A stretch of 50,023 nt of DNA from Bacteroidota bacterium (GTDB lineage Bacteria > Bacteroidota > Bacteroidia > Chitinophagales > Chitinophagaceae): positions 1-50,023 of the forward strand of contig JABDFX010000012.1 of NCBI GenBank assembly GCA_013286315.1. Direction: 5' to 3'. The notes beneath the pieces were generated by a model. The model worked only from the letters and a program-made list of their open reading frames with translations, was not told where the DNA came from and made no database searches. Position 1 is the stretch's first letter. Every line of letters begins with the position of its first letter. The position numbers and the translations under genes were made by a program. Shown here in pieces: positions 1 to 50,023 of the stretch.

Positions 1-1120
1 ATTGTTTTGCGTGGGCAGCTTTTGCGAGCGTCAGCCCTTCATTGGCGAATTTCAGTGCCGCGCTGAAATTATTCTTGCCGGCATAACTCTTTCCAACATT
101 TAACAGGTCTGTCATCAAATGAACCCTGTCGTCGCTGTTGTTGAAACTTTTTATAAGGTTTGTGGAGATAATCAGGGCAGAATCATATTCTTTTCCCGCC
201 AGGTAGGTTTCGCTCAGGCTCTGTAAAATAATGGGATCATTGGGTGTTTTTTTTAAAGATTGAAAGAGATAATAAAATGATGAATCGTATCTGTTCAGCC
301 GGCAGTATATAGATCCAAGCGGTTCATTCTGATCCCATGCGATATTTTTTGTTTTTGCGTATGTCAGACTTTTTTGATAGCAATCAAGCGCGCCTTCATA
401 ATCTCCCGCTGCCTTAAACAGATTTCCGAAATTGTTATACGAGGCGAGGACACAAAGGTTATCATTCAATTTCGTTCTGATCATCAAACTCTTCTGGCAA
501 TATTCAAACCCTTTTATATAATTGCCCATGGCTGTATAGAGTACGCATTGAAAAGCACATAACTTTCCCTTACCTTCTTCATCACCTGTTTCATTAAAAT
601 AAGCGGTTACCCTGTCATAATCCCTTTCAGCATTTGTATTTTCATTTTTTAGATAGTGAATAGAGCCCAGGTAGAGGTAACCGTACCCAAGGATTTTTGC
701 ATTATGGTCTTTCTCAGACATGCCAATGGATTCAAGTATATCTTTTTCGGCCTGGCGGTAATTTCTCCGGCAATATTCACTTATGCCTAAATTCAGTTTT
801 GCCATTGCCATGCCGTAGGCATTGCCGGTATTTTTGGATAAACCGATCGCCTGATTGGCGTATACAAAAATAGAATCCGGGTCGGGACGTGGGGCCCACC
901 AGTATTCCTCACTCAGGGAGTTCAGACAATCTATCTTCTGGATACCGTTCTTCTGAGGTAACTCATTCAATAGGGCAGTAATTGCTTTTCTGTTGGGATG
1001 TTGTGCAAAAGAGTTGTCAGATAAAGTAATTCCCAGCAGGAGAATAATAGTTGTCCTAATTAAAAGAGATGGGATCCTTTTACGAAGATTAAACTGTTCA
1101 AAATGACTGATCAGGGTCAT
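1..1120 (-). CDS. TPR-repeat exported protein, 3' end outside the window
   Basis: The minus strand stays open from an ATG at 1120 to the window edge (373 codons), so the C-terminus is missing. After about 18 mostly polar residues comes a hydrophobic segment ending in SFAQ (about residues 19-40), a likely signal peptide or membrane anchor. The rest is helical with repeated TPR signatures: A-Y-G-M-A-x-A-K-L-N-L-G-I near residue 90, then G-N-Y-I-K-G-F-E-Y-C-Q-K-S-L and G-D-Y-E-G-A-L-D-C-Y-Q-K-S-L. In Bacteroidota such N-terminal TPR arrays often precede a membrane helix and a histidine kinase or LuxR-type DNA-binding domain. That output domain would lie beyond position 1, so the function is not decided here. 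Confidence 0.8.
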   Translation of the reverse strand, partial: MTLISHFEQFNLRKRIPSLLIRTTIILLLGITLSDNSFAQHPNRKAITALLNELPQKNGIQKIDCLNSLSEEYWWAPRPDPDSIFVYANQAIGLSKNTGNAYGMAMAKLNLGISEYCRRNYRQAEKDILESIGMSEKDHNAKILGYGYLYLGSIHYLKNENTNAERDYDRVTAYFNETGDEEGKGKLCAFQCVLYTAMGNYIKGFEYCQKSLMIRTKLNDNLCVLASYNNFGNLFKAAGDYEGALDCYQKSLTYAKTKNIAWDQNEPLGSIYCRLNRYDSSFYYLFQSLKKTPNDPIILQSLSETYLAGKEYDSALIISTNLIKSFNNSDDRVHLMTDLLNVGKSYAGKNNFSAALKFANEGLTLAKAAHAKQ

Positions 1121-1280
1121 GTTGGTTTTTGCTTTACGAATGTAGTTTTTAATTAGCCGATCCTGTTGAATTCATTTAGGTAAAAAACTATTCAAATCTT
1201 CCTTATGAAACAAAAGGCATTTAGTAGTTGCCGCTCCGGACGGGTGGTTGACAGAAAAAAGTTGCCTTTGTACCCGCCAC

Positions 1281-1415
1281 TTATTTTATAAACCATGTCC
1301 CAAAAAGTCGCCCGGGCCCACCGGCAGCCAAGCCCCAATCACCACCCCGGTCATGCCCGCCAAGGCATATCGGGCTAACCCTACGCCCAGACCTTCCCAA
1401 TGTTCTGTAATTCAT
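1281..1415 (-). pseudogene. Decayed N-terminus of an aldo/keto reductase
   Basis: An ATG at 1415 on the minus strand opens a 44-codon frame whose first residues, MNYRTLGRSG followed by RVSPICLG and then GGDWGL, match the canonical N-terminus of the aldo/keto reductase superfamily. The conserved M-T/A-F-G stretch is corrupted, and the frame stops at 1281 inside what should be the first helix. Further along the minus strand (about 1240-1270) another frame reads K-G-N-F-F, which resembles the G-N-F-F/I-D-T strand carrying the catalytic Asp. This suggests at least one frameshift. No downstream barrel is recognisable before the TPR gene. I read it as a truncated, frameshifted relic. Two intact aldo/keto reductases lie elsewhere in the window. 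Confidence 0.6.
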
Positions 1416-1474
1416 TGTTTTGTTTGGATTTAATAAATGAAAGAACAAAATTAAAAGATACCCTGCCAGCTGAC

Positions 1475-1540
1475 TTTGCTTAAAAGGCCGATTTTGCTTT
1501 GTTGAGAGGGCCGAATTACTCGTGCAGATTGGTAGATTTT
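1475..1540 (+). promoter_or_regulatory. Putative MarR-operon promoter with imperfect direct repeat
   Basis: Upstream of the MarR gene an imperfect direct repeat is visible: TTTGCTT followed by GGCCGAT (1475-1492), then TTTGCTT followed by GGGCCGAATT (1493-1517). A -7-like element TAGATTTT lies at 1533-1540. The repeats could be an operator for the adjacent MarR protein. Similarity to the eight-site regulon box of this window (TTTTGC, then TTGA) is partial and the spacing differs, so I do not count it as a member. Confidence 0.35.
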
Positions 1541-1577
1541 ACCCATCTTTCTACGTGCGATTTATAAAATTATTAGT

Positions 1578-2096
1578 TTGATATCATACTATCAATGTCT
1601 TAACTTTATAGTAGAAATAATCATCGTGGATACAAGAAATACTACTGAACTGGCCCGTGAGCTGGGAAGATGCCTGATTGAGATGCGGAATTTTCTGCGT
1701 CAGTATATTCAGGCTAAAATTAAGGAGCATCAAATGGACATCAGTTTTGAAATGATCGAAATCATGGCTTGCCTGTGGAATAAAGATGGGATTAATCAGC
1801 AGGAAATTGCCGACATCGTAATCAAGGATAAATCCAGCATGACTTACCTGGTGGACAATCTGGTGAAAAGGAATATGGTTAGCAGAAAAGTGGATGCAGA
1901 TGACCGCCGTAATAACCTGATTTATATTACAAAAGAAGGCCGGCTTTTACAAAAGAAATTGAATCCGTGGATATTGGAAATGTATGAAACTGCGGCATCG
2001 GGTATTCAAAAAACAAAAATTACTCAATCTATTAAGGTGGTCAAGAAAATGTCAGAAAACTTAAAAGCGGAGAAAGGATTAGTAATAATAATGTGA
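1578..2096 (+). CDS. MarR family transcriptional regulator
   Basis: A winged helix-turn-helix regulator. The recognisable core is G-I-N-Q-Q-E-I-A-D-I-V-I-K-D-K-S-S-M-T-Y-L-V-D-N-L (HTH) followed by a wing with D-A-D-D-R-R-N-N-L-I-Y-I-T-K-E-G, the typical MarR D-x-R-D/S/N-x2-x3-L-T-x2-G motif. The longest frame starts at ATG 1578, but the first 16 residues (MISYYQ...) look unlike the family. A GTG at 1626 (VDTRNTTEL...) gives a more usual length of about 156 residues. It is the first gene of a tight operon with UspA (3 bp gap) and DoxX, so it may repress this operon in response to a ligand or stress signal. The ligand is unknown. Confidence 0.85.
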   Translation: MISYYQCLNFIVEIIIVDTRNTTELARELGRCLIEMRNFLRQYIQAKIKEHQMDISFEMIEIMACLWNKDGINQQEIADIVIKDKSSMTYLVDNLVKRNMVSRKVDADDRRNNLIYITKEGRLLQKKLNPWILEMYETAASGIQKTKITQSIKVVKKMSENLKAEKGLVIIM

Positions 2097-2099
2097 ATT

Positions 2100-2939
2100 A
2101 TGAAAACGATACTTATTCCGGTTGATTTCACAAGCGCATCGGATAATGCCCTCGAATTTGCACTGGCATGGAGCAGGAATTTTGAATTCGATCACATCAT
2201 ATTACTAAAATCATTTTATAGCTCCTTTTATGAAAACGTATTACTGACAACAGAGTATGTAAATGTGAGCCAGGAGCAAAGAAAGAATGAAATAGAAATG
2301 CTCCGTAACCGGCGCCAGACATTCATAGATCGGCTGGACCCGGGTGTAAAGGTTTCTATCGCTGTCAGTGAAAAGCCCCTGCTTCGTTCAATAATAGATA
2401 TAGTGGAAAGCGAGAAAGCTGAACTGATTGTATTGGGCAGTGATCATGTCAGCCATTTTGATAACAGTTTTATTGCCTCACAAATCATTGAAATCGCAAA
2501 AGCCAGTCCGGTAAACGTTTTAATCGTCCCATCTATTTGTAGGTTTCAGGCCATTCAAAAGGTATTGGTTCCAATCGATATACAAGCGATGGGTCTTTTA
2601 GAAAGACTCGAGAGGTTCCGAATAAAATCAACCCGATGGCTTGACAAAGAGCTGATGATATTGCACGTCGATCCGAAAGAAAAATATACGCTTCGGGATG
2701 AAGTCCTTGAACGAAATGAAAAAAGTCTGCGCGAATACTTAAAGAATTTCCACCTTGACGTTTATTACTCAAATAATAAAAGCATTTTAAACGGTATTAT
2801 ACATTTTTTAGATGAACACCCGGCTGACCTGGTTGTCGCGTTGCCCGGCAGGCACAGTTTCTTTTATTCGTTAACGCATAAGAGCATTTCAGAAGCCCTT
2901 TACCGGGATACCCCAAAGCCAGTGCTGATACTGAAATGA
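2100..2939 (+). CDS. Tandem universal stress protein (UspA family)
   Basis: Two Usp domains in tandem, about residues 1-146 and 152-279, as is common in Bacteroidota. The first begins MKTILIPVDFTSASDNALEFAL, the classical Usp strand-1/helix-1 with D9. It ends with a strand A-S-P-V-N-V-L-I-V-P. The second begins I-Q-K-V-L-V-P-I-D and ends D-T-P-K-P-V-L-I-L-K. The canonical ATP-binding G-x2-G-x9-G-S/T loop is not intact in either copy (L-G-S-D-H in the first, L-P-G-R-H in the second), so nucleotide binding is doubtful. It is cytosolic. It lies between a MarR regulator and a DoxX protein in one transcription unit, which suggests a stress-induced role. Its target is not evident. Confidence 0.88.
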   Translation: MKTILIPVDFTSASDNALEFALAWSRNFEFDHIILLKSFYSSFYENVLLTTEYVNVSQEQRKNEIEMLRNRRQTFIDRLDPGVKVSIAVSEKPLLRSIIDIVESEKAELIVLGSDHVSHFDNSFIASQIIEIAKASPVNVLIVPSICRFQAIQKVLVPIDIQAMGLLERLERFRIKSTRWLDKELMILHVDPKEKYTLRDEVLERNEKSLREYLKNFHLDVYYSNNKSILNGIIHFLDEHPADLVVALPGRHSFFYSLTHKSISEALYRDTPKPVLILK

Positions 2940-2942
2940 TCT

Positions 2943-3422
2943 ATGATAAAATATTACGTCATGAAACCATTTAATAAATTCAAAAATTGGGGAGATACAC
3001 ATCACCCGAAAATGCTGGATATCATACGAATGCTGGTAGGACTTTTACTCGTAGTAAAAGGATATGTGTATTTCATCCATGCCGCTTATATCCGCGATCT
3101 CATCATCGAAAATAAACTGATAAATCAATCAGAGGATCTGATCAGTGCCATTATCTTTTATACAACGTATATGCAACTGGTTGGAGGGACTATGATTTTT
3201 TTAGGGTTATTAACCAGACTGGCAGCCATATTTCTGTTACCAATCGTTTTTGGAGCTATATTTTTTGTAAACATTTTGAATCCCTTTTTTAATGCGGAGC
3301 TTTGGTTGTCCATATTGGTGATGGCCCTACTGATTCTTTTTATTGTAATTGGTTCAGGACCTTTATCTCTGGATCGTTTTTTATCAAATTATAAACAATC
3401 CGAAGAACAGGAGAAACGCTAG
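2943..3422 (+). CDS. DoxX-family integral membrane protein
   Basis: A 159-residue protein with four predicted transmembrane helices (about residues 26-46, 67-90, 94-112, 118-138) and the DoxX hallmark I-R-M-L-V-G-L-L-L-V-V-K-G in helix 1, followed by G-G-T-M-I-F-L-G-L-L-T-R. DoxX proteins are small quinone/redox-associated membrane proteins of uncertain function. This gene starts 3 bp after the UspA stop and is the last of the MarR-UspA-DoxX operon. An internal ATG (residue 7, MKPFNKF) is an alternative start. A second, divergent DoxX homologue lies at 4112-4519. Confidence 0.8.
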   Translation: MIKYYVMKPFNKFKNWGDTHHPKMLDIIRMLVGLLLVVKGYVYFIHAAYIRDLIIENKLINQSEDLISAIIFYTTYMQLVGGTMIFLGLLTRLAAIFLLPIVFGAIFFVNILNPFFNAELWLSILVMALLILFIVIGSGPLSLDRFLSNYKQSEEQEKR

Positions 3423-3708
3423 ACGTTCGTTATGGGCCCGGCATAAAGCTTTCTCCCCGGATCGTGAATATCAGCGTCGGTTATTCATTTGCACTCAAAA
3501 AGAAAAATACATGAAGTCAGTCTCATTCGAACAACCTGCGTCTTGTTATGACCTCATCATCTCCTGAATCACTATAAAATGACAAATATCCTCCATACTG
3601 CCACAGTAAGAATTATCATTCCAAAAACGATGTGACCTGATAGCAGGGAAATATCTAAATTAGCAGTTGCCTGAAATCGTGAACGTTTTCAGATAAAATA
3701 AATCAATT
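3423..3708. other. Intergenic region between DoxX and YccF
   Basis: Nearly 290 bases without a convincing gene. The minus strand has a short open stretch (about 3573-3665) encoding a hydrophobic segment (I-V-F-G-M-I-I-L-T-V-A-V-W) that ends in TAG but has no plausible start. It may be a relic of a small membrane protein or chance. No terminator hairpin with a T-run is visible. Confidence 0.4.
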
Positions 3709-4083
3709 TTGAACCTGCTGGGGAACCTGATCTGGATTGTATTTGGTGGATTGATATCTGCCATTGGTTATGTAATCGGCGGCATCGTTTTATGTTGTAC
3801 CATCATTGGTATTCCATTTGGACTGCAGTGTTTTAAGCTTGCAGATTTCATGTTATGGCCTTTTGGAAGAAAAGTTGTTTACAGCAACTCCAATGGAGGT
3901 TGTTTATTGACCTTTGCAAATATTATCTGGATCTTCTGTGGCGGAATCTGGATTGCGCTTTCCCATCTTCTTTTTGGATTGTTACTTTGCATTACGATCA
4001 TCGGTTTACCATTTGGAAGGAAGCATTTTCAAATGATTGAATTATCATTAATGCCATTTGGAAAGAAAATTGTTGATGCTTAA
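3709..4083 (+). CDS. YccF-domain inner membrane protein, TTG start
   Basis: A 124-residue protein made of two homologous halves. Each has a hydrophobic helix pair and the YccF signature: G-I-P-F-G-L-Q-C-F-K-L-A-D-F-M-L-W-P-F-G-R-K, then G-L-P-F-G-R-K-H-F-Q-M-I-E-L-S-L-M-P-F-G-K-K. This internal duplication and the P-F-G-R/K-K ends are diagnostic. The start is TTG at 3709. It is chosen because MNLLGNLIWIVFGG matches the family's N-terminus and no ATG lies upstream in frame. YccF proteins are predicted inner membrane proteins of unknown role. The gene is convergent with the DoxX gene that follows, with a 28 bp gap. Confidence 0.85.
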   Translation: MNLLGNLIWIVFGGLISAIGYVIGGIVLCCTIIGIPFGLQCFKLADFMLWPFGRKVVYSNSNGGCLLTFANIIWIFCGGIWIALSHLLFGLLLCITIIGLPFGRKHFQMIELSLMPFGKKIVDA

Positions 4084-4111
4084 TTTTTTTGTTTGCCTGG
4101 TATATCATCTA

Positions 4112-4519
4112 TCATTCTTTATCAATGCTATACAAACCGGGCCCAATAAATATCAACCCGGCAAACGTTATAGCATCTTCAATTGCATGGGTTGCATCGA
4201 AAAAGCTTCCGCTCTGATTGAATGTAAAAAGACCTGCTACGATCAGGTTAACCAGCATCAGCATACATACCGGTCTGAAAAATAAGCCAAAAATCATCAG
4301 AAGGCCTCCGATGGTCTCCGTTGCAGCAGAAAGAAATCCCCAAAGCACGGGAAGAAAATGAACACCCACAGAGCCCATGGCCATGCCTAAACGCTCCCAT
4401 TTATCAGGGCCGCCTGATAGTTTTGGAAAGCCATGGTAAATAAACATGATTCCAAGTCCAATTCGTAAAATCAGCAGACCATAATTCTGGTATTTACCTA
4501 ATTTGCTTAAAACTGCCAT
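4112..4519 (-). CDS. DoxX family protein
   Basis: A 135-residue, four-helix membrane protein with the classic DoxX N-terminus L-I-L-R-I-G-L-G-I-M-F-I-Y-H-G-F-P-K-L, followed by G-G-L-L-M-I-F-G-L-F-F-R-P and the terminal G-P-G-L-Y-S-I-D. This is the canonical DoxX type (compare SURF4/DoxX annotations) and it is more typical than the one at 2943. The role is uncertain; family members are linked to quinone or redox functions. It is transcribed alone, convergent with the YccF gene. Confidence 0.88.
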   Translation of the reverse strand: MAVLSKLGKYQNYGLLILRIGLGIMFIYHGFPKLSGGPDKWERLGMAMGSVGVHFLPVLWGFLSAATETIGGLLMIFGLFFRPVCMLMLVNLIVAGLFTFNQSGSFFDATHAIEDAITFAGLIFIGPGLYSIDKE

Positions 4520-4664
4520 TTGAAAAATCGGTTAAGTTCAGAACCAAACCCGTTACTGTCATAAGTTTGAAATTAACTTCGAAATCTTAAGGTTAAATGT
4601 GTTCTGTGGCAAAATACTTATGTGGACTGAGGCAATCGATCTCCCAATCTTCGACACAGCAACA

Positions 4665-5846
4665 TTAAAAAGAAGCGATCGGGTCCGGCACAGCATCCGG
4701 ATCATTGAGGGCAGTTCCCCGGCTGTGGATATTTGTACCCTCTATAACCAATATGCCGGCTACATGAGGGGCAGCCATAGAAGTGCCGCTGAGTTGCGCA
4801 TACCGCCCATTACTGTAAGTGGAAATGATGCGAACACCGGGAGCAGCAAAATCCACATCACTTCCGAAATTTGAAAAAGAGGCAAATCTTCCCAGGCTGT
4901 CAATGGCAGAGACCGTGAATACATTGGGATGATTGACCCTGCCTGGTGAGGAAAGATTGGCATTCTCAGATTTATTGCCGGCAGCGATAGCAAATAAAAT
5001 TCCTCTTTCTGCCAGCGTGAGAACAGCATTATCAAGCGCGGGAGAAATGGTGTCAGTACCCAGACTCATATTGACCACTTCTCCGGCCCTGGCATTCTGT
5101 CCTACATAATTTAAAGCCTGGATCAGCTGGCTGGTACTCCCCTCTCCATCATTGTTCAATGCTTTCAGAGCAATAATTTTTGTACCGAAGGCAACACCCA
5201 CTACGCCAATGGAATTATTCAAAGCACCGATGATTCCAGCCACATGGGTGCCATGCCCGTTATTATCTTCCACAGAAGTTTCACCGTTTACAAAGCATTT
5301 GCTCAGTATCGTATCCACATCCAGATCGGGATGATCAGTATCAACACCGGTATCAATGATCCATACCCGCTTTCCGGTTCCATCAGCAATGCCTGTTCGC
5401 CTGGCGCCCCATTGCACGCTGGATGGAGACACCAATTCGAAGCAGCCTTTTTCGAGTGTAATTACCCGGTCCTGCTCCACCAGTTCCACATCCTGATCCT
5501 GTTTCAATGCCAGTGCCTGATTTCGGGTAAGGCGGGTAATGAATCCTGAATGTATACTGTTCAGTATGGAAACCGGCTGATTATTCCGGATCGCATAACG
5601 GCTTAAAATGGTGCTGACTGCAGTTGTGGACCTGCCCAGCTCCTGCACAGATCCGGATTGACTGCCCGCACCGCGCAGCATCACGATATAAGTTGAATCG
5701 GCAGGCGTAGAAAAAAGTTGCACCGGATCGCAAGCGGGCACCGTGGCCTGACCCATTTTTACAGTCTGATCCGTCTTCTTACATCCTTCTGAAATCAGGA
5801 CACAGGCGGCGAGCAGACAAGCGGCTAATATTGTAGTAATCTTCAT
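4665..5846 (-). CDS. Secreted S8 subtilisin-like serine protease
   Basis: A 393-residue exported protease, read from the ATG at 5846 because it begins a good signal sequence (MKITTILAACLLAACVLISEG-C). The Cys at 22 may be lipidated, although the lipobox is not canonical. Residues about 52-130 resemble an I9 propeptide (T-Y-I-V-M-L..., ending V-E-L-V-E-Q-D). The catalytic triad is intact: D165 in I-I-D-T-G-V-D, H198 in N-G-H-G-T-H, S356 in G-T-S-M-A-A-P-H. The oxyanion Asn is N291 in A-A-G-N. After the catalytic domain only about 30 residues remain, with no secretion-sorting domain. A possible -7 element (TATATTTG) lies at 5859-5866 on the minus strand, very close to the start. Confidence 0.92.
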   Translation of the reverse strand: MKITTILAACLLAACVLISEGCKKTDQTVKMGQATVPACDPVQLFSTPADSTYIVMLRGAGSQSGSVQELGRSTTAVSTILSRYAIRNNQPVSILNSIHSGFITRLTRNQALALKQDQDVELVEQDRVITLEKGCFELVSPSSVQWGARRTGIADGTGKRVWIIDTGVDTDHPDLDVDTILSKCFVNGETSVEDNNGHGTHVAGIIGALNNSIGVVGVAFGTKIIALKALNNDGEGSTSQLIQALNYVGQNARAGEVVNMSLGTDTISPALDNAVLTLAERGILFAIAAGNKSENANLSSPGRVNHPNVFTVSAIDSLGRFASFSNFGSDVDFAAPGVRIISTYSNGRYAQLSGTSMAAPHVAGILVIEGTNIHSRGTALNDPDAVPDPIASF

Positions 5847-5911
5847 AACTGGTTGAATCAAATATATACGCACCGTTAAAGACTATGTTTCAAAGAAAAT
5901 GTTAATGTAGT

Positions 5912-5942
5912 TTTGGCGGGGAGATTTTTTATTTTAGCTTTT
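5912..5942 (+). promoter_or_regulatory. Bacteroidota-type promoter (-33 TTTG / -7 TAGCTTTT)
   Basis: TTTG at 5912-5915, a 19-nt spacer, then TAGCTTTT at 5935-5942. This matches the known Bacteroidota housekeeping promoter TTTG/TAnnTTTG. It lies about 36 nt ahead of the ATG at 5978. Confidence 0.5.
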
Positions 5943-5977
5943 TAACAGCCCCGGCAAAACCGGGAAATCCCTATATT

Positions 5978-6733
5978 ATGGAAGTTCATCACCATCCCGA
6001 TCTGCATCATAAAAAGAAACACTTTACAGAATACTTCCTGGAATTCCTGATGATTTTTCTTGCCGTAACACTTGGTTTTCTGGCTGAAAACCTGAGTGAG
6101 CATATAACAAACCATGCAAAGGAAAAAGAGTACATCAGAGGGTTCATCCGGAATGTGCAGGACGACACAGCAACCTTAAATCACGTCATCTATTTCGATA
6201 GTGTGCAAGTCAGCGGTATTGATATTTTTTTACGCTTACGCCACGCAGATATGAGCCTGGACAGTAATCGTAAAAACTTTTATTTTCTGTCTTTAAATAC
6301 TTTCTACAACTCTGCCTCTTTTACCAGTAATAATGCTACGTTGCAGCAACTGAAAAGCACAGGGGATTACCGGCTCATAAAAAAGGACCATGTATCAGAC
6401 AGCCTGTCAAAATATGACACGGATATTCAGGGCATCTCCAGTCAGACAAATTATTATAGAGATTATTTCAAAGAAATCCTATCCCGCCTGGACGAATTGA
6501 CAGATATGTCGATGTATACAGATACCTCCTACATGAAAAACGGGAAGTTTACCAATAAAACGACGCCTGAATTAAATACGGATAATAAGCAGCTTCGTAC
6601 CCTATTTAATAAGGTATTTGACTTCAGAATTATTACAAGCTCTTATGCCGGCAACTACTTAAAGCCTGAGTTGGAAAACGCTACCCGTCTGATCTTCTTT
6701 CTTAAAAAAGAATATGGAATGGAAGATGAATAA
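5978..6733 (+). CDS. DUF6090-like membrane protein of Bacteroidota
   Basis: A 251-residue protein of a family common in Bacteroidota but without known function. The N-terminus is histidine-rich (EVHHHPDLHHKKKHFTEYFLEF) and is followed by one transmembrane helix (L-M-I-F-L-A-V-T-L-G-F-L-A-E-N, about residues 23-37). The rest is a largely helical domain facing away from the His tail, with an N-A-T-L-Q-Q-L-K-S-T-G-D-Y-R-L-I core that is conserved in the family. The His cluster might bind metal; that is inference. It is a monocistronic gene with its own promoter, convergent with the large permease. The family name is given from memory, so treat it as approximate. Confidence 0.7.
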   Translation: MEVHHHPDLHHKKKHFTEYFLEFLMIFLAVTLGFLAENLSEHITNHAKEKEYIRGFIRNVQDDTATLNHVIYFDSVQVSGIDIFLRLRHADMSLDSNRKNFYFLSLNTFYNSASFTSNNATLQQLKSTGDYRLIKKDHVSDSLSKYDTDIQGISSQTNYYRDYFKEILSRLDELTDMSMYTDTSYMKNGKFTNKTTPELNTDNKQLRTLFNKVFDFRIITSSYAGNYLKPELENATRLIFFLKKEYGMEDE

Positions 6734-6784
6734 CGATAGGATCGTAGCTTCACTCTGAGCGAAAACTGCTTCAGAAGCCGAAGC

Positions 6785-9157
6785 TCATTCAGAACGAAGG
6801 CTCCGAACCGGGTTTGCAAGTGCCGCTTTTATTGCCTGGAAACTGATGGTGACAAGTGTTATGGCCAAAGCCGTGAATGCCGCCCAAAAGAATACGGATG
6901 CTCCGATGCTTATACGATAAGAATATTTCTGCAACCAGTCGCTTAAAAAATAAAATGCAATGGGCGAAGCAATCACAGCGCTTATCAATACAAGTACTAT
7001 AAATTCTTTTGAAAGCAGGAGCCATACCTGCGATACGGTAGCACCCAATACCTTTCGTATACCAATTTCTTTTGTTCGTTGTTCGGCTATATAAGCTGCA
7101 AGACCAAATAATCCAAGACACGAAATGAAAATGGCAAGTCCTGCGAATAACCCTGCTAATTTGCCAATCAGCACTTCCAGACTGAACTTGGCCACATAAC
7201 TTTCGTCGGCAAATGTATATGTAAAAGGATAGGCAGGATTGTATTTACCAAAAACTTCGGTTAACTGTGTGACTGCATCAGATGTTTTTTTTCTCGATGA
7301 CAAACGATACATCATCACGCCATGCGGTTTCGGATCATAAAAAAACAGCGTTGGATCGGCAGGTGCAAAGGGTGATACGGTTAAGGCATCTTTCACAACA
7401 CCCACAATTCTCATCCGGGAATCCAGATAAGTGATGGTTTGGTTCAAAGGATCTTTAAGACGCAGGAGTTTAATGGCTGCCTCATTAAATATTGCATTCA
7501 GCGTATCGGCATTACCCGCAAAATCACGGCCTTCTTTAAAACTTATTCCCAGTGTTTTAAAATAATTTTCTGAAATATCAATCCTTCCCATATCAACTGT
7601 TTCCCCCGGCTTTTTTCCAGGCCAGTCATCTACATCCCGGTGCCAGCCGGAGTTTGTAGCTGCACTGGTTGCCGTTGTAACAGACTCCACAATGCCCTTT
7701 TGTAACAATTCATTTTTAATGGCCGTATAATTCCGGTTCAGGTCCTCATTCATATCAGTCATCATCAACCGGTTCATATTGAGTCCCGCCGGCCTGTCCT
7801 TTGCATATTGGATCTGCTGATAAATAATATAGGTACTCACGATCAGCGCAATGGAACAAGTGAATTGCAGCACCACCAATATTTTTCTGGTGGCTGCGGC
7901 AGATTTACCCGCATGAATAACACCTTTCAGTACGTATACCGGATTAAAAGAAGAAAGATAAAATGCCGGTCTGCTGCCTGCTGCCAGCGCTGTGATCACC
8001 ATACTAACCCATATGATCAGCCAGAAAATGGGGTTTGAAAAAGGGATCTCTATTTTACTATTCGTTAGTGTATTGAACGCCGGCAATGCCAATTGAACAA
8101 AAACCAGAGATAAGATAAAAGCCATCAGGGTCAACAAAAATGATTCTGTCAGAAATTGTATGATCAGGTCTTTTTTTTGGGATCCGATCGTTTTTCTCAC
8201 ACCCACTTCCCGGGCTCTTTTTTCTGACCTTGCGGTAGACAGGTTAACAAAATTGATGCAGGCGATCAGCAGGACCAGTACGCCAATGAAGCTGAACATG
8301 CGCACATATTCGATGAAACCACCGGTTTCCTTCCCCTTCTCATAATTACCATACAGGTGCCAGTTTTGCATAGGCTGTAGGATAACGTCCGTTACCACGG
8401 ACATGAAGTTACCCTTGTCCACTTTTTCAATGTCCCTGATTTTTGCTGATATCTGTGCGAAAGAAACGCCTGGTCTTAATTTTATAAAATTGTTAAACGC
8501 GTTCCATTCAAAATTCTGGTGACGGGCCCTTTGTACAAATTCAGTAGTGGCTTCATAATAACTGAACGGCACCAGGTAATTAAACTGAAAAGTGGAATTG
8601 GCTGGTATGTCTTTTAGGATACCGGTTACTTTCAGATTATTTTTATTATCAAAGCGAACGGTTTTGTTTAGAGGGTCTTCATTACCAAACAGCGCCTTTG
8701 CCGTGCTCCCGGTGAGTACGATGGAATAGGGATCCTGCAGAACCGTGTTGGCGTTTCCCTTCACTAAAGGGAATGGAAAGATTTTGAGAAAGTCTTTGGC
8801 GGTTTGTCCACCGGCCAGATACAATTTCGTTTCGCCTGCCACCAATCCATGTTGACCAAAGTTATCCGCTTCTACAACATACTCAATTTCCGGAATCCGG
8901 CTCCGCAGAGCGTCCGATAACTTCAGCGAACTGCCATCATATGTAACCGTATCGCCATTACCATGATAGTTGCGTCTGACCTGATATGCCTGTCGGTAGT
9001 CGGGAAGGAATTTATCATAAGAATATTCTTTATGCACCCATAACCCAATCAGCAGAGCAACTGCCATACCAGTCGCCAGGCCTGATATATTCAGCGCGCT
9101 GTATCCTTTACTTCTGATAATGTTCTGCCAGGCAGTTTTAAAATAATTCTTAAACAT
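6785..9157 (-). CDS. ABC transporter permease with two FtsX domains (MacB_PCD type)
   Basis: A 790-residue permease. The start is ATG 9157 (MFKNYFKTAWQNIIRSKGYSALNISGLATGMA), the hallmark N-terminus of this Bacteroidota family; an upstream in-frame ATG at 9196 adds an unlikely 13 residues. The layout is TM1, a MacB-like periplasmic domain, three helices of the first FtsX domain with A-R-E-V-G-V-R-K-T-I-G-S-Q, then TM, a second periplasmic domain, and a second FtsX domain with T-K-E-I-G-I-R-K-V-L-G-A-T. No ATPase is encoded nearby, so its partner must be elsewhere. Such orphan permeases are widespread in Chitinophagaceae and are presumed to export or extract lipoproteins, peptides or drugs. 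The substrate is unknown. Confidence 0.92.
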   Translation of the reverse strand: MFKNYFKTAWQNIIRSKGYSALNISGLATGMAVALLIGLWVHKEYSYDKFLPDYRQAYQVRRNYHGNGDTVTYDGSSLKLSDALRSRIPEIEYVVEADNFGQHGLVAGETKLYLAGGQTAKDFLKIFPFPLVKGNANTVLQDPYSIVLTGSTAKALFGNEDPLNKTVRFDNKNNLKVTGILKDIPANSTFQFNYLVPFSYYEATTEFVQRARHQNFEWNAFNNFIKLRPGVSFAQISAKIRDIEKVDKGNFMSVVTDVILQPMQNWHLYGNYEKGKETGGFIEYVRMFSFIGVLVLLIACINFVNLSTARSEKRAREVGVRKTIGSQKKDLIIQFLTESFLLTLMAFILSLVFVQLALPAFNTLTNSKIEIPFSNPIFWLIIWVSMVITALAAGSRPAFYLSSFNPVYVLKGVIHAGKSAAATRKILVVLQFTCSIALIVSTYIIYQQIQYAKDRPAGLNMNRLMMTDMNEDLNRNYTAIKNELLQKGIVESVTTATSAATNSGWHRDVDDWPGKKPGETVDMGRIDISENYFKTLGISFKEGRDFAGNADTLNAIFNEAAIKLLRLKDPLNQTITYLDSRMRIVGVVKDALTVSPFAPADPTLFFYDPKPHGVMMYRLSSRKKTSDAVTQLTEVFGKYNPAYPFTYTFADESYVAKFSLEVLIGKLAGLFAGLAIFISCLGLFGLAAYIAEQRTKEIGIRKVLGATVSQVWLLLSKEFIVLVLISAVIASPIAFYFLSDWLQKYSYRISIGASVFFWAAFTALAITLVTISFQAIKAALANPVRSLRSE

Positions 9158-9196
9158 GGCTATCTTGTTTATCCATTTTCGGATGAATCCAGCCAA

Positions 9197-9575
9197 TCAT
9201 ATGCCTGAAATTATATTAGTATGTACCAGCGACTTATATCAGGGCGATTTTTTTGATTGTACGATTTCGTTACACTCAGTGAATGCTTTCAATACCTGCT
9301 CCGCCAGATATATTCCTGCCAGACAAATTGAACGAAGAGAATAACAGGTCGAATAAAAAAAATGAAGGGTCGAATTAGATAAAACGACCCTTCGCTAAAC
9401 CAAAAGACGAATACCCGGTTGGGTATCGAAATGCTAAATTATTATTTCAGCATTTCAATTATTAATATAAACGACGAACCATCGATATTTTGAGACGAAA
9501 ATGACCAATTCTGTGATCACGCTTGAAGCGTGATGTTCGGAGCCTGAGTCTGCGTTACGCATTACGCGTTGAGCG
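9197..9575. other. Intergenic region with hairpins and GCGTTA-like repeats
   Basis: No convincing gene in about 380 bases. It holds the terminator-like hairpin described separately. It also has a second dyad at 9516-9534 (ATCACGCTT / AAGCGTGAT, loop too short for full pairing), and a degenerate repeat of GCGTTA/GCATTA/GCGTTG units at about 9551-9582 abutting the DUF421 stop codon. Confidence 0.5.
9353..9393 (-). terminator. Rho-independent terminator on the minus strand
   Basis: A 9-bp perfect stem (GAAGGGTCG / CGACCCTTC, 9364-9372 and 9385-9393) with a 12-nt loop. On the minus strand it is followed by an A and then a run of eight T. It would stop transcripts arriving from the DUF421 gene, about 180 nt past that gene's stop, and insulate the permease gene. 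Confidence 0.6.
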
Positions 9576-10067
9576 TTAGGCTTTCTTAACTGAATTGACT
9601 TCACCGTTTTTCTCCATGTAAATCTTTTCGATGCGATCAAGGTTTTCTGTCAGCGCCGATTTACGTACCTCCTGTAAAATCTCCTCCCGGCAAATCAGCG
9701 CTTTGTCCAAATTCTGTTTTACAAAGTCTCCATCTTTAAAAAGCAGAATCTTCTCTCCCGACACCAGTTTGGAAAATACCGGATGATGAACCATTCCGTG
9801 AGCGAACAACCGGTGAATGATTACAAGTGCTGTACAACTGGTTATCACCGGAAAGAATCCGGATGCGCCTACGATTGCCCGGCTAAGTACTGCACCGAGT
9901 ACGATGGTAATAATATTATCGAGTGGCGAATGAAGCCCGAATGACCGGCGGCCGGAAATCCGGATCAGAATCAGTGCAATGATAAAGACCACGACCGATC
10001 TGGCAGTCATTTGAAGAACGTTCAGGTCACTGCCCGTACCAAATATTTCATTGAGTATTTGCATCAT
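9576..10067 (-). CDS. DUF421 membrane protein (YetF/YcaP-like)
   Basis: A 163-residue protein, read from ATG 10067 or 10064 (MMQILNEIFG); the longer frame from 10100 adds residues atypical for the family. It has three N-terminal transmembrane helices, with R-S-V-V-V-F-I-I-A-L-I-L-I-R-I-S-G-R-R-S-F in the first pair. The cytosolic YetF-type domain contains the diagnostic G-E-K-I-L-L-F-K-D-G, C-R-E-E-I-L-Q-E-V-R-K-S and L-D-R-I-E-K-I-Y-M-E-K-N-G-E. The function of DUF421 is unsettled; some homologues are spore or envelope associated. It is a single gene on the minus strand, ending in a short-repeat tail and a downstream terminator. Confidence 0.85.
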   Translation of the reverse strand: MMQILNEIFGTGSDLNVLQMTARSVVVFIIALILIRISGRRSFGLHSPLDNIITIVLGAVLSRAIVGASGFFPVITSCTALVIIHRLFAHGMVHHPVFSKLVSGEKILLFKDGDFVKQNLDKALICREEILQEVRKSALTENLDRIEKIYMEKNGEVNSVKKA

Positions 10068-10254
10068 TATCAGTTTTATGTTCTCATCACACGAAAACAT
10101 ATGCCAGCGATGCGGGGGCCGGGTGGGCCGCTGAATTTTGACCGGATGGAATACTGAAATCCGGAAACAAATATGAATGGTTTAATAAAAATAATTACCT
10201 TAACCGCCCGCAATATTGAGACTGGTAAGTTTTCATGCCTAAAATCTGTCAATC

Positions 10255-10452
10255 ATGCAAACACTAGATCAGCAATCCAAAACAGCATCATTACGGCTCC
10301 AGCTAAAAACCATATCTGAGAAATTTGACATCGCAGTTAAGAATGAAGTACCGTTGGGCGACTTAAAAAAATTATTTCACGAAATGAAGGAATTGAAAAC
10401 GCAGTTGGATGGGCTGAAAAGCAAAATCCGGCCTTCTCTTAATCCTGAATGA
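10255..10452 (+). CDS. Small coiled-coil hypothetical protein
   Basis: 65 residues, highly charged and helical, with heptad-like spacing (L-R-L-Q-L-K-T-I-S-E-K-F, then L-K-K-L-F-H-E-M-K-E-L-K-T-Q-L-D-G-L-K-S-K-I). The ATG follows a plausible A/T-rich leader. No Cys, no signal peptide, no membrane segment. I do not recognise the family. It may be a small cytosolic oligomeric or adaptor protein. Reasons to believe it is real: regular amphipathic periodicity, its own intergenic space, and a strong terminator downstream on the same strand. Confidence 0.55.
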   Translation: MQTLDQQSKTASLRLQLKTISEKFDIAVKNEVPLGDLKKLFHEMKELKTQLDGLKSKIRPSLNPE

Positions 10453-10686
10453 AATCTCCTGCGCTTCAATCTTTTATTATTGGCTGCCCCGGACAATCAC
10501 GGTCTGCGACGGATGAGCAGTATGTTCCTGCTGACCAATGCATCGTTGGGCCCGAGCATGCCCCGAACCGGGTTAAATTTGAAAAAAATGCAGCGTTTTC
10601 AAAATCGTGATTGTCTTTCTTTCAGAGAGAAGAGTTGTTGAGAGAAGAGTTTTGCTTATGCGTAGCCAACACTAGGTGCTAAGCTG

Positions 10687-10715
10687 CCCTGAACCCAGGT
10701 TCAGGGTTTTTTTTT
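10687..10715 (+). terminator. Strong Rho-independent terminator
   Basis: CCCTGAAC / GTTCAGGG with a CCAG loop (10687-10706), followed by nine T. It points along the plus strand and is the only plus-strand terminator after the small gene at 10255-10452, about 235 nt downstream. The intervening stretch has no convincing gene, so it may be a long 3' UTR or may encode a small RNA. Confidence 0.75.
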
Positions 10716-10723
10716 AATATTTT

Positions 10724-11740
10724 TCATCGGGTTATTTCCTCTTTAATCAAACCGACAGGCTTGGGCACTTCCCTGACCACATCCTTTGGCTTTTTATCTT
10801 TCCTGAAGCCTAAAAAAGTTGCCGGTTTTCGGATCCGGCCACTCTTTGTCCAGGTTGCGAACTCAAAATTGGCAACCAACTGAGGTTTTACATAATGCGT
10901 CCGGGCGCCTTTTGTATCCAGTACTTTATTGTGGAAAGGTGATTTATCAATTTCAATAGCTTTTAGTTGTTTTAAGATGCCCGGCATTTCTTTGTCTTTA
11001 TAACCACCGCCTGACCGGCCGATCCATTCAAATTTTCCATTCGTATAAGCTCCGAATAATAATGATTTGAATGATCTGCTTTTGTCTGATTCGGCCCAAC
11101 CTCCGATCACAAATTCCTGTCTCTTTCTGGTGGGTGTTTTTAGCCAGCTGTCGCCGCGGTTTCCGGGTATATAAGGACTGTCCTTCATTTTGGCAACGAT
11201 ACCTTCCATATTCTTTTGAACCACCTGCTCATATAGCGCCAGTCCATCTTCAAAGGATTCTGAATAACGAAGGATTCTGTTTCCCTTTAAAATTTGACCC
11301 AGTATTTCTTTTCTTTCTGCAAGTGGCAATTTTTTCAGGTCGTATCCATCCATCCACAATACATCAAAGATGCAATAAGTCAAAGGCGTTTCTTGCCCGT
11401 CATATAATTGAAGTGCGTCAAAATCAGGCAAACCCGCTTCGTTAAAAACCACCATCTCACCGTCCAAAACGATATCATGTTTCAGGGCAGCCAGCGCTTT
11501 TGCAACGACGGGATATTTATGTGTATAATTCAGCGAACTCCTTGAATCCATCCTGACCTTTCCTTTTTCCACAGAGGAAATGATTCGGTACCCATCCCAT
11601 TTCAGTTCGTAAAGATATTTATCATCCTGGATGACTTCCTTTGTAAGCGTGCAAAGCATCGGTGCGACCGAAGCCGGCATCTTCGATTTAATACCACCCT
11701 TCATTAATTTCACGGTTTTTTTCAGCAACGAAGGTTTCAT
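10724..11740 (-). CDS. ATP-dependent DNA ligase (LigD ligase-domain type)
   Basis: A 338-residue stand-alone ligase. The adenylation motif is E-L-K-W-D-G-Y-R with nucleophile K47. Motif III is V-L-D-G-E-M (about 91-96), motif IV is M-E-G-I-V-A-K, and motif V is S-W-L-K-T-P. The C-terminal OB-fold domain carries I-G-G-W and L-L-F-G-A-Y and ends with I-R-K-P-A-T-F-L-G-F-R. The sequence is of the non-homologous end-joining LigD/LigC class. No Ku, polymerase or phosphoesterase module is in the window, so it is either LigC-like and separate, or its Ku partner lies elsewhere. An exonuclease III gene is a few kilobases away on the same strand. Confidence 0.92.
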   Translation of the reverse strand: MKPSLLKKTVKLMKGGIKSKMPASVAPMLCTLTKEVIQDDKYLYELKWDGYRIISSVEKGKVRMDSRSSLNYTHKYPVVAKALAALKHDIVLDGEMVVFNEAGLPDFDALQLYDGQETPLTYCIFDVLWMDGYDLKKLPLAERKEILGQILKGNRILRYSESFEDGLALYEQVVQKNMEGIVAKMKDSPYIPGNRGDSWLKTPTRKRQEFVIGGWAESDKSRSFKSLLFGAYTNGKFEWIGRSGGGYKDKEMPGILKQLKAIEIDKSPFHNKVLDTKGARTHYVKPQLVANFEFATWTKSGRIRKPATFLGFRKDKKPKDVVREVPKPVGLIKEEITR

Positions 11741-11868
11741 TTGTCAGGATCTTTTCGCATCGGCTGCTACAAGCTGTTTGTTGGATCACAAAACCGTGCC
11801 ATGGTATGTATCACTGTCCCGTACAGGTAACATGAAAAGTCCGGCTCCGGTCAATATTGGATCTCAGT

Positions 11869-12120
11869 CTATCCCGACTGAATGTCTTCCTGAATTTTTA
11901 TAGCCCGTCCGATTATTTCAACAAGGTCCGGGTCAGCCAATTCAGTTTCCCGATGGATCATTCTCTGCCGCCAGTATACAGCATGATCCGGAGCAGCACC
12001 ACGGTAAATTTCCAACACGTCGATGATCTCAGGATTCGCCGCCAGCATATAAGAAACAACATAAACCGGAACCCTGTCAACAAATAGTTTTGTGATTTCA
12101 CCTATGAACAGGAAATCCAT
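11869..12120 (-). CDS. Small hypothetical protein
   Basis: 83 residues from ATG 12120 (MDFLFIGEITKLF...). A longer frame from 12159 adds 13 residues. It has alternating hydrophobic and acidic/basic residues typical of a folded helical protein: V-P-V-Y-V-V-S-Y-M-L-A-A-N-P-E-I-I-D-V-L-E-I-Y-R, then a C-terminal helix D-P-D-L-V-E-I-I-G-R-A-I-K-I-Q-E-D-I. No family is recognised. It is preferred over the overlapping plus-strand frame (11857-12087), whose composition is low in patterned hydrophobics. It lies upstream of the DNA ligase with about 130 bp between. Confidence 0.5.
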   Translation of the reverse strand: MDFLFIGEITKLFVDRVPVYVVSYMLAANPEIIDVLEIYRGAAPDHAVYWRQRMIHRETELADPDLVEIIGRAIKIQEDIQSG

Positions 12121-12232
12121 ATAGGTAAACAGTATTGTGAATTTGGACCCCATACCCAACGTAAATAAAAAAGTGGGCCAGAACGATTGCTGGCATCGAT
12201 GTGCCGTCCTGCCGCAGGTCCCTGGTATTTAT

Positions 12233-12262
12233 TTTGCACTAAGTGATTGATTAGTATATTTG
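12233..12262 (+). promoter_or_regulatory. Bacteroidota-type promoter
   Basis: TTTG at 12233-12236, an 18-nt spacer, then TATATTTG at 12255-12262, an exact TAnnTTTG. It lies about 30 nt before the ATG at 12294 and supports that start over the GTG at 12276. Confidence 0.55.
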
Positions 12263-12293
12263 TCTGAGTATTTCAGTGCCCAAAAAATCATTG

Positions 12294-12896
12294 ATGATTA
12301 GCAGAAGGCGCCTGTATTTGTTTTTGTTGTCTTTCATGTTTACTGCCTGCAAGCCGGAAATTTATTCTTTTTCTGCAAATCCAGGAATCATAACTGATCG
12401 GGATTCAGTTCATCTGAACTGGTCCATCCGCGGGAAACCGGAATTGACATTTCATCAAAAAAAAATAGATTATTTCGGCGGCGACAGTCTACAACTGTTG
12501 CAATTCACGCTCGTCGCCGTAAAAGGCAGGTCACGGTCAACACCCCGTATTTTAGAGCTCAACGTGTTACCCTTGCTTTACCGGGATTTATTTGTCCTTC
12601 CGGTCAGTGGCCGGCATGGTGATACGCTGGTTGCGGTGGGTATCAGGGACAGTCTTTATAAGGATTTTAAAATTGAATCTATGACTTCGGTGAACGGCAG
12701 AAAAATATTGGTAGAACGCGGCATGTATCAGACCATGTTATATGATTCGGTTACGAAGTCAAAAACATTCAGGGGATTGGATTACAGCGGCGAATGGAAA
12801 TTTGAATCCTTGTTAACGCCTCAGGAAAAAGAAAATCCAAAACTCATTCCAGCTCAGTTTGTGATTGCCGTTTTCATAAAACCGAAAAAACCGTAG
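12294..12896 (+). CDS. Putative lipoprotein, unknown function
   Basis: 200 residues from ATG 12294 (MISRRRLYLFLLSFMFTAC). The R-R-R n-region, hydrophobic core and F-T-A-C lipobox indicate a lipoprotein anchored at C19. The mature part begins K-P-E-I-Y-S-F-S-A-N-P-G-I-I-T-D-R-D-S-V-H-L-N-W-S-I-R-G, a beta-rich segment similar in style to Ig-like domains that start with 'solvent/void' P-G-x-I-x-x-G-x-S-V-x-L-x-W. The rest is beta-strand rich with no catalytic motif. The in-frame GTG at 12276 is a weaker start. No partner gene is evident. Confidence 0.7.
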   Translation: MISRRRLYLFLLSFMFTACKPEIYSFSANPGIITDRDSVHLNWSIRGKPELTFHQKKIDYFGGDSLQLLQFTLVAVKGRSRSTPRILELNVLPLLYRDLFVLPVSGRHGDTLVAVGIRDSLYKDFKIESMTSVNGRKILVERGMYQTMLYDSVTKSKTFRGLDYSGEWKFESLLTPQEKENPKLIPAQFVIAVFIKPKKP

Positions 12897-12908
12897 CCAT
12901 GCAGGAGT

Positions 12909-13016
12909 TCAATATATTAAAAGCGATCCTGGCAAATAAATAAAGACGGTGGTTCCCTGACCCGGATTACTCGAAACTTCTATGAATCCTTTGTGCATTT
13001 CAACAATTTTTTTGCA
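12909..13016 (-). pseudogene. Histidine kinase C-terminal remnant (G2 box)
   Basis: The last 35 codons of a minus-strand frame read C-K-K-I-V-E-M-H-K-G-F-I-E-V-S-S-N-P-G-Q-G-T-T-V-F-I-Y-L-P. This is the end of a HATPase_c domain: the helix after the G1 box and the G-x-G-T-x-F G2 box. No H-box, N-box or G1 box is present upstream. Instead the frame runs straight into TonB-receptor sequence. It is a relic left by deletion or recombination, not a working kinase. Confidence 0.75.
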
Positions 13017-13034
13017 AGAAGAATTTTTCATCCC

Positions 13035-13388
13035 CATACGAACATTCTGAAGCGAAGTATTGAAGGTTCCGAAACCGGCTTCTGCATGCAGACCATTAAT
13101 ATCGCCCCCTTTTTTGGATATCATATTGATGACTCCGCCAAATGCATTCGCTCCATACAGAGCTGAAACGGGCCTCCAGATAATTTCAATGCGCTCAATA
13201 TTGTGAAGACTGTACGCCGGACCGGCCATATCATTCGTGCCGAGAATATTGTTTTCTGCAATTCCATCGATCATGAGTAATGCGCGGAGATTCTCAGCGC
13301 CATACATACCCCTGAAATAAATAAGCGTGGGTGCATAACCGTTAATATGCCCTGTTCTCTCATATCCCCCGTACTGGCTACGGCTCAC
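13035..13388 (-). pseudogene. TonB-dependent receptor plug fragment
   Basis: 118 codons matching the middle of a TonB receptor plug domain: Y-A-P-T-L-I-Y-F-R-G, N-L-R-A-L-L-M-I-D-G-I, Y-S-L-H-N-I-E-R-I-E-I-I, then P-V-S-A-L-Y-G-A-N-A-F-G-G-V-I-N-M-I-S-K-K-G. The signal peptide, carboxypeptidase-like domain, start of the plug and the whole beta-barrel are missing. The first possible start is a GTG (13388) inside the domain. At residue 118 the frame continues into a histidine kinase tail. The fragment is unlikely to function. Confidence 0.8.
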
Positions 13389-13518
13389 TCTGACGAATGT
13401 AGCTGATAAAATAATATAGTCTGCCGTTCTGAAGAACGTCTGAAATCATATTTTTCTTTTGTCTGAGACAACAGTTATTAACCTGCACAGACGACTGTCC
13501 AGGGATTTCTACAATTTC

Positions 13519-14295
13519 TCAAATGTCTGTCAACTGAATCCAGACAGGTGCATGATCGCTTGTTTTTTCCCAACCCCTCACATGCCTGTCCACCCCGGCG
13601 GAGAGTAATCTTTTGCTTACCTGGGGACTCAATAGCAAATGATCTATACGAAGACCTGCATTACGTGCATATGCATTGCGGAAATAATCCCAGAATGTAT
13701 ATATAACCTGTTCCGGATATAATTTTCGAAGAGAGTCTGTCCAACCCTGATTAACCAGTTGTTTATACGCGTCCCGGATCTCTATCCTGAAAAGGGCATC
13801 ATTTATCCATCGCTCAGGTTTGTACACATCGAGTTCTGTCGGCATTACATTGAAATCCCCTGCTAATATAACCGGCACATTCTGAGCCAGTAGTTTTTTA
13901 GCATGAACTTTCAGCCTCTTAAACCACTCTAATTTATAATCGAATTTTGGCCCCGGATAAGGATTACCGTTTGGCAGGTACAAACAAACAATCAATATAT
14001 CTTCGATCACTGCTTCAATATACCGGCTGTGCAAATCGTCGGGGTCTCCCGGAAGTCCGCGTCGTATTTCTGCCGGTTGCCCGGCACGGTATAATATAGC
14101 CACGCCGTTCCAGCTTTTTTGTCCATGCCATACGGCCTGATAACCTGCATCCAGTAATGCTTTCTCCGGAAATTTTTCATCCGGCGATTTGAGTTCCTGC
14201 AAACAGACAATGTCCGGCCTTTGTTCTGCCAGCCATCGGAGCAATACAGGCAGCCGGCCATTCACACCGTTTACATTATAAGTAGCGATTTTCAT
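13519..14295 (-). CDS. xth: Exodeoxyribonuclease III
   Basis: 258 residues, full length for the ExoIII/Xth family of Mg2+-dependent AP endonucleases and 3'-5' exonucleases acting in base excision repair. All family motifs are present: M-K-I-A-T-Y-N-V-N-G-V-N-G-R, C-L-Q-E-L-K with the metal-binding Glu, W-N-G-V-A-I-L, Y-L-P-N-G, the catalytic G-D-F-N-V-M-P, and the terminal R-I-D-H-L-L-L and T-S-D-H-A-P-V with the catalytic His. The start is ATG 14295. It is followed after 26 bp by the iron-permease-like gene upstream on the same strand, so the two may be co-transcribed. Confidence 0.95.
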   Translation of the reverse strand: MKIATYNVNGVNGRLPVLLRWLAEQRPDIVCLQELKSPDEKFPEKALLDAGYQAVWHGQKSWNGVAILYRAGQPAEIRRGLPGDPDDLHSRYIEAVIEDILIVCLYLPNGNPYPGPKFDYKLEWFKRLKVHAKKLLAQNVPVILAGDFNVMPTELDVYKPERWINDALFRIEIRDAYKQLVNQGWTDSLRKLYPEQVIYTFWDYFRNAYARNAGLRIDHLLLSPQVSKRLLSAGVDRHVRGWEKTSDHAPVWIQLTDI

Positions 14296-14321
14296 TTGTT
14301 CATAAATTTCGTTTTTTTCGC

Positions 14322-14813
14322 TTAACTTTTGCGCTTCAGGTCGTCAACGATACCTTCTTCTCTGCCTTTTTTAATCTCGCTCATATTCTTGGCCTCGTCG
14401 ATGGAGTGTGACTGCTGCAGGCTTTCTTCTTTTTTCGTCATCGAACTGAGACCTGCATAATATTTCTGGATGACTTTCAGATCTTCCTCCGACAGATTTT
14501 CCACATTCACGAGGCGGTTGCTCGCGAATTCATGCGCTGCAACCAGTTCATTCAGTTTCAACTGGATCGCCAGTGAATCCTTATTCTGCGCTTTCTGAAT
14601 AAGGAAGACCATCAGGAAAGTGACGATCGTCGTGCCCGTATTGATGACCAACTGCCAGCTTTCCGAATAATGAAAAAAGGGACCAGAAACAGCCCAGGCG
14701 AGGACCACAAAAAATGCCAGGATAAAAGCAGCCGTACTACCGGTGGCCTTGGTGAAGCTGATGGCAAACCGTTCTGAGAGGCTGGCCTCATGAGTCGTTT
14801 TTTTTGTTTCCAT
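14322..14813 (-). CDS. Low-affinity iron permease family protein
   Basis: 163 residues from ATG 14813 (METKKTTHEASLSERF), chosen because the upstream extension to 14897 is unlike the family. Two transmembrane helices (A-A-F-I-L-A-F-F-V-V-L-A-W-A-V-S-G-P and V-I-N-T-G-T-T-I-V-T-F-L-M-V-F-L-I-Q) flank the conserved W-Q-L. They are followed by Q-K-A-Q-N-K-D-S-L-A-I-Q-L-K-L-N-E-L, the signature of the bacterial Fet4-like family. The C-terminal tail of about 70 residues is charged and cytosolic. Whether bacterial members transport iron is not established. It is divergent from the DUF892 ferritin-like gene at 14934, which makes an iron link attractive but unproven. Confidence 0.85.
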   Translation of the reverse strand: METKKTTHEASLSERFAISFTKATGSTAAFILAFFVVLAWAVSGPFFHYSESWQLVINTGTTIVTFLMVFLIQKAQNKDSLAIQLKLNELVAAHEFASNRLVNVENLSEEDLKVIQKYYAGLSSMTKKEESLQQSHSIDEAKNMSEIKKGREEGIVDDLKRKS

Positions 14814-14933
14814 GGTTATGATTTTCATTCTAAAACGTGTTACAATATTGTGCCATACACTTATAAGACCTGACTTCCAATCGCCGCCGCGTGGCATGAT
14901 TATCTAATAGTACACAGAATATAAACATTAAAA

Positions 14934-15485
14934 ATGAGAACCATGAAAACAAAACAGAAAAAATCAGCTGATAGCGCAGAGAAAGACTCAATGCTGCTGG
15001 AATTTTTCCACGGGGAAATCAAGGACATCTATTGGGCTGAAAAACATTTGTTGAAAGCAATCCCCAAAATGTCCAAAGCGGCTACCGCTGCGGAATTGAA
15101 AGAAGCCTTCAACAATCATCTGGAGGAAACAAAGGGACATGTGGAAAGACTGGAACAGGTTTTTGAATTGCTGGGATACAAACCTCAATCAAAAAAATGT
15201 GAAGCAATGGAAGGTATTACCAGAGAGGGTGACAGCATAGTAGAAGAAACAGAAACAGGAACTTCCACCCGGGACTTGGGATTGATCCTGGCGGGACAAA
15301 AAGTTGAACACTATGAAATAGCCACGTATGGCGGTCTGGTGCAATTGGCCCGGAATCTTGGACATGACGATGTCGCGGACATCCTGGAAACGACGCTAAA
15401 CGAGGAAAAAACCGCCGATGAAAAGCTCACAGCCATTGCTGAAGAGAGCGTCAATTATGATGCAGCGCAGGAAGAAGAAGCGTAG
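14934..15485 (+). CDS. DUF892 / YciE-YciF ferritin-like stress protein
   Basis: 183 residues. The DUF892 hallmark F-F-H-G-E-I-K-D-I-Y-W-A-E-K-H-L-L-K-A-I-P-K-M starts near residue 24. It is followed by F-N-N-H-L-E-E-T-K-G-H-V-E-R-L-E and by G-Q-K-V-E-H-Y-E-I-A-T-Y-G. The spaced E and E-x-x-H residues form the four-helix di-metal site expected of ferritin-like proteins. The true start may be the ATG at 14943 (MKTKQKKSAD). Members are induced by osmotic or general stress; their chemistry is unknown. It is monocistronic and ends in a clear terminator at 15501-15533. Confidence 0.92.
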   Translation: MRTMKTKQKKSADSAEKDSMLLEFFHGEIKDIYWAEKHLLKAIPKMSKAATAAELKEAFNNHLEETKGHVERLEQVFELLGYKPQSKKCEAMEGITREGDSIVEETETGTSTRDLGLILAGQKVEHYEIATYGGLVQLARNLGHDDVADILETTLNEEKTADEKLTAIAEESVNYDAAQEEEA

Positions 15486-15500
15486 TGGTGCTGTGAACTA

Positions 15501-15533
15501 AAAACCCGGTAGATGTATCGTTTACCGGGTTTT
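15501..15533 (+). terminator. Terminator after the DUF892 gene
   Basis: An 11-bp perfect stem (AAAACCCGGTA / TACCGGGTTTT) with an 11-nt loop, 15 nt past the stop codon. Because both arms carry A/T runs it can act on either strand. Confidence 0.8.
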
Positions 15534-15599
15534 CTATTCATTCATCTCCCGTTGATAAAAAGAAATATAAAAAAATAATCTTCACGGAAATGACCAAAG

Positions 15600-16043
15600 T
15601 TAAAATACTTTACTTTGTATACCCTTCAGGTGCCCGATCAGTGCAGGCATATCTTTACCCAGACTATCAGCAATCACTTTCAGATAAATTATTAATTGTT
15701 TGAATTCGGTGGGTTTCGTAAAAAAACATACTGCACCCATTTCAAATGCTTTTTCCACTTCTTTATTTCGGGATGCGGTAGAATAAATAAAAACGGGTAT
15801 ATCCCTGTATAATTCGCTTTGTTTTAATTTGGCAAGACATTCCCAACCGTTCATGATGGGCATATTGATATCCAGAAAAATAATATCCGGATTTTCCAGG
15901 TTTTTATCTCCCAGCTTATCCAATACTCCCCTTCCGTTTTGTGCGTAATAAAAAATAATAGACGGGTCAATGATCGAAAGTGCTTCCCGGAACATGGATA
16001 CATCATCCGGATCATCATCAGCCAATAAAAATGTTTTATTCAT
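15600..16043 (-). CDS. Receiver-only response regulator
   Basis: 147 residues from ATG 16043 (MNKTFLLADDDPDDV). A single REC domain: acidic D10/D11, phospho-acceptor D58 in I-I-F-L-D-I-N-M-P, switch Thr in Y-S-T-A-S, and the conserved Lys in F-F-T-K-P. No DNA-binding or enzymatic output is present. It belongs to the Rcp1/CheY-like type common in Bacteroidota, often phosphorylated by phytochrome-like or PAS kinases. No kinase is adjacent, so its partner is elsewhere. The frame from 16127 is longer but begins with non-family residues. Confidence 0.88.
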   Translation of the reverse strand: MNKTFLLADDDPDDVSMFREALSIIDPSIIFYYAQNGRGVLDKLGDKNLENPDIIFLDINMPIMNGWECLAKLKQSELYRDIPVFIYSTASRNKEVEKAFEMGAVCFFTKPTEFKQLIIYLKVIADSLGKDMPALIGHLKGIQSKVF

Positions 16044-16216
16044 TTCCGAACTTTTTTTGATGATCATTTTGATGATCGTATTGAAGAAAGTTGAATCGTT
16101 TGAGGTTCTGTGGTTGCACCATTTCACTAATTAATCCAGACATTTTGCTGCCAAAGGAAAGGTTTAATTTATTGCAGGCCGAAAAACGCTGGAATAGGTT
16201 GCTTTCATTCAGAGCA

Positions 16217-16243
16217 TTAAAATATTGAATCTCAATATTTTAA
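16217..16243. repeat. Perfect 12-bp A/T-rich inverted repeat
   Basis: TTAAAATATTGA, a 3-nt loop ATC, then TCAATATTTTAA. It lies between the divergent response regulator and AI-2E genes, about 175 nt from the first and 180 nt from the second. There is no T-run on either side sufficient for a terminator. It could be an operator dyad or a chance cruciform. Confidence 0.6.
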
Positions 16244-16422
16244 AAAATTAAACGACGTGTGGTGGGGCACGAGTGTCATATAATAAACATCTAAAAATAT
16301 GGAAATTAAGCTACTTCTCCCTTTTAATCCATAGAAGTTCCTGTCATCGTTCAGATCACCTGGACCGGCACGGGCCCGATTATTTATGATACGACAGCAG
16401 TATTCCAGTAATCTGCACCGCC

Positions 16423-17490
16423 ATGATAAAGAAATATCCTTTTTATTTAAAAGTTAGCGTCATTATGCTCGGAATGGTACTTCTATCTTATATCCTTCTG
16501 AATCTGCGGGATATCCTGGTGCCCCTGGCGTTTGCTTTGTTACTGGCCGTTTTGCTTAATCCACTGACTATATTTCTGGAGAAATATCGTTTTCCTCCGG
16601 TAGCCGCTATTGCCATCTCTATACTCGTTGCCATGTTGATCATTACCGGAGTTACGTATTTTCTTTTTATGGAGATCAAAGGTTTTTCCAGTGAATGGCC
16701 GGTTTTTAAAGAGAAATTTGGAATGCTGTTTCAAAAACTTCAACATTTGGCGAGAACAGATTTTGGCATTGATACAAAAAAGCAGAATGAATATATTAAA
16801 GAGGCGGAAACAAATTTGAAACCTGTGCTGGCAACCGCCATGGGAACCGTTCTCGGCGGCATGGAAATGACTGTTTTATTACCGGTATATGCATTTCTTT
16901 TTTTGTTTTATAAAAAACTTATTGTGAATTTTATTTTTGAACTGTTTTCAGAATCCGGTGAGAAAGAAGTGGGCGTCGTTTTAACGCAAACCAAAGGCGC
17001 TATACAGAATTACATGATCGGATTATTATTAGAAGCGCTGATCGTGGCAACCCTTAATACGGTTGCGCTCCTGATCCTGGACGTGCAATACGCCATCTTA
17101 TTGGGCGTCATCGGAGCTTTACTCAATATACTGCCCTTCATCGGAGGAATCCTGGCTGTCTTATTTCCGGTACTGGTCGCAATGGTAACGAAAGATGGAT
17201 TTTCCACGGAGATATGGATCCTGATTGCCTATATGACCATTCAGTTTATTGACAATCATTTCCTGGTTCCCTATATCGTTGCCTCCAAAGTAAAAATTAA
17301 CGCTCTTATTTCGATTGTGATTGTGTTGATGGGTGGCGCCCTGTGGGGGATTGCGGGTATGTTTTTATCTATACCGGTCCTGGGTGTTCTGAAAATTATA
17401 TTTGACCGGATACCGGAAATGAAAGCATGGGGCATGCTGATCGGAACAGAAGTGCCGACCAAACGCAGACGATTGTCGCAGAAAAAGTAA
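16423..17490 (+). CDS. AI-2E / PerM family transporter
   Basis: 355 residues, the usual length for this family. Hydrophobic profile: two N-terminal helices (residues about 8-50), a helix near 60-83, a soluble stretch (about 85-145), then four or five C-terminal helices. Diagnostic elements are L-R-D-I-L-V-P-L-A-F-A-L-L-L-A-V-L-L-N-P, the L-P-F-I-G-G re-entrant motif, I-D-N-H-F-L-V-P-Y-I-V and the final I-P-V-L-G-V-L-K-I-I. Family members export autoinducer-2 or act as sodium/proton antiporters; the substrate here is unknown. It is convergent with the dehydrogenase gene that ends 51 bp downstream. Confidence 0.9.
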   Translation: MIKKYPFYLKVSVIMLGMVLLSYILLNLRDILVPLAFALLLAVLLNPLTIFLEKYRFPPVAAIAISILVAMLIITGVTYFLFMEIKGFSSEWPVFKEKFGMLFQKLQHLARTDFGIDTKKQNEYIKEAETNLKPVLATAMGTVLGGMEMTVLLPVYAFLFLFYKKLIVNFIFELFSESGEKEVGVVLTQTKGAIQNYMIGLLLEALIVATLNTVALLILDVQYAILLGVIGALLNILPFIGGILAVLFPVLVAMVTKDGFSTEIWILIAYMTIQFIDNHFLVPYIVASKVKINALISIVIVLMGGALWGIAGMFLSIPVLGVLKIIFDRIPEMKAWGMLIGTEVPTKRRRLSQKK

Positions 17491-17541
17491 ACAACCCCTT
17501 TGATATAGAGATGAATTTATTCAGGGCCAGTCTTTTGTTTA

Positions 17542-18393
17542 TTAACCAAGCGAGCCGAGATGCTTTAAAATCGCAATAATATCTTCTTCTCCCCACACCG
17601 GTTCAGCCTCCTGAAAAGTTTTAAAAGCTGCTTCTCCCATGGGCGTCGCCAATCCCTCTTCCCTGGCCAGTCGTAAATCTTTTGCGATATTTTTTAACGC
17701 AAAGGCAGCTTTATAATTTTGCTGCATAATTGAATCTCCTTTTATTGTAGTGAATATATTCCTCAAAGCGCTGTTATTTATGATCGTAATCAGATCCTTT
17801 GTTTTAATATCGTTTTTCCGTGCAAAAACAACCGCTTCCGCAAGGCCCTGTGCATAAAACGCGAGCAGTGAGTTGATCGCGAGTTTGGCTTTATTACCAG
17901 CACCCGTATTGCCTACAAGCAATGTTAATTTTCCCAGATGTTCAAAGATTGGTTTTACTTTTTCCAATATCTCTTCGCATCCCCCGACCATGATAACCAG
18001 TTGCCCTTCTTCCGCCTGTTTCACACTTCCCGACACGGGAGCATCCAGGTAGAAGTTACCCTCCCGACTACAGGATAAGGCCATGTCCTTACTTACGCCG
18101 GGTGAAACTGTGCTCATGTTAATGATTATTTTCCCGGTTGCTTTTGTTCCAAGAAGCCCGTTATTTCCCGCAAAAATCTGCCTGATCGCCTGATCATCTG
18201 TAACCATGACGATGATTACATCCGACTCTTCTATTAATGTCTGTGGGGAGGATGCTACGCTGGCTCCCATTATTTTCAATGCTTCTTCCTTAGCCTTGTC
18301 ACGATTGTAAACCATTACGGGATAACCTGCTTTTACCAACCGTTGTGACATGGGACTGCCCATGTTTCCGAGACCTATCCAACCGACTTTCAT
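17542..18393 (-). CDS. NAD(P)-dependent beta-hydroxyacid dehydrogenase (HIBADH family)
   Basis: 283 residues. The N-terminal Rossmann fold starts V-G-W-I-G-L-G-N-M-G-S-P-M, the family signature. The substrate-binding loop is D-A-P-V-S-G-S-V-K-Q-A-E-E-G, and catalytic K170 lies in G-N-K-A-K-L-A-I-N. The family includes 3-hydroxyisobutyrate, tartronate semialdehyde and succinic-semialdehyde/glyoxylate reductases; the substrate cannot be assigned. It is the last gene of the minus-strand operon sugar dehydrogenase - cytochrome c - aldo/keto reductase - this gene. Its ATG is directly preceded by tandem ACAATTA heptamers and not by a ribosome binding site. Confidence 0.9.
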   Translation of the reverse strand: MKVGWIGLGNMGSPMSQRLVKAGYPVMVYNRDKAKEEALKIMGASVASSPQTLIEESDVIIVMVTDDQAIRQIFAGNNGLLGTKATGKIIINMSTVSPGVSKDMALSCSREGNFYLDAPVSGSVKQAEEGQLVIMVGGCEEILEKVKPIFEHLGKLTLLVGNTGAGNKAKLAINSLLAFYAQGLAEAVVFARKNDIKTKDLITIINNSALRNIFTTIKGDSIMQQNYKAAFALKNIAKDLRLAREEGLATPMGEAAFKTFQEAEPVWGEEDIIAILKHLGSLG

Positions 18394-18424
18394 AATTGTT
18401 AATTGTCAATTGTTAATTGTTAAT
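18394..18424 (-). repeat. Tandem heptamer (ACAATTR) upstream of a start codon
   Basis: About four consecutive copies of ACAATTA/ACAATTG, read on the minus strand. They fill nearly the whole 37-bp space between the aldo/keto reductase stop and the HIBADH-family ATG, and the last copy abuts the ATG. There is no Shine-Dalgarno sequence. Confidence 0.85.
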
Positions 18425-18430
18425 TTAATA

Positions 18431-19441
18431 CTATGCGGGTACTGCGTCATTTACAAGAACCAGTCTGTCTAATTCTTTGTCAAGCAATTCAATTTCTCTT
18501 TTTGATAACTGAACATTAATCGCGAGTGCATTTTGAATCGCCTGTTCCTTATTTCGTGCACCTACGAGGGCGATCGTGATGCCAGGCTGCTCGATGGTCC
18601 AGCGGATTACGAGCTGGGACAGGAATGCGCCTTTTAGATTTGCATACGGTTTTAATCTATCCAGCAATATATCTGTGCGCCGAATGTTCTCCGGTTTAAA
18701 AAATGAAGTAGCCGCACGATGATCTCCGGGCGCGAATTTGTGATCAGGGCGGATCTTGCCTGTCAACAGTCCGCCTTGCAAAGGACTGTAAGCGAGAATG
18801 GACTTATTATTATTATAACAATAAGGCACCAGTTCTTCTTCGATGGATCTTTCCACCATACTATAAGGAACCTGGTTGGATGCCAGGTCGATGGTCTTTT
18901 CTGCTTCAATCATTTGCTCCGCAGAATAATTGCACACACCGGCTGCCCGTATCTTTCCCTGTTTCAAAAGTATATTTAAAGCTTCCATCGTTTCTGAAAC
19001 CGGTGTTGTTAAATCGGGCCAGTGGAGCTGGTAAAGATCAATATAATCCGTGCCTAAACGACGGAGACTGTCTTCACATTCCTTTATAACACTTTCTTTT
19101 CCGGCATATCTGTAAATATCTATTGGATGACCTGCGTTGTCGGTACTTTTAAAATCGAGCATTCCTTTTTTTTCATCCCAGCGCATACCAAATTTAGTCA
19201 GTACCTGAACCTTATTACGGGGCAGGCTGCGAAGTGCTTCTCCAACAATTTCCTCACTTCTGCCCTGGCCATAAATGGCAGCCGTATCGATGGAGGTTAC
19301 ACCATAGTCATACGATGCAGCAATGGCTTCCAGTGCATCTTTTTTGTCAGCTCCTCCCCACATCCATCCTCCGATTGCCCATGCACCGAAAGTGATGGCG
19401 GATAATTTGATATCTGTGTTACCCAGTTTTCTGTATTCCAT
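18431..19441 (-). CDS. Aldo/keto reductase
   Basis: 336 residues, a full-length (beta/alpha)8 NADP-dependent reductase. N-terminus MEYRKLGNTDIKLSAITFGAW. The catalytic tetrad is D52 and Y57 (S-I-D-T-A-A-I-Y-G), K83 (L-T-K-F-G) and H140 (Y-Q-L-H-W-P-D). The NADP-binding end is present as V-G-A-R-N-K-E-Q. It is of the general 'L-glyceraldehyde-3-phosphate reductase / sugar aldehyde' type. Its operon with a beta-propeller sugar dehydrogenase and a cytochrome suggests a sugar or sugar-aldehyde substrate; that is inference. The ATG is preceded by another array of ACAATTA heptamers. Confidence 0.92.
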   Translation of the reverse strand: MEYRKLGNTDIKLSAITFGAWAIGGWMWGGADKKDALEAIAASYDYGVTSIDTAAIYGQGRSEEIVGEALRSLPRNKVQVLTKFGMRWDEKKGMLDFKSTDNAGHPIDIYRYAGKESVIKECEDSLRRLGTDYIDLYQLHWPDLTTPVSETMEALNILLKQGKIRAAGVCNYSAEQMIEAEKTIDLASNQVPYSMVERSIEEELVPYCYNNNKSILAYSPLQGGLLTGKIRPDHKFAPGDHRAATSFFKPENIRRTDILLDRLKPYANLKGAFLSQLVIRWTIEQPGITIALVGARNKEQAIQNALAINVQLSKREIELLDKELDRLVLVNDAVPA

Positions 19442-19446
19442 GATTT

Positions 19447-19482
19447 TAATTGTTAATTGTTAATTGTTAATTGTCAATTGAT
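19447..19482 (-). repeat. Tandem heptamer (ACAATTA) upstream of a start codon
   Basis: Five copies on the minus strand (TCAATTG, ACAATTA four times) ending five nt before the ATG at 19441. They occupy most of the 46-bp gap after the cytochrome gene. Confidence 0.85.
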
Positions 19483-19487
19483 AATTT

Positions 19488-19931
19488 TTACTTTTTTAAT
19501 TCCTGTCTGATCCTGGCTACCTGTGTTACTGTAACGGGCGCGGCCTTGTTCCCAAAATGACTGCGCAGATAAGTCAGCACATCCGCTATTTCCTGATCTT
19601 TCAATACGGTTCCAAACGGGGGCATGGGGTTGGTATAAGTTTCTCCATCAATCTCCACACCATCATTGAGACCGTTCATCACAATACCGATTACTTTCAC
19701 TGCAGGGCCCTGCACATAGGGGCTTTTTTGAAGTGGCGGAGTCATACCTGGTACACCGCCTGCATCAGCCTGGTGACAGGTCAGGCATGTTTGTTCGTAA
19801 ATTTTTTGCCCGCGTTGCATGGTGGATGGTCCCGGACCACCCCTGGCTGCTTCGGCCAGGGTGGGCCTGATATTCAGGCAAACCACCACTGCACCGAGCA
19901 TCGTTATAACCACCACTAATCTCTTTTTCAT
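19488..19931 (-). CDS. Periplasmic monohaem cytochrome c
   Basis: 147 residues. Signal peptide to about residue 28 (MKKRLVVVITMLGAVVVCLNIRP...). Haem-binding C49-L-T-C-H53 follows the family helix G-Q-K-I-Y-E-Q-T. The probable axial Met is M103 in N-P-M-P-P-F-G. The C-terminal helix is I-A-D-V-L-T-Y-L-R-S-H-F-G-N. It is a class I cytochrome, likely the electron acceptor for the sugar dehydrogenase-like protein encoded 32 bp upstream in the same operon. The C-terminal tail (V-T-V-T-Q-V-A-R-I-R-Q-E-L-K-K) matches cytochromes found fused to or beside PQQ-dependent sorbosone dehydrogenases. Confidence 0.92.
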   Translation of the reverse strand: MKKRLVVVITMLGAVVVCLNIRPTLAEAARGGPGPSTMQRGQKIYEQTCLTCHQADAGGVPGMTPPLQKSPYVQGPAVKVIGIVMNGLNDGVEIDGETYTNPMPPFGTVLKDQEIADVLTYLRSHFGNKAAPVTVTQVARIRQELKK

Positions 19932-19963
19932 AGATATGATTTTCAGGCAATTTTTTTTATAAT

Positions 19964-21220
19964 TTATCTGGCATCGTAGGTGATTCGATAAATAGTTCCT
20001 TTTGCATCGTCGGAAACATATAGCGCACCGTCAGGCCCCTGAGCAAGTCCGCAGGGACGGTGTAAAGCCTGTCCCGGAGAACTGATATCATCTGATCCGG
20101 CGAAATTATCTGCGAAGACTTCCCAGTTTCCATCGGGCCTGCCATTTTTGAATGGCTGGAAGACCACGAAATATCCTTTTTGCTTTTCCGGCGCGCGGTT
20201 CCATGATCCGTGAAATGCGATAAACGCACCATGACGATACCTTTCCGGAAACATGGTTCCCGTGTAAAATAAGAGTCCGTCAGGTGCCATATGTGCCGGA
20301 TAAGCAGCAACAGGGTCAACGGCATTTTCACCGCCGGTCTTCTTCCCGTCTCCTCCATATTCCGGTGATACAATTTTTTTCTTTTGAAAGGGATCATAAT
20401 AAACATAGGGCCAGCCTGCATTATCTCCTTCATGAAGAGCATACATGGTCTCTGCGGGTAATTCCGCACTTTGCTTCGCATCATAGAGATTGGGATCCAG
20501 TTGAAAAAGCTGGTCCCTTCCATGTTGCATCACAAAAAGCTGATCGATATCATTGTTCCAGTCCAGGCCAACCACATTTCGCAGACCAGTTGCAAAATGT
20601 ACCCCATCACCGTAAGTCTGACCGAATTTATCTGTCCTGAACTGCCATATTCCGGCAGCTGAATCCAGTATCGGACAGGGATTGATTCCTGGTGAACCCT
20701 GCGCGCGGTCCTGCAACTGACAGGCGTTCGAATAAGCGCCGACATTTACATACAGGTAACCATTGTTATCGAGTACGATGGATTTTGAATTATGTTCATG
20801 ACGATCCAATAATCCGGTCACAATTTTTTCTGCATGGGCCGTATCAATCACTTCGCCTTTTTCATTCAGGCGATAACGATAAATATCTGTATTGGAAGAA
20901 GCATAGAGCCAGCCATCCTTCACATAGATACCCGTACCAATATAATTTCCAAATCCGGTTTTTTTGTATCCATCGCCATTCAGATCCTGTAGAGCGATAA
21001 TGCCCTTACCATTTTTAAGTTTCGCGAGTTTGATATATACGATTCCATTACTTGTTACTGCAAGATGCCTGGCAGCTCCGAGGCTATCTGCAATCACATG
21101 TACCTGAAACCCGCCCGGGAGTTTCAGTGCAGATCTGGGAGGATTGAGTGGAAGGAATTTAAAACTGCTTCCGGCTATGATCGCCAGGAACAGAATACTG
21201 TAAGCAATTGCTTTCTTCAT
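19964..21220 (-). CDS. PQQ-type sugar (sorbosone) dehydrogenase-like beta-propeller
   Basis: 418 residues from ATG 21220 (MKKAIAYSILFLAIIAGSSF), a clear signal peptide. The longer frame from 21286 is rejected because it would start upstream of the promoter's -7 element. The mature protein is a six-bladed propeller with L-P-G-G-F-Q-V-H-V-I-A, the catalytic region D-R-H-E-H-N-S-K-S-I, G-L-R-N-V-V-G-L-D-W, N-A-G-W-P-Y-V-Y and the final R-P-C-G-L-A-Q-G-P-D-G-A-L-Y-V-S-D-D. PQQ binding is a family property and cannot be confirmed here. It is the first gene of a four-gene operon and its partner is the cytochrome c downstream. Its promoter is one of the eight regulon sites. Confidence 0.88.
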   Translation of the reverse strand: MKKAIAYSILFLAIIAGSSFKFLPLNPPRSALKLPGGFQVHVIADSLGAARHLAVTSNGIVYIKLAKLKNGKGIIALQDLNGDGYKKTGFGNYIGTGIYVKDGWLYASSNTDIYRYRLNEKGEVIDTAHAEKIVTGLLDRHEHNSKSIVLDNNGYLYVNVGAYSNACQLQDRAQGSPGINPCPILDSAAGIWQFRTDKFGQTYGDGVHFATGLRNVVGLDWNNDIDQLFVMQHGRDQLFQLDPNLYDAKQSAELPAETMYALHEGDNAGWPYVYYDPFQKKKIVSPEYGGDGKKTGGENAVDPVAAYPAHMAPDGLLFYTGTMFPERYRHGAFIAFHGSWNRAPEKQKGYFVVFQPFKNGRPDGNWEVFADNFAGSDDISSPGQALHRPCGLAQGPDGALYVSDDAKGTIYRITYDAR

Positions 21221-21249
21221 AAAAATTGAGTTTAATAATTTATCGAAGA

Positions 21250-21311
21250 CAAAACTATCAAGTGCTTCAACCAGGCAAAAGAACATGTCGTTGAAAAGGC
21301 AAAATCAGTCG
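21250..21311 (-). promoter_or_regulatory. Regulon promoter site 7 (sugar dehydrogenase operon)
   Basis: On the minus strand: half-site CGACTGATT, then the box TTGCCTTTTCAACGACA (21302-21286), and a -7 element TAGTTTTG (21257-21250). The first T of the box is exactly 45 nt from the first T of the -7 element. The ATG at 21220 follows about 24 nt past the expected transcription start. It is divergent from site 5. Confidence 0.75.
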
Positions 21312-21337
21312 CCGGATCAGGAGGACTCTCATTTCAG

Positions 21338-21399
21338 CTACTGATTTTGCCCGATGAACGATTGCCCAGGCTTCCCGGTTTTCATAGAATCTAATTTTA
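21338..21399 (+). promoter_or_regulatory. Regulon promoter site 5 (DUF1275 gene)
   Basis: Half-site CTACTGATT, box TTGCCCGATGAACGATT (21347-21363) and a -7 element TAATTTTA (21392-21399). The 45-nt spacing is exact. It serves the gene at 21477 with a leader of about 75 nt. Confidence 0.75.
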
Positions 21400-21476
21400 T
21401 CATTTACGTCGACAAATAAGAATCAGGATCAATCAAACGGCCGGCTGGCGATATAAACAAACAAAGCATTTATTTT

Positions 21477-22217
21477 ATGAAAATAGACAGAGTCATTTTT
21501 ACAAGTGTTATTTTAAGTTATGTTGCAGGTTACGCGGATACTTCAACCTTTATTGGTGCTGACGGGCTATTCTCTGCGCATGTTACCGGGAACTTCGTGA
21601 TGCTACCCTATGATATCGTAACAAATCGTATAGCTGCTTCCTGGATAAAACTGATTTCCTTTCCTGTCTTTATTCTGGCTGTATTTATTTCTACTCAGAT
21701 TATTAATCATGTCAGGGATGACAGGAAGGCTATTAACAGATTCATGATCCTGGAAGGTACTCTGTTGATCATATCCGGATTGATTGCCTGGATTTACAGA
21801 CATCAAAACACGAACTCCATACTAAACGGATTGATACCCATGCTGGTGGTTTTTGCAATGGGATTACAAAATGCCTTCGGCCGTTTCTTTTCAAAGCAGG
21901 TTTTTGCACCAACCACCTTAATGACAGGCAACACAACTCAATTTATTATTGACCTGGCAGGATACCTGAAACATAAGGATGAGGAGAAACAAAACCTGAA
22001 ACAAAAGCTTGTGCATGGCATGTATATTATTTTACCATTTTTGATTGGTTGCTTCAGTGGGGCATTCATCACGAAAGCAGTTGGTCTGGGATCGTCTGTA
22101 TTTATTGGCCTGCTCATGTTGTTGCTGCCCGCAAAACAAAAATCAACCCGCAGTTATTGTTTTGATGTGAGGGTTCCGATTGCTCAATGCGGGGAAATGA
22201 AAAATCTTGTTTCCTAA
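21477..22217 (+). CDS. DUF1275 (YoaK-like) integral membrane protein
   Basis: 246 residues with about six transmembrane helices. Family signature in the first helix pair: S-Y-V-A-G-Y-A-D-T-S-T-F-I-G-A-D-G-L-F-S-A-H-V-T-G-N-F-V. It is repeated in spirit later as M-G-L-Q-N-A-F-G-R and T-L-M-T-G-N-T-T-Q. DUF1275 proteins are inner-membrane proteins of unknown function. The last 25 residues (S-Y-C-F-D-V-R-V-P-I...) are polar and lack family similarity, so the natural C-terminus may have been extended. It is monocistronic; the next gene has its own regulon promoter 30 nt downstream. Confidence 0.9.
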   Translation: MKIDRVIFTSVILSYVAGYADTSTFIGADGLFSAHVTGNFVMLPYDIVTNRIAASWIKLISFPVFILAVFISTQIINHVRDDRKAINRFMILEGTLLIISGLIAWIYRHQNTNSILNGLIPMLVVFAMGLQNAFGRFFSKQVFAPTTLMTGNTTQFIIDLAGYLKHKDEEKQNLKQKLVHGMYIILPFLIGCFSGAFITKAVGLGSSVFIGLLMLLLPAKQKSTRSYCFDVRVPIAQCGEMKNLVS

Positions 22218-22237
22218 TCTCCATAAAGTGCAATCAT

Positions 22238-22299
22238 CTATACTTATTGCCCATTGAACGATTTGCGATTCTTCTCTTCTGTTTCTTAAAGTAGGTTTA
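22238..22299 (+). promoter_or_regulatory. Regulon promoter site 3 (efflux operon)
   Basis: Half-site CTATACTTA, box TTGCCCATTGAACGATT (22247-22263) and a -7 element TAGGTTTA (22292-22299), with the exact 45-nt offset. The ATG at 22323 follows about 20 nt after the expected start of transcription. Confidence 0.78.
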
Positions 22300-22322
22300 C
22301 ATCAACATTAAAAACAAACAAA

Positions 22323-22832
22323 ATGAAACAGCCTGTATATCTCAAAAGCTTTGAATATTCAATTCCTGCTTCTGAAAAGGATTTTTCCGACAGAGGTTAT
22401 TTGTACGGAGAGTATGCAGAAATGCATTTGCCGCTGGTGAAAGTAAATATTGACTTCGAAAACAAATGGCTGGTTCTCGAGAGTAACGGATTTACTGCAA
22501 AATCCTCATCATCAAATATAGAACGCACCCAATTTGACTTTGGAAAGAAAAGAATAAGAGTGAACGCCAATATTTATTGCGGCTTAGATATTAATCTGGC
22601 TGGTTCCTCAGGTGATGAATTGGTTTTCTTATTGGAGGGTATCATGGACGATGGTGAAAGTATAAATTCCTGTTCCGGCCTGCTGGTTATTGATACCGCA
22701 ACGGGCAGATACGAATCCGCAGGAAAAAAATATGACTTAAGAGTTTACCTGTATGACAATAACGACGAGGACAGGGAGATAAAACTCGATCTGATGATGT
22801 ATTCACTTTCGCAAAATGCAGAATTAAATTAA
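22323..22832 (+). CDS. Hypothetical protein heading the RND efflux operon
   Basis: 169 residues, no signal peptide or membrane helix, beta-strand rich and acidic (pattern V-K-V-N-I-D-F, W-L-V-L-E-S-N, R-I-R-V-N-A-N-I-Y-C-G-L-D-I-N). I do not recognise the family. It is the first gene after a regulon promoter and is followed after 13 bp by the TolC-like gene, so it is very likely co-transcribed with the efflux pump. It could be a cytosolic accessory or sensor protein, but nothing in the sequence proves that. Confidence 0.7.
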   Translation: MKQPVYLKSFEYSIPASEKDFSDRGYLYGEYAEMHLPLVKVNIDFENKWLVLESNGFTAKSSSSNIERTQFDFGKKRIRVNANIYCGLDINLAGSSGDELVFLLEGIMDDGESINSCSGLLVIDTATGRYESAGKKYDLRVYLYDNNDEDREIKLDLMMYSLSQNAELN

Positions 22833-22845
22833 TCTGATTAAAGAA

Positions 22846-24255
22846 ATGGATATGGAAAAGAAAAAATATTTATGGATCTGGCCGATGTGGATTATTCTAT
22901 TCTGTCAGATACCTGTTGCCGCCCAAAATCCGGACAGGATTTTATCCATGACCGATGCATTGCAAATCGCATCATCAAATTATATGATTCAATCGAAGAC
23001 CAACTATACCCGGTCATCCGCTGAAGCCGTTCAGGCAGCCAAAAAAGTGGCCCTGCCGGATTTCACTTTAGCAGCTCAGACGGCCTATGGAACATTAAAC
23101 GGCGTGACAGGACTTGGCTCAGGATTACCTGGTATTACAACCATTACAGCATCTTCCAATGCCTCGCAAAACATGAATGCCAGTTTCGGAGCATTATACA
23201 ATGTAAATATAAATATGAATGTTTTTTCCTTCGGCCTGCAAAGAGCATTTGTAGCGGCCACCAGGGGTCAGTATGAACAGGACAGGGCAGATCTGCGGCA
23301 AACAAAATTTGATGTAGAGACTACGGTGATCGGTTTATATCTGAACCTTTTGACAGCACAGCGTCTGCGCATGGTGATGCAGGACAATGTGGAACGGATC
23401 AGCCGGCTGAGGGATATCATTCTGGCAAGGACTATGAACGGACTGAATCCGGGTGTTGATAGTTCCATTGCCAATGCAGAACTTTCGACAGCCAGAATCT
23501 CGCTGACCGATGCAGAAAATTTTGAGCAAAGCCAGGCCAGTGAGTTGTCAAAAGAAATGGGCGTAAAGCAAACCTTTTATAATCTAGATACAAGTTTCGT
23601 TACAACGCTTCCAAAAACCATTCCGGCGCAGAACGAAATAAATCTGCAACTGCATCCGGTTTTGCGTTACCTGGACAGCAGGATCATTACCAGCGACCTG
23701 ACAGCTGCCTATATACAAAAAACAGCCCTGCCCAGGTTTAGTTTTTTTGCTGTGGGACAGGAACGGGGTTCCGGATTCGGCAGCAATTTTTCTACCGATC
23801 CGAATGACTATTCTGATAATTTTTTGAAAGGGGCCGATCCTGTGCGGGCCAATTATCTGGTGGGTATCGGAGTTACATGGAATATCACCGACTTAACGAG
23901 GGTGAAATCGAAGGTCCAGAGCCAGCGTTTTATTTCGGACGCTTATAAAGATGATTATAACCAGGCAGAAATAAAATATGCTGATCAGTTGAAATTCGCC
24001 AATCAGCAAATCGATAACGTGCTTACCAAATACAGAGAAGTGCCCGTCCAGTTGAAATCAGCGGAGGATGCCTACAATCAAAAAAAGGCATTGTACGAAA
24101 ACGGTCTGACCAATATCGTTGATGTGACACAAACATTATACTTTCTGAACCAGGCAGAAGCAGCCAGCAATGTCGCCTGTAGCGCCGTATGGCAGGCGCT
24201 GCTGTTTAAAGCTGTCTCTGCAGGAGACACCAGTATGTTTTTATTACAATTTTAA
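22846..24255 (+). CDS. TolC-family outer membrane efflux protein
   Basis: 469 residues. Signal peptide to about residue 27 (...I-P-V-A-A-Q). The OEP fold shows the two long helical repeats: N-terminal M-T-D-A-L-Q-I-A-S-S-N-Y with the following A-A-K-K-V-A-L-P-D-F, and C-terminal Q-K-K-A-L-Y-E-N-G-L-T-N-I-V-D-V-T-Q, the classic Y-x-x-G-x-x-x-x-x-x-x-x-x-Q motif. It forms the outer membrane channel of a tripartite pump with the RND protein and membrane fusion protein encoded directly downstream. In this operon the channel gene comes first. It starts at ATG 22846 or at the ATG two codons later. Confidence 0.92.
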   Translation: MDMEKKKYLWIWPMWIILFCQIPVAAQNPDRILSMTDALQIASSNYMIQSKTNYTRSSAEAVQAAKKVALPDFTLAAQTAYGTLNGVTGLGSGLPGITTITASSNASQNMNASFGALYNVNINMNVFSFGLQRAFVAATRGQYEQDRADLRQTKFDVETTVIGLYLNLLTAQRLRMVMQDNVERISRLRDIILARTMNGLNPGVDSSIANAELSTARISLTDAENFEQSQASELSKEMGVKQTFYNLDTSFVTTLPKTIPAQNEINLQLHPVLRYLDSRIITSDLTAAYIQKTALPRFSFFAVGQERGSGFGSNFSTDPNDYSDNFLKGADPVRANYLVGIGVTWNITDLTRVKSKVQSQRFISDAYKDDYNQAEIKYADQLKFANQQIDNVLTKYREVPVQLKSAEDAYNQKKALYENGLTNIVDVTQTLYFLNQAEAASNVACSAVWQALLFKAVSAGDTSMFLLQF

Positions 24256-24265
24256 ATTAAAACAA

Positions 24266-27200
24266 ATGAACCTTATTACAACTGCATTACGTAAGCCGGT
24301 CGCGGTCATCGTGCTGGTTTCGGGGCTTGTCCTGTTCGGGATCATGGCAGTCAGAACAATCAATATAGATATTTTCCCGAATCTGAATATTCCAACTATT
24401 TATGTGGCTCAACCATATGGCGGTTTATCTCCGCAGCAAATGGAGGGATTTATTTCCACTAACTATCAGAATATCTATTTGTACACAGACGGACTTAAAT
24501 CGATAGAAACAAATAATATTCAGGGATTGAGTTTGTTGAAACTCAGTTTCTATGAAGGCACCAATATGGCGCAGGCTGCCGCCGAGGTCACGGCTCTTTC
24601 CAACCGGGCCGCTAATGAAATGCCACCCGGTACCCCACCGCCGTTTATAATACGGTTTGATGCGTCCACACTTCCGGTGGGGCAATTGGCATTGAGCAGT
24701 CCCAAACGCAGCGTCACCGAATTAGAGGATCTGGCCAATGTATGGGTAAGGCCCAGTTTTTCAAAAGTGCCGGGACTTGCGGCCATTCCTCCCGTTGGTG
24801 GCAATGTGAGAACTGTTTTAATCAGTATAGATCCCGATCTGATGCGCAGTCACAATATTACTCCGCAACAGATAACTGCCGCCGTGCAGGACAATAGTCA
24901 TATTTCAGCGGCTGGTATTGTTAATATGGGTAAAACCTCTTACCTGACGCCAGTCAATACAGTGCTTTCAAAGATTCCGGACTTCGGTAATATTCCTTTG
25001 CTGTATCAAAATGGCGCAACTGTCTATTTAAGGGATGTGGCAAAAGTTGAAGACGGCGCAGATATTACAACCGGTTTTGCTTATGTGAATGGTAAAAAGT
25101 CTATATACGTACCCATCGTAAAAACGGCGGGTGCCTCCACCTGGTCGGTAGTACAGGATTTGAAGAAAGCTATTCCTTCCATGCAATCCCTGCTTCCGGA
25201 AGACGTGAAATTAAATTTTGAATTCGATCAGTCGGTCTATGTCATTAACGCCGTGGACAGCCTGATCCACGAAGGGGTCATTGGCGCATTCCTGACCGGC
25301 TTAATGGTGCTGTTATTCCTGAGAGATCCAAGAAGTGTTTTGATCGTGCTGGTCAATATCCCCATATCCATTATCACCAGCACCCTGTTACTGAAAGCAT
25401 TCGGACAGACCATTAATATTATGACACTGGGCGGTCTTGCACTGGCCATTGGTATTCTGGTGGATGAATCCACAGTGACGGTTGAGAACATACATCGCCA
25501 TATGGAAATGGGAAAGACGAAAGCCAGAGCGGTTGCGGATGCCTGTCATGAAATTGCCATGCCTAAATTATTGATCCTTTTAAGCACACTGGCTGTATTC
25601 GCTCCCGCTTTCCTTATGACCGGCGTTCCAAAGGGCATGTTTCTGCCTCTGTCCATGGCTGTCGGATTTTCGATGATCACTGCATTTCTTTTGTCTCAAA
25701 CACTGGTTCCTGTTTTGTCGAACTGGGTATTAAAGGATAAGGTTCATAACCAGGCGGAAACACAACCAGCAAAACCACCCGGCGGCTTTGATAAATTCAG
25801 ACAACGATTCCTGGGTTTGCTGGGAAAAGGATCAGAACACAAAAAACTTGTCATTGGTTTCTATTTCCTAAGCACATTGGCTATTACCGCTGTGGCTGTC
25901 AATTCAATTGGAAAAACGATTCTTCCTCCCGCAAATGACGGACAATTCCAGGTACGTCTCAGGGCTCCGCAGGGTTCCAGACTGGAGCATACGGAAGTCA
26001 CTTTGTTACAGGCTCAGGATGTATTATATAAAATGGTCGGAAAACAAAATGTAGAAATTACTTCCGCTTTTCTCGGAACGCAGCCTGCCAATTTCGCTAC
26101 GCTGCCCATCATATTATTCACCAGCAGTTCCAATGAAATCCTTTTGCAGGTGGCTCTCAAACCTTCATACAAAATAAAAAATACAGATGACCTGGAAGAA
26201 AGCTATCGCAAGGCGCTTCATCAGGCGATGCCCGATCTCAGCATATCGTTTGAGCCCATAGACCTCACCGACAAGATTATGAGCCAGGGTGCAGCAACAC
26301 CCATTGAAGTAGCCATCATGGGTAAGGACCTGGAGCAAAGCAATGTCTATGCGCAAAAAGTGATGAGCGCTATGCGAAAAATACCCTATCTGCGGGACAT
26401 CGGACTAAAAGAACAATTGAAAAACCCGGCTATTCTAATCAATATCGATCGTGAAAAAGTAAAACAACTCGGTCTTAGTATGACTGAAGTATCCAACTCA
26501 TTAACATCCGTTACTTCTTCCAGCCGGTACATACAAAAAATGTTATGGATGGATGAGTCAAATGCCACTTCTTATGATGTTCAGGTAGAAGTACCACAGA
26601 ATGAATTATCGAGTATTGAAGATCTGGCAGATATACCGTTAAAACAAAATAGTCCAAGACCCGTATTGGGAGATGTGGCCACAATAACCAGGGATCACGT
26701 GATCAGTGAATATGATCGCCGGGGTGCCACAAGGTTTCTCTCTATCGGCGCAAATATTTACGGGAAAGACCTGGGTTCGGCGGCCGTTGCGGTAAACAAA
26801 GCGCTCAAAGAAATCGATGCACCTCCCCGCGGAATTTCTGTAGAGACCCGTGGAGAGGTGGGATTGCTGACACAAACACTGGGCAGTCTTCAAACAGGCC
26901 TGCTGATTACAATTGTTGTATTGCTACTGATGCTGGCAGCCAACTATCAGTCATTTCCGCTTTCCCTTACTGTACTTACTACTATCCCCGCAGTGCTGGC
27001 AGGTTCAATACTGATGTTGCTGGCCTGCGGTTCTACTCTCAACCTTGAATCCTACATGGGTATCATCATGTCAGTCGGGGTTTCCGTATCGAACGCAATT
27101 TTACTAGTCACCAATGCAGAAGAAATCAGAAAAGCAGGAAGCGATTCCATTCAGTCAGGGATTAAGGCTGCGGGACTTCGTTTACGTCCAATCCTGATGA

Positions 27201-27451
27201 CGAGCATTTCCATGGTTGTCGGAATGATACCCATGGCGACGGGCCTGGGAGAATCAGGCGGACAAACGGCGCCACTCGGCCAGGCAGTGATCGGTGGTCT
27301 CCTGGCGTCAACCTTCGCTTCCCTGATGGCCCTGCCACTTATATTTTCCATGGTTCAGAAAAAAAGAACTGTTCATTCTGTTTCTCTTGACCCCGACGAC
27401 AATCTTAGTCTTCATTTTGATCATCCAAATCATTTACAAGTCACACTATAA
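24266..27451 (+). CDS. RND family efflux transporter (inner membrane pump)
   Basis: 1061 residues from ATG 24266 (MNLITTALRKPVAVIVLVSGLVLFG), 10 bp after the channel gene; an upstream in-frame ATG lies inside that gene and is not used. The standard RND layout is visible: TM1, a large periplasmic porter domain, TM2-6, a second TM7 and porter loop, then TM8-12. In TM4 the motif reads G-I-L-V-D-E-S-T-V-T-V-E-N, so the proton-relay pair is D-E where AcrB has D-D. This D-E version occurs in a recognised Bacteroidota subgroup. It most resembles hydrophobe/amphiphile (HAE) type pumps; the substrate is unknown. Confidence 0.94.
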   Translation: MNLITTALRKPVAVIVLVSGLVLFGIMAVRTINIDIFPNLNIPTIYVAQPYGGLSPQQMEGFISTNYQNIYLYTDGLKSIETNNIQGLSLLKLSFYEGTNMAQAAAEVTALSNRAANEMPPGTPPPFIIRFDASTLPVGQLALSSPKRSVTELEDLANVWVRPSFSKVPGLAAIPPVGGNVRTVLISIDPDLMRSHNITPQQITAAVQDNSHISAAGIVNMGKTSYLTPVNTVLSKIPDFGNIPLLYQNGATVYLRDVAKVEDGADITTGFAYVNGKKSIYVPIVKTAGASTWSVVQDLKKAIPSMQSLLPEDVKLNFEFDQSVYVINAVDSLIHEGVIGAFLTGLMVLLFLRDPRSVLIVLVNIPISIITSTLLLKAFGQTINIMTLGGLALAIGILVDESTVTVENIHRHMEMGKTKARAVADACHEIAMPKLLILLSTLAVFAPAFLMTGVPKGMFLPLSMAVGFSMITAFLLSQTLVPVLSNWVLKDKVHNQAETQPAKPPGGFDKFRQRFLGLLGKGSEHKKLVIGFYFLSTLAITAVAVNSIGKTILPPANDGQFQVRLRAPQGSRLEHTEVTLLQAQDVLYKMVGKQNVEITSAFLGTQPANFATLPIILFTSSSNEILLQVALKPSYKIKNTDDLEESYRKALHQAMPDLSISFEPIDLTDKIMSQGAATPIEVAIMGKDLEQSNVYAQKVMSAMRKIPYLRDIGLKEQLKNPAILINIDREKVKQLGLSMTEVSNSLTSVTSSSRYIQKMLWMDESNATSYDVQVEVPQNELSSIEDLADIPLKQNSPRPVLGDVATITRDHVISEYDRRGATRFLSIGANIYGKDLGSAAVAVNKALKEIDAPPRGISVETRGEVGLLTQTLGSLQTGLLITIVVLLLMLAANYQSFPLSLTVLTTIPAVLAGSILMLLACGSTLNLESYMGIIMSVGVSVSNAILLVTNAEEIRKAGSDSIQSGIKAAGLRLRPILMTSISMVVGMIPMATGLGESGGQTAPLGQAVIGGLLASTFASLMALPLIFSMVQKKRTVHSVSLDPDDNLSLHFDHPNHLQVTL

Positions 27452-27463
27452 AAAATATGTAAA

Positions 27464-28570
27464 ATGAAATATCTAATTTCTCTGGCCACTCCTGTCATAC
27501 TTTGGATAATGGCATCATCCTGCGGAGCCAACGCAGACGCGGCGGTTAAACCCTTGCCGGAACAGATCACCGTACAAACCTTTTCTGTCAGTAAGGGACA
27601 GCTGACCACACATATGACCATACCCGGTGAGCTGCGCCCGTTCCAATCGGTGGACCTTTATGCCAAAGTGAATAGTTTTGTAAAAAAATTATACGTTGAT
27701 GTGGGATCCGTTGTAAAAAAAGATCAGTTACTGGTTGTGCTGGAGGCTCCGGAAATGCTGGACGCTGCAAACACCGCTGCACAACTCGTACAGACAAATA
27801 AAGCATACTATTCAGCCAGTAAGGCAACTTACGAGAGAATGTATCAAACCAGTAAAATTCCTGGAACCATTTCTCCCAACGATCTCGAAGTTGCTTATGC
27901 AAAAATGAACTCAGACAGCAGCAACCTGATGGCCGCCCGTTCCAGTTATCATGAATCAACGAATTTAAATCGCTACCTCGAAGCGCGGGCACCTTTTGAC
28001 GGCGTGATCAGCGCCAGCAATTTATACCCGGGCGCCTATGCAGGACCTGCTGGTGCAGGTTCCGTTATTCCACTGCTGACCTTACAGGAGCAGGCCAAAT
28101 TAAGACTGGTCATTGCCGTTCCGGAAGCAGCAACCGACTATTTTAAATTAGGAGACACTGTTCATTTTTCGGTGAAAACGCTGCCCGGAAAAGATTTTAC
28201 TGCAACCGTCAGCCGCGTTGCCGGTAGTCTTGATTTACAATTGCGTACCGAACAACTTCAAATGGATGTGGCAAACAAAGATAAAATATTATTACCCGGT
28301 ATGTTCGCCCAGGTGTCCCTGAATATGACCAACACAGATAAGGTATTAATTGTTCCTGAATCTGCCGTAACAGAAAATTCAAAACAGGTATTTGTGATTC
28401 GGGTTACAAACGGAAAAACAGAATGGGTTCCCGTAAAAAGAGGCAGGGAGGGCGACGGAAACGTTGAAATCTTTGGAAATTTGCAGGAAGGTGATCAATT
28501 GGTAAATACTGCTACGGATGAATTGAGAAGTGGCACTCAGGTAGTATCAAGCTTAAGGCCCAAAGTGTAA
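27464..28570 (+). CDS. RND efflux membrane fusion protein (HlyD/AcrA family)
   Basis: 368 residues. The lipobox M-A-S-S-C at residue 20 marks a lipoprotein. Order of domains: membrane-proximal/barrel strand V-T-I-P-G-E-L-R-P-type start (T-I-P-G-E-L-R-P-F-Q-S-V-D-L-Y-A-K-V), lipoyl half V-G-S-V-V-K-K-D-Q-L-L-V-V-L, an alpha-helical hairpin (about 95-165), second lipoyl half A-R-A-P-F-D-G-V-I-S, beta-barrel, and C-terminal V-P-E-S-A-V. It links the channel and the pump of this operon and is the last gene. The stop codon is followed at once by GGCTAA-type hexamer repeats. Confidence 0.93.
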   Translation: MKYLISLATPVILWIMASSCGANADAAVKPLPEQITVQTFSVSKGQLTTHMTIPGELRPFQSVDLYAKVNSFVKKLYVDVGSVVKKDQLLVVLEAPEMLDAANTAAQLVQTNKAYYSASKATYERMYQTSKIPGTISPNDLEVAYAKMNSDSSNLMAARSSYHESTNLNRYLEARAPFDGVISASNLYPGAYAGPAGAGSVIPLLTLQEQAKLRLVIAVPEAATDYFKLGDTVHFSVKTLPGKDFTATVSRVAGSLDLQLRTEQLQMDVANKDKILLPGMFAQVSLNMTNTDKVLIVPESAVTENSKQVFVIRVTNGKTEWVPVKRGREGDGNVEIFGNLQEGDQLVNTATDELRSGTQVVSSLRPKV

Positions 28571-28612
28571 GGCGTTAGGCTAAGGCTTAAGGCTAAGGCT
28601 AAGGCTAAGGCT
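28571..28612 (+). repeat. Tandem hexamer (GGCTAA) after the efflux operon
   Basis: About six tandem units (GGCGTTA, GGCTAA, GGCTTAA, then GGCTAA several times) start on the base after the TAA stop. The unit GCGTTAGGCT also occurs directly after the DUF421 stop at about 9573-9582. Confidence 0.85.
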
Positions 28613-28703
28613 CATAATTTAAAAAAGGAATATCATCCTGCTATTGAACATACAAAAATAACAAATCATATATATTCATTCTTTTAAAGTAAAAAACACC
28701 TAC

Positions 28704-29495
28704 GTGATAAATTACAAAGTCACATTTCGTTTATTTATCCTTGCTGCCTTGATCCAGTCTGCCAATCTTGTTTACGCATCAGCGCCTGACCGGCAGTATT
28801 ACACATTGAGTATTTATCATTTTAAAGATAGTGTGCAGGAAAAAGCCCTTGATCACTATTTTTCGGACGCATTATTGCCCGCCCTGCACCGGATGAAAAT
28901 AGTTTCCGCCGGCGTATTTAAGTCACTGGCCAATGATACATCTTCCGATAAAAAAATCTATGTCTTTATTCCTTTCAATTCAGCAGGAGAAGTCCAGCAA
29001 TTATACGAAAAACTACAAAAGGATAAAGCTTACCAGGCTGCCGGCTATGAATACATCAACGCTGTTTTTTCTACAGCACCTTATACCCGGATTGAAACGA
29101 TCATTTTATATGCCTTTCCCATGGCCCCCCGGATGCAATTGCCCGGACTCAGGTCTGCAAAAAGTGAAAGGGTCTATGAACTGCGCAGCTACGAAAGTGC
29201 CACCGAAAAAATATTTCAGAATAAGGTAAGTATGTTTAATGACGGCGATGAAATAGGACTTTTTAAGCGACTGGGCTTTAACGCTGTTTTTTATAGTGAA
29301 GTGGTAGCCGGATCCAGGATGCCCAATCTGATGTATATGACGACCTTCGATAATATGGAAGAACGTGAAAAACACTGGAAGGCATTTTCAGATGATGCCC
29401 AATGGAAAAAATTAACCTCCATGCCGTTATACCAAAAAAATGTGCAGCATGCAGATATCATTTTTCTACGGCCAACCGATTATTCTGACATCTGA
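28704..29495 (+). CDS. NIPSNAP family protein, exported
   Basis: 263 residues from a GTG at 28704; no ATG lies upstream in frame. A signal peptide precedes A-S-A-P-D-R-Q-Y-Y-T-L-S-I-Y-H-F-K. Two ferredoxin-like dimeric alpha/beta barrel halves: Y-T-L-S-I-Y-H-F near residue 33, and the NIPSNAP signature R-V-Y-E-L-R-S-Y-E-S near 152 with N-L-M-Y-M-T-T-F-D-N-M-E-E-R-E-K-H-W-K-A-F. Bacteroidota have many exported NIPSNAP proteins, often near oxidoreductases; their activity is unknown. The following genes encode a cytochrome and two oxidoreductases on the same strand. Confidence 0.88.
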   Translation: MINYKVTFRLFILAALIQSANLVYASAPDRQYYTLSIYHFKDSVQEKALDHYFSDALLPALHRMKIVSAGVFKSLANDTSSDKKIYVFIPFNSAGEVQQLYEKLQKDKAYQAAGYEYINAVFSTAPYTRIETIILYAFPMAPRMQLPGLRSAKSERVYELRSYESATEKIFQNKVSMFNDGDEIGLFKRLGFNAVFYSEVVAGSRMPNLMYMTTFDNMEEREKHWKAFSDDAQWKKLTSMPLYQKNVQHADIIFLRPTDYSDI

Positions 29496-29612
29496 TTGTG
29501 GCCTGAGCTATAAATGATTATTACTAAACTTTTTTATCAGGATTTCGGAAATGTTTTGGAATTTTGTTTTTGATCTGCAAACAGTCCGTAGCATTCCTTC
29601 AATACATATGTT

Positions 29613-30800
29613 ATGTATTTTCTGCTCATTTTTTTTGTGATCATTTTCGTTGCAGCCCTGATAACCATTCGTAATGATCTTCGGTTTTTGAAGCAGAAGC
29701 AATTTCAGGCAGCCATTGATCACAGTCGTTTTCTGCGATTTATGGAATGGGTTTTTAGTAAATATCTTGTTTGGAGATTTTGGAAGAAACTATTGCCCAT
29801 TGCCCTGCTGATCATTTTAGTGCTGGCTGGAATTACTTATTTATATATTCGCTATACACTTCCCAGGATTCCACCCATACCGGAAATAGTAATAAATCAT
29901 CAGGACAGCAGTTTATTGAAACGTGGAGAATACCTGGCGGAACATGTTTCCATATGTGTAGACTGCCACAGTGCGCGTAATGTCAATTATTTTTCATGGC
30001 CATTTGTCGAGGACCAGAAAGGATCTGGAGGGCCTTTTCTTTCGCAAAAACTTGGATATACTTTTCCCGGTGAAAGTTTTACACCCAATATTACGCCCGC
30101 TAACCTGGGCAGTTGGAGCGACGGAGAATTGTACCGCTTATTAACAACAGGTATTGACAAGGATGGAAAAACGATAAACCATGCTATGCCCTTTGAGAAC
30201 TTTTCTCATCTTGATCCAACAGATGCAAAAGCGATCATAGCGTATATCAGAACACTGCCGCCGATAAAAAATACACCGGCAGGGATAACCCGGATTAATT
30301 TTTTTCACGACCTGTATAACCGGACCATTCCCAGGGATGTAAAACCGATTTACCTCGACAGTTTGAAAACGGCTATTGACTCCGGACACTATCTGGTGAC
30401 CATTGCTTCCTGCAACGATTGTCATACACCTAAAAAATGGCTGGAAATTAATGATACCACGAGATTGCTCAGCGGCGGTCTGGAATTTCCATTACCAACC
30501 GGAGGCTTTGTACATTCCGCGAATCTTACCCCGGATGAAAGCGGGCTCCAATCGTGGACTGAAGAGACTTTCGTCAAAAAATTTAAAAGCTACCTGGACA
30601 GCGGAGCCATTTATAAAGTATCGCCCAATTCTTTTAATTCATTGATGCCCTGGTCTGATTATGATGCTATGACGGAAAAGGATTTGAAAGCCATTTATGC
30701 CTATTTAAAAAGTCTCAAGCCGGTTTATAATCCGGTCGTAGTGTTTACCAGGAAAAGTGTGAAGAAATTAAAAACTTCCGACCAGACGGATGACAATTAA
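29613..30800 (+). CDS. Membrane-anchored di-haem cytochrome c
   Basis: 395 residues from ATG 29613. An alternative ATG at 29742 gives MEWVFSKYLVWRFWKKLL and fits the family better, since the first 43 residues add an extra helix. One transmembrane helix (L-P-I-A-L-L-I-I-L-V-L-A-G-I-T-Y-L-Y) anchors it. Two haem sites: C115-V-D-C-H119 and C267-N-D-C-H271. The first domain ends A-I-I-A-Y-I-R-T-L-P-P-I. It matches the cytochrome partner of membrane aldehyde or isoquinoline oxidoreductases. The molybdopterin subunit is encoded two genes downstream, so electron transfer from that enzyme to the respiratory chain is the likely role. Confidence 0.88.
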   Translation: MYFLLIFFVIIFVAALITIRNDLRFLKQKQFQAAIDHSRFLRFMEWVFSKYLVWRFWKKLLPIALLIILVLAGITYLYIRYTLPRIPPIPEIVINHQDSSLLKRGEYLAEHVSICVDCHSARNVNYFSWPFVEDQKGSGGPFLSQKLGYTFPGESFTPNITPANLGSWSDGELYRLLTTGIDKDGKTINHAMPFENFSHLDPTDAKAIIAYIRTLPPIKNTPAGITRINFFHDLYNRTIPRDVKPIYLDSLKTAIDSGHYLVTIASCNDCHTPKKWLEINDTTRLLSGGLEFPLPTGGFVHSANLTPDESGLQSWTEETFVKKFKSYLDSGAIYKVSPNSFNSLMPWSDYDAMTEKDLKAIYAYLKSLKPVYNPVVVFTRKSVKKLKTSDQTDDN

Positions 30801-30806
30801 AAAAAG

Positions 30807-31814
30807 ATGCATTACAAACTTCCTTATCATTTTGGTCTTGGCGGCGTGCCCATTGGCAATGAATTTTCTGTCGTTACAGATACCGAAGCAGAGCAAACAT
30901 TAGAAGCTGCCTGGAATGCAGGCATCCGTTATTACGATGTTTCTCCCTGGTATGGTTTAGGTTTGGCCGAACGACGCTTTGGACATTTCCTGCACAATCA
31001 AAACAGGGATGACTATATCATTTCATCCAAGGTGGGCAAGTTGCTGAAGGCATCTAAAAAGGCGATTCAATCCAATCTTTTTCCATTCGCCGGTTCACCA
31101 AATATGGTGGAGTTTGATTACTCGGCAGCCGGAGTGCGCCGTTCCGTCGAAGACAGCCTTCAGCGCCTGGGTATAGACAGCCTGGATATTATTTTTGTCC
31201 ACGACTTGTCGCCCGACAATAAGTACCTTGACGGGAAATGGCTGGAATATTTTGAAATAGCGAAACAAGGTGCTTTCCCTGAACTTATCCGCATGCGCGA
31301 AGAAGGTTTGATTAAAGCCTGGGGGCTGGGCGTGAACACACCCGAGCCCATTCTGGCCACCATGGAGGTGTCTGATCCGGATATTTTTTTGCAGGCTTCG
31401 CAATATTCATTAATTGATCATGCATATGCGCTGAAACATATTTTTCCGGAAGTAAGAAAAAGAAATATCCCGCTTGTCATGGGCTCTGCATTGAATGCCG
31501 GATTTATCTCCGGAAGCAATCGGTACGGCTACGGCGGTCACGAAATACCTTCGGAGTTTATTTTGAAAAGAAATCGTCTGGCGGATATAGCTAAAGCTCA
31601 TGGCGTAGATTTGAGAACGGCTGCTTTGCAATTTGCTGCTATGCCAGATGTAGCAGCTGCCGTTATTTGCGGCGCAAGAACTGCACAACAGATAACCGAT
31701 GATGTGGAATCAATGAAAGTAAAAATCCCGGCGGACTTCTGGGCAGAACTAAGAGCCGAAGAACTGATTTCGGAGGAAGCCCCTGTCAGTCACTGGCATA
31801 GTTTTTCCAGTTGA
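30807..31814 (+). CDS. Aldo/keto reductase (D-threo-aldose dehydrogenase type)
   Basis: 335 residues. The divergent aldo/keto reductase branch that includes L-fucose/D-threo-aldose 1-dehydrogenases: L-G-L-G-G-V-P-I-G-N near the start, D44 and Y49 in Y-Y-D-V-S-P-W-Y-G, K75 in I-S-S-K-V-G, and H132 in F-V-H-D-L-S-P. The C-terminus has V-I-C-G-A-R-T-A-Q-Q-I. It starts 6 bp after the cytochrome stop and 27 bp before the molybdopterin enzyme, so the three are one operon. The substrate is probably an aldose; that is inferred from the family. Confidence 0.9.
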   Translation: MHYKLPYHFGLGGVPIGNEFSVVTDTEAEQTLEAAWNAGIRYYDVSPWYGLGLAERRFGHFLHNQNRDDYIISSKVGKLLKASKKAIQSNLFPFAGSPNMVEFDYSAAGVRRSVEDSLQRLGIDSLDIIFVHDLSPDNKYLDGKWLEYFEIAKQGAFPELIRMREEGLIKAWGLGVNTPEPILATMEVSDPDIFLQASQYSLIDHAYALKHIFPEVRKRNIPLVMGSALNAGFISGSNRYGYGGHEIPSEFILKRNRLADIAKAHGVDLRTAALQFAAMPDVAAAVICGARTAQQITDDVESMKVKIPADFWAELRAEELISEEAPVSHWHSFSS

Positions 31815-31841
31815 AAAAATTAACTTCTAAATCAGACAGTC

Positions 31842-33995
31842 ATGAATCAGGTTTCCAGAAGAAGCTTTCTTAAAAATTCAGGTGGCGCAGGTATCGCTCT
31901 CTGGCTCGGAATTTCCACCTGGGACAATACAGCGAAGGCATCGAATATCTACGAAGCCAAAAATTTTACGCCGTATATCATTGTCGATTCAGGTGGCAGC
32001 ATCACGCTTTTCAATACCAAACCTGAAATGGGCCAGGGTACTTTCCAGTCCATTCCGGCTTTGATTGCAGAAGAATTTGAAGTTTCATTCGACCAGGTTA
32101 TTATTAAACAATCGAACGGAGAATCAGTATTTGGCCCGAATCAGAGAGCAGGAGGAAGCGCCTCTATTCGTACAAGCTATACAGACTTAAGAAAGATAGG
32201 TGCATCAGCCAGGGAAGTATTTATAAAAGCAGCGAGTTTACAATGGCAGGTTGATGCCAGCAGTTGTTATGCAGAAAACGGAAAAGTTATTCACAAACCC
32301 ACGAATAGATCGCTTACCTACGGCGAGCTGGTGGCAGAAGCTTCAAAATTAGATCTGCCCACAGAGCCAAAATTAAAAGACCCGAAAGATTTTAAAATTT
32401 TGGGCAAAATGGCCAGCCGGCCCGATGTGCCTTTGAAAACTTGTGGTAAAGCAGAATTTGGTATTGATGTCCGGTTGCCTGATATGTTGTATGCCAGTGT
32501 GGAAAGGTGCCCTGTTATCGGGGGAACTTTAAAAAGCTTTGATGCAACCGAAGCACTTAAAATTCCCGGCGTGGAAAAGGTCGCCAGCATCGAAAGGGTA
32601 ATCGGCAGATACCATTATAAAGGGATTGCCGTAATTGCCAACTCTTACTGGACTGCACTGAAGGCCCGTAAAAAACTAAAAATTGAATGGGATACCGCCT
32701 CATATGCGACATTCAATACGTCTGAATACGAAGATCACTTACGCGCTCTGGCAAGTCAGGACGGTTTGCCGGATAAAAATATTGGCTCCGTTGACACGCT
32801 TAATTTACTGCCGCAAAATACGATCGAGGCATTTTACGAAACGCCCATGGAGGCGCATCATCCGCTCGAAACGCTCAATTGCGTAGCGCAGGTCCGCGGC
32901 GATCAGGTAGAAATATGGGTATCCACACAGGTGCCCAGTAACGTAACAGGAACAGGCGAATTCGATATGCACAAATATATCGGCATGACGCCCGAAAATA
33001 TCAAGATGCATACAAAATTTATTGGTGGCGGGTTTGGCCGAAGACTTTATTTTGACTTCATCGTTGAGGCAGTAAATATTGCAAGACTTACAGACAAACC
33101 GGTAAAACTAATCTGGTCCAGAGAAGACGCTACAGAACAGGGTCCCTTCAGACCCATGACTTTTTCCCAGTTGAAGGGCGGCCTTTCAGACGATGGAAAA
33201 CTGCTCGCCTTTCAGCATAAAGTGATTGGCCCCTCTCTAATGGAATCCAGAGACGGAATCTTTGATAAAACCAAAGTTGACCGTTCCATGGTTGAAGGCA
33301 TCGGTGTGCAGGCTTATGAATTCCCGAATCTCAAGACATCTTATGTAAGGTCTGATTTCCATATTCCGGTTGCCTCCTGGAGATCTGTAACCAGTTCGAC
33401 GGTTGCTTTTCCGCCCGAATGTTTTTTGGATGAACTGGCTTACAAGGCCAAAAAAGATCCGATGGAATTCCGACTGGAACTGCTTTCCAAACCATCTGAT
33501 GCGAAACGGGTTTTATTAAAACTAAAAGAAATGTCCCATTGGGACGAGCCCTTACCCAAGGGCAGAGGACGAGGAGTGGCACAATGGGAATTTTTTGCGG
33601 GATTGGGTGGCCAGGTTGTTGAAGTGACCTACCGCCCGGATAAATCAATCAAAATAGATAAAGTGTATGCTGTGATTGATTTAGGCGAAGTGGTAAATCC
33701 TGATAATGTAATCAACCAGGTACAGGGTGCTGTTGTGATGGCCCTGGGAGCAGCTACGAAACCGGGCATTACATTTAAAGACGGGAAAGTGGAGCAGCAC
33801 AATTTTTATGATGACCTGCTTGTCAGAATGTATGAGGTTCCTGAAATCGAAGTCGCGATTCTCGCGGAAGGTGGGAAAGTTAAAGGCGTAGGAGAACCCG
33901 GGCTACCTCCCTTTGCGCCGGCCTTAGCGAATGCGATTTTCGCAGCGACCGGTAAGAGGATTCGTAAAATGCCTTTTAATTTAAACAATATTTAG
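31842..33995 (+). CDS. Molybdopterin-binding oxidoreductase, IorB/AldH type large subunit
   Basis: 717 residues. A twin-arginine signal (S-R-R-S-F-L-K near residue 5) directs folded export. The family is the xanthine dehydrogenase-like 'isoquinoline 1-oxidoreductase beta / aldehyde dehydrogenase' group: N-T-K-P-E-M-G-Q-G-T near residue 58, I-G-G-G-F-G-R-R-L (Moco loop), Q-V-Q-G-A-V-V-M-A-L-G and catalytic Glu in G-V-G-E-P-G-L-P-P. These enzymes normally need a small 2Fe-2S subunit (IorA-like). None is in this operon or elsewhere in the window, only a di-haem cytochrome. The substrate is unknown; aldehydes or N-heterocycles are typical. Confidence 0.9.
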   Translation: MNQVSRRSFLKNSGGAGIALWLGISTWDNTAKASNIYEAKNFTPYIIVDSGGSITLFNTKPEMGQGTFQSIPALIAEEFEVSFDQVIIKQSNGESVFGPNQRAGGSASIRTSYTDLRKIGASAREVFIKAASLQWQVDASSCYAENGKVIHKPTNRSLTYGELVAEASKLDLPTEPKLKDPKDFKILGKMASRPDVPLKTCGKAEFGIDVRLPDMLYASVERCPVIGGTLKSFDATEALKIPGVEKVASIERVIGRYHYKGIAVIANSYWTALKARKKLKIEWDTASYATFNTSEYEDHLRALASQDGLPDKNIGSVDTLNLLPQNTIEAFYETPMEAHHPLETLNCVAQVRGDQVEIWVSTQVPSNVTGTGEFDMHKYIGMTPENIKMHTKFIGGGFGRRLYFDFIVEAVNIARLTDKPVKLIWSREDATEQGPFRPMTFSQLKGGLSDDGKLLAFQHKVIGPSLMESRDGIFDKTKVDRSMVEGIGVQAYEFPNLKTSYVRSDFHIPVASWRSVTSSTVAFPPECFLDELAYKAKKDPMEFRLELLSKPSDAKRVLLKLKEMSHWDEPLPKGRGRGVAQWEFFAGLGGQVVEVTYRPDKSIKIDKVYAVIDLGEVVNPDNVINQVQGAVVMALGAATKPGITFKDGKVEQHNFYDDLLVRMYEVPEIEVAILAEGGKVKGVGEPGLPPFAPALANAIFAATGKRIRKMPFNLNNI

Positions 33996-34046
33996 TTTAT
34001 GAAATTTGTATGAGTAAAAAAATAACACCCTTTACGATTGCGATTT

Positions 34047-35330
34047 TTATCTATTTCCGATTCGTATCAATCTTCCATTTTCTGCATCAGTAACAACCCA
34101 CAGTGCGCCGTCTGGACCCTGCACTATATCGCGCATACGCTGATGCTGATCCAATAACAAACGTTCTTCTCCGGTCACCCGATTGTTCTCTATGACAAGT
34201 CTGACCACATGCTGGCCCGCCAGTGCTGCAATAAATAAATTTCCATCCCATTCCGGGATAATACTTCCATTATAAAAAGTTGAACCGGAAGGTGCAATGG
34301 TAGGATCCCAATAGTAAATGGGTTGTTCCATTCCTGCTTTTTGTGTAATATTTCCTTCGATGGGTCCGCCGGTATACTCAGCACCATAAGCAATTACAGG
34401 CCAGCCATAATTTTTCCCGGGCTTTACTATATTTACTTCGTCGCCTCCCTGGGTTCCATGTTCATCCTCCCAAAGATCGCCGGTCACGGGATTGAAGCAA
34501 AGTCCCTGCGGATTTCTGAATCCATATGCCCATATTTCCTTTAATGCATTCGGACTATCCGGAAAAACAGGATTTCCGGCAGCCGGCGTTCCATCTGTAT
34601 TGATGCGTAATATTTTTCCAAGTGCCGAACTCAGCCATTGCGCCTGGACGCGCGTTTCTTCATCCATCCGTTCACTGGTAGAGACAAATAATTTCCCGGT
34701 TTTATCGAATAATAAACGAGAACCGTAATGAGCCAGACTTTTGCTGTCGTTTGAAACCCTGTAAATGACTTTTACATTCCGGATTGAAAATTCATCGTTG
34801 GATAAAACGGCGGTAGCCACGGATAATCCGCTCCCCAATTCCCTGCGTTCCGAAAAACTGAAATAAATCGTCCGGTTGTTTTTGAAATCCGGATCGATTA
34901 CAATGTCCAGCAGCCCGGCATCACCGCCGTATACAATATTACGTGGCAGTCCCCGAATGGTGTCACTGACTAATCCGTCCTGCGTAACGATTTTTAAAGA
35001 ACCGCGTTTTTCTGTAATCAGCATTCTGCCATCAGGCATAAATGCAATGGACCATGGATGAAAAAGTCCGGTGGCTATTACCTGTTCCCGATAAGGCGTT
35101 TTCGTAATAACGGCAACTGCCCGGGTTTGTCCTTTGAATGCCGGTTTTTGATTCGTGCCGTATGTCGTATCCCGTTGCTCCAGGGTTTGGCCGGCTATCG
35201 GCTTTTGATCCGGTGGCCTGGTTCCGGCAACGATAATCCCATTGCCATTCCGGTTTTGAGCCAGGGAAAAGTGAACTATTAGCAGACAAATCAGTATCAT
35301 TTTACCTGATAACCTCTGGTTGAACTTCAT
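34047..35330 (-). CDS. PQQ-dependent sugar dehydrogenase (Asd/YliI-like)
   Basis: 427 residues. Signal peptide ends L-A-Q near residue 25. About 50 low-complexity residues follow, then the six-bladed propeller of the soluble aldose sugar dehydrogenase family: G-L-F-H-P-W-S-I-A-F-M-P-D-G-R-M-L-I-T-E-K-R-G, G-G-D-A-G-L-L-D-I, Y-G-F-R-N-P-Q-G, W-E-D-E-H-G-T-Q-G-G-D-E-V-N and N-Y-G-W-P. It ends R-M-R-D-I-V-Q-G-P-D-G-A-L-W-V-V-T-D. The family oxidises aldoses in the periplasm with PQQ. It is monocistronic, convergent with the molybdopterin enzyme, and carries regulon site 8. Confidence 0.92.
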   Translation of the reverse strand: MKFNQRLSGKMILICLLIVHFSLAQNRNGNGIIVAGTRPPDQKPIAGQTLEQRDTTYGTNQKPAFKGQTRAVAVITKTPYREQVIATGLFHPWSIAFMPDGRMLITEKRGSLKIVTQDGLVSDTIRGLPRNIVYGGDAGLLDIVIDPDFKNNRTIYFSFSERRELGSGLSVATAVLSNDEFSIRNVKVIYRVSNDSKSLAHYGSRLLFDKTGKLFVSTSERMDEETRVQAQWLSSALGKILRINTDGTPAAGNPVFPDSPNALKEIWAYGFRNPQGLCFNPVTGDLWEDEHGTQGGDEVNIVKPGKNYGWPVIAYGAEYTGGPIEGNITQKAGMEQPIYYWDPTIAPSGSTFYNGSIIPEWDGNLFIAALAGQHVVRLVIENNRVTGEERLLLDQHQRMRDIVQGPDGALWVVTDAENGRLIRIGNR

Positions 35331-35391
35331 GATTGTTTAATTAAATATTGGCAAAATTAATCACGTAACTATTCTGACATCTGACTTTAGG

Positions 35392-35453
35392 CGAATATAT
35401 ATTTGCTTCGGGGGAAGAAACAGAGCCAGTCGGTGAAAAGGCAAAAACAGTCG
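35392..35453 (-). promoter_or_regulatory. Regulon promoter site 8 (aldose dehydrogenase gene)
   Basis: Minus strand: half-site CGACTGTTT, box TTGCCTTTTCACCGACT (35444-35428) and -7 element TATATTCG (35399-35392), at 45 nt. The CGACT half-sites are exactly 21 bp apart. This is the clearest direct repeat of the set. The ATG at 35330 gives a leader of about 55 nt. Confidence 0.72.
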
Positions 35454-35540
35454 CCCGTTGAGTCGTGTTTCCTGCTGCACGTTCAGCAATTGATATATAT
35501 ATGGCGTTGCCGTTTCCCCCGTACCGGATAAAATGATAAA

Positions 35541-36683
35541 TCATCCATGCCGGAATGGTTTGTCCCCCAACCTGTTAATCCATTTGCGGCATGGCTGTTC
35601 AATCGCATAATATGTTATGGAAGAAATGCCTATCAAAAGTGCCAGATATATGACAGCGTATCCTAACCCGCTGGAAAAATTAATATTTTGTTTACCCCTT
35701 CCAAAACCAACCACGCCGGGTAAACGCAATCCCTTTGAAAAAGGCTCCTGAAGAAATATCTGCATTAAATAAATAGAGTACGATATTTTACCAATATACT
35801 GTGCAAGCCGGTTATTACAGAATGTATGAAGAGATCCGCTATTCAGTGCAAAACAAAGTACCAGTGCCGCAAATAAAATAATGCAAATCGCATCATTCAT
35901 CGCAAAATGCAATGCCAAAACCAGCATCGTGATAAACATAACCGCAAAAATATCTTTATGAAATATATTCTTTACCGAAGGCCATTGATACAGTTTGTAC
36001 ACAATCATTCCTGTTATAAAACCGGCGATACCCCGCAGGAAACCGTAATCATAGGTTGTGTTCAGGTTGTGTGGAACAAGTATGGATGGATATAAATAAT
36101 TTTTTCTCGGGAGAAAATACATGATTGAAATATATGCTGCGATTACAAACAGTCCAAATATGATAAGTGCAGGTAATTTTCTTTTATTCAGGAATAAAGC
36201 CAGAAAAGGAAATATTAAATAAGCTGCCCATTCTGCGCTGATACTCCATGAAGGAATATTCCAGGTGTAGATATCATGTATATAATATGAATGTAGCAAA
36301 AGAAAACCGGTTGGAATGGCCCTGGGATTCTCTATCGCACTGGGATAGGTACCGGGGGGCGACAAAAAAATTACAAGTATAACTAAAAGCAGTAATGAAA
36401 AGAAATGCAGCGGGTAAATCCGGGCAAATCTGGCTATGATGAATTTTCTTAAAGAATTCCTTTCGATATGCATGGCAAAATCTTCTTTATAAACATGCAG
36501 TATGATGAACCCGCTCATGATAAAAAAAAGATCAACCATTAAATAACATTTCTCAAAGAACATAGTCAGGTTAGCCGGCACAAACCGGGCAATGGCCATT
36601 TCAAAATGAAATACGGCAACAAGCACTGCAGCTATTCCCCTTAATGGTGTAAGATTCGATAAATATTCTGCTTTGTGCTCCAA
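35541..36683 (-). CDS. Acyltransferase family 3 membrane protein
   Basis: 380 residues with about ten transmembrane helices. Diagnostic motifs: N-terminal L-T-P-L-R-G-I-A-A-V-L-V-A-V-F-H-F (catalytic His region), V-D-L-F-F-I-M-S-G-F, R-F-A-R-I-Y-P-L-H, P-S-W-S-I-S-A-E-W and the C-terminal G-K-I-S-Y-S-I-Y-L-M-Q. This is the OatA/OafA/NodX-type integral acyltransferase that acylates sugars of surface polysaccharide or other envelope glycans. The acceptor is unknown, since no glycosyltransferases are nearby. It is transcribed alone. Confidence 0.92.
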   Translation of the reverse strand: MEHKAEYLSNLTPLRGIAAVLVAVFHFEMAIARFVPANLTMFFEKCYLMVDLFFIMSGFIILHVYKEDFAMHIERNSLRKFIIARFARIYPLHFFSLLLLVILVIFLSPPGTYPSAIENPRAIPTGFLLLHSYYIHDIYTWNIPSWSISAEWAAYLIFPFLALFLNKRKLPALIIFGLFVIAAYISIMYFLPRKNYLYPSILVPHNLNTTYDYGFLRGIAGFITGMIVYKLYQWPSVKNIFHKDIFAVMFITMLVLALHFAMNDAICIILFAALVLCFALNSGSLHTFCNNRLAQYIGKISYSIYLMQIFLQEPFSKGLRLPGVVGFGRGKQNINFSSGLGYAVIYLALLIGISSITYYAIEQPCRKWINRLGDKPFRHG

Positions 36684-36792
36684 ATTATTTTTTTATTCCC
36701 GGGTTATTGCAACTCATCAATATAATCATTGCCGATCGGAGTGAATGAAATTTTATCATATTCTACGTGTCGGATATCTCTAAAGTATGACG

Positions 36793-38967
36793 TTACCTTC
36801 TTCCGCCGCCACCGCCACCATGAAATCCACCGCCACCGCCACCATGAAAGCCACCCCCGCCAAATGCAGCAGGATGAAATCCGCCAAATGCACCCGGTGA
36901 AAAGCCCGCAGAATGCTGGAAACTCTGCACCCGGGATTGCCCGGCTTCGCGCATTTGCTGCTGCCTGTTCAGGTTGCTGATTGTTTCAGGTGAAAAACTA
37001 TTCACATGTGTTGCAGGGGAATTCATCTGCCATTGGCCACTGCTGCCTCTTTGAAATACATTTCCCTGCCTGTCAGAAAAAACATTATTCGCAGATCTTC
37101 CAAATCTTCCATTGGAGAAGGTTGGTCTGTTACCAAAATCCCTGCCATCGGAAATTCCAAAACCATTCCTCGTTTCAATGCCGTTTCTGTTGCGGTAAAT
37201 ATTATTTTCGGAATGTATGAACCCGTCGTGATATCCTATATTTCCTCCGTAAAAATCATGGCCGTAGTGATATCCGTAATTATGCCAGTATGCCGGATGA
37301 TAAAAAGATGGCCCCCACCAGCCGCCATACCAGCCGCCCCATCCCCACCCGAATCCTTCATTAAACCAGTCAAACCCATAATCCAATCCAAAACCCCAAC
37401 CATACCAGGGACTGTACATCACGCCAAACCCCCAGGACCAGGGTCGGGGATAATAATACCTGCCGATCCACGGATGGTAGTAAATGCCGGTTCCATAAAC
37501 GACTGTGGCGCCATAAATAAAACTGTTGAGATAACCTGACGTATATCCGGCATATATATATTCGGGTGTATAATCGTAGATGTCCACGAATTTGGAATTA
37601 TAAACCCATGAAGTGGGAGGAATCAGATCCAGATCCCCGGGAAGTTGAGTACTTGCAACCCATGGGCCGGCCGGATAATCCGAAATAAACCAAACGCCGT
37701 TATCCAGCGCATAATAACTTCCTCCAAACAATAAGACAGTGGAGGAAGTATTTACCGCATATTGCAAACGGGTACCCGCTATACTTTGAAACTGTGGGTC
37801 GCCGTCGTAGCTGACCTGTGTGGATGCTGTTTTACGATCCACTTTGGCTGTCTGGGCAACCTGCGCATCCATAACCGCTTCCCTGGAAGCTTCCGTTCCG
37901 GCAACACTGGCAAGGACATTATATTTCGGCGAACCTTCGGGAATTTTAGCAAAATCCGCGGGTAACTTGTCAGAGGCAACGAATTCCCACCCACTATTAC
38001 CCGCAAGCGATCCCGAATGATACCAGCGCCCTGAAATCAAAATATAATATTGTTCTGAGTTCGTGTCCAGGAAAATATCATCGGATGAATTTTCAACGTA
38101 TAACAAGGACGTTCCGGAAATGGGTAAGAAATCAGGTTCCCCATCACTCTGAATTAATTCTGCAGGAGTTGTGGTTACAATAACCGCAGGAATTAAGCTA
38201 TCCATTACCATACTCTCGTCAGGGCCATTGGGTCGATTGGAGTTGTCTTTGGCAAGTGTCTTTTCAATTCTCTCCAGTCTCCTGTCAATTTTACTGCTCA
38301 CAAATGAATAGGGCCCGGTAGCCGAAGCGGCGCTGTACCAATGCTCACCACCATAGAGATAAAACTGTCCGTCCTTATCTTTTACGATGGTAAACGGACT
38401 ATTGATAACCGCATCCAAACCCCATTTTTTGTTTTCCTGAATCTTAGGATCACCATCAATAATCACCAGAACCGATGGACGCGTTGCATAAATTATCCGG
38501 GGCACTTGTGTATTGATGTCGTTGGATAACTTGGTTTCATCCAGGTTTTGATCCAGTGTGGCCATCGTTTCATCCAGTGAAATGTTGCCTGCGGTTTCCG
38601 GAAGTTTTGATTCCAGGGTTGTCCTGATCTGGTTCAGATCATTTTCATTTGTATCGGCCGGGATTTTTATGTTTGAGATGAAAATGGAATCGATGGACAA
38701 TTGCCTGGTATTTCGGTCGGTTTCTACTCTGGATGTGGACCATATTGTGCCAAAGTCAGGATTGTTACTGCCATTTCTTAGTACGGATATAGCCGAAATC
38801 GACTTGAGTGTATTTCCTGCAAATGAATCCGGCTGAAACTGATATACTTTGATAACGGTACCGTCGGTTGCAGCGATCGTTAATGGCCAAACACTCTGCG
38901 CATAGCCGATATGATAAACAATAGTAGTGAAAGTCACCATCATGATTTTTCTTAAGAAGAGTTTCAT
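36793..38967 (-). CDS. Exported protein with aromatic/Gly-rich C-terminus ('carbohydrate-binding V/XII'-like)
   Basis: 724 residues. Signal peptide ends G-Y-A-Q near 24. The N-terminal half starts W-P-L-T-I-A-A-T-D-G-T-V-I-K-V-Y-Q-F-Q-P-D-S and has the repeated units G-D-P-x-F-x-x-I-x-G-T-x-L-x-Y and W-Y-x-S / W-F-I-S-D. This matches proteins usually labelled carbohydrate-binding family V/XII, whose activity is not established. From about residue 480 the sequence becomes extremely rich in Tyr, Trp, Gly and His (W-G-F-G-V-M-Y-S-P-W-Y-G-W-G-F-G), and it ends in a tandem G-G-G-G-F-H-G repeat. A coiled or assembling cell-surface role is possible but is inference. Confidence 0.78.
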   Translation of the reverse strand: MKLFLRKIMMVTFTTIVYHIGYAQSVWPLTIAATDGTVIKVYQFQPDSFAGNTLKSISAISVLRNGSNNPDFGTIWSTSRVETDRNTRQLSIDSIFISNIKIPADTNENDLNQIRTTLESKLPETAGNISLDETMATLDQNLDETKLSNDINTQVPRIIYATRPSVLVIIDGDPKIQENKKWGLDAVINSPFTIVKDKDGQFYLYGGEHWYSAASATGPYSFVSSKIDRRLERIEKTLAKDNSNRPNGPDESMVMDSLIPAVIVTTTPAELIQSDGEPDFLPISGTSLLYVENSSDDIFLDTNSEQYYILISGRWYHSGSLAGNSGWEFVASDKLPADFAKIPEGSPKYNVLASVAGTEASREAVMDAQVAQTAKVDRKTASTQVSYDGDPQFQSIAGTRLQYAVNTSSTVLLFGGSYYALDNGVWFISDYPAGPWVASTQLPGDLDLIPPTSWVYNSKFVDIYDYTPEYIYAGYTSGYLNSFIYGATVVYGTGIYYHPWIGRYYYPRPWSWGFGVMYSPWYGWGFGLDYGFDWFNEGFGWGWGGWYGGWWGPSFYHPAYWHNYGYHYGHDFYGGNIGYHDGFIHSENNIYRNRNGIETRNGFGISDGRDFGNRPTFSNGRFGRSANNVFSDRQGNVFQRGSSGQWQMNSPATHVNSFSPETISNLNRQQQMREAGQSRVQSFQHSAGFSPGAFGGFHPAAFGGGGFHGGGGGGFHGGGGGGRR
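36800..36870 (-). repeat. Gly-rich codon repeat at the gene's 3' end
   Basis: Imperfect tandem units of about 24 bp encode G-G-G-G-G-G-F-H / G-G-G-G-F-H-G. They sit inside the last codons of the exported protein and are liable to slippage. Confidence 0.7.
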
Positions 38968-39204
38968 TTTCTGTCTTTTTAATTTTTAAAAAAGGGCCAC
39001 ATAGAAATGCAGCCCGTAACCTTAACTGCTTAATGAGAAATCGTTCTTCCGATTTCCAAAACGAATGTACCTGTCATGTTTTCCTTTTAATTCCATAAAA
39101 CGGCTAAACGGCATGAATAGTCGTTAAAGCGCGGAATTCAATCGACGTTATATTTCCGGCTGTTTAAATAATTGAAGACCTCAGAATCAATAAGGTTTAT
39201 TCAT
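38968..39204. other. Intergenic region upstream of the exported protein
   Basis: No gene is visible. On the minus strand it holds a partial match to the regulon box: CGATTG and CGACTA half-sites 21 bp apart near 39120-39150, with AACGACT. No -7 element lies at the fixed distance. It also contains the leader of the large gene ending at 36793. Confidence 0.4.
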
Positions 39205-39266
39205 CTACACTTATTGCCCGCTGAACGATTCGCAGATTTCCCCGGTGCCGTCATCAGGTAGTTTTA
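39205..39266 (+). promoter_or_regulatory. Regulon promoter site 2
   Basis: Half-site CTACACTTA, box TTGCCCGCTGAACGATT (39214-39230) and -7 element TAGTTTTA (39259-39266), at 45 nt. It serves the small membrane protein at 39321 with a leader of about 50 nt. Confidence 0.78.
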
Positions 39267-39320
39267 CATCCAGCCATCCTGTACTGGCTTAAAAAATTGT
39301 AATCAAAAAAAAACATTAAT

Positions 39321-39671
39321 ATGTCAACTACAATTAGTCATCCGATTTTCATTACTCATGATAACACCGGATCTCTTCGGTCACTTATTAATAAATTTTT
39401 AGACTGGAGTGCTGATCAGCAGGAAAACCGGCTTGCATGGCAGGGTATTGGCCTTCTTGTATTTGGATGCTTCCTTACGCCTCTCTCTGTGTTGATAATG
39501 TCTCTGACAGGAGCAAATATGTTTTTCATCCTGATTGCTATTGCGGCAATGGGAGTGACTTTGGTGCTGGACCTGACGGCAATGCCGACTAAAATAACAA
39601 TCCCTGCTTTTTTTATTGGTGTTATAGCAGATATTACAATCATCGTTGTAAGTGCGATCGCCGCAATCTAA
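39321..39671 (+). CDS. Small membrane protein, unknown
   Basis: 116 residues. A polar N-terminus of about 40 residues (A-D-Q-Q-E-N-R-L-A-W-Q-G) is followed by three hydrophobic segments (I-G-L-L-V-F-G-C-F-L-T-P-L-S-V-L-I-M, F-F-I-L-I-A-I-A-A-M-G-V-T-L-V-L, and F-F-I-G-V-I-A-D-I-T-I-I-V-V). I do not recognise a family. The preceding regulon promoter and the clear topology argue that it is real. The next promoter (site 1) begins 45 bp after its stop codon. Confidence 0.7.
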   Translation: MSTTISHPIFITHDNTGSLRSLINKFLDWSADQQENRLAWQGIGLLVFGCFLTPLSVLIMSLTGANMFFILIAIAAMGVTLVLDLTAMPTKITIPAFFIGVIADITIIVVSAIAAI

Positions 39672-39715
39672 ATGGCGGAAACACTCGTTTCGCGGAATCC
39701 GTTAGCCTCAACCGC

Positions 39716-39777
39716 CTACACTTATTGCCCGTTGAACGATTCGTCCTTTTGGAAAAACATCGCAGAATATAGCTTTG
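39716..39777 (+). promoter_or_regulatory. Regulon promoter site 1
   Basis: Half-site CTACACTTA, box TTGCCCGTTGAACGATT (39725-39741) and a perfect -7 element TAGCTTTG (39770-39777), at exactly 45 nt. The box and the -7 element lie inside the longer frame that begins at 39672, which shows that the real start is the ATG at 39813. Confidence 0.8.
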
Positions 39778-39812
39778 TACCCTACATATTAATAAACAAT
39801 AAAACAAAGATT

Positions 39813-40403
39813 ATGAAAAAGTTTTTTTTAGCGACAGGTATTTTAATGGTCACCGCAATTACCGCGTCTTATGCGCAGGAATTTAATGACGACAATGCAA
39901 ATGACGTAAAGCCAACAATTACGAAAACCATGGCTGAAATTCAGAAAGAAGGAGCCGAAACAAATCAAAATGCGGTTAGTGTGTTTACCGTAAACCAGTT
40001 TGCCTCCGATTTTCCGGACGTTACGGATATTCGTTTTGACAGGGAGAAAGACCACGACGTAATAACCTATACACTGAACGGAAGAATCAACACCGCTTAT
40101 TATGACGATAACAATGAGCTGATGGGCACCATTCACAACAGATCAATGCAGGATTTGCCTGCCGAAGCGCAAACCGAAATTGCAAAGAGGTACGCTGATT
40201 ATACAGTCGTAAAAGTTGTCAGATTTAATGCGAACAGTGATAACGAATCATACATCGATATTAATTCTGAATTGCCTTTTTATGGAGATTCTTCAGAAAC
40301 CAGTAGCAATTATTTTGTTGAGCTAAAAAATAATGATAACAAAGCAATCGTATTAATGGTGGGACTATCCGGTGAAGTCAGTTTTTTCACAACTATGAAA
40401 TAG
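39813..40403 (+). CDS. Exported hypothetical protein
   Basis: 196 residues from ATG 39813. Signal peptide M-K-K-F-F-L-A-T-G-I-L-M-V-T-A-I-T-A-S-Y-A-Q. The mature part has a beta-rich fold of the BLIP/PepSY-like style seen in Bacteroidota: F-A-S-D-F-P-D-V-T-D-I-R-F-D-R-E-K, D-V-I-T-Y-T-L-N-G-R-I-N-T-A-Y-Y-D, and Y-A-D-Y-T-V-V-K-V-V-R-F. The fold assignment is tentative. It ends with a hairpin downstream. The upstream frame from 39672 is not used because the promoter lies within it. Confidence 0.75.
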   Translation: MKKFFLATGILMVTAITASYAQEFNDDNANDVKPTITKTMAEIQKEGAETNQNAVSVFTVNQFASDFPDVTDIRFDREKDHDVITYTLNGRINTAYYDDNNELMGTIHNRSMQDLPAEAQTEIAKRYADYTVVKVVRFNANSDNESYIDINSELPFYGDSSETSSNYFVELKNNDNKAIVLMVGLSGEVSFFTTMK

Positions 40404-40442
40404 TTTGGTATTCTTTCACCCCGGTTAATTTAAATCGACTAC

Positions 40443-40484
40443 GCAATGCGTGACCACCTTAGTCTGTGCTTCGGTGGTCATTGC
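40443..40484 (+). terminator. Hairpin, possible terminator
   Basis: A 7-bp core stem (GACCACC at 40452-40458, GGTGGTC at 40473-40479) with a 14-nt loop and partial outer pairing GCAATG/CATTGC. No T-run follows, so termination is uncertain. It lies between the genes at 39813 and 40520. Confidence 0.4.
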
Positions 40485-40519
40485 ATACCTGCACATTTCT
40501 ATTTTCTAATAATTAGTAT

Positions 40520-41059
40520 ATGAAAAATTTTATCAGCAAAGTGGCTTTGATTCTGGCCCTGCTTGTACTTAACAATCGCATCAACGCACAAAATTATAAT
40601 GACTACCGCGATGTGGAGGCGGTTATGTTACAGGTGAATGGGAATGCCTATTCTGAAAAAAAACTGGAAGGTGCTTTTATTGCGTTGCCTGATAATTCAA
40701 ACCAGCTGATTGTAAGGCTACACATTCCTTACTCGTCAATAAATGAAGCAGCGGAGGATACGATGACCTATTTACCGGATTATCATTTTAATTTAAGAAT
40801 GAAAATCGATTCCTGGAAAATACAGGAATCTCTTACCTCAGGTAAAACGTTTGAGACGGATGGATATTTAACACTGAATCATATTACCAAACTGGTGATG
40901 GTTGAATATACCCCACTACCCTCTCTGACTGTTCAGGATGGCGGTTTTAATCTGAATTTGATCATGGGATTCAATCCCGTTGATTTCCAACTGGATGTCC
41001 GGAATACAAATACAAGATATTTTATTAAGATTGGCGACGCACCGGTCAACCGTCTTTGA
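40520..41059 (+). CDS. Exported hypothetical protein
   Basis: 179 residues. Signal peptide M-K-N-F-I-S-K-V-A-L-I-L-A-L-L-V-L-N-N-R-I-N-A-Q. The mature domain is beta-rich with alternating hydrophobic strands (L-I-V-R-L-H-I-P-Y, Y-H-F-N-L-R-M-K-I-D-S-W, F-E-T-D-G-Y-L-T-L-N-H-I-T-K, G-F-N-L-N-L-I-M-G-F-N-P). The pattern resembles YceI/lipocalin-like periplasmic proteins, but I cannot assign it. Its stop abuts the stop of the minus-strand haem lipoprotein with no spacing. Confidence 0.7.
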   Translation: MKNFISKVALILALLVLNNRINAQNYNDYRDVEAVMLQVNGNAYSEKKLEGAFIALPDNSNQLIVRLHIPYSSINEAAEDTMTYLPDYHFNLRMKIDSWKIQESLTSGKTFETDGYLTLNHITKLVMVEYTPLPSLTVQDGGFNLNLIMGFNPVDFQLDVRNTNTRYFIKIGDAPVNRL

Positions 41060-41539
41060 TCATTTATAAAGCTGGTTGGTTATTGGAGGAACGGTGGGCG
41101 TAACGATCACGTTAAATGGTTTTTTCGTTGCCTGGTGACAGCTGTTGCAACTGGCATTTAAAAACAAAAAGCTATGCCGGAAAGCAACCATGTTTTTATT
41201 TTCTATGGCCTGATCTACGCTATCCATGGCGGGGTTTATCATAGCCGCGATTTTTGCTTCCGGATTATTACCATGGAATTGTTGTATTTTTTTAAAAGCG
41301 CTCAGAATCAGGCTTTCTTCATATTTGGCCAGAGCCCAGTTCCGGTTGTCGCCGGCAAACCAAAGTTTGGCGTGGTGCAACTGAATATTACCCATCAATT
41401 CACCAAATCCAGGCGTATAGTTATTTTTCAACTTCTTTTGCAGACTATCTACCTGTGCCTGTAAATGGTTTGTCTGGTCCTCGTTCTGACTACAGGATGC
41501 AAGTGTTAAGAATGAGAAAAGTATGGCTGATAATTTCAT
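41060..41539 (-). CDS. Lipoprotein with C-terminal haem site (cytochrome c'-like)
   Basis: 159 residues. A signal peptide with lipobox T-L-A-S-C at residue 16 makes it an anchored lipoprotein. A short coiled coil follows (L-Q-A-Q-V-D-S-L-Q-K-K-L-K). Four amphipathic helices lead to C-N-S-C-H about 25 residues from the C-terminus. A CxxCH near the end of a four-helix protein is the arrangement of cytochrome c' and related haem sensors. The gene is driven by regulon site 6 and lies next to the LytTR regulator. A redox or NO-binding role is possible but untested. Confidence 0.78.
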   Translation of the reverse strand: MKLSAILFSFLTLASCSQNEDQTNHLQAQVDSLQKKLKNNYTPGFGELMGNIQLHHAKLWFAGDNRNWALAKYEESLILSAFKKIQQFHGNNPEAKIAAMINPAMDSVDQAIENKNMVAFRHSFLFLNASCNSCHQATKKPFNVIVTPTVPPITNQLYK

Positions 41540-41562
41540 AAAATGCGTTTGTACATTGTAGT

Positions 41563-41624
41563 TAAAGCTAGTATCTCAGGTATGAGTAGCTTCAGGTAAG
41601 TCGTTCAATCGGCAAATAGTATCG
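41563..41624 (-). promoter_or_regulatory. Regulon promoter site 6 (haem lipoprotein)
   Basis: Minus strand: half-site CGATACTAT, box TTGCCGATTGAACGACT (41615-41599) and -7 element TAGCTTTA (41570-41563), at 45 nt. The ATG at 41539 is about 18 nt past the expected transcription start. Confidence 0.78.
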
Positions 41625-41695
41625 GTATATGAGAAGGCCTGGTAGTTCAGTTACTACAGATTTACCACTCAGCTAATAAGGGGTGGTGATGAAAA

Positions 41696-42391
41696 TTAAA
41701 TGATGTTCATTCTCTTGTTTAATGCTGCCCGGTAGGCATCCGCTACAGGTATGGGTTTTCGGTTTATGATCAATGCACCACCTTCCATGCTGTCAATCTT
41801 ATTGATGGCCACGAGATAAGAACGGTGAACCCTGAGGAACCTGGATGCCGGAAGTCTTTCTTCAACCGTTTTTAGTGTGGTATGAATGGCATAAAACTTT
41901 TCTGCTGTATAAAGTTTAACATAGTCGCCCATCGCTTCTGCAAATAATATACTATCCAGTTTCAGCCTGCGTACAATATTGGAATCACGAATAAAAACAA
42001 ATTCTTCTTCCCTTACATTCACCTCCTCCTGATTACTATCCAATATTTCCCTTGCCTTATCAATGGCCTGAATAAACCGGGGACCCGTTACAGGTTTTAT
42101 AATATAATCCACCACATTCAGGTCAAAGGCATCTGCCGCATACTCTTTTCTTGAAGTAATAAAAATAATGACGGGCCTCTTTTTTGTTAAGTTTTTGGTC
42201 AGCTCCAGTCCCGACATGCCAGGCATTTCTATATCGAGTAAAAGAAGATCTATGGATTCTGAGAGAATCAGGTTGTACGCTTCATAAGCATCCGAACATT
42301 CCGCAACAATCGTCAGGTCATCAACTCTGCCTGCCAATTCACTTAATGCTATTCTGGCCATTTTATTGTCATCAACAATCAGAGCGTTCAT
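41696..42391 (-). CDS. LytTR-family response regulator
   Basis: 231 residues: a REC domain (residues 1-120; acidic D7/D8 in I-V-D-D-N, phospho-acceptor D53 in L-L-L-D-I-E-M-P-G-M-S-G, Thr in I-F-I-T-S, Lys in Y-I-I-K-P-V). A LytTR DNA-binding domain follows (about 130-231; F-V-F-I-R-D-S-N-I-V-R-R-L, Y-V-K-L-Y-T-A-E-K, L-R-V-H-R-S-Y-L-V-A). LytTR regulators bind pairs of 9-bp direct repeats separated by about 12 bp. The genes on both sides carry a 21-bp-spaced direct-repeat promoter. The usual partner, a LytS-like membrane kinase, is not adjacent. Confidence 0.93.
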   Translation of the reverse strand: MNALIVDDNKMARIALSELAGRVDDLTIVAECSDAYEAYNLILSESIDLLLLDIEMPGMSGLELTKNLTKKRPVIIFITSRKEYAADAFDLNVVDYIIKPVTGPRFIQAIDKAREILDSNQEEVNVREEEFVFIRDSNIVRRLKLDSILFAEAMGDYVKLYTAEKFYAIHTTLKTVEERLPASRFLRVHRSYLVAINKIDSMEGGALIINRKPIPVADAYRAALNKRMNII

Positions 42392-42423
42392 ATACTAAAA
42401 TTAATAAATTTTGACGGGTTCGG

Positions 42424-42485
42424 CTATTGATTTTGCCTGCTGACCGATTGCTGTTATCTCCTGTTTTCTCAGGTGTGTAGCTTTA
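42424..42485 (+). promoter_or_regulatory. Regulon promoter site 4 (VIT-family gene)
   Basis: Half-site CTATTGATT, box TTGCCTGCTGACCGATT (42433-42449) and -7 element TAGCTTTA (42478-42485), at 45 nt. It lies in the divergent interval between the LytTR gene and the VIT-family gene. It overlaps the longer frame starting at 42473, so that frame's start cannot be used. Confidence 0.78.
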
Positions 42486-42517
42486 CAGTATTCATTCAAG
42501 ATATGATTCATTTACAG

Positions 42518-43000
42518 ATGAAAACAAAGGAACAAAAGCGTGACCTGGTTCTTCAGGTGATACAACCAGGACTTGCAGGTCTCATGGACGGGTCCGTATC
42601 TTCACTTGCCCCATTATTTGCAGCAGCCCTCTCTACGCACAATAGCCACACCACATTTCTGGTAGGACTTGCCACAGCAGTCGGAGCCGGAATCAGTATG
42701 GCTTTTTCCGAAGCGCTATCCGACGATGGAAAACTAAGCGGAAGAGGGAACCCTGTAAGCCGCGGTATTGTCTGCGGACTGATGACTTTTATTGGCGCAG
42801 CCGGACATACTTTACCCTTCCTGCTTCCTTCATTTCATATTGCCCTGACTGCTGCCACCATGGTAGTCCTGGTGGAATTATTAGTGATAGCCTGGGTAAG
42901 ACACAAATATATGGACACCGCTATCATAAAGGCTGTATTACAGATCGTACTGGGGGGAGTTATTGTTTTTATTGCCGGGATTTTGATCGGCAAAAGTTAA
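42518..43000 (+). CDS. VIT/CCC1-family membrane protein
   Basis: 160 residues from ATG 42518 (MKTKEQKRDLVLQVIQPGLAGLMDGSVSSL); ATG 42503 is an alternative. Earlier starts lie before the promoter. The VIT family signature is clear: G-L-A-G-L-M-D-G-S-V-S-S-L-A-P-L-F-A-A-A-L followed by V-G-L-A-T-A-V-G-A-G-I-S-M-A-F-S-E-A-L-S-D-D-G-K-L-S-G-R-G. Three or four further hydrophobic helices follow. Family members move ferrous iron or manganese across membranes; the metal here is unknown. It is the first gene after the regulon promoter, with a small gene 41 bp downstream. Confidence 0.88.
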   Translation: MKTKEQKRDLVLQVIQPGLAGLMDGSVSSLAPLFAAALSTHNSHTTFLVGLATAVGAGISMAFSEALSDDGKLSGRGNPVSRGIVCGLMTFIGAAGHTLPFLLPSFHIALTAATMVVLVELLVIAWVRHKYMDTAIIKAVLQIVLGGVIVFIAGILIGKS

Positions 43001-43041
43001 CGGGTGTATACCTATTTTTCACATAGAGCAAATTATTAAAT

Positions 43042-43251
43042 ATGAAAACACTTTGTGCAATACTATTTTACATCGCCACGGGTATATATGTTTGTCTTTC
43101 TTATCTTCTTGTACAAATGATTGATAAGAACGGCAAATTTGAACTCGTAATACTCGACTTATTGGGGTTATTGGCAAATATCGTTCTGATCAATTTTCTT
43201 TTGAGGAAATATATTGATAAGCCCTTCGAAAAGGGACGGAATAAAAGTTAG
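43042..43251 (+). CDS. Small two-helix membrane protein
   Basis: 69 residues: two hydrophobic helices (L-C-A-I-L-F-Y-I-A-T-G-I-Y-V-C-L-S-Y-L-L-V and L-V-I-L-D-L-L-G-L-L-A-N-I-V-L-I-N-F-L-L) separated by a charged loop D-K-N-G-K-F-E, and a basic tail. No family is recognised. It lies 41 bp after the VIT-family gene on the same strand and may be its last co-transcribed gene. Confidence 0.6.
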   Translation: MKTLCAILFYIATGIYVCLSYLLVQMIDKNGKFELVILDLLGLLANIVLINFLLRKYIDKPFEKGRNKS

Positions 43252-43352
43252 CCACTACCTTTGAAAGAGAACAAGTTCAACGGACGTACATTGTGGTCCA
43301 GAGCACATATTGCAGGAATATGGAACCTGCCCTGAAATAAAACCGGAGATAT

Positions 43353-45596
43353 ATGCGTAACAAAAGATTTATGCTTTATTTGCTGGGGATTTTTATTACT
43401 ACGATGATGCTGATCGTATTTCTTCAGTATAATTCCAATAATAATATCGATAAGCTGATTCAGGGGAATGAGTCACTTATCCGTGAGTTCCGGATCATCA
43501 GTGAGACACAGAAACTGGAGACAACCCTGCTGTTTATTGAAAGTCATGTATACAGGACTGTTTTCAGTAAAGACTCCAGTTTTTTCGAAGATATAAAAAC
43601 CAACGAAGGAAAAGTAAAGGAAATCCTGTCGAATCTGCGACCCCTTGTTTTAACGGACAGCACAAAAAAACTGGTGCAGGATTTGGATTCACTGACTGAA
43701 GTAAAACTGGAACTTGGGCATGTCATTCTGGATACCCTCTTTTCGAAAGGACAGCTGGCAGCCATAGAGACTTATAAAAGCAGGCGGAAAACCTACGTAA
43801 TGGGGGATATTGTGCATGTGATTGATTTATTAAACAAACCCCGGCAACAATATCTGACCAAGCTGGCAATTGATGCGAATCAGAGCGGAAAAAGAGCCAG
43901 GGAATGGGGATTTATCCTGGCGATTACTGCAGTGTTAGCATCCATATTTACTTTTGTATATATTACGAAGCGGATCAAGCGTCAACAGCAACTATACGAA
44001 CAATTAAATGAATCCGAAAAGAGAGCGAGGGAAGCCGGAATTATAAAGGAGAACTTTATGGCCAATATGAGCCATGAAATCAGAACGCCCATGAATGCAA
44101 TCCTGGGTTTTACAAATTTATTGCAGAAAGAACAGCTCAATGAAAAATCGGAGGAGTTTGTGCGTTCCATTCAAAATTCGGGAGAAAATCTGCTGGAAAT
44201 TATTAATGATATACTTGATTTTTCCAAAATAGAAGCCGGCATGATGCGGATTGAATCGAATTCATTTAGCCTGCGTGAACTCCTTCATTCTGTAAAAACC
44301 ATGTTTACGGCAAAGATTCAGGCAAAGGATCTCAGCTTCACGGTGAATATTGAAAATTCAATACCTGAATTGTTAACAGGGGATGCAGTACGCTTAACGC
44401 AGATATTAGTGAACCTGGTAAATAACGCCATAAAATTTACCAACAGCGGGGGAATTGAGATAAATGTGACAGCGGATAATAAAAGGGAAGATACTATTGT
44501 TATTTCCTTTTCTGTGAAGGATACCGGAATAGGTATCGCCTCCCATAAAATGGATGCGATATTTGAGCGCTTTCAGCAGGCGGATGATGACACCACACGT
44601 AAATATGGCGGCACGGGTCTTGGCTTGTCTATTGTTAAACAATTGGTTGAATTGCAAAATGGAACTATTCATGTAGTGAGTGTACCAGACAAAGGCACTG
44701 AATTCGTTTTTTCAATTCCTTATGCAATATCAAAAGAATTTACAAATCATGATGACCTGAAATCCTCTTCTTCTGGTGAAATAAACGCAGCCAATAACCG
44801 GTTAAAGATTCTGGTTGCAGAAGATAATGTCATGAATCAGAATCTGATGAGGCATCTGCTATCTTACTGGAATTTTGACTTCGACATCGTAAACAATGGG
44901 AAGGAGGCTATTGAAGCATTACAGCTACAAGATTACAGATTGCTGCTGATGGATATTCAGATGCCCCTGATGGATGGCTATACAACCACGATGAAAATAC
45001 GAAATGAATTGAAAATGAATATTCCGATCATTGCCATGACGGCGCATGCGATGGAAGGAGAAAGAGAAAAATGTTTAAGTTATGGCATGAATGAATATAT
45101 CTCAAAACCTATCAGGGAGAAAGAATTATTTAAAATCATGAATAATTTCCTGAAAGCAAATGGCGGCAAAGCAGTAATAAAAAATGAAAGCACCCATATT
45201 CCCCTTAACGACGGATTGCTGCTGGATCTCAATTATCTCAACGAAATTTCCGGAGGAAACACCAGATTCGAAATAAGAATGATAGAGCAATTCCTGCAGC
45301 AGGTCCCGGCTGAACTGGAAGCCATGAAGGAAGCCTTTGATGGATCGCACTTTGAGGACCTCTCCCATATTGCGCACAATTTAAAAACCTCCGTATCATT
45401 TATGGGCCTCTCAAAGAAGCTGGATCATCACCTGGATTTTATAGAAAGCAATGCGGGTATTCCAGACCTGCATGAGAGTGTAAAGGAAAACATGACAATT
45501 GTGAGAAATATTTGCCATAGGGTTTTTCGGGAAGCTAAAGATTACCTGGTGCGCAATGCGCCTGATTCAAATATCAGATCAGAGAATAGTGACTAA
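43353..45596 (+). CDS. Hybrid histidine kinase with CHASE3-like sensor, receiver and HPt
   Basis: 747 residues. TM1 about 8-24; a periplasmic helical sensor of CHASE3 type (about 28-183); TM2 about 187-205. HisKA carries H241 in N-M-S-H-E-I-R-T-P-M-N-A-I. HATPase_c has N-L-V-N-N-A-I-K-F-T, D-T-G-I-G-I and G-G-T-G-L-G-L-S. The receiver has acidic E490/D491 and phospho-acceptor D534 in L-L-L-M-D-I-Q-M-P. An HPt domain ends the protein with H675 in A-H-N-L-K-T-S. All relay sites are intact, so it can pass phosphate to a separate regulator. The nearest regulators are the LytTR protein (41696) and the receiver-only protein (15600); linkage is not shown. Confidence 0.94.
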   Translation: MRNKRFMLYLLGIFITTMMLIVFLQYNSNNNIDKLIQGNESLIREFRIISETQKLETTLLFIESHVYRTVFSKDSSFFEDIKTNEGKVKEILSNLRPLVLTDSTKKLVQDLDSLTEVKLELGHVILDTLFSKGQLAAIETYKSRRKTYVMGDIVHVIDLLNKPRQQYLTKLAIDANQSGKRAREWGFILAITAVLASIFTFVYITKRIKRQQQLYEQLNESEKRAREAGIIKENFMANMSHEIRTPMNAILGFTNLLQKEQLNEKSEEFVRSIQNSGENLLEIINDILDFSKIEAGMMRIESNSFSLRELLHSVKTMFTAKIQAKDLSFTVNIENSIPELLTGDAVRLTQILVNLVNNAIKFTNSGGIEINVTADNKREDTIVISFSVKDTGIGIASHKMDAIFERFQQADDDTTRKYGGTGLGLSIVKQLVELQNGTIHVVSVPDKGTEFVFSIPYAISKEFTNHDDLKSSSSGEINAANNRLKILVAEDNVMNQNLMRHLLSYWNFDFDIVNNGKEAIEALQLQDYRLLLMDIQMPLMDGYTTTMKIRNELKMNIPIIAMTAHAMEGEREKCLSYGMNEYISKPIREKELFKIMNNFLKANGGKAVIKNESTHIPLNDGLLLDLNYLNEISGGNTRFEIRMIEQFLQQVPAELEAMKEAFDGSHFEDLSHIAHNLKTSVSFMGLSKKLDHHLDFIESNAGIPDLHESVKENMTIVRNICHRVFREAKDYLVRNAPDSNIRSENSD

Positions 45597-45647
45597 CGGA
45601 ATCTTCTATCCAATATCATTTACCTGTGGCGGCTGTCCTGCTGACAG

Positions 45648-46079
45648 TTATGAAAGTTTGCTTTGCTCAACCCCGTATCGTATGGCCGCTTCCAGAATAT
45701 CAATATTTATATCTTTTAGCGTTTTGAACTTGACGCAATAACCACTCACGCTTGCCTTGCCTAATTCTTTTCCGTACGTTTGAGTTAAGTATGTCTTATC
45801 CTTAATGCCAAGGATATAGACAGAGATTCCGGTTTTGTTTGCACTCAACCCAATTTGATAAAAGTCTTTGGTTGTTCCATCAGCATATTTTATTGTTTGA
45901 AGCCCATATCCTATATTGGGATTGGAAACAGTTTTATTTTCGCTGTTTTTACCATCGAGGAACCATAATTTATATCCCGGTAATACCTGAAGTATGAACC
46001 TGTGTAACTCTTGCATCTCATAACGTTTTGGTCCGGGTTGGATGGCAATATACTTTTCGATTTGTTCCTGTGCGTTCAT
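45648..46079 (-). CDS. DUF1801 domain protein
   Basis: 143 residues, cytosolic. The DUF1801 pattern is visible: an N-terminal helix (E-Q-I-E-K-Y-I-A-I-Q-P-G-P-K-R-Y-E-M-Q-E-L-H-R-F-I), then strands including Y-Q-I-G-L-S-A-N-K-T-G-I-S-V-Y-I-L-G and the terminal Y-C-V-K-F-K-T-L-K-D-I-N-I-D-I-L. The family is of unknown function and often sits with VOC and YCII genes, as here. It is the last gene of a minus-strand cluster of five small cytosolic or exported proteins, convergent with the hybrid kinase (51 bp between stops). Confidence 0.82.
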   Translation of the reverse strand: MNAQEQIEKYIAIQPGPKRYEMQELHRFILQVLPGYKLWFLDGKNSENKTVSNPNIGYGLQTIKYADGTTKDFYQIGLSANKTGISVYILGIKDKTYLTQTYGKELGKASVSGYCVKFKTLKDINIDILEAAIRYGVEQSKLS

Positions 46080-46147
46080 ATAAATGATTTTGAATTTTCG
46101 TCTTTTATCATTACCTGAGTATCGTTGTGCAATAACCGCTGTCTAAG

Positions 46148-46567
46148 TCACTTCACATTGTCCGAATTGCCAGGGTAATGCACGCCAGTACCGAAAAAAG
46201 TTTCAATGGATTTTATTTTACCATTACTGAAAGTGTAAAATTCAACATTATGAACCATCTTGTTGTCGGTGGTGGTGATATCGTACATCGCGAATGCGGT
46301 GTTACCGTCTACCATTATCTTACTAAATTCAATATGTTTGAAGAAACGGACCCCGCCCCAGCATTTCTCTTTATATTTTGCAAGGGTTAAATGGTCATCC
46401 CCATTGGGGCTTGTGAAAGTAAAGCCCTCTGCAAGCTGGTCCGCAAGCAAATTCCAATCTCTCTTTTCATACCCGGAGAAATAGATTTTAATACGGTCCT
46501 CTGCGCTCTGTGATTTGGCATAAACAAAGATGCTGCAAAAGATAAAGAAAAGTAAGATTTGTTTCAT
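46148..46567 (-). CDS. SnoaL-like / NTF2-fold exported protein
   Basis: 139 residues. Signal peptide M-K-Q-I-L-L-F-F-I-F-C-S-I-F-V-Y-A-K-S-Q. The mature part is an NTF2-like cone: R-I-K-I-Y-F-S-G-Y-E-K-R-D-W-N-L-L, F-T-F-T-S-P-N-G-D-D-H-L, T-A-F-A-M-Y-D-I-T-T-T-D, F-Y-T-F-S-N-G-K-I-K-S-I-E-T-F-F-G. This is the SnoaL-like ligand-binding fold, with no assignable catalytic residues. The start ATG at 46567 is directly preceded by heptamers ACGATAA/ACAATAA. Confidence 0.82.
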   Translation of the reverse strand: MKQILLFFIFCSIFVYAKSQSAEDRIKIYFSGYEKRDWNLLADQLAEGFTFTSPNGDDHLTLAKYKEKCWGGVRFFKHIEFSKIMVDGNTAFAMYDITTTDNKMVHNVEFYTFSNGKIKSIETFFGTGVHYPGNSDNVK

Positions 46568-46600
46568 GATCGTTTATCGTTTATTGTTTATTGTTTATTT
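46568..46600 (-). repeat. Tandem heptamer (ACAATAA) upstream of a start codon
   Basis: On the minus strand: ACAATAA twice, ACGATAA, then ACGATC abutting the ATG. It is one base different from the ACAATTA unit at the other two sites. Confidence 0.82.
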
Positions 46601-46638
46601 GAAGAAAATCTGATTTCTATTCCCCGTACACGCAGATC

Positions 46639-47037
46639 TTACATACCTGGCCAATACAATACATTGAATTTATGGCCATCAGGATCAGCAAAGACACACA
46701 TATACCCCTTTTGAAATGCACCTGGTTCCATGAAAATGGTAGCGCCTGACTTTTTTACTATTTCTCCCCATTGGTCCACTTCGTCTTTATTTTTTGCGGA
46801 AAGCGAAAACAGGATCTCGTTGCCTTTTTTCGTATCGGATATTTCGCCCAATAAGCCCGATTTAAATTTGTCTTCCAAAAAGAAGTGCATGACAAATTCG
46901 TCTTCGCCAACCAGGAAACTGGCCAGTTCAGGATCATTGTTTTGCGTGTTGGGTTTGAACCCCAAATCTGTATAGAATTTAGTTGTCCGGGCTATATCTC
47001 TTACCGCCAGATTCGCCCATATCATTTTTGTCTTCAT
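46639..47037 (-). CDS. VOC-family (glyoxalase/bleomycin resistance) protein
   Basis: 132 residues, two beta-alpha-beta-beta-beta units. N-terminal unit: M-I-W-A-N-L-A-V-R-D-I-A-R-T-T-K-F-Y-T-D-L-G-F-K. The second unit ends G-Y-M-C-V-F-A-D-P-D-G-H-K-F-N-V-L-Y-W, the characteristic F-x-D-P-D-G-H-x-x-x-V motif. These are cytosolic metal-dependent or ligand-binding proteins. The substrate is unknown. Confidence 0.9.
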   Translation of the reverse strand: MKTKMIWANLAVRDIARTTKFYTDLGFKPNTQNNDPELASFLVGEDEFVMHFFLEDKFKSGLLGEISDTKKGNEILFSLSAKNKDEVDQWGEIVKKSGATIFMEPGAFQKGYMCVFADPDGHKFNVLYWPGM

Positions 47038-47115
47038 ATTATTTCAATTTTGCATTTCTTTTTGTGGATTCATCCGACCCTTCTACCGGCATTTATTCTC
47101 TTTCCTGCTTTTTAC

Positions 47116-47514
47116 TCATGCCTTAATCATACAAAGCATTTCATCATCGGACTTATACCATTCTACACAGGGATGATTTTTTTGGGGTCTGTTGTCTGGC
47201 ATTAACCCGTGAAATATATCTTTTATAGAATCAAGTTTGCTTAACCAGTTGTATATGGATTCCGAGCGGTATTCGCCTTTCGTTATAATAAGTTTTTCAT
47301 AATGATATTTATTTGCTTCCCCCTTAAAGGCCTCCGGCACCATGGCATAATATTGAACACTGTCGTTTTCATCCATCCAACTGATTCCATAATAAGAACG
47401 GTTTTTGCCAAATGTCATCACCAGATTATCGAAAGCTTCATTTATTCCATTTGGAAATGTTTTTACCTGCACTCCAAATACGCACATATCTTCCTTTTGA
47501 TAGTATATTTCCAT
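47116..47514 (-). CDS. GyrI-like / effector-binding fold protein (tentative)
   Basis: 132 residues, cytosolic. The pattern V-F-G-V-Q-V-K-T-F-P-N-G-I-N-E-A-F-D-N-L near the start and the final C-V-E-W-Y-K-S-D-D-E-M-L-C-M-I-K-A resemble stand-alone GyrI-like (AraC effector-binding) proteins of Bacteroidota, here without any DNA-binding part. The central acidic segment (Y-G-I-S-W-M-D-E-N-D-S-V-Q-Y-Y-A-M-V-P) would form the second beta-sheet. The family call is from pattern only. It lies in the minus-strand cluster with VOC, SnoaL-like and DUF1801 genes. Confidence 0.6.
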   Translation of the reverse strand: MEIYYQKEDMCVFGVQVKTFPNGINEAFDNLVMTFGKNRSYYGISWMDENDSVQYYAMVPEAFKGEANKYHYEKLIITKGEYRSESIYNWLSKLDSIKDIFHGLMPDNRPQKNHPCVEWYKSDDEMLCMIKA

Positions 47515-47529
47515 TATTATCTTTTTGCA

Positions 47530-47796
47530 TTATGATGAATGATGATGCTCTGAAGTACCAGGTTTCATATCAATCTTAAAGTATGGTTTGTAAGCTGCTA
47601 AGCGCTCCAGAAGATTTTTATTCTCTTCTATAATTCTTGCTTTTTCGGTTTCGCCTGCAGGAAGAATGATCAGGTTAAAAATGGAATGTTCTTTGTCTAA
47701 AATATCTCCGCTATTTACTGCAAAAGGGCTATGCCCGAATGGTAAGGCAAGCCGGCAATCTCCTGCCGGGAAATGCGGAAATTTTAGTTGTTTCAT
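47530..47796 (-). CDS. Small hypothetical protein
   Basis: 88 residues from ATG 47796 (MKQLKFPHFPAGDCRLALPFG). The frame is open further upstream to 47913, but those residues lack patterned hydrophobicity. A strand-helix arrangement is visible: F-N-L-I-I-L-P-A-G-E-T-E-K-A-R-I-I-E-E-N-K-N-L-L-E-R-L. It ends in a His-rich tail (E-H-H-H-S-S). No family is recognised. It is 15 bp from the gene at 47116-47514 on the same strand, so probably the first gene of that cluster. Confidence 0.5.
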   Translation of the reverse strand: MKQLKFPHFPAGDCRLALPFGHSPFAVNSGDILDKEHSIFNLIILPAGETEKARIIEENKNLLERLAAYKPYFKIDMKPGTSEHHHSS

Positions 47797-48004
47797 TATA
47801 CTAAGACAACGGAAAGGCCGCAATCCGGACATTTCCTGTACGGAAATTAATATTCCGTTTGTCATTACTCCAAACAACCTCCATGTCGCCTTGCGAAAGT
47901 CAAACCTCATCAAATTTTATTACGTGGCTCCGGTGGCGCTTTAACTATAAAACCGACGGTCTTCGCGGCTCTGTGAAATTTGCTAATTTTAAATTTTAAA
48001 CAAT

Positions 48005-48367
48005 ATGGAAAAGTTTCTGCTGCTGGTAAGGGAAGACATCAATATGCTTAAGAAAATCGGCAATGAAGGACGTTATCAAAATATGCGGGAAATCATGAAA
48101 TGGGTGGAATCGCTGGCAGAATCGGGGAACTATATCAGTGGCGAGCCATTGGTACTGGCAGGCAAATATGTGAGCCAGCTCGATATACTTTCCGACGGGC
48201 CATTTATTGAAACCAAAGAAGGCATTAGCGGATATATTTTCCTGCAAGCCGAAAACATTGAGCAGGCAGCTTCCATTGCACAGTCCTGCCCGTTGGTGAT
48301 GCAGAATAGAATGATCCTGGAAGTGAGAGCTATTATGATAATAGACGAGACATTACTGGATGGATGA
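48005..48367 (+). CDS. YCII-related domain protein
   Basis: 120 residues. Family features: M-E-K-F-L-L-L-V-R-E-D at the start, M-R-E-I-M-K-W-V-E-S-L-A-E-S-G-N-Y-I-S-G-E-P-L (helix and the G-x-x-L turn), the strand D-G-P-F-I-E-T-K-E-G-I-S-G-Y-I-F-L-Q-A and the C-terminal A-S-I-A-Q-S-C-P-L. In Bacteroidota and Actinobacteria such proteins often accompany ECF sigma factors, DUF1801 and VOC proteins. No sigma factor follows here. Catalysis by this subgroup is unproven. Confidence 0.9.
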   Translation: MEKFLLLVREDINMLKKIGNEGRYQNMREIMKWVESLAESGNYISGEPLVLAGKYVSQLDILSDGPFIETKEGISGYIFLQAENIEQAASIAQSCPLVMQNRMILEVRAIMIIDETLLDG

Positions 48368-48706
48368 GGTGCGACCCAAATCCCCTCCTGCCCATTTCCC
48401 GGATTCCATTGACCCCGAAGCGGCAGGAGATATTGCCTGCTATTATTTTCAATTCTCTCTTTTTCGCAAAACCTGACTCGCGAATCCCCGGGAAAATAGC
48501 TGATCGCGTTCCCGGTTGCCTGGTGGGCAATGAAACAGCAGATGCACTTGCAGAAAATACATTCAGCTTACTATCTGGCTTAAAACAAGGCTACATCCCA
48601 AAAAGCATGTCAATATATTATTTCTCCCGTTAATTAATCACGGTAAGCAATATATTTATATATTTTGGAAGAGAAACATCATATTAAAAAAAATTAGCAA
48701 CTATAG
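48368..48706. other. Intergenic region downstream of the YCII gene
   Basis: About 340 bases without a convincing gene. Two plus-strand frames overlap the YCII stop (from 48360 and 48364), and a minus-strand frame (48333-48530) overlaps them. None shows a family pattern or conserved hydrophobic periodicity. The last 50 bases are A/T rich and probably hold the promoter and leader of the glucosidase. Confidence 0.5.
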
Positions 48707-50023
48707 ATGGGTAATGCAGAAAACGAGCGTCTCTCCAAGTCATCCAATAACAGAAACTGGAAGAAATGGGGGCCCTATGTTTCGGAACGGCAATGGGGTA
48801 CGATCAGGGAAGATTACAGCCGGGAAGGCAATGCCTGGGACTTCGTCAATCACGACCTCGCCAGAAGTTATGCATATCGCTGGGGCGAAGAAGGAATAGC
48901 GGGTTTTTGCGACAATGACCAGATACTATGTGTTGCACCTGCATTCTGGAACGGGAATGATTCCATATTAAAAGAACGGCTCTTTGGATTAACAAACGGT
49001 GAAGGAAATCATGGAGAGGATGTGAAAGAACTTTATTTTCATCTGGATTCCTCCCCCACGCATTCCTATTGCAAATTTCTTTACAAGTATCCGCAACAGG
49101 CGTTCCCCTACCTGGAACTGTTACAGAAAAATAAAAGGAGCCGGCTGAGTCCGGAGTTTGAATTGCTGGATACAGATGCTTTCAAAGACAACCGCTATTT
49201 CGATTGTTATATCGAATATGCCAAAGCGGATATCAATGATGTGCTGATGAAAATTACGGTGCATAACAGGGGTCCTGAACCGGCCTCCATCCATGTGCTC
49301 CCCCATCTCTGGTTCCGTAATTTCTGGAAACATAATGCACGGTTCAGCCGACCCGAGATTGTTTCGATTTCGACCAACTGTCTGCAGACAAGTTCTTCAC
49401 GCAATGGCAGTTTTTTTTTCTACCATGAGGGTGGTGAACAATTATTTTGTGAAAACGAAACGAATAACCGGCGGATGTATAACCGCCCCAATGATTCTGC
49501 GTTTGTAAAAGACGGTATCAATAACTATATCGTTGAAAATGAAAATTCGGTGAACCCAAAAAAGAAAGGTACCAAAGCTGCAATATGGCTGAAGGAAAGG
49601 ATCAGACCGGGGGCATCCAAAATATTCAGGGTAAGGTTAAGCAAGGCGGAAGTCGATGATCCCTTCACAGCGTTTGAAGATATTTTTATCAAACGTCTGA
49701 ATGATACCGACGAATACTATGATCAGCTGGCCCCAAAAAATTTATCGCCGGAACATAAGGCGTTGCTCCGCAGTTCTTCCAGTGGCCTGCTGTGGACAAA
49801 ACAATTCTATTATCTCGACGTATTTAAATGGCTGTTTGGGGAACCTGGCGAAACTCCACCACACCGTGCTTTCAAAAGAAATTATGACTGGCAGCACCTC
49901 ACCTGCCGGAACATTATTTCCATGCCCGACAAATGGGAATATCCCTGGTTTGCAGCCTGGGATCTTGCTTTTCACGCGGCTACATTTGTTCATATCGATC
50001 CTGATTTTGCCAAGCAGCAATTA
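48707..50023 (+). CDS. GH63/MGH1-like glucosidase, C-terminus beyond the window
   Basis: 439 codons are open from ATG 48707 to the edge, in frame to the last base. Motifs match the large bacterial glucosidase/MGH1-like family: W-K-K-W-G-P-Y-V-S-E-R-Q-W-G-T-I-R-E-D-Y-S, N-A-W-D-F-V-N-H-D-L-A-R-S-Y-A-Y-R-W-G-E, A-F-W-N-G-N-D-S-I-L-K-E-R-L-F-G-L-T-N-G-E-G-N-H-G-E-D-V-K-E, and V-H-N-R-G-P-E-P-A-S-I-H-V-L-P-H-L-W-F-R-N. The visible part ends in the start of the (alpha/alpha)6 barrel (M-P-D-K-W-E-Y-P-W-F-A-A-W-D-L-A). Homologues are near 880 residues. No signal peptide; probably cytosolic, acting on alpha-glucosides such as mannosyl- or glucosylglycerate. Confidence 0.9.
   Translation, partial: MGNAENERLSKSSNNRNWKKWGPYVSERQWGTIREDYSREGNAWDFVNHDLARSYAYRWGEEGIAGFCDNDQILCVAPAFWNGNDSILKERLFGLTNGEGNHGEDVKELYFHLDSSPTHSYCKFLYKYPQQAFPYLELLQKNKRSRLSPEFELLDTDAFKDNRYFDCYIEYAKADINDVLMKITVHNRGPEPASIHVLPHLWFRNFWKHNARFSRPEIVSISTNCLQTSSSRNGSFFFYHEGGEQLFCENETNNRRMYNRPNDSAFVKDGINNYIVENENSVNPKKKGTKAAIWLKERIRPGASKIFRVRLSKAEVDDPFTAFEDIFIKRLNDTDEYYDQLAPKNLSPEHKALLRSSSSGLLWTKQFYYLDVFKWLFGEPGETPPHRAFKRNYDWQHLTCRNIISMPDKWEYPWFAAWDLAFHAATFVHIDPDFAKQQL

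Follow-up and report, generated by a model that had tools for sequence, protein, structure and literature searches.

As described in the parts of the reports available to us, LytTR regulators recognize sites made of two repeats of 9–11 nt with 11–13 nt between them and no common consensus (PMC4847170), which stand a short distance of some bp ahead of the -35 element (PMC6193735). The sites of AgrA, YpdB and other members follow this layout upstream of their promoters (PMC4847170, PMC4227749). In the LytTR Regulatory Systems (LRS) and the LRS-like operons of Bacteroides, a LytTR regulator and a membrane protein form an autoregulated operon, and direct repeats precede the promoter by a few bp; those of Bacteroides, 11 bp long with 11 bp between them, stand before TATCTTTG (PMC6193735). 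Two-component systems of the E. coli BtsR/YpdB type combine a receiver-LytTR regulator with a LytS-like kinase.

The window analyzed here, 50,023 nucleotides of a Chitinophagaceae contig (JABDFX010000012.1, assembly GCA_013286315.1), contains eight elements that, judged from sequence comparison, are very likely the promoters of a single LytTR/hybrid-kinase regulon. The gene of the LytTR regulator stands between two of them; the initial annotation had missed this protein, which travels with the site. The candidate promoters, the genes that each would serve, and the two proposed regulatory proteins are as follows.

21250..21316, minus strand: promoter 1, direct repeat and TAGTTTTG; GSDH-like gene 19964-21220; the genes that follow it (cytochrome c, aldo-keto reductase, HIBADH-like) are probably served too
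21333..21399, plus strand: promoter 2, direct repeat and TAATTTTA; DUF1275 gene 21477-22217
22233..22299, plus strand: promoter 3, direct repeat and TAGGTTTA; 22323-22832, outer-membrane efflux protein, RND pump and membrane-fusion protein
35392..35458, minus strand: promoter 4, direct repeat and TATATTCG; glucose/sorbosone dehydrogenase gene 34047-35330
39200..39266, plus strand: promoter 5, direct repeat and TAGTTTTA; small membrane protein 39321-39671
39711..39777, plus strand: promoter 6, direct repeat and TAGCTTTG; exported protein 39813-40403, its start taken as 39813, and perhaps 40520-41059
41563..41629, minus strand: promoter 7, direct repeat and TAGCTTTA; lipoprotein 41060-41539 with one CXXCH
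42419..42485, plus strand: promoter 8, direct repeat and TAGCTTTA; VIT/MbfA-like gene within 42473-43000
41696..42391, minus strand: response regulator of the LytTR type, proposed to bind the eight sites on the basis of Pfam domains, motif and co-occurrence
43353..45596, plus strand: hybrid histidine kinase, proposed partner, with a weak CHASE3-like sensor match, HisKA, HATPase, receiver and Hpt

The initial annotation had described a 17-bp box 45 nt ahead of a -7 element at eight intergenic sites, an arrangement that it considered very unlikely to arise by chance. All eight 17-mers match exactly (0 mismatches), with coordinates and strands reproduced, and, counting from the box's first T, TAnnTT begins at exactly 45 nt in 8/8 cases, the -7 strings also being as first read. 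Simulated Markov windows (300) contain on average 0.013 boxes and 0.003 boxes with a -7 element, where the real window has 8 of each, a figure that is post hoc because the pattern was derived from the same eight sites. The genome-wide scan proposed at the outset places the exact box only at these 8 positions of the 3.3 Mb assembly, with 0 matches in the control; within the sequenced part of this genome (59% complete) the site is confined to one 21-kb cluster. At up to 2 mismatches, 301 genomic matches compare with 261 in the control, which is near background, and at up to 3 mismatches the window holds 34 matches compared with a shuffle mean of 38.6, so that only the set of exact boxes stands out. 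These looser searches reach background only and were dropped. The exact box is too weak a marker across genomes, 26 of 58 having one copy or more, and whole-promoter models were used instead.

The box is a real shared element but not the whole site. It forms the promoter-proximal half of a direct repeat with a 21-bp period, whose partner half, 21 bp upstream, had escaped notice. The complete site reads approximately TTSAMCGAY, 12 bp including TTGCC, TTSAMCGAY, 29 nt and TAnnTTTR. Over all 74 non-window sites among 82 with the -7 element at +45, columns -13 to -4 agree with those 21 nt further on at 58%, whereas other offsets from 14 to 28 give 14–32%. Within the spacer core TTGCC is conserved and GCC is nearly invariant; the -33 region is weakly conserved. 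For model building, 8 of the 82 sites, which scored under 18.5, were excluded to leave 74 references, of which 44 entered model R2; the other 30 comprise L130, L163 and 28 sites found by model R1. The promoter spacing was examined with a weight matrix of the box alone, run on 51 loci selected through the regulator protein, the -7 element playing no part in the choice of sites. Of the 58 matches that this matrix gave, 33 have TAnnTT[TCG] at +45 and 6 have it at +44, compared with 11 for all other distances between 25 and 69 taken together. Other genera preserve the spacing between box and -7 element, and the comparative evidence supports the earlier proposal of a shared site, probably acting in activation, that precedes a -7 element of the Bacteroidota type.

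The 9-12-9 layout, with its period of 21 nt (9+12), falls within the LytTR-site rule, and the repeat lies just upstream of the promoter at a fixed distance, as expected of LytTR-type targets. It differs from sites of the AgrA/YpdB type in the sequence of the repeats, the conserved TTGCC in the spacer and the Bacteroidota -7 element; the available parts of the LytTR-site descriptions compared make no mention of a TTGCC spacer core. The regulator itself matches PF00072 Response_reg (1.2e-21) and PF04397 LytTR (9.4e-20), both above cut-off. It carries FLRVHRS, in agreement with FhRhHRS, which the accessible part of one report gives as the LytTR-domain motif (PMC4227749), and F185, R187, H189, R190 and S191 are invariant over 15 aligned sequences. 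Its best NCBIfam match is BtsR (NF008677), at 127.7 bits, which is below the 246-bit cut-off, and it does not qualify as a BtsR equivalog. The best NCBIfam matches of the kinase are BarA, LuxQ and TorS, all below their cut-offs. The kinase is a frequent neighbor of the regulator in relatives; a match that extends from the sensor part into the core is present in 32/51 ortholog loci and in 0/29 paralog loci. With its receiver domain and hybrid kinase the system falls outside the LRS, which are distinct from two-component systems, and several target operons take the place of a single autoregulated one. The regulator shares its receiver-LytTR architecture with the BtsR/YpdB-type systems, whereas the kinase, a hybrid of the HisKA type that also carries receiver and Hpt domains, is not LytS-like.

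The distribution of the site points to a promoter that follows the LytTR regulator across relatives. Among 57 relatives, a site at E ≤ 0.005 was found in 7/7 with a regulator ortholog of at least 64% identity and in 0/50 others. In 393 family genomes besides the window's own, which overlap in part with the 57 relatives, 22 have a site at E ≤ 1e-3, accompanied in 21 of them by an ortholog at E ≤ 1e-70 (Fisher p = 5e-17). In the 22nd, the site lies 69 nt from a contig-cut regulator ortholog with 69% identity. Puia dinghuensis and Chitinophaga are examples of cultured bacteria with the system. Conversely, 45 of the 66 family genomes having the ortholog show no site at E ≤ 1e-3 among the best 12 candidates scored per genome. 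Grouped by regulator identity, loci with a match number 10/10 (≥ 64%), 15/18 (58–63%), 4/11 (50–57%), 5/12 (41–49%) and 1/29 (≤ 40%). Applied to ortholog-bearing genomes, the refined model found no site in G059 and one at 0.07 in G160; genomes without the ortholog gave partial matches lacking the -7 part (1.5e-4 in G316, 8.6e-4 in G077 and 0.005 in G222). With model R1, 7 of 37 genomes with a match at E ≤ 0.005, and 25 of 62 at E ≤ 0.02, have no ortholog at E ≤ 1e-70. Physical linkage is partial, with 16 of 36 strong matches within 10 kb of the ortholog on the same contig (17 when G243 is counted). The 51 named loci were chosen via the regulator, so the nearness of site and regulator there is partly built in, and several of them (L136, L137, L143 and others) come from the same genomes as members of the genome set, so that the tests overlap to some degree and lack full independence.

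The target genes as first listed agree with domain searches and translations, except that the RND operon starts with the uncharacterized gene 22323-22832. Its predicted structure (pLDDT 62.5, low confidence) gave no PDB match at E ≤ 0.001. Conservation of the box upstream of orthologs, another check suggested at the outset, holds for 6/8 window target units, which have orthologs under a site in relatives. Sites precede orthologs of the promoter 1 gene in G017 and G012, DUF1275 orthologs in G001, G012 and G028 (a split copy), the lipoprotein ortholog in G017, and VIT/MbfA-like orthologs in G017 and G001. The promoter 3 arrangement recurs in G017, where the first gene matches in two pieces, and an efflux operon lies under a site in G008. 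Relatives of 39813-40403 (structure model pLDDT 70.3) occur under a site in G012, G028, L186, G139, G413, G105, G228 and G083. For the targets of promoters 4 and 5, no ortholog under a site was found among the relatives examined. The downstream genes surveyed in relatives number 25, of which 24 are distinct, one site having been counted twice (L234 and L252). In other genera the targets include thioredoxin/DsbA-like, AraC and ferritin-like proteins, RND parts, carbonic anhydrase and short exported Lys-rich proteins, with no single theme.

Regulators of the AraC type often bind two sites about 21 bp apart beside the promoter, a spacing that resembles the present repeat. An AraC-family gene is first under the site in Filimonas (L156, by its length the same contig as G238) and, by eye, in G379, and second in two Chitinophaga loci (L142 and L144). 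Nonetheless, 16 of the 29 genomes with a site, including the window's own (59% complete), contain no homolog at E ≤ 1e-30 of one AraC query, taken from L144, and 3/5 site-free genomes do contain one; the AraC domain is found in 0/30 window proteins scanned. An AraC-type binder is improbable on this single-query co-occurrence, and the set does not qualify as an AraC regulon. The rigid spacing at 8/8 sites could also mean that an alternative sigma factor reads the box and -7 element together, but sigma-factor element pairs are spaced far more closely than 45 nt, the upstream part is a direct repeat, and the -7 part resembles the ordinary Bacteroides element TATCTTTG in a table of the partly available PMC6193735, which makes such a factor very improbable. 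That all eight copies fall within one 21-kb stretch would suit recent duplication of one promoter or a mobile repeat. Against this, nearly all columns between the repeat and the -7 element are unconserved, and orthologous genes in other species carry the site; no alignable flanks around the eight sites were seen in the site alignments. With so little similarity outside the conserved columns, duplication was rejected and has scarcely any probability.

A further alternative retains the LytTR regulator as binder and has it repress, or both repress and activate, for which the available part of PMC4227749 offers a precedent in AgrA at bsaA. However, the repeat does not overlap the -7 element but lies upstream of it with rigid spacing, and conservation of the -33 region is weak, as expected for activator-dependent promoters; repression, alone or combined with activation, is accordingly unlikely. 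The preferred reading remains activation by the LytTR regulator. In the proposed mechanism the neighboring membrane hybrid kinase would, upon a presumed signal, phosphorylate the regulator via the kinase's receiver and Hpt domains, with the conserved Asp53 of the regulator as the expected acceptor. The regulator would bind the two 9-mers, 12 bp apart, of the 21-bp-period repeat, whose end is 29 nt ahead of the -7 element. From there it would bring RNA polymerase, carrying the primary Bacteroidota sigma factor, to promoters with a poorly conserved -33 region, presumably setting their transcription starts. The predicted output is largely envelope-facing (RND efflux, sugar-dehydrogenase-like proteins and cytochrome) and would further include the VIT-type transporter, DUF1275 and small exported proteins. 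On a more tentative reading, less likely than not, the system would be a phosphorelay of long standing in the Bacteroidota, whose LytTR regulator is driven by a hybrid kinase resembling BarA and not by one of the LytS type. The two repeats and nearly invariant GCC spacer core would then imply a mode of LytTR recognition that involves a second factor or an additional contact, and the envelope/efflux response would have exchanged member genes between species while keeping its promoter code.

Literature searches returned no description of this regulon and no target set of such a regulator in Chitinophagaceae or neighbors. The proposed regulon would be new; a receiver-LytTR regulator and a 9-12-9 site layout are of a kind already known. 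The regulator, its likely kinase, the DNA code, the promoter geometry and conserved targets are assembled here for one system, so that one member of this large family of Bacteroidota regulators now has a proposed DNA code open to testing. Site discovery anchored on the regulator can be repeated for paralogs; in 33 same-genus genomes, at least 21–54 matches to the regulator occur at E ≤ 0.001, with other receiver proteins mixed in.

All eight copies of the 17-bp box were found exactly where the initial annotation had placed them, each with a TAnnTT -7 element at exactly 45 nt (positions are counted from the first T of the box). The window is a complete contig of 50,023 bp. It comes from a genome of 3.31 Mb in 202 contigs, with an estimated completeness of 59%, in which exact copies of the box occur at the eight window places only (0 in the control). 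A refined whole-promoter model, built from sites in relatives, recovered the same eight promoters and no ninth at E ≤ 0.1 in this genome. The proposal that one activator serves all eight sites is supported and can be sharpened: judged from sequence, the eight promoters constitute a predicted regulon under a LytTR phosphorelay, of a kind already known but with apparently new members and an apparently new DNA code. The genes central to this reading are as follows.

41696-42391 (-), receiver-LytTR response regulator, proposed binder, between boxes 7 and 8
43353-45596 (+), hybrid histidine kinase, proposed partner
22323-22832, u169, followed by genes for an outer-membrane efflux protein (OEP), a pump (RND) and a membrane-fusion protein (MFP), promoter 3

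Among 30 scanned window proteins (the window holds 87 mechanical ORFs), only the receiver-LytTR protein carries a recognised DNA-binding domain. Orthologs with at least 64% identity occur in its own genome and seven others of 58 searched. R1, the whole-promoter model derived from the eight window promoters, matched at E ≤ 0.005 in exactly those eight genomes and in 0 of the 50 others; the own genome supplied R1, so the independent count is 7/7 versus 0/50. G011, which encodes a 52% relative of the regulator, lacks a strong site (best R1 E 0.49). The family set comprised 394 genomes. Apart from the own genome, 22 of them have an R1 match at E ≤ 1e-3, and 21 of the 22 carry an ortholog at E ≤ 1e-70; 45 ortholog-bearing genomes lack such a site, and 326 show neither feature (p = 5e-17). 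The single exception, G243, encodes an ortholog of 69% identity, truncated where its contig stops and situated 69 nt away from the site. The overlap thins at E ≤ 0.02, with 37 R1-positive genomes having the ortholog and 25 lacking it; six of the 25 were rechecked and gave paralog-level matches only (36-39%) or none at E ≤ 1e-40. Partial refined-model matches without the -7 part occur in the ortholog-free genomes G316, G077 and G222, and the ortholog-bearing G059 and G160 have none or nearly none. The co-occurrence tests overlap, because some genomes belong both to the family set and to the initial 58, and several of the named loci are contigs of genomes already counted.

The spacing was examined with a 33-nt matrix made from the eight window sites with the -7 part omitted. 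It was run on 51 loci fetched as encoding an ortholog of the regulator (41-76% identity) and yielded 58 matches at ≥14 bits in 934 kb, compared with four when these loci were read backwards and one in 454 kb surrounding 29 more distant relatives. Among the 58 matches, TAnnTT[TCG] lies at +45 in 33 and at +44 in 6, with all other distances from 25 to 69 together accounting for 11. In a wider set of 110 sites, some of which were found with the -7 element as part of the model, the counts are 82 at +45, 10 at +44 and 0 at +46.

In column statistics of the eight promoters, positions -9 to -6 carry a conserved C-[TG]-A-[CT], 21 nt ahead of C-G-A-[TC] at +12 to +15. The window sites and 74 sites of other genomes give a consensus of approximately TTCRnCKAYWGWTTTTGCCYGTTSAMCGAYTG, then a weakly conserved stretch and TAGYTTTR from +45; conservation of the -33 region is weak, no column at 20-26 exceeding 0.28 bits. 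Across the 74 non-window sites, ten upstream-half columns agree with those 21 nt on at 58%; for the remaining offsets in the range 14-28 the agreement is 14-32%. Because the upstream half repeats 21 nt on, the box corresponds to the promoter-proximal repeat plus the spacer core TTGCC; its initial description as the site thus captured this part but missed the upstream repeat.

Almost all LytTR sites are described as a pair of 9-11 nt repeats, separated by 11-13 nt and lacking a common consensus (PMC4847170). In S. mutans such repeats are reported to end 4-11 bp before the -35 element, and in Bacteroides 11-bp repeats precede TATCTTTG promoters (PMC6193735). The present site matches this layout but differs in repeat sequence and in its conserved spacer core. 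Among mainly open papers, no title or abstract opening on LytTR in Bacteroidota, Bacteroides or flavobacteria describes the regulon, and no paper on LytTR in Chitinophaga was found; those on LytTR with direct repeats, hybrid histidine kinases or Hpt contain no description of it either.

The kinase possesses HisKA, HATPase, receiver and Hpt domains, and its sensor part weakly matches CHASE3 (6.5e-4, below the Pfam cut-off). A kinase match that runs from the sensor part into the core occurs at 32 of the 51 ortholog loci, not always directly adjacent, and at 0 of 29 paralog loci; the gene lies directly 3' of the regulator gene in G028, G029, G032 and G012. A HisKA/Hpt hybrid may be unusual as partner of a LytTR regulator, since the LytTR-family quorum-sensing kinases described in PMC8895600 carry an ATPase domain alone. 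In eight relatives' loci, a box copy begins 20-48 nt past the regulator stop codon, ahead of the kinase gene. Of these copies, six are without a good -7 element at +45.

Box copies after the regulator stop codon (locus:position)
L138:10716
L140:10735
L141:10727
L146:10744
L152:10728
L153:10731
L162:10731
L186:10736

Several orthologs of window genes also stand under the site in relatives.

Window-gene orthologs under the site
GSDH-like gene: G017, G012
u169-OEP-RND: G017 (u169 in two pieces)
OEP-RND-MFP-VIT: G008
VIT: G017, G001
Lipoprotein: G017
DUF1275: G001, G012, split copy in G028
Exported protein of promoter 6: G012, G028
Aldo-keto reductase: both G032 copies

For the targets of promoters 4 and 5, no ortholog under the site was seen among the relatives examined locus by locus. 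The RND operon that follows a site in G001 is a different one (L129), and in G029 and G032 a homolog of u169 leads the regulator and kinase, with the site ahead of it in G032. G032 has two copies of the regulator-kinase locus (L124, L035), each with a site ahead of an aldo-keto reductase gene. Of 24 further distinct family sites, with the downstream gene taken as the first ORF of at least 60 aa within 350 nt, seven precede relatives of window proteins: the promoter-6 protein in five cases, an OEP in one and u169 in one. Other sites precede AraC-type, thioredoxin-like, YgaP-TM plus ferritin-like or carbonic-anhydrase genes, or short exported Lys-rich proteins. What the targets loosely have in common is a link to the cell envelope and to efflux or redox functions.

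At L250, L252, L257, L269, L270, L222 and L232 the site is followed by short exported proteins with a high content of Lys, Ala or Thr; five of the seven contain repeated KKDGTPDKRYK-like units, and four that were scanned had no Pfam family above cut-off. They may resemble acid-shock-type proteins. By eye, the site also precedes apparent decayed N-terminal AraC-like remnants at L123:1015-1341(-) in G029, an ORF with no Pfam match, and L124:5686-5754(-) in G032; in both cases the promoter seems to have persisted while its gene decayed. Within the window, the 724-aa protein encoded at 36793-38967 starts like a signal peptide, and its C-terminal part is rich in Gly, Tyr and Trp; it matched nothing in Pfam at 0.001 or in NCBIfam at 1. 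The VIT-type gene 42473-43000 matches, below cut-off, profile positions 160-318 of NF045676, which correspond to the C-terminal half of the iron exporter MbfA, without the ferritin half, and at the Mucilaginibacter locus L153 the second gene under the site is ferritin-like (L153:9416-9889).
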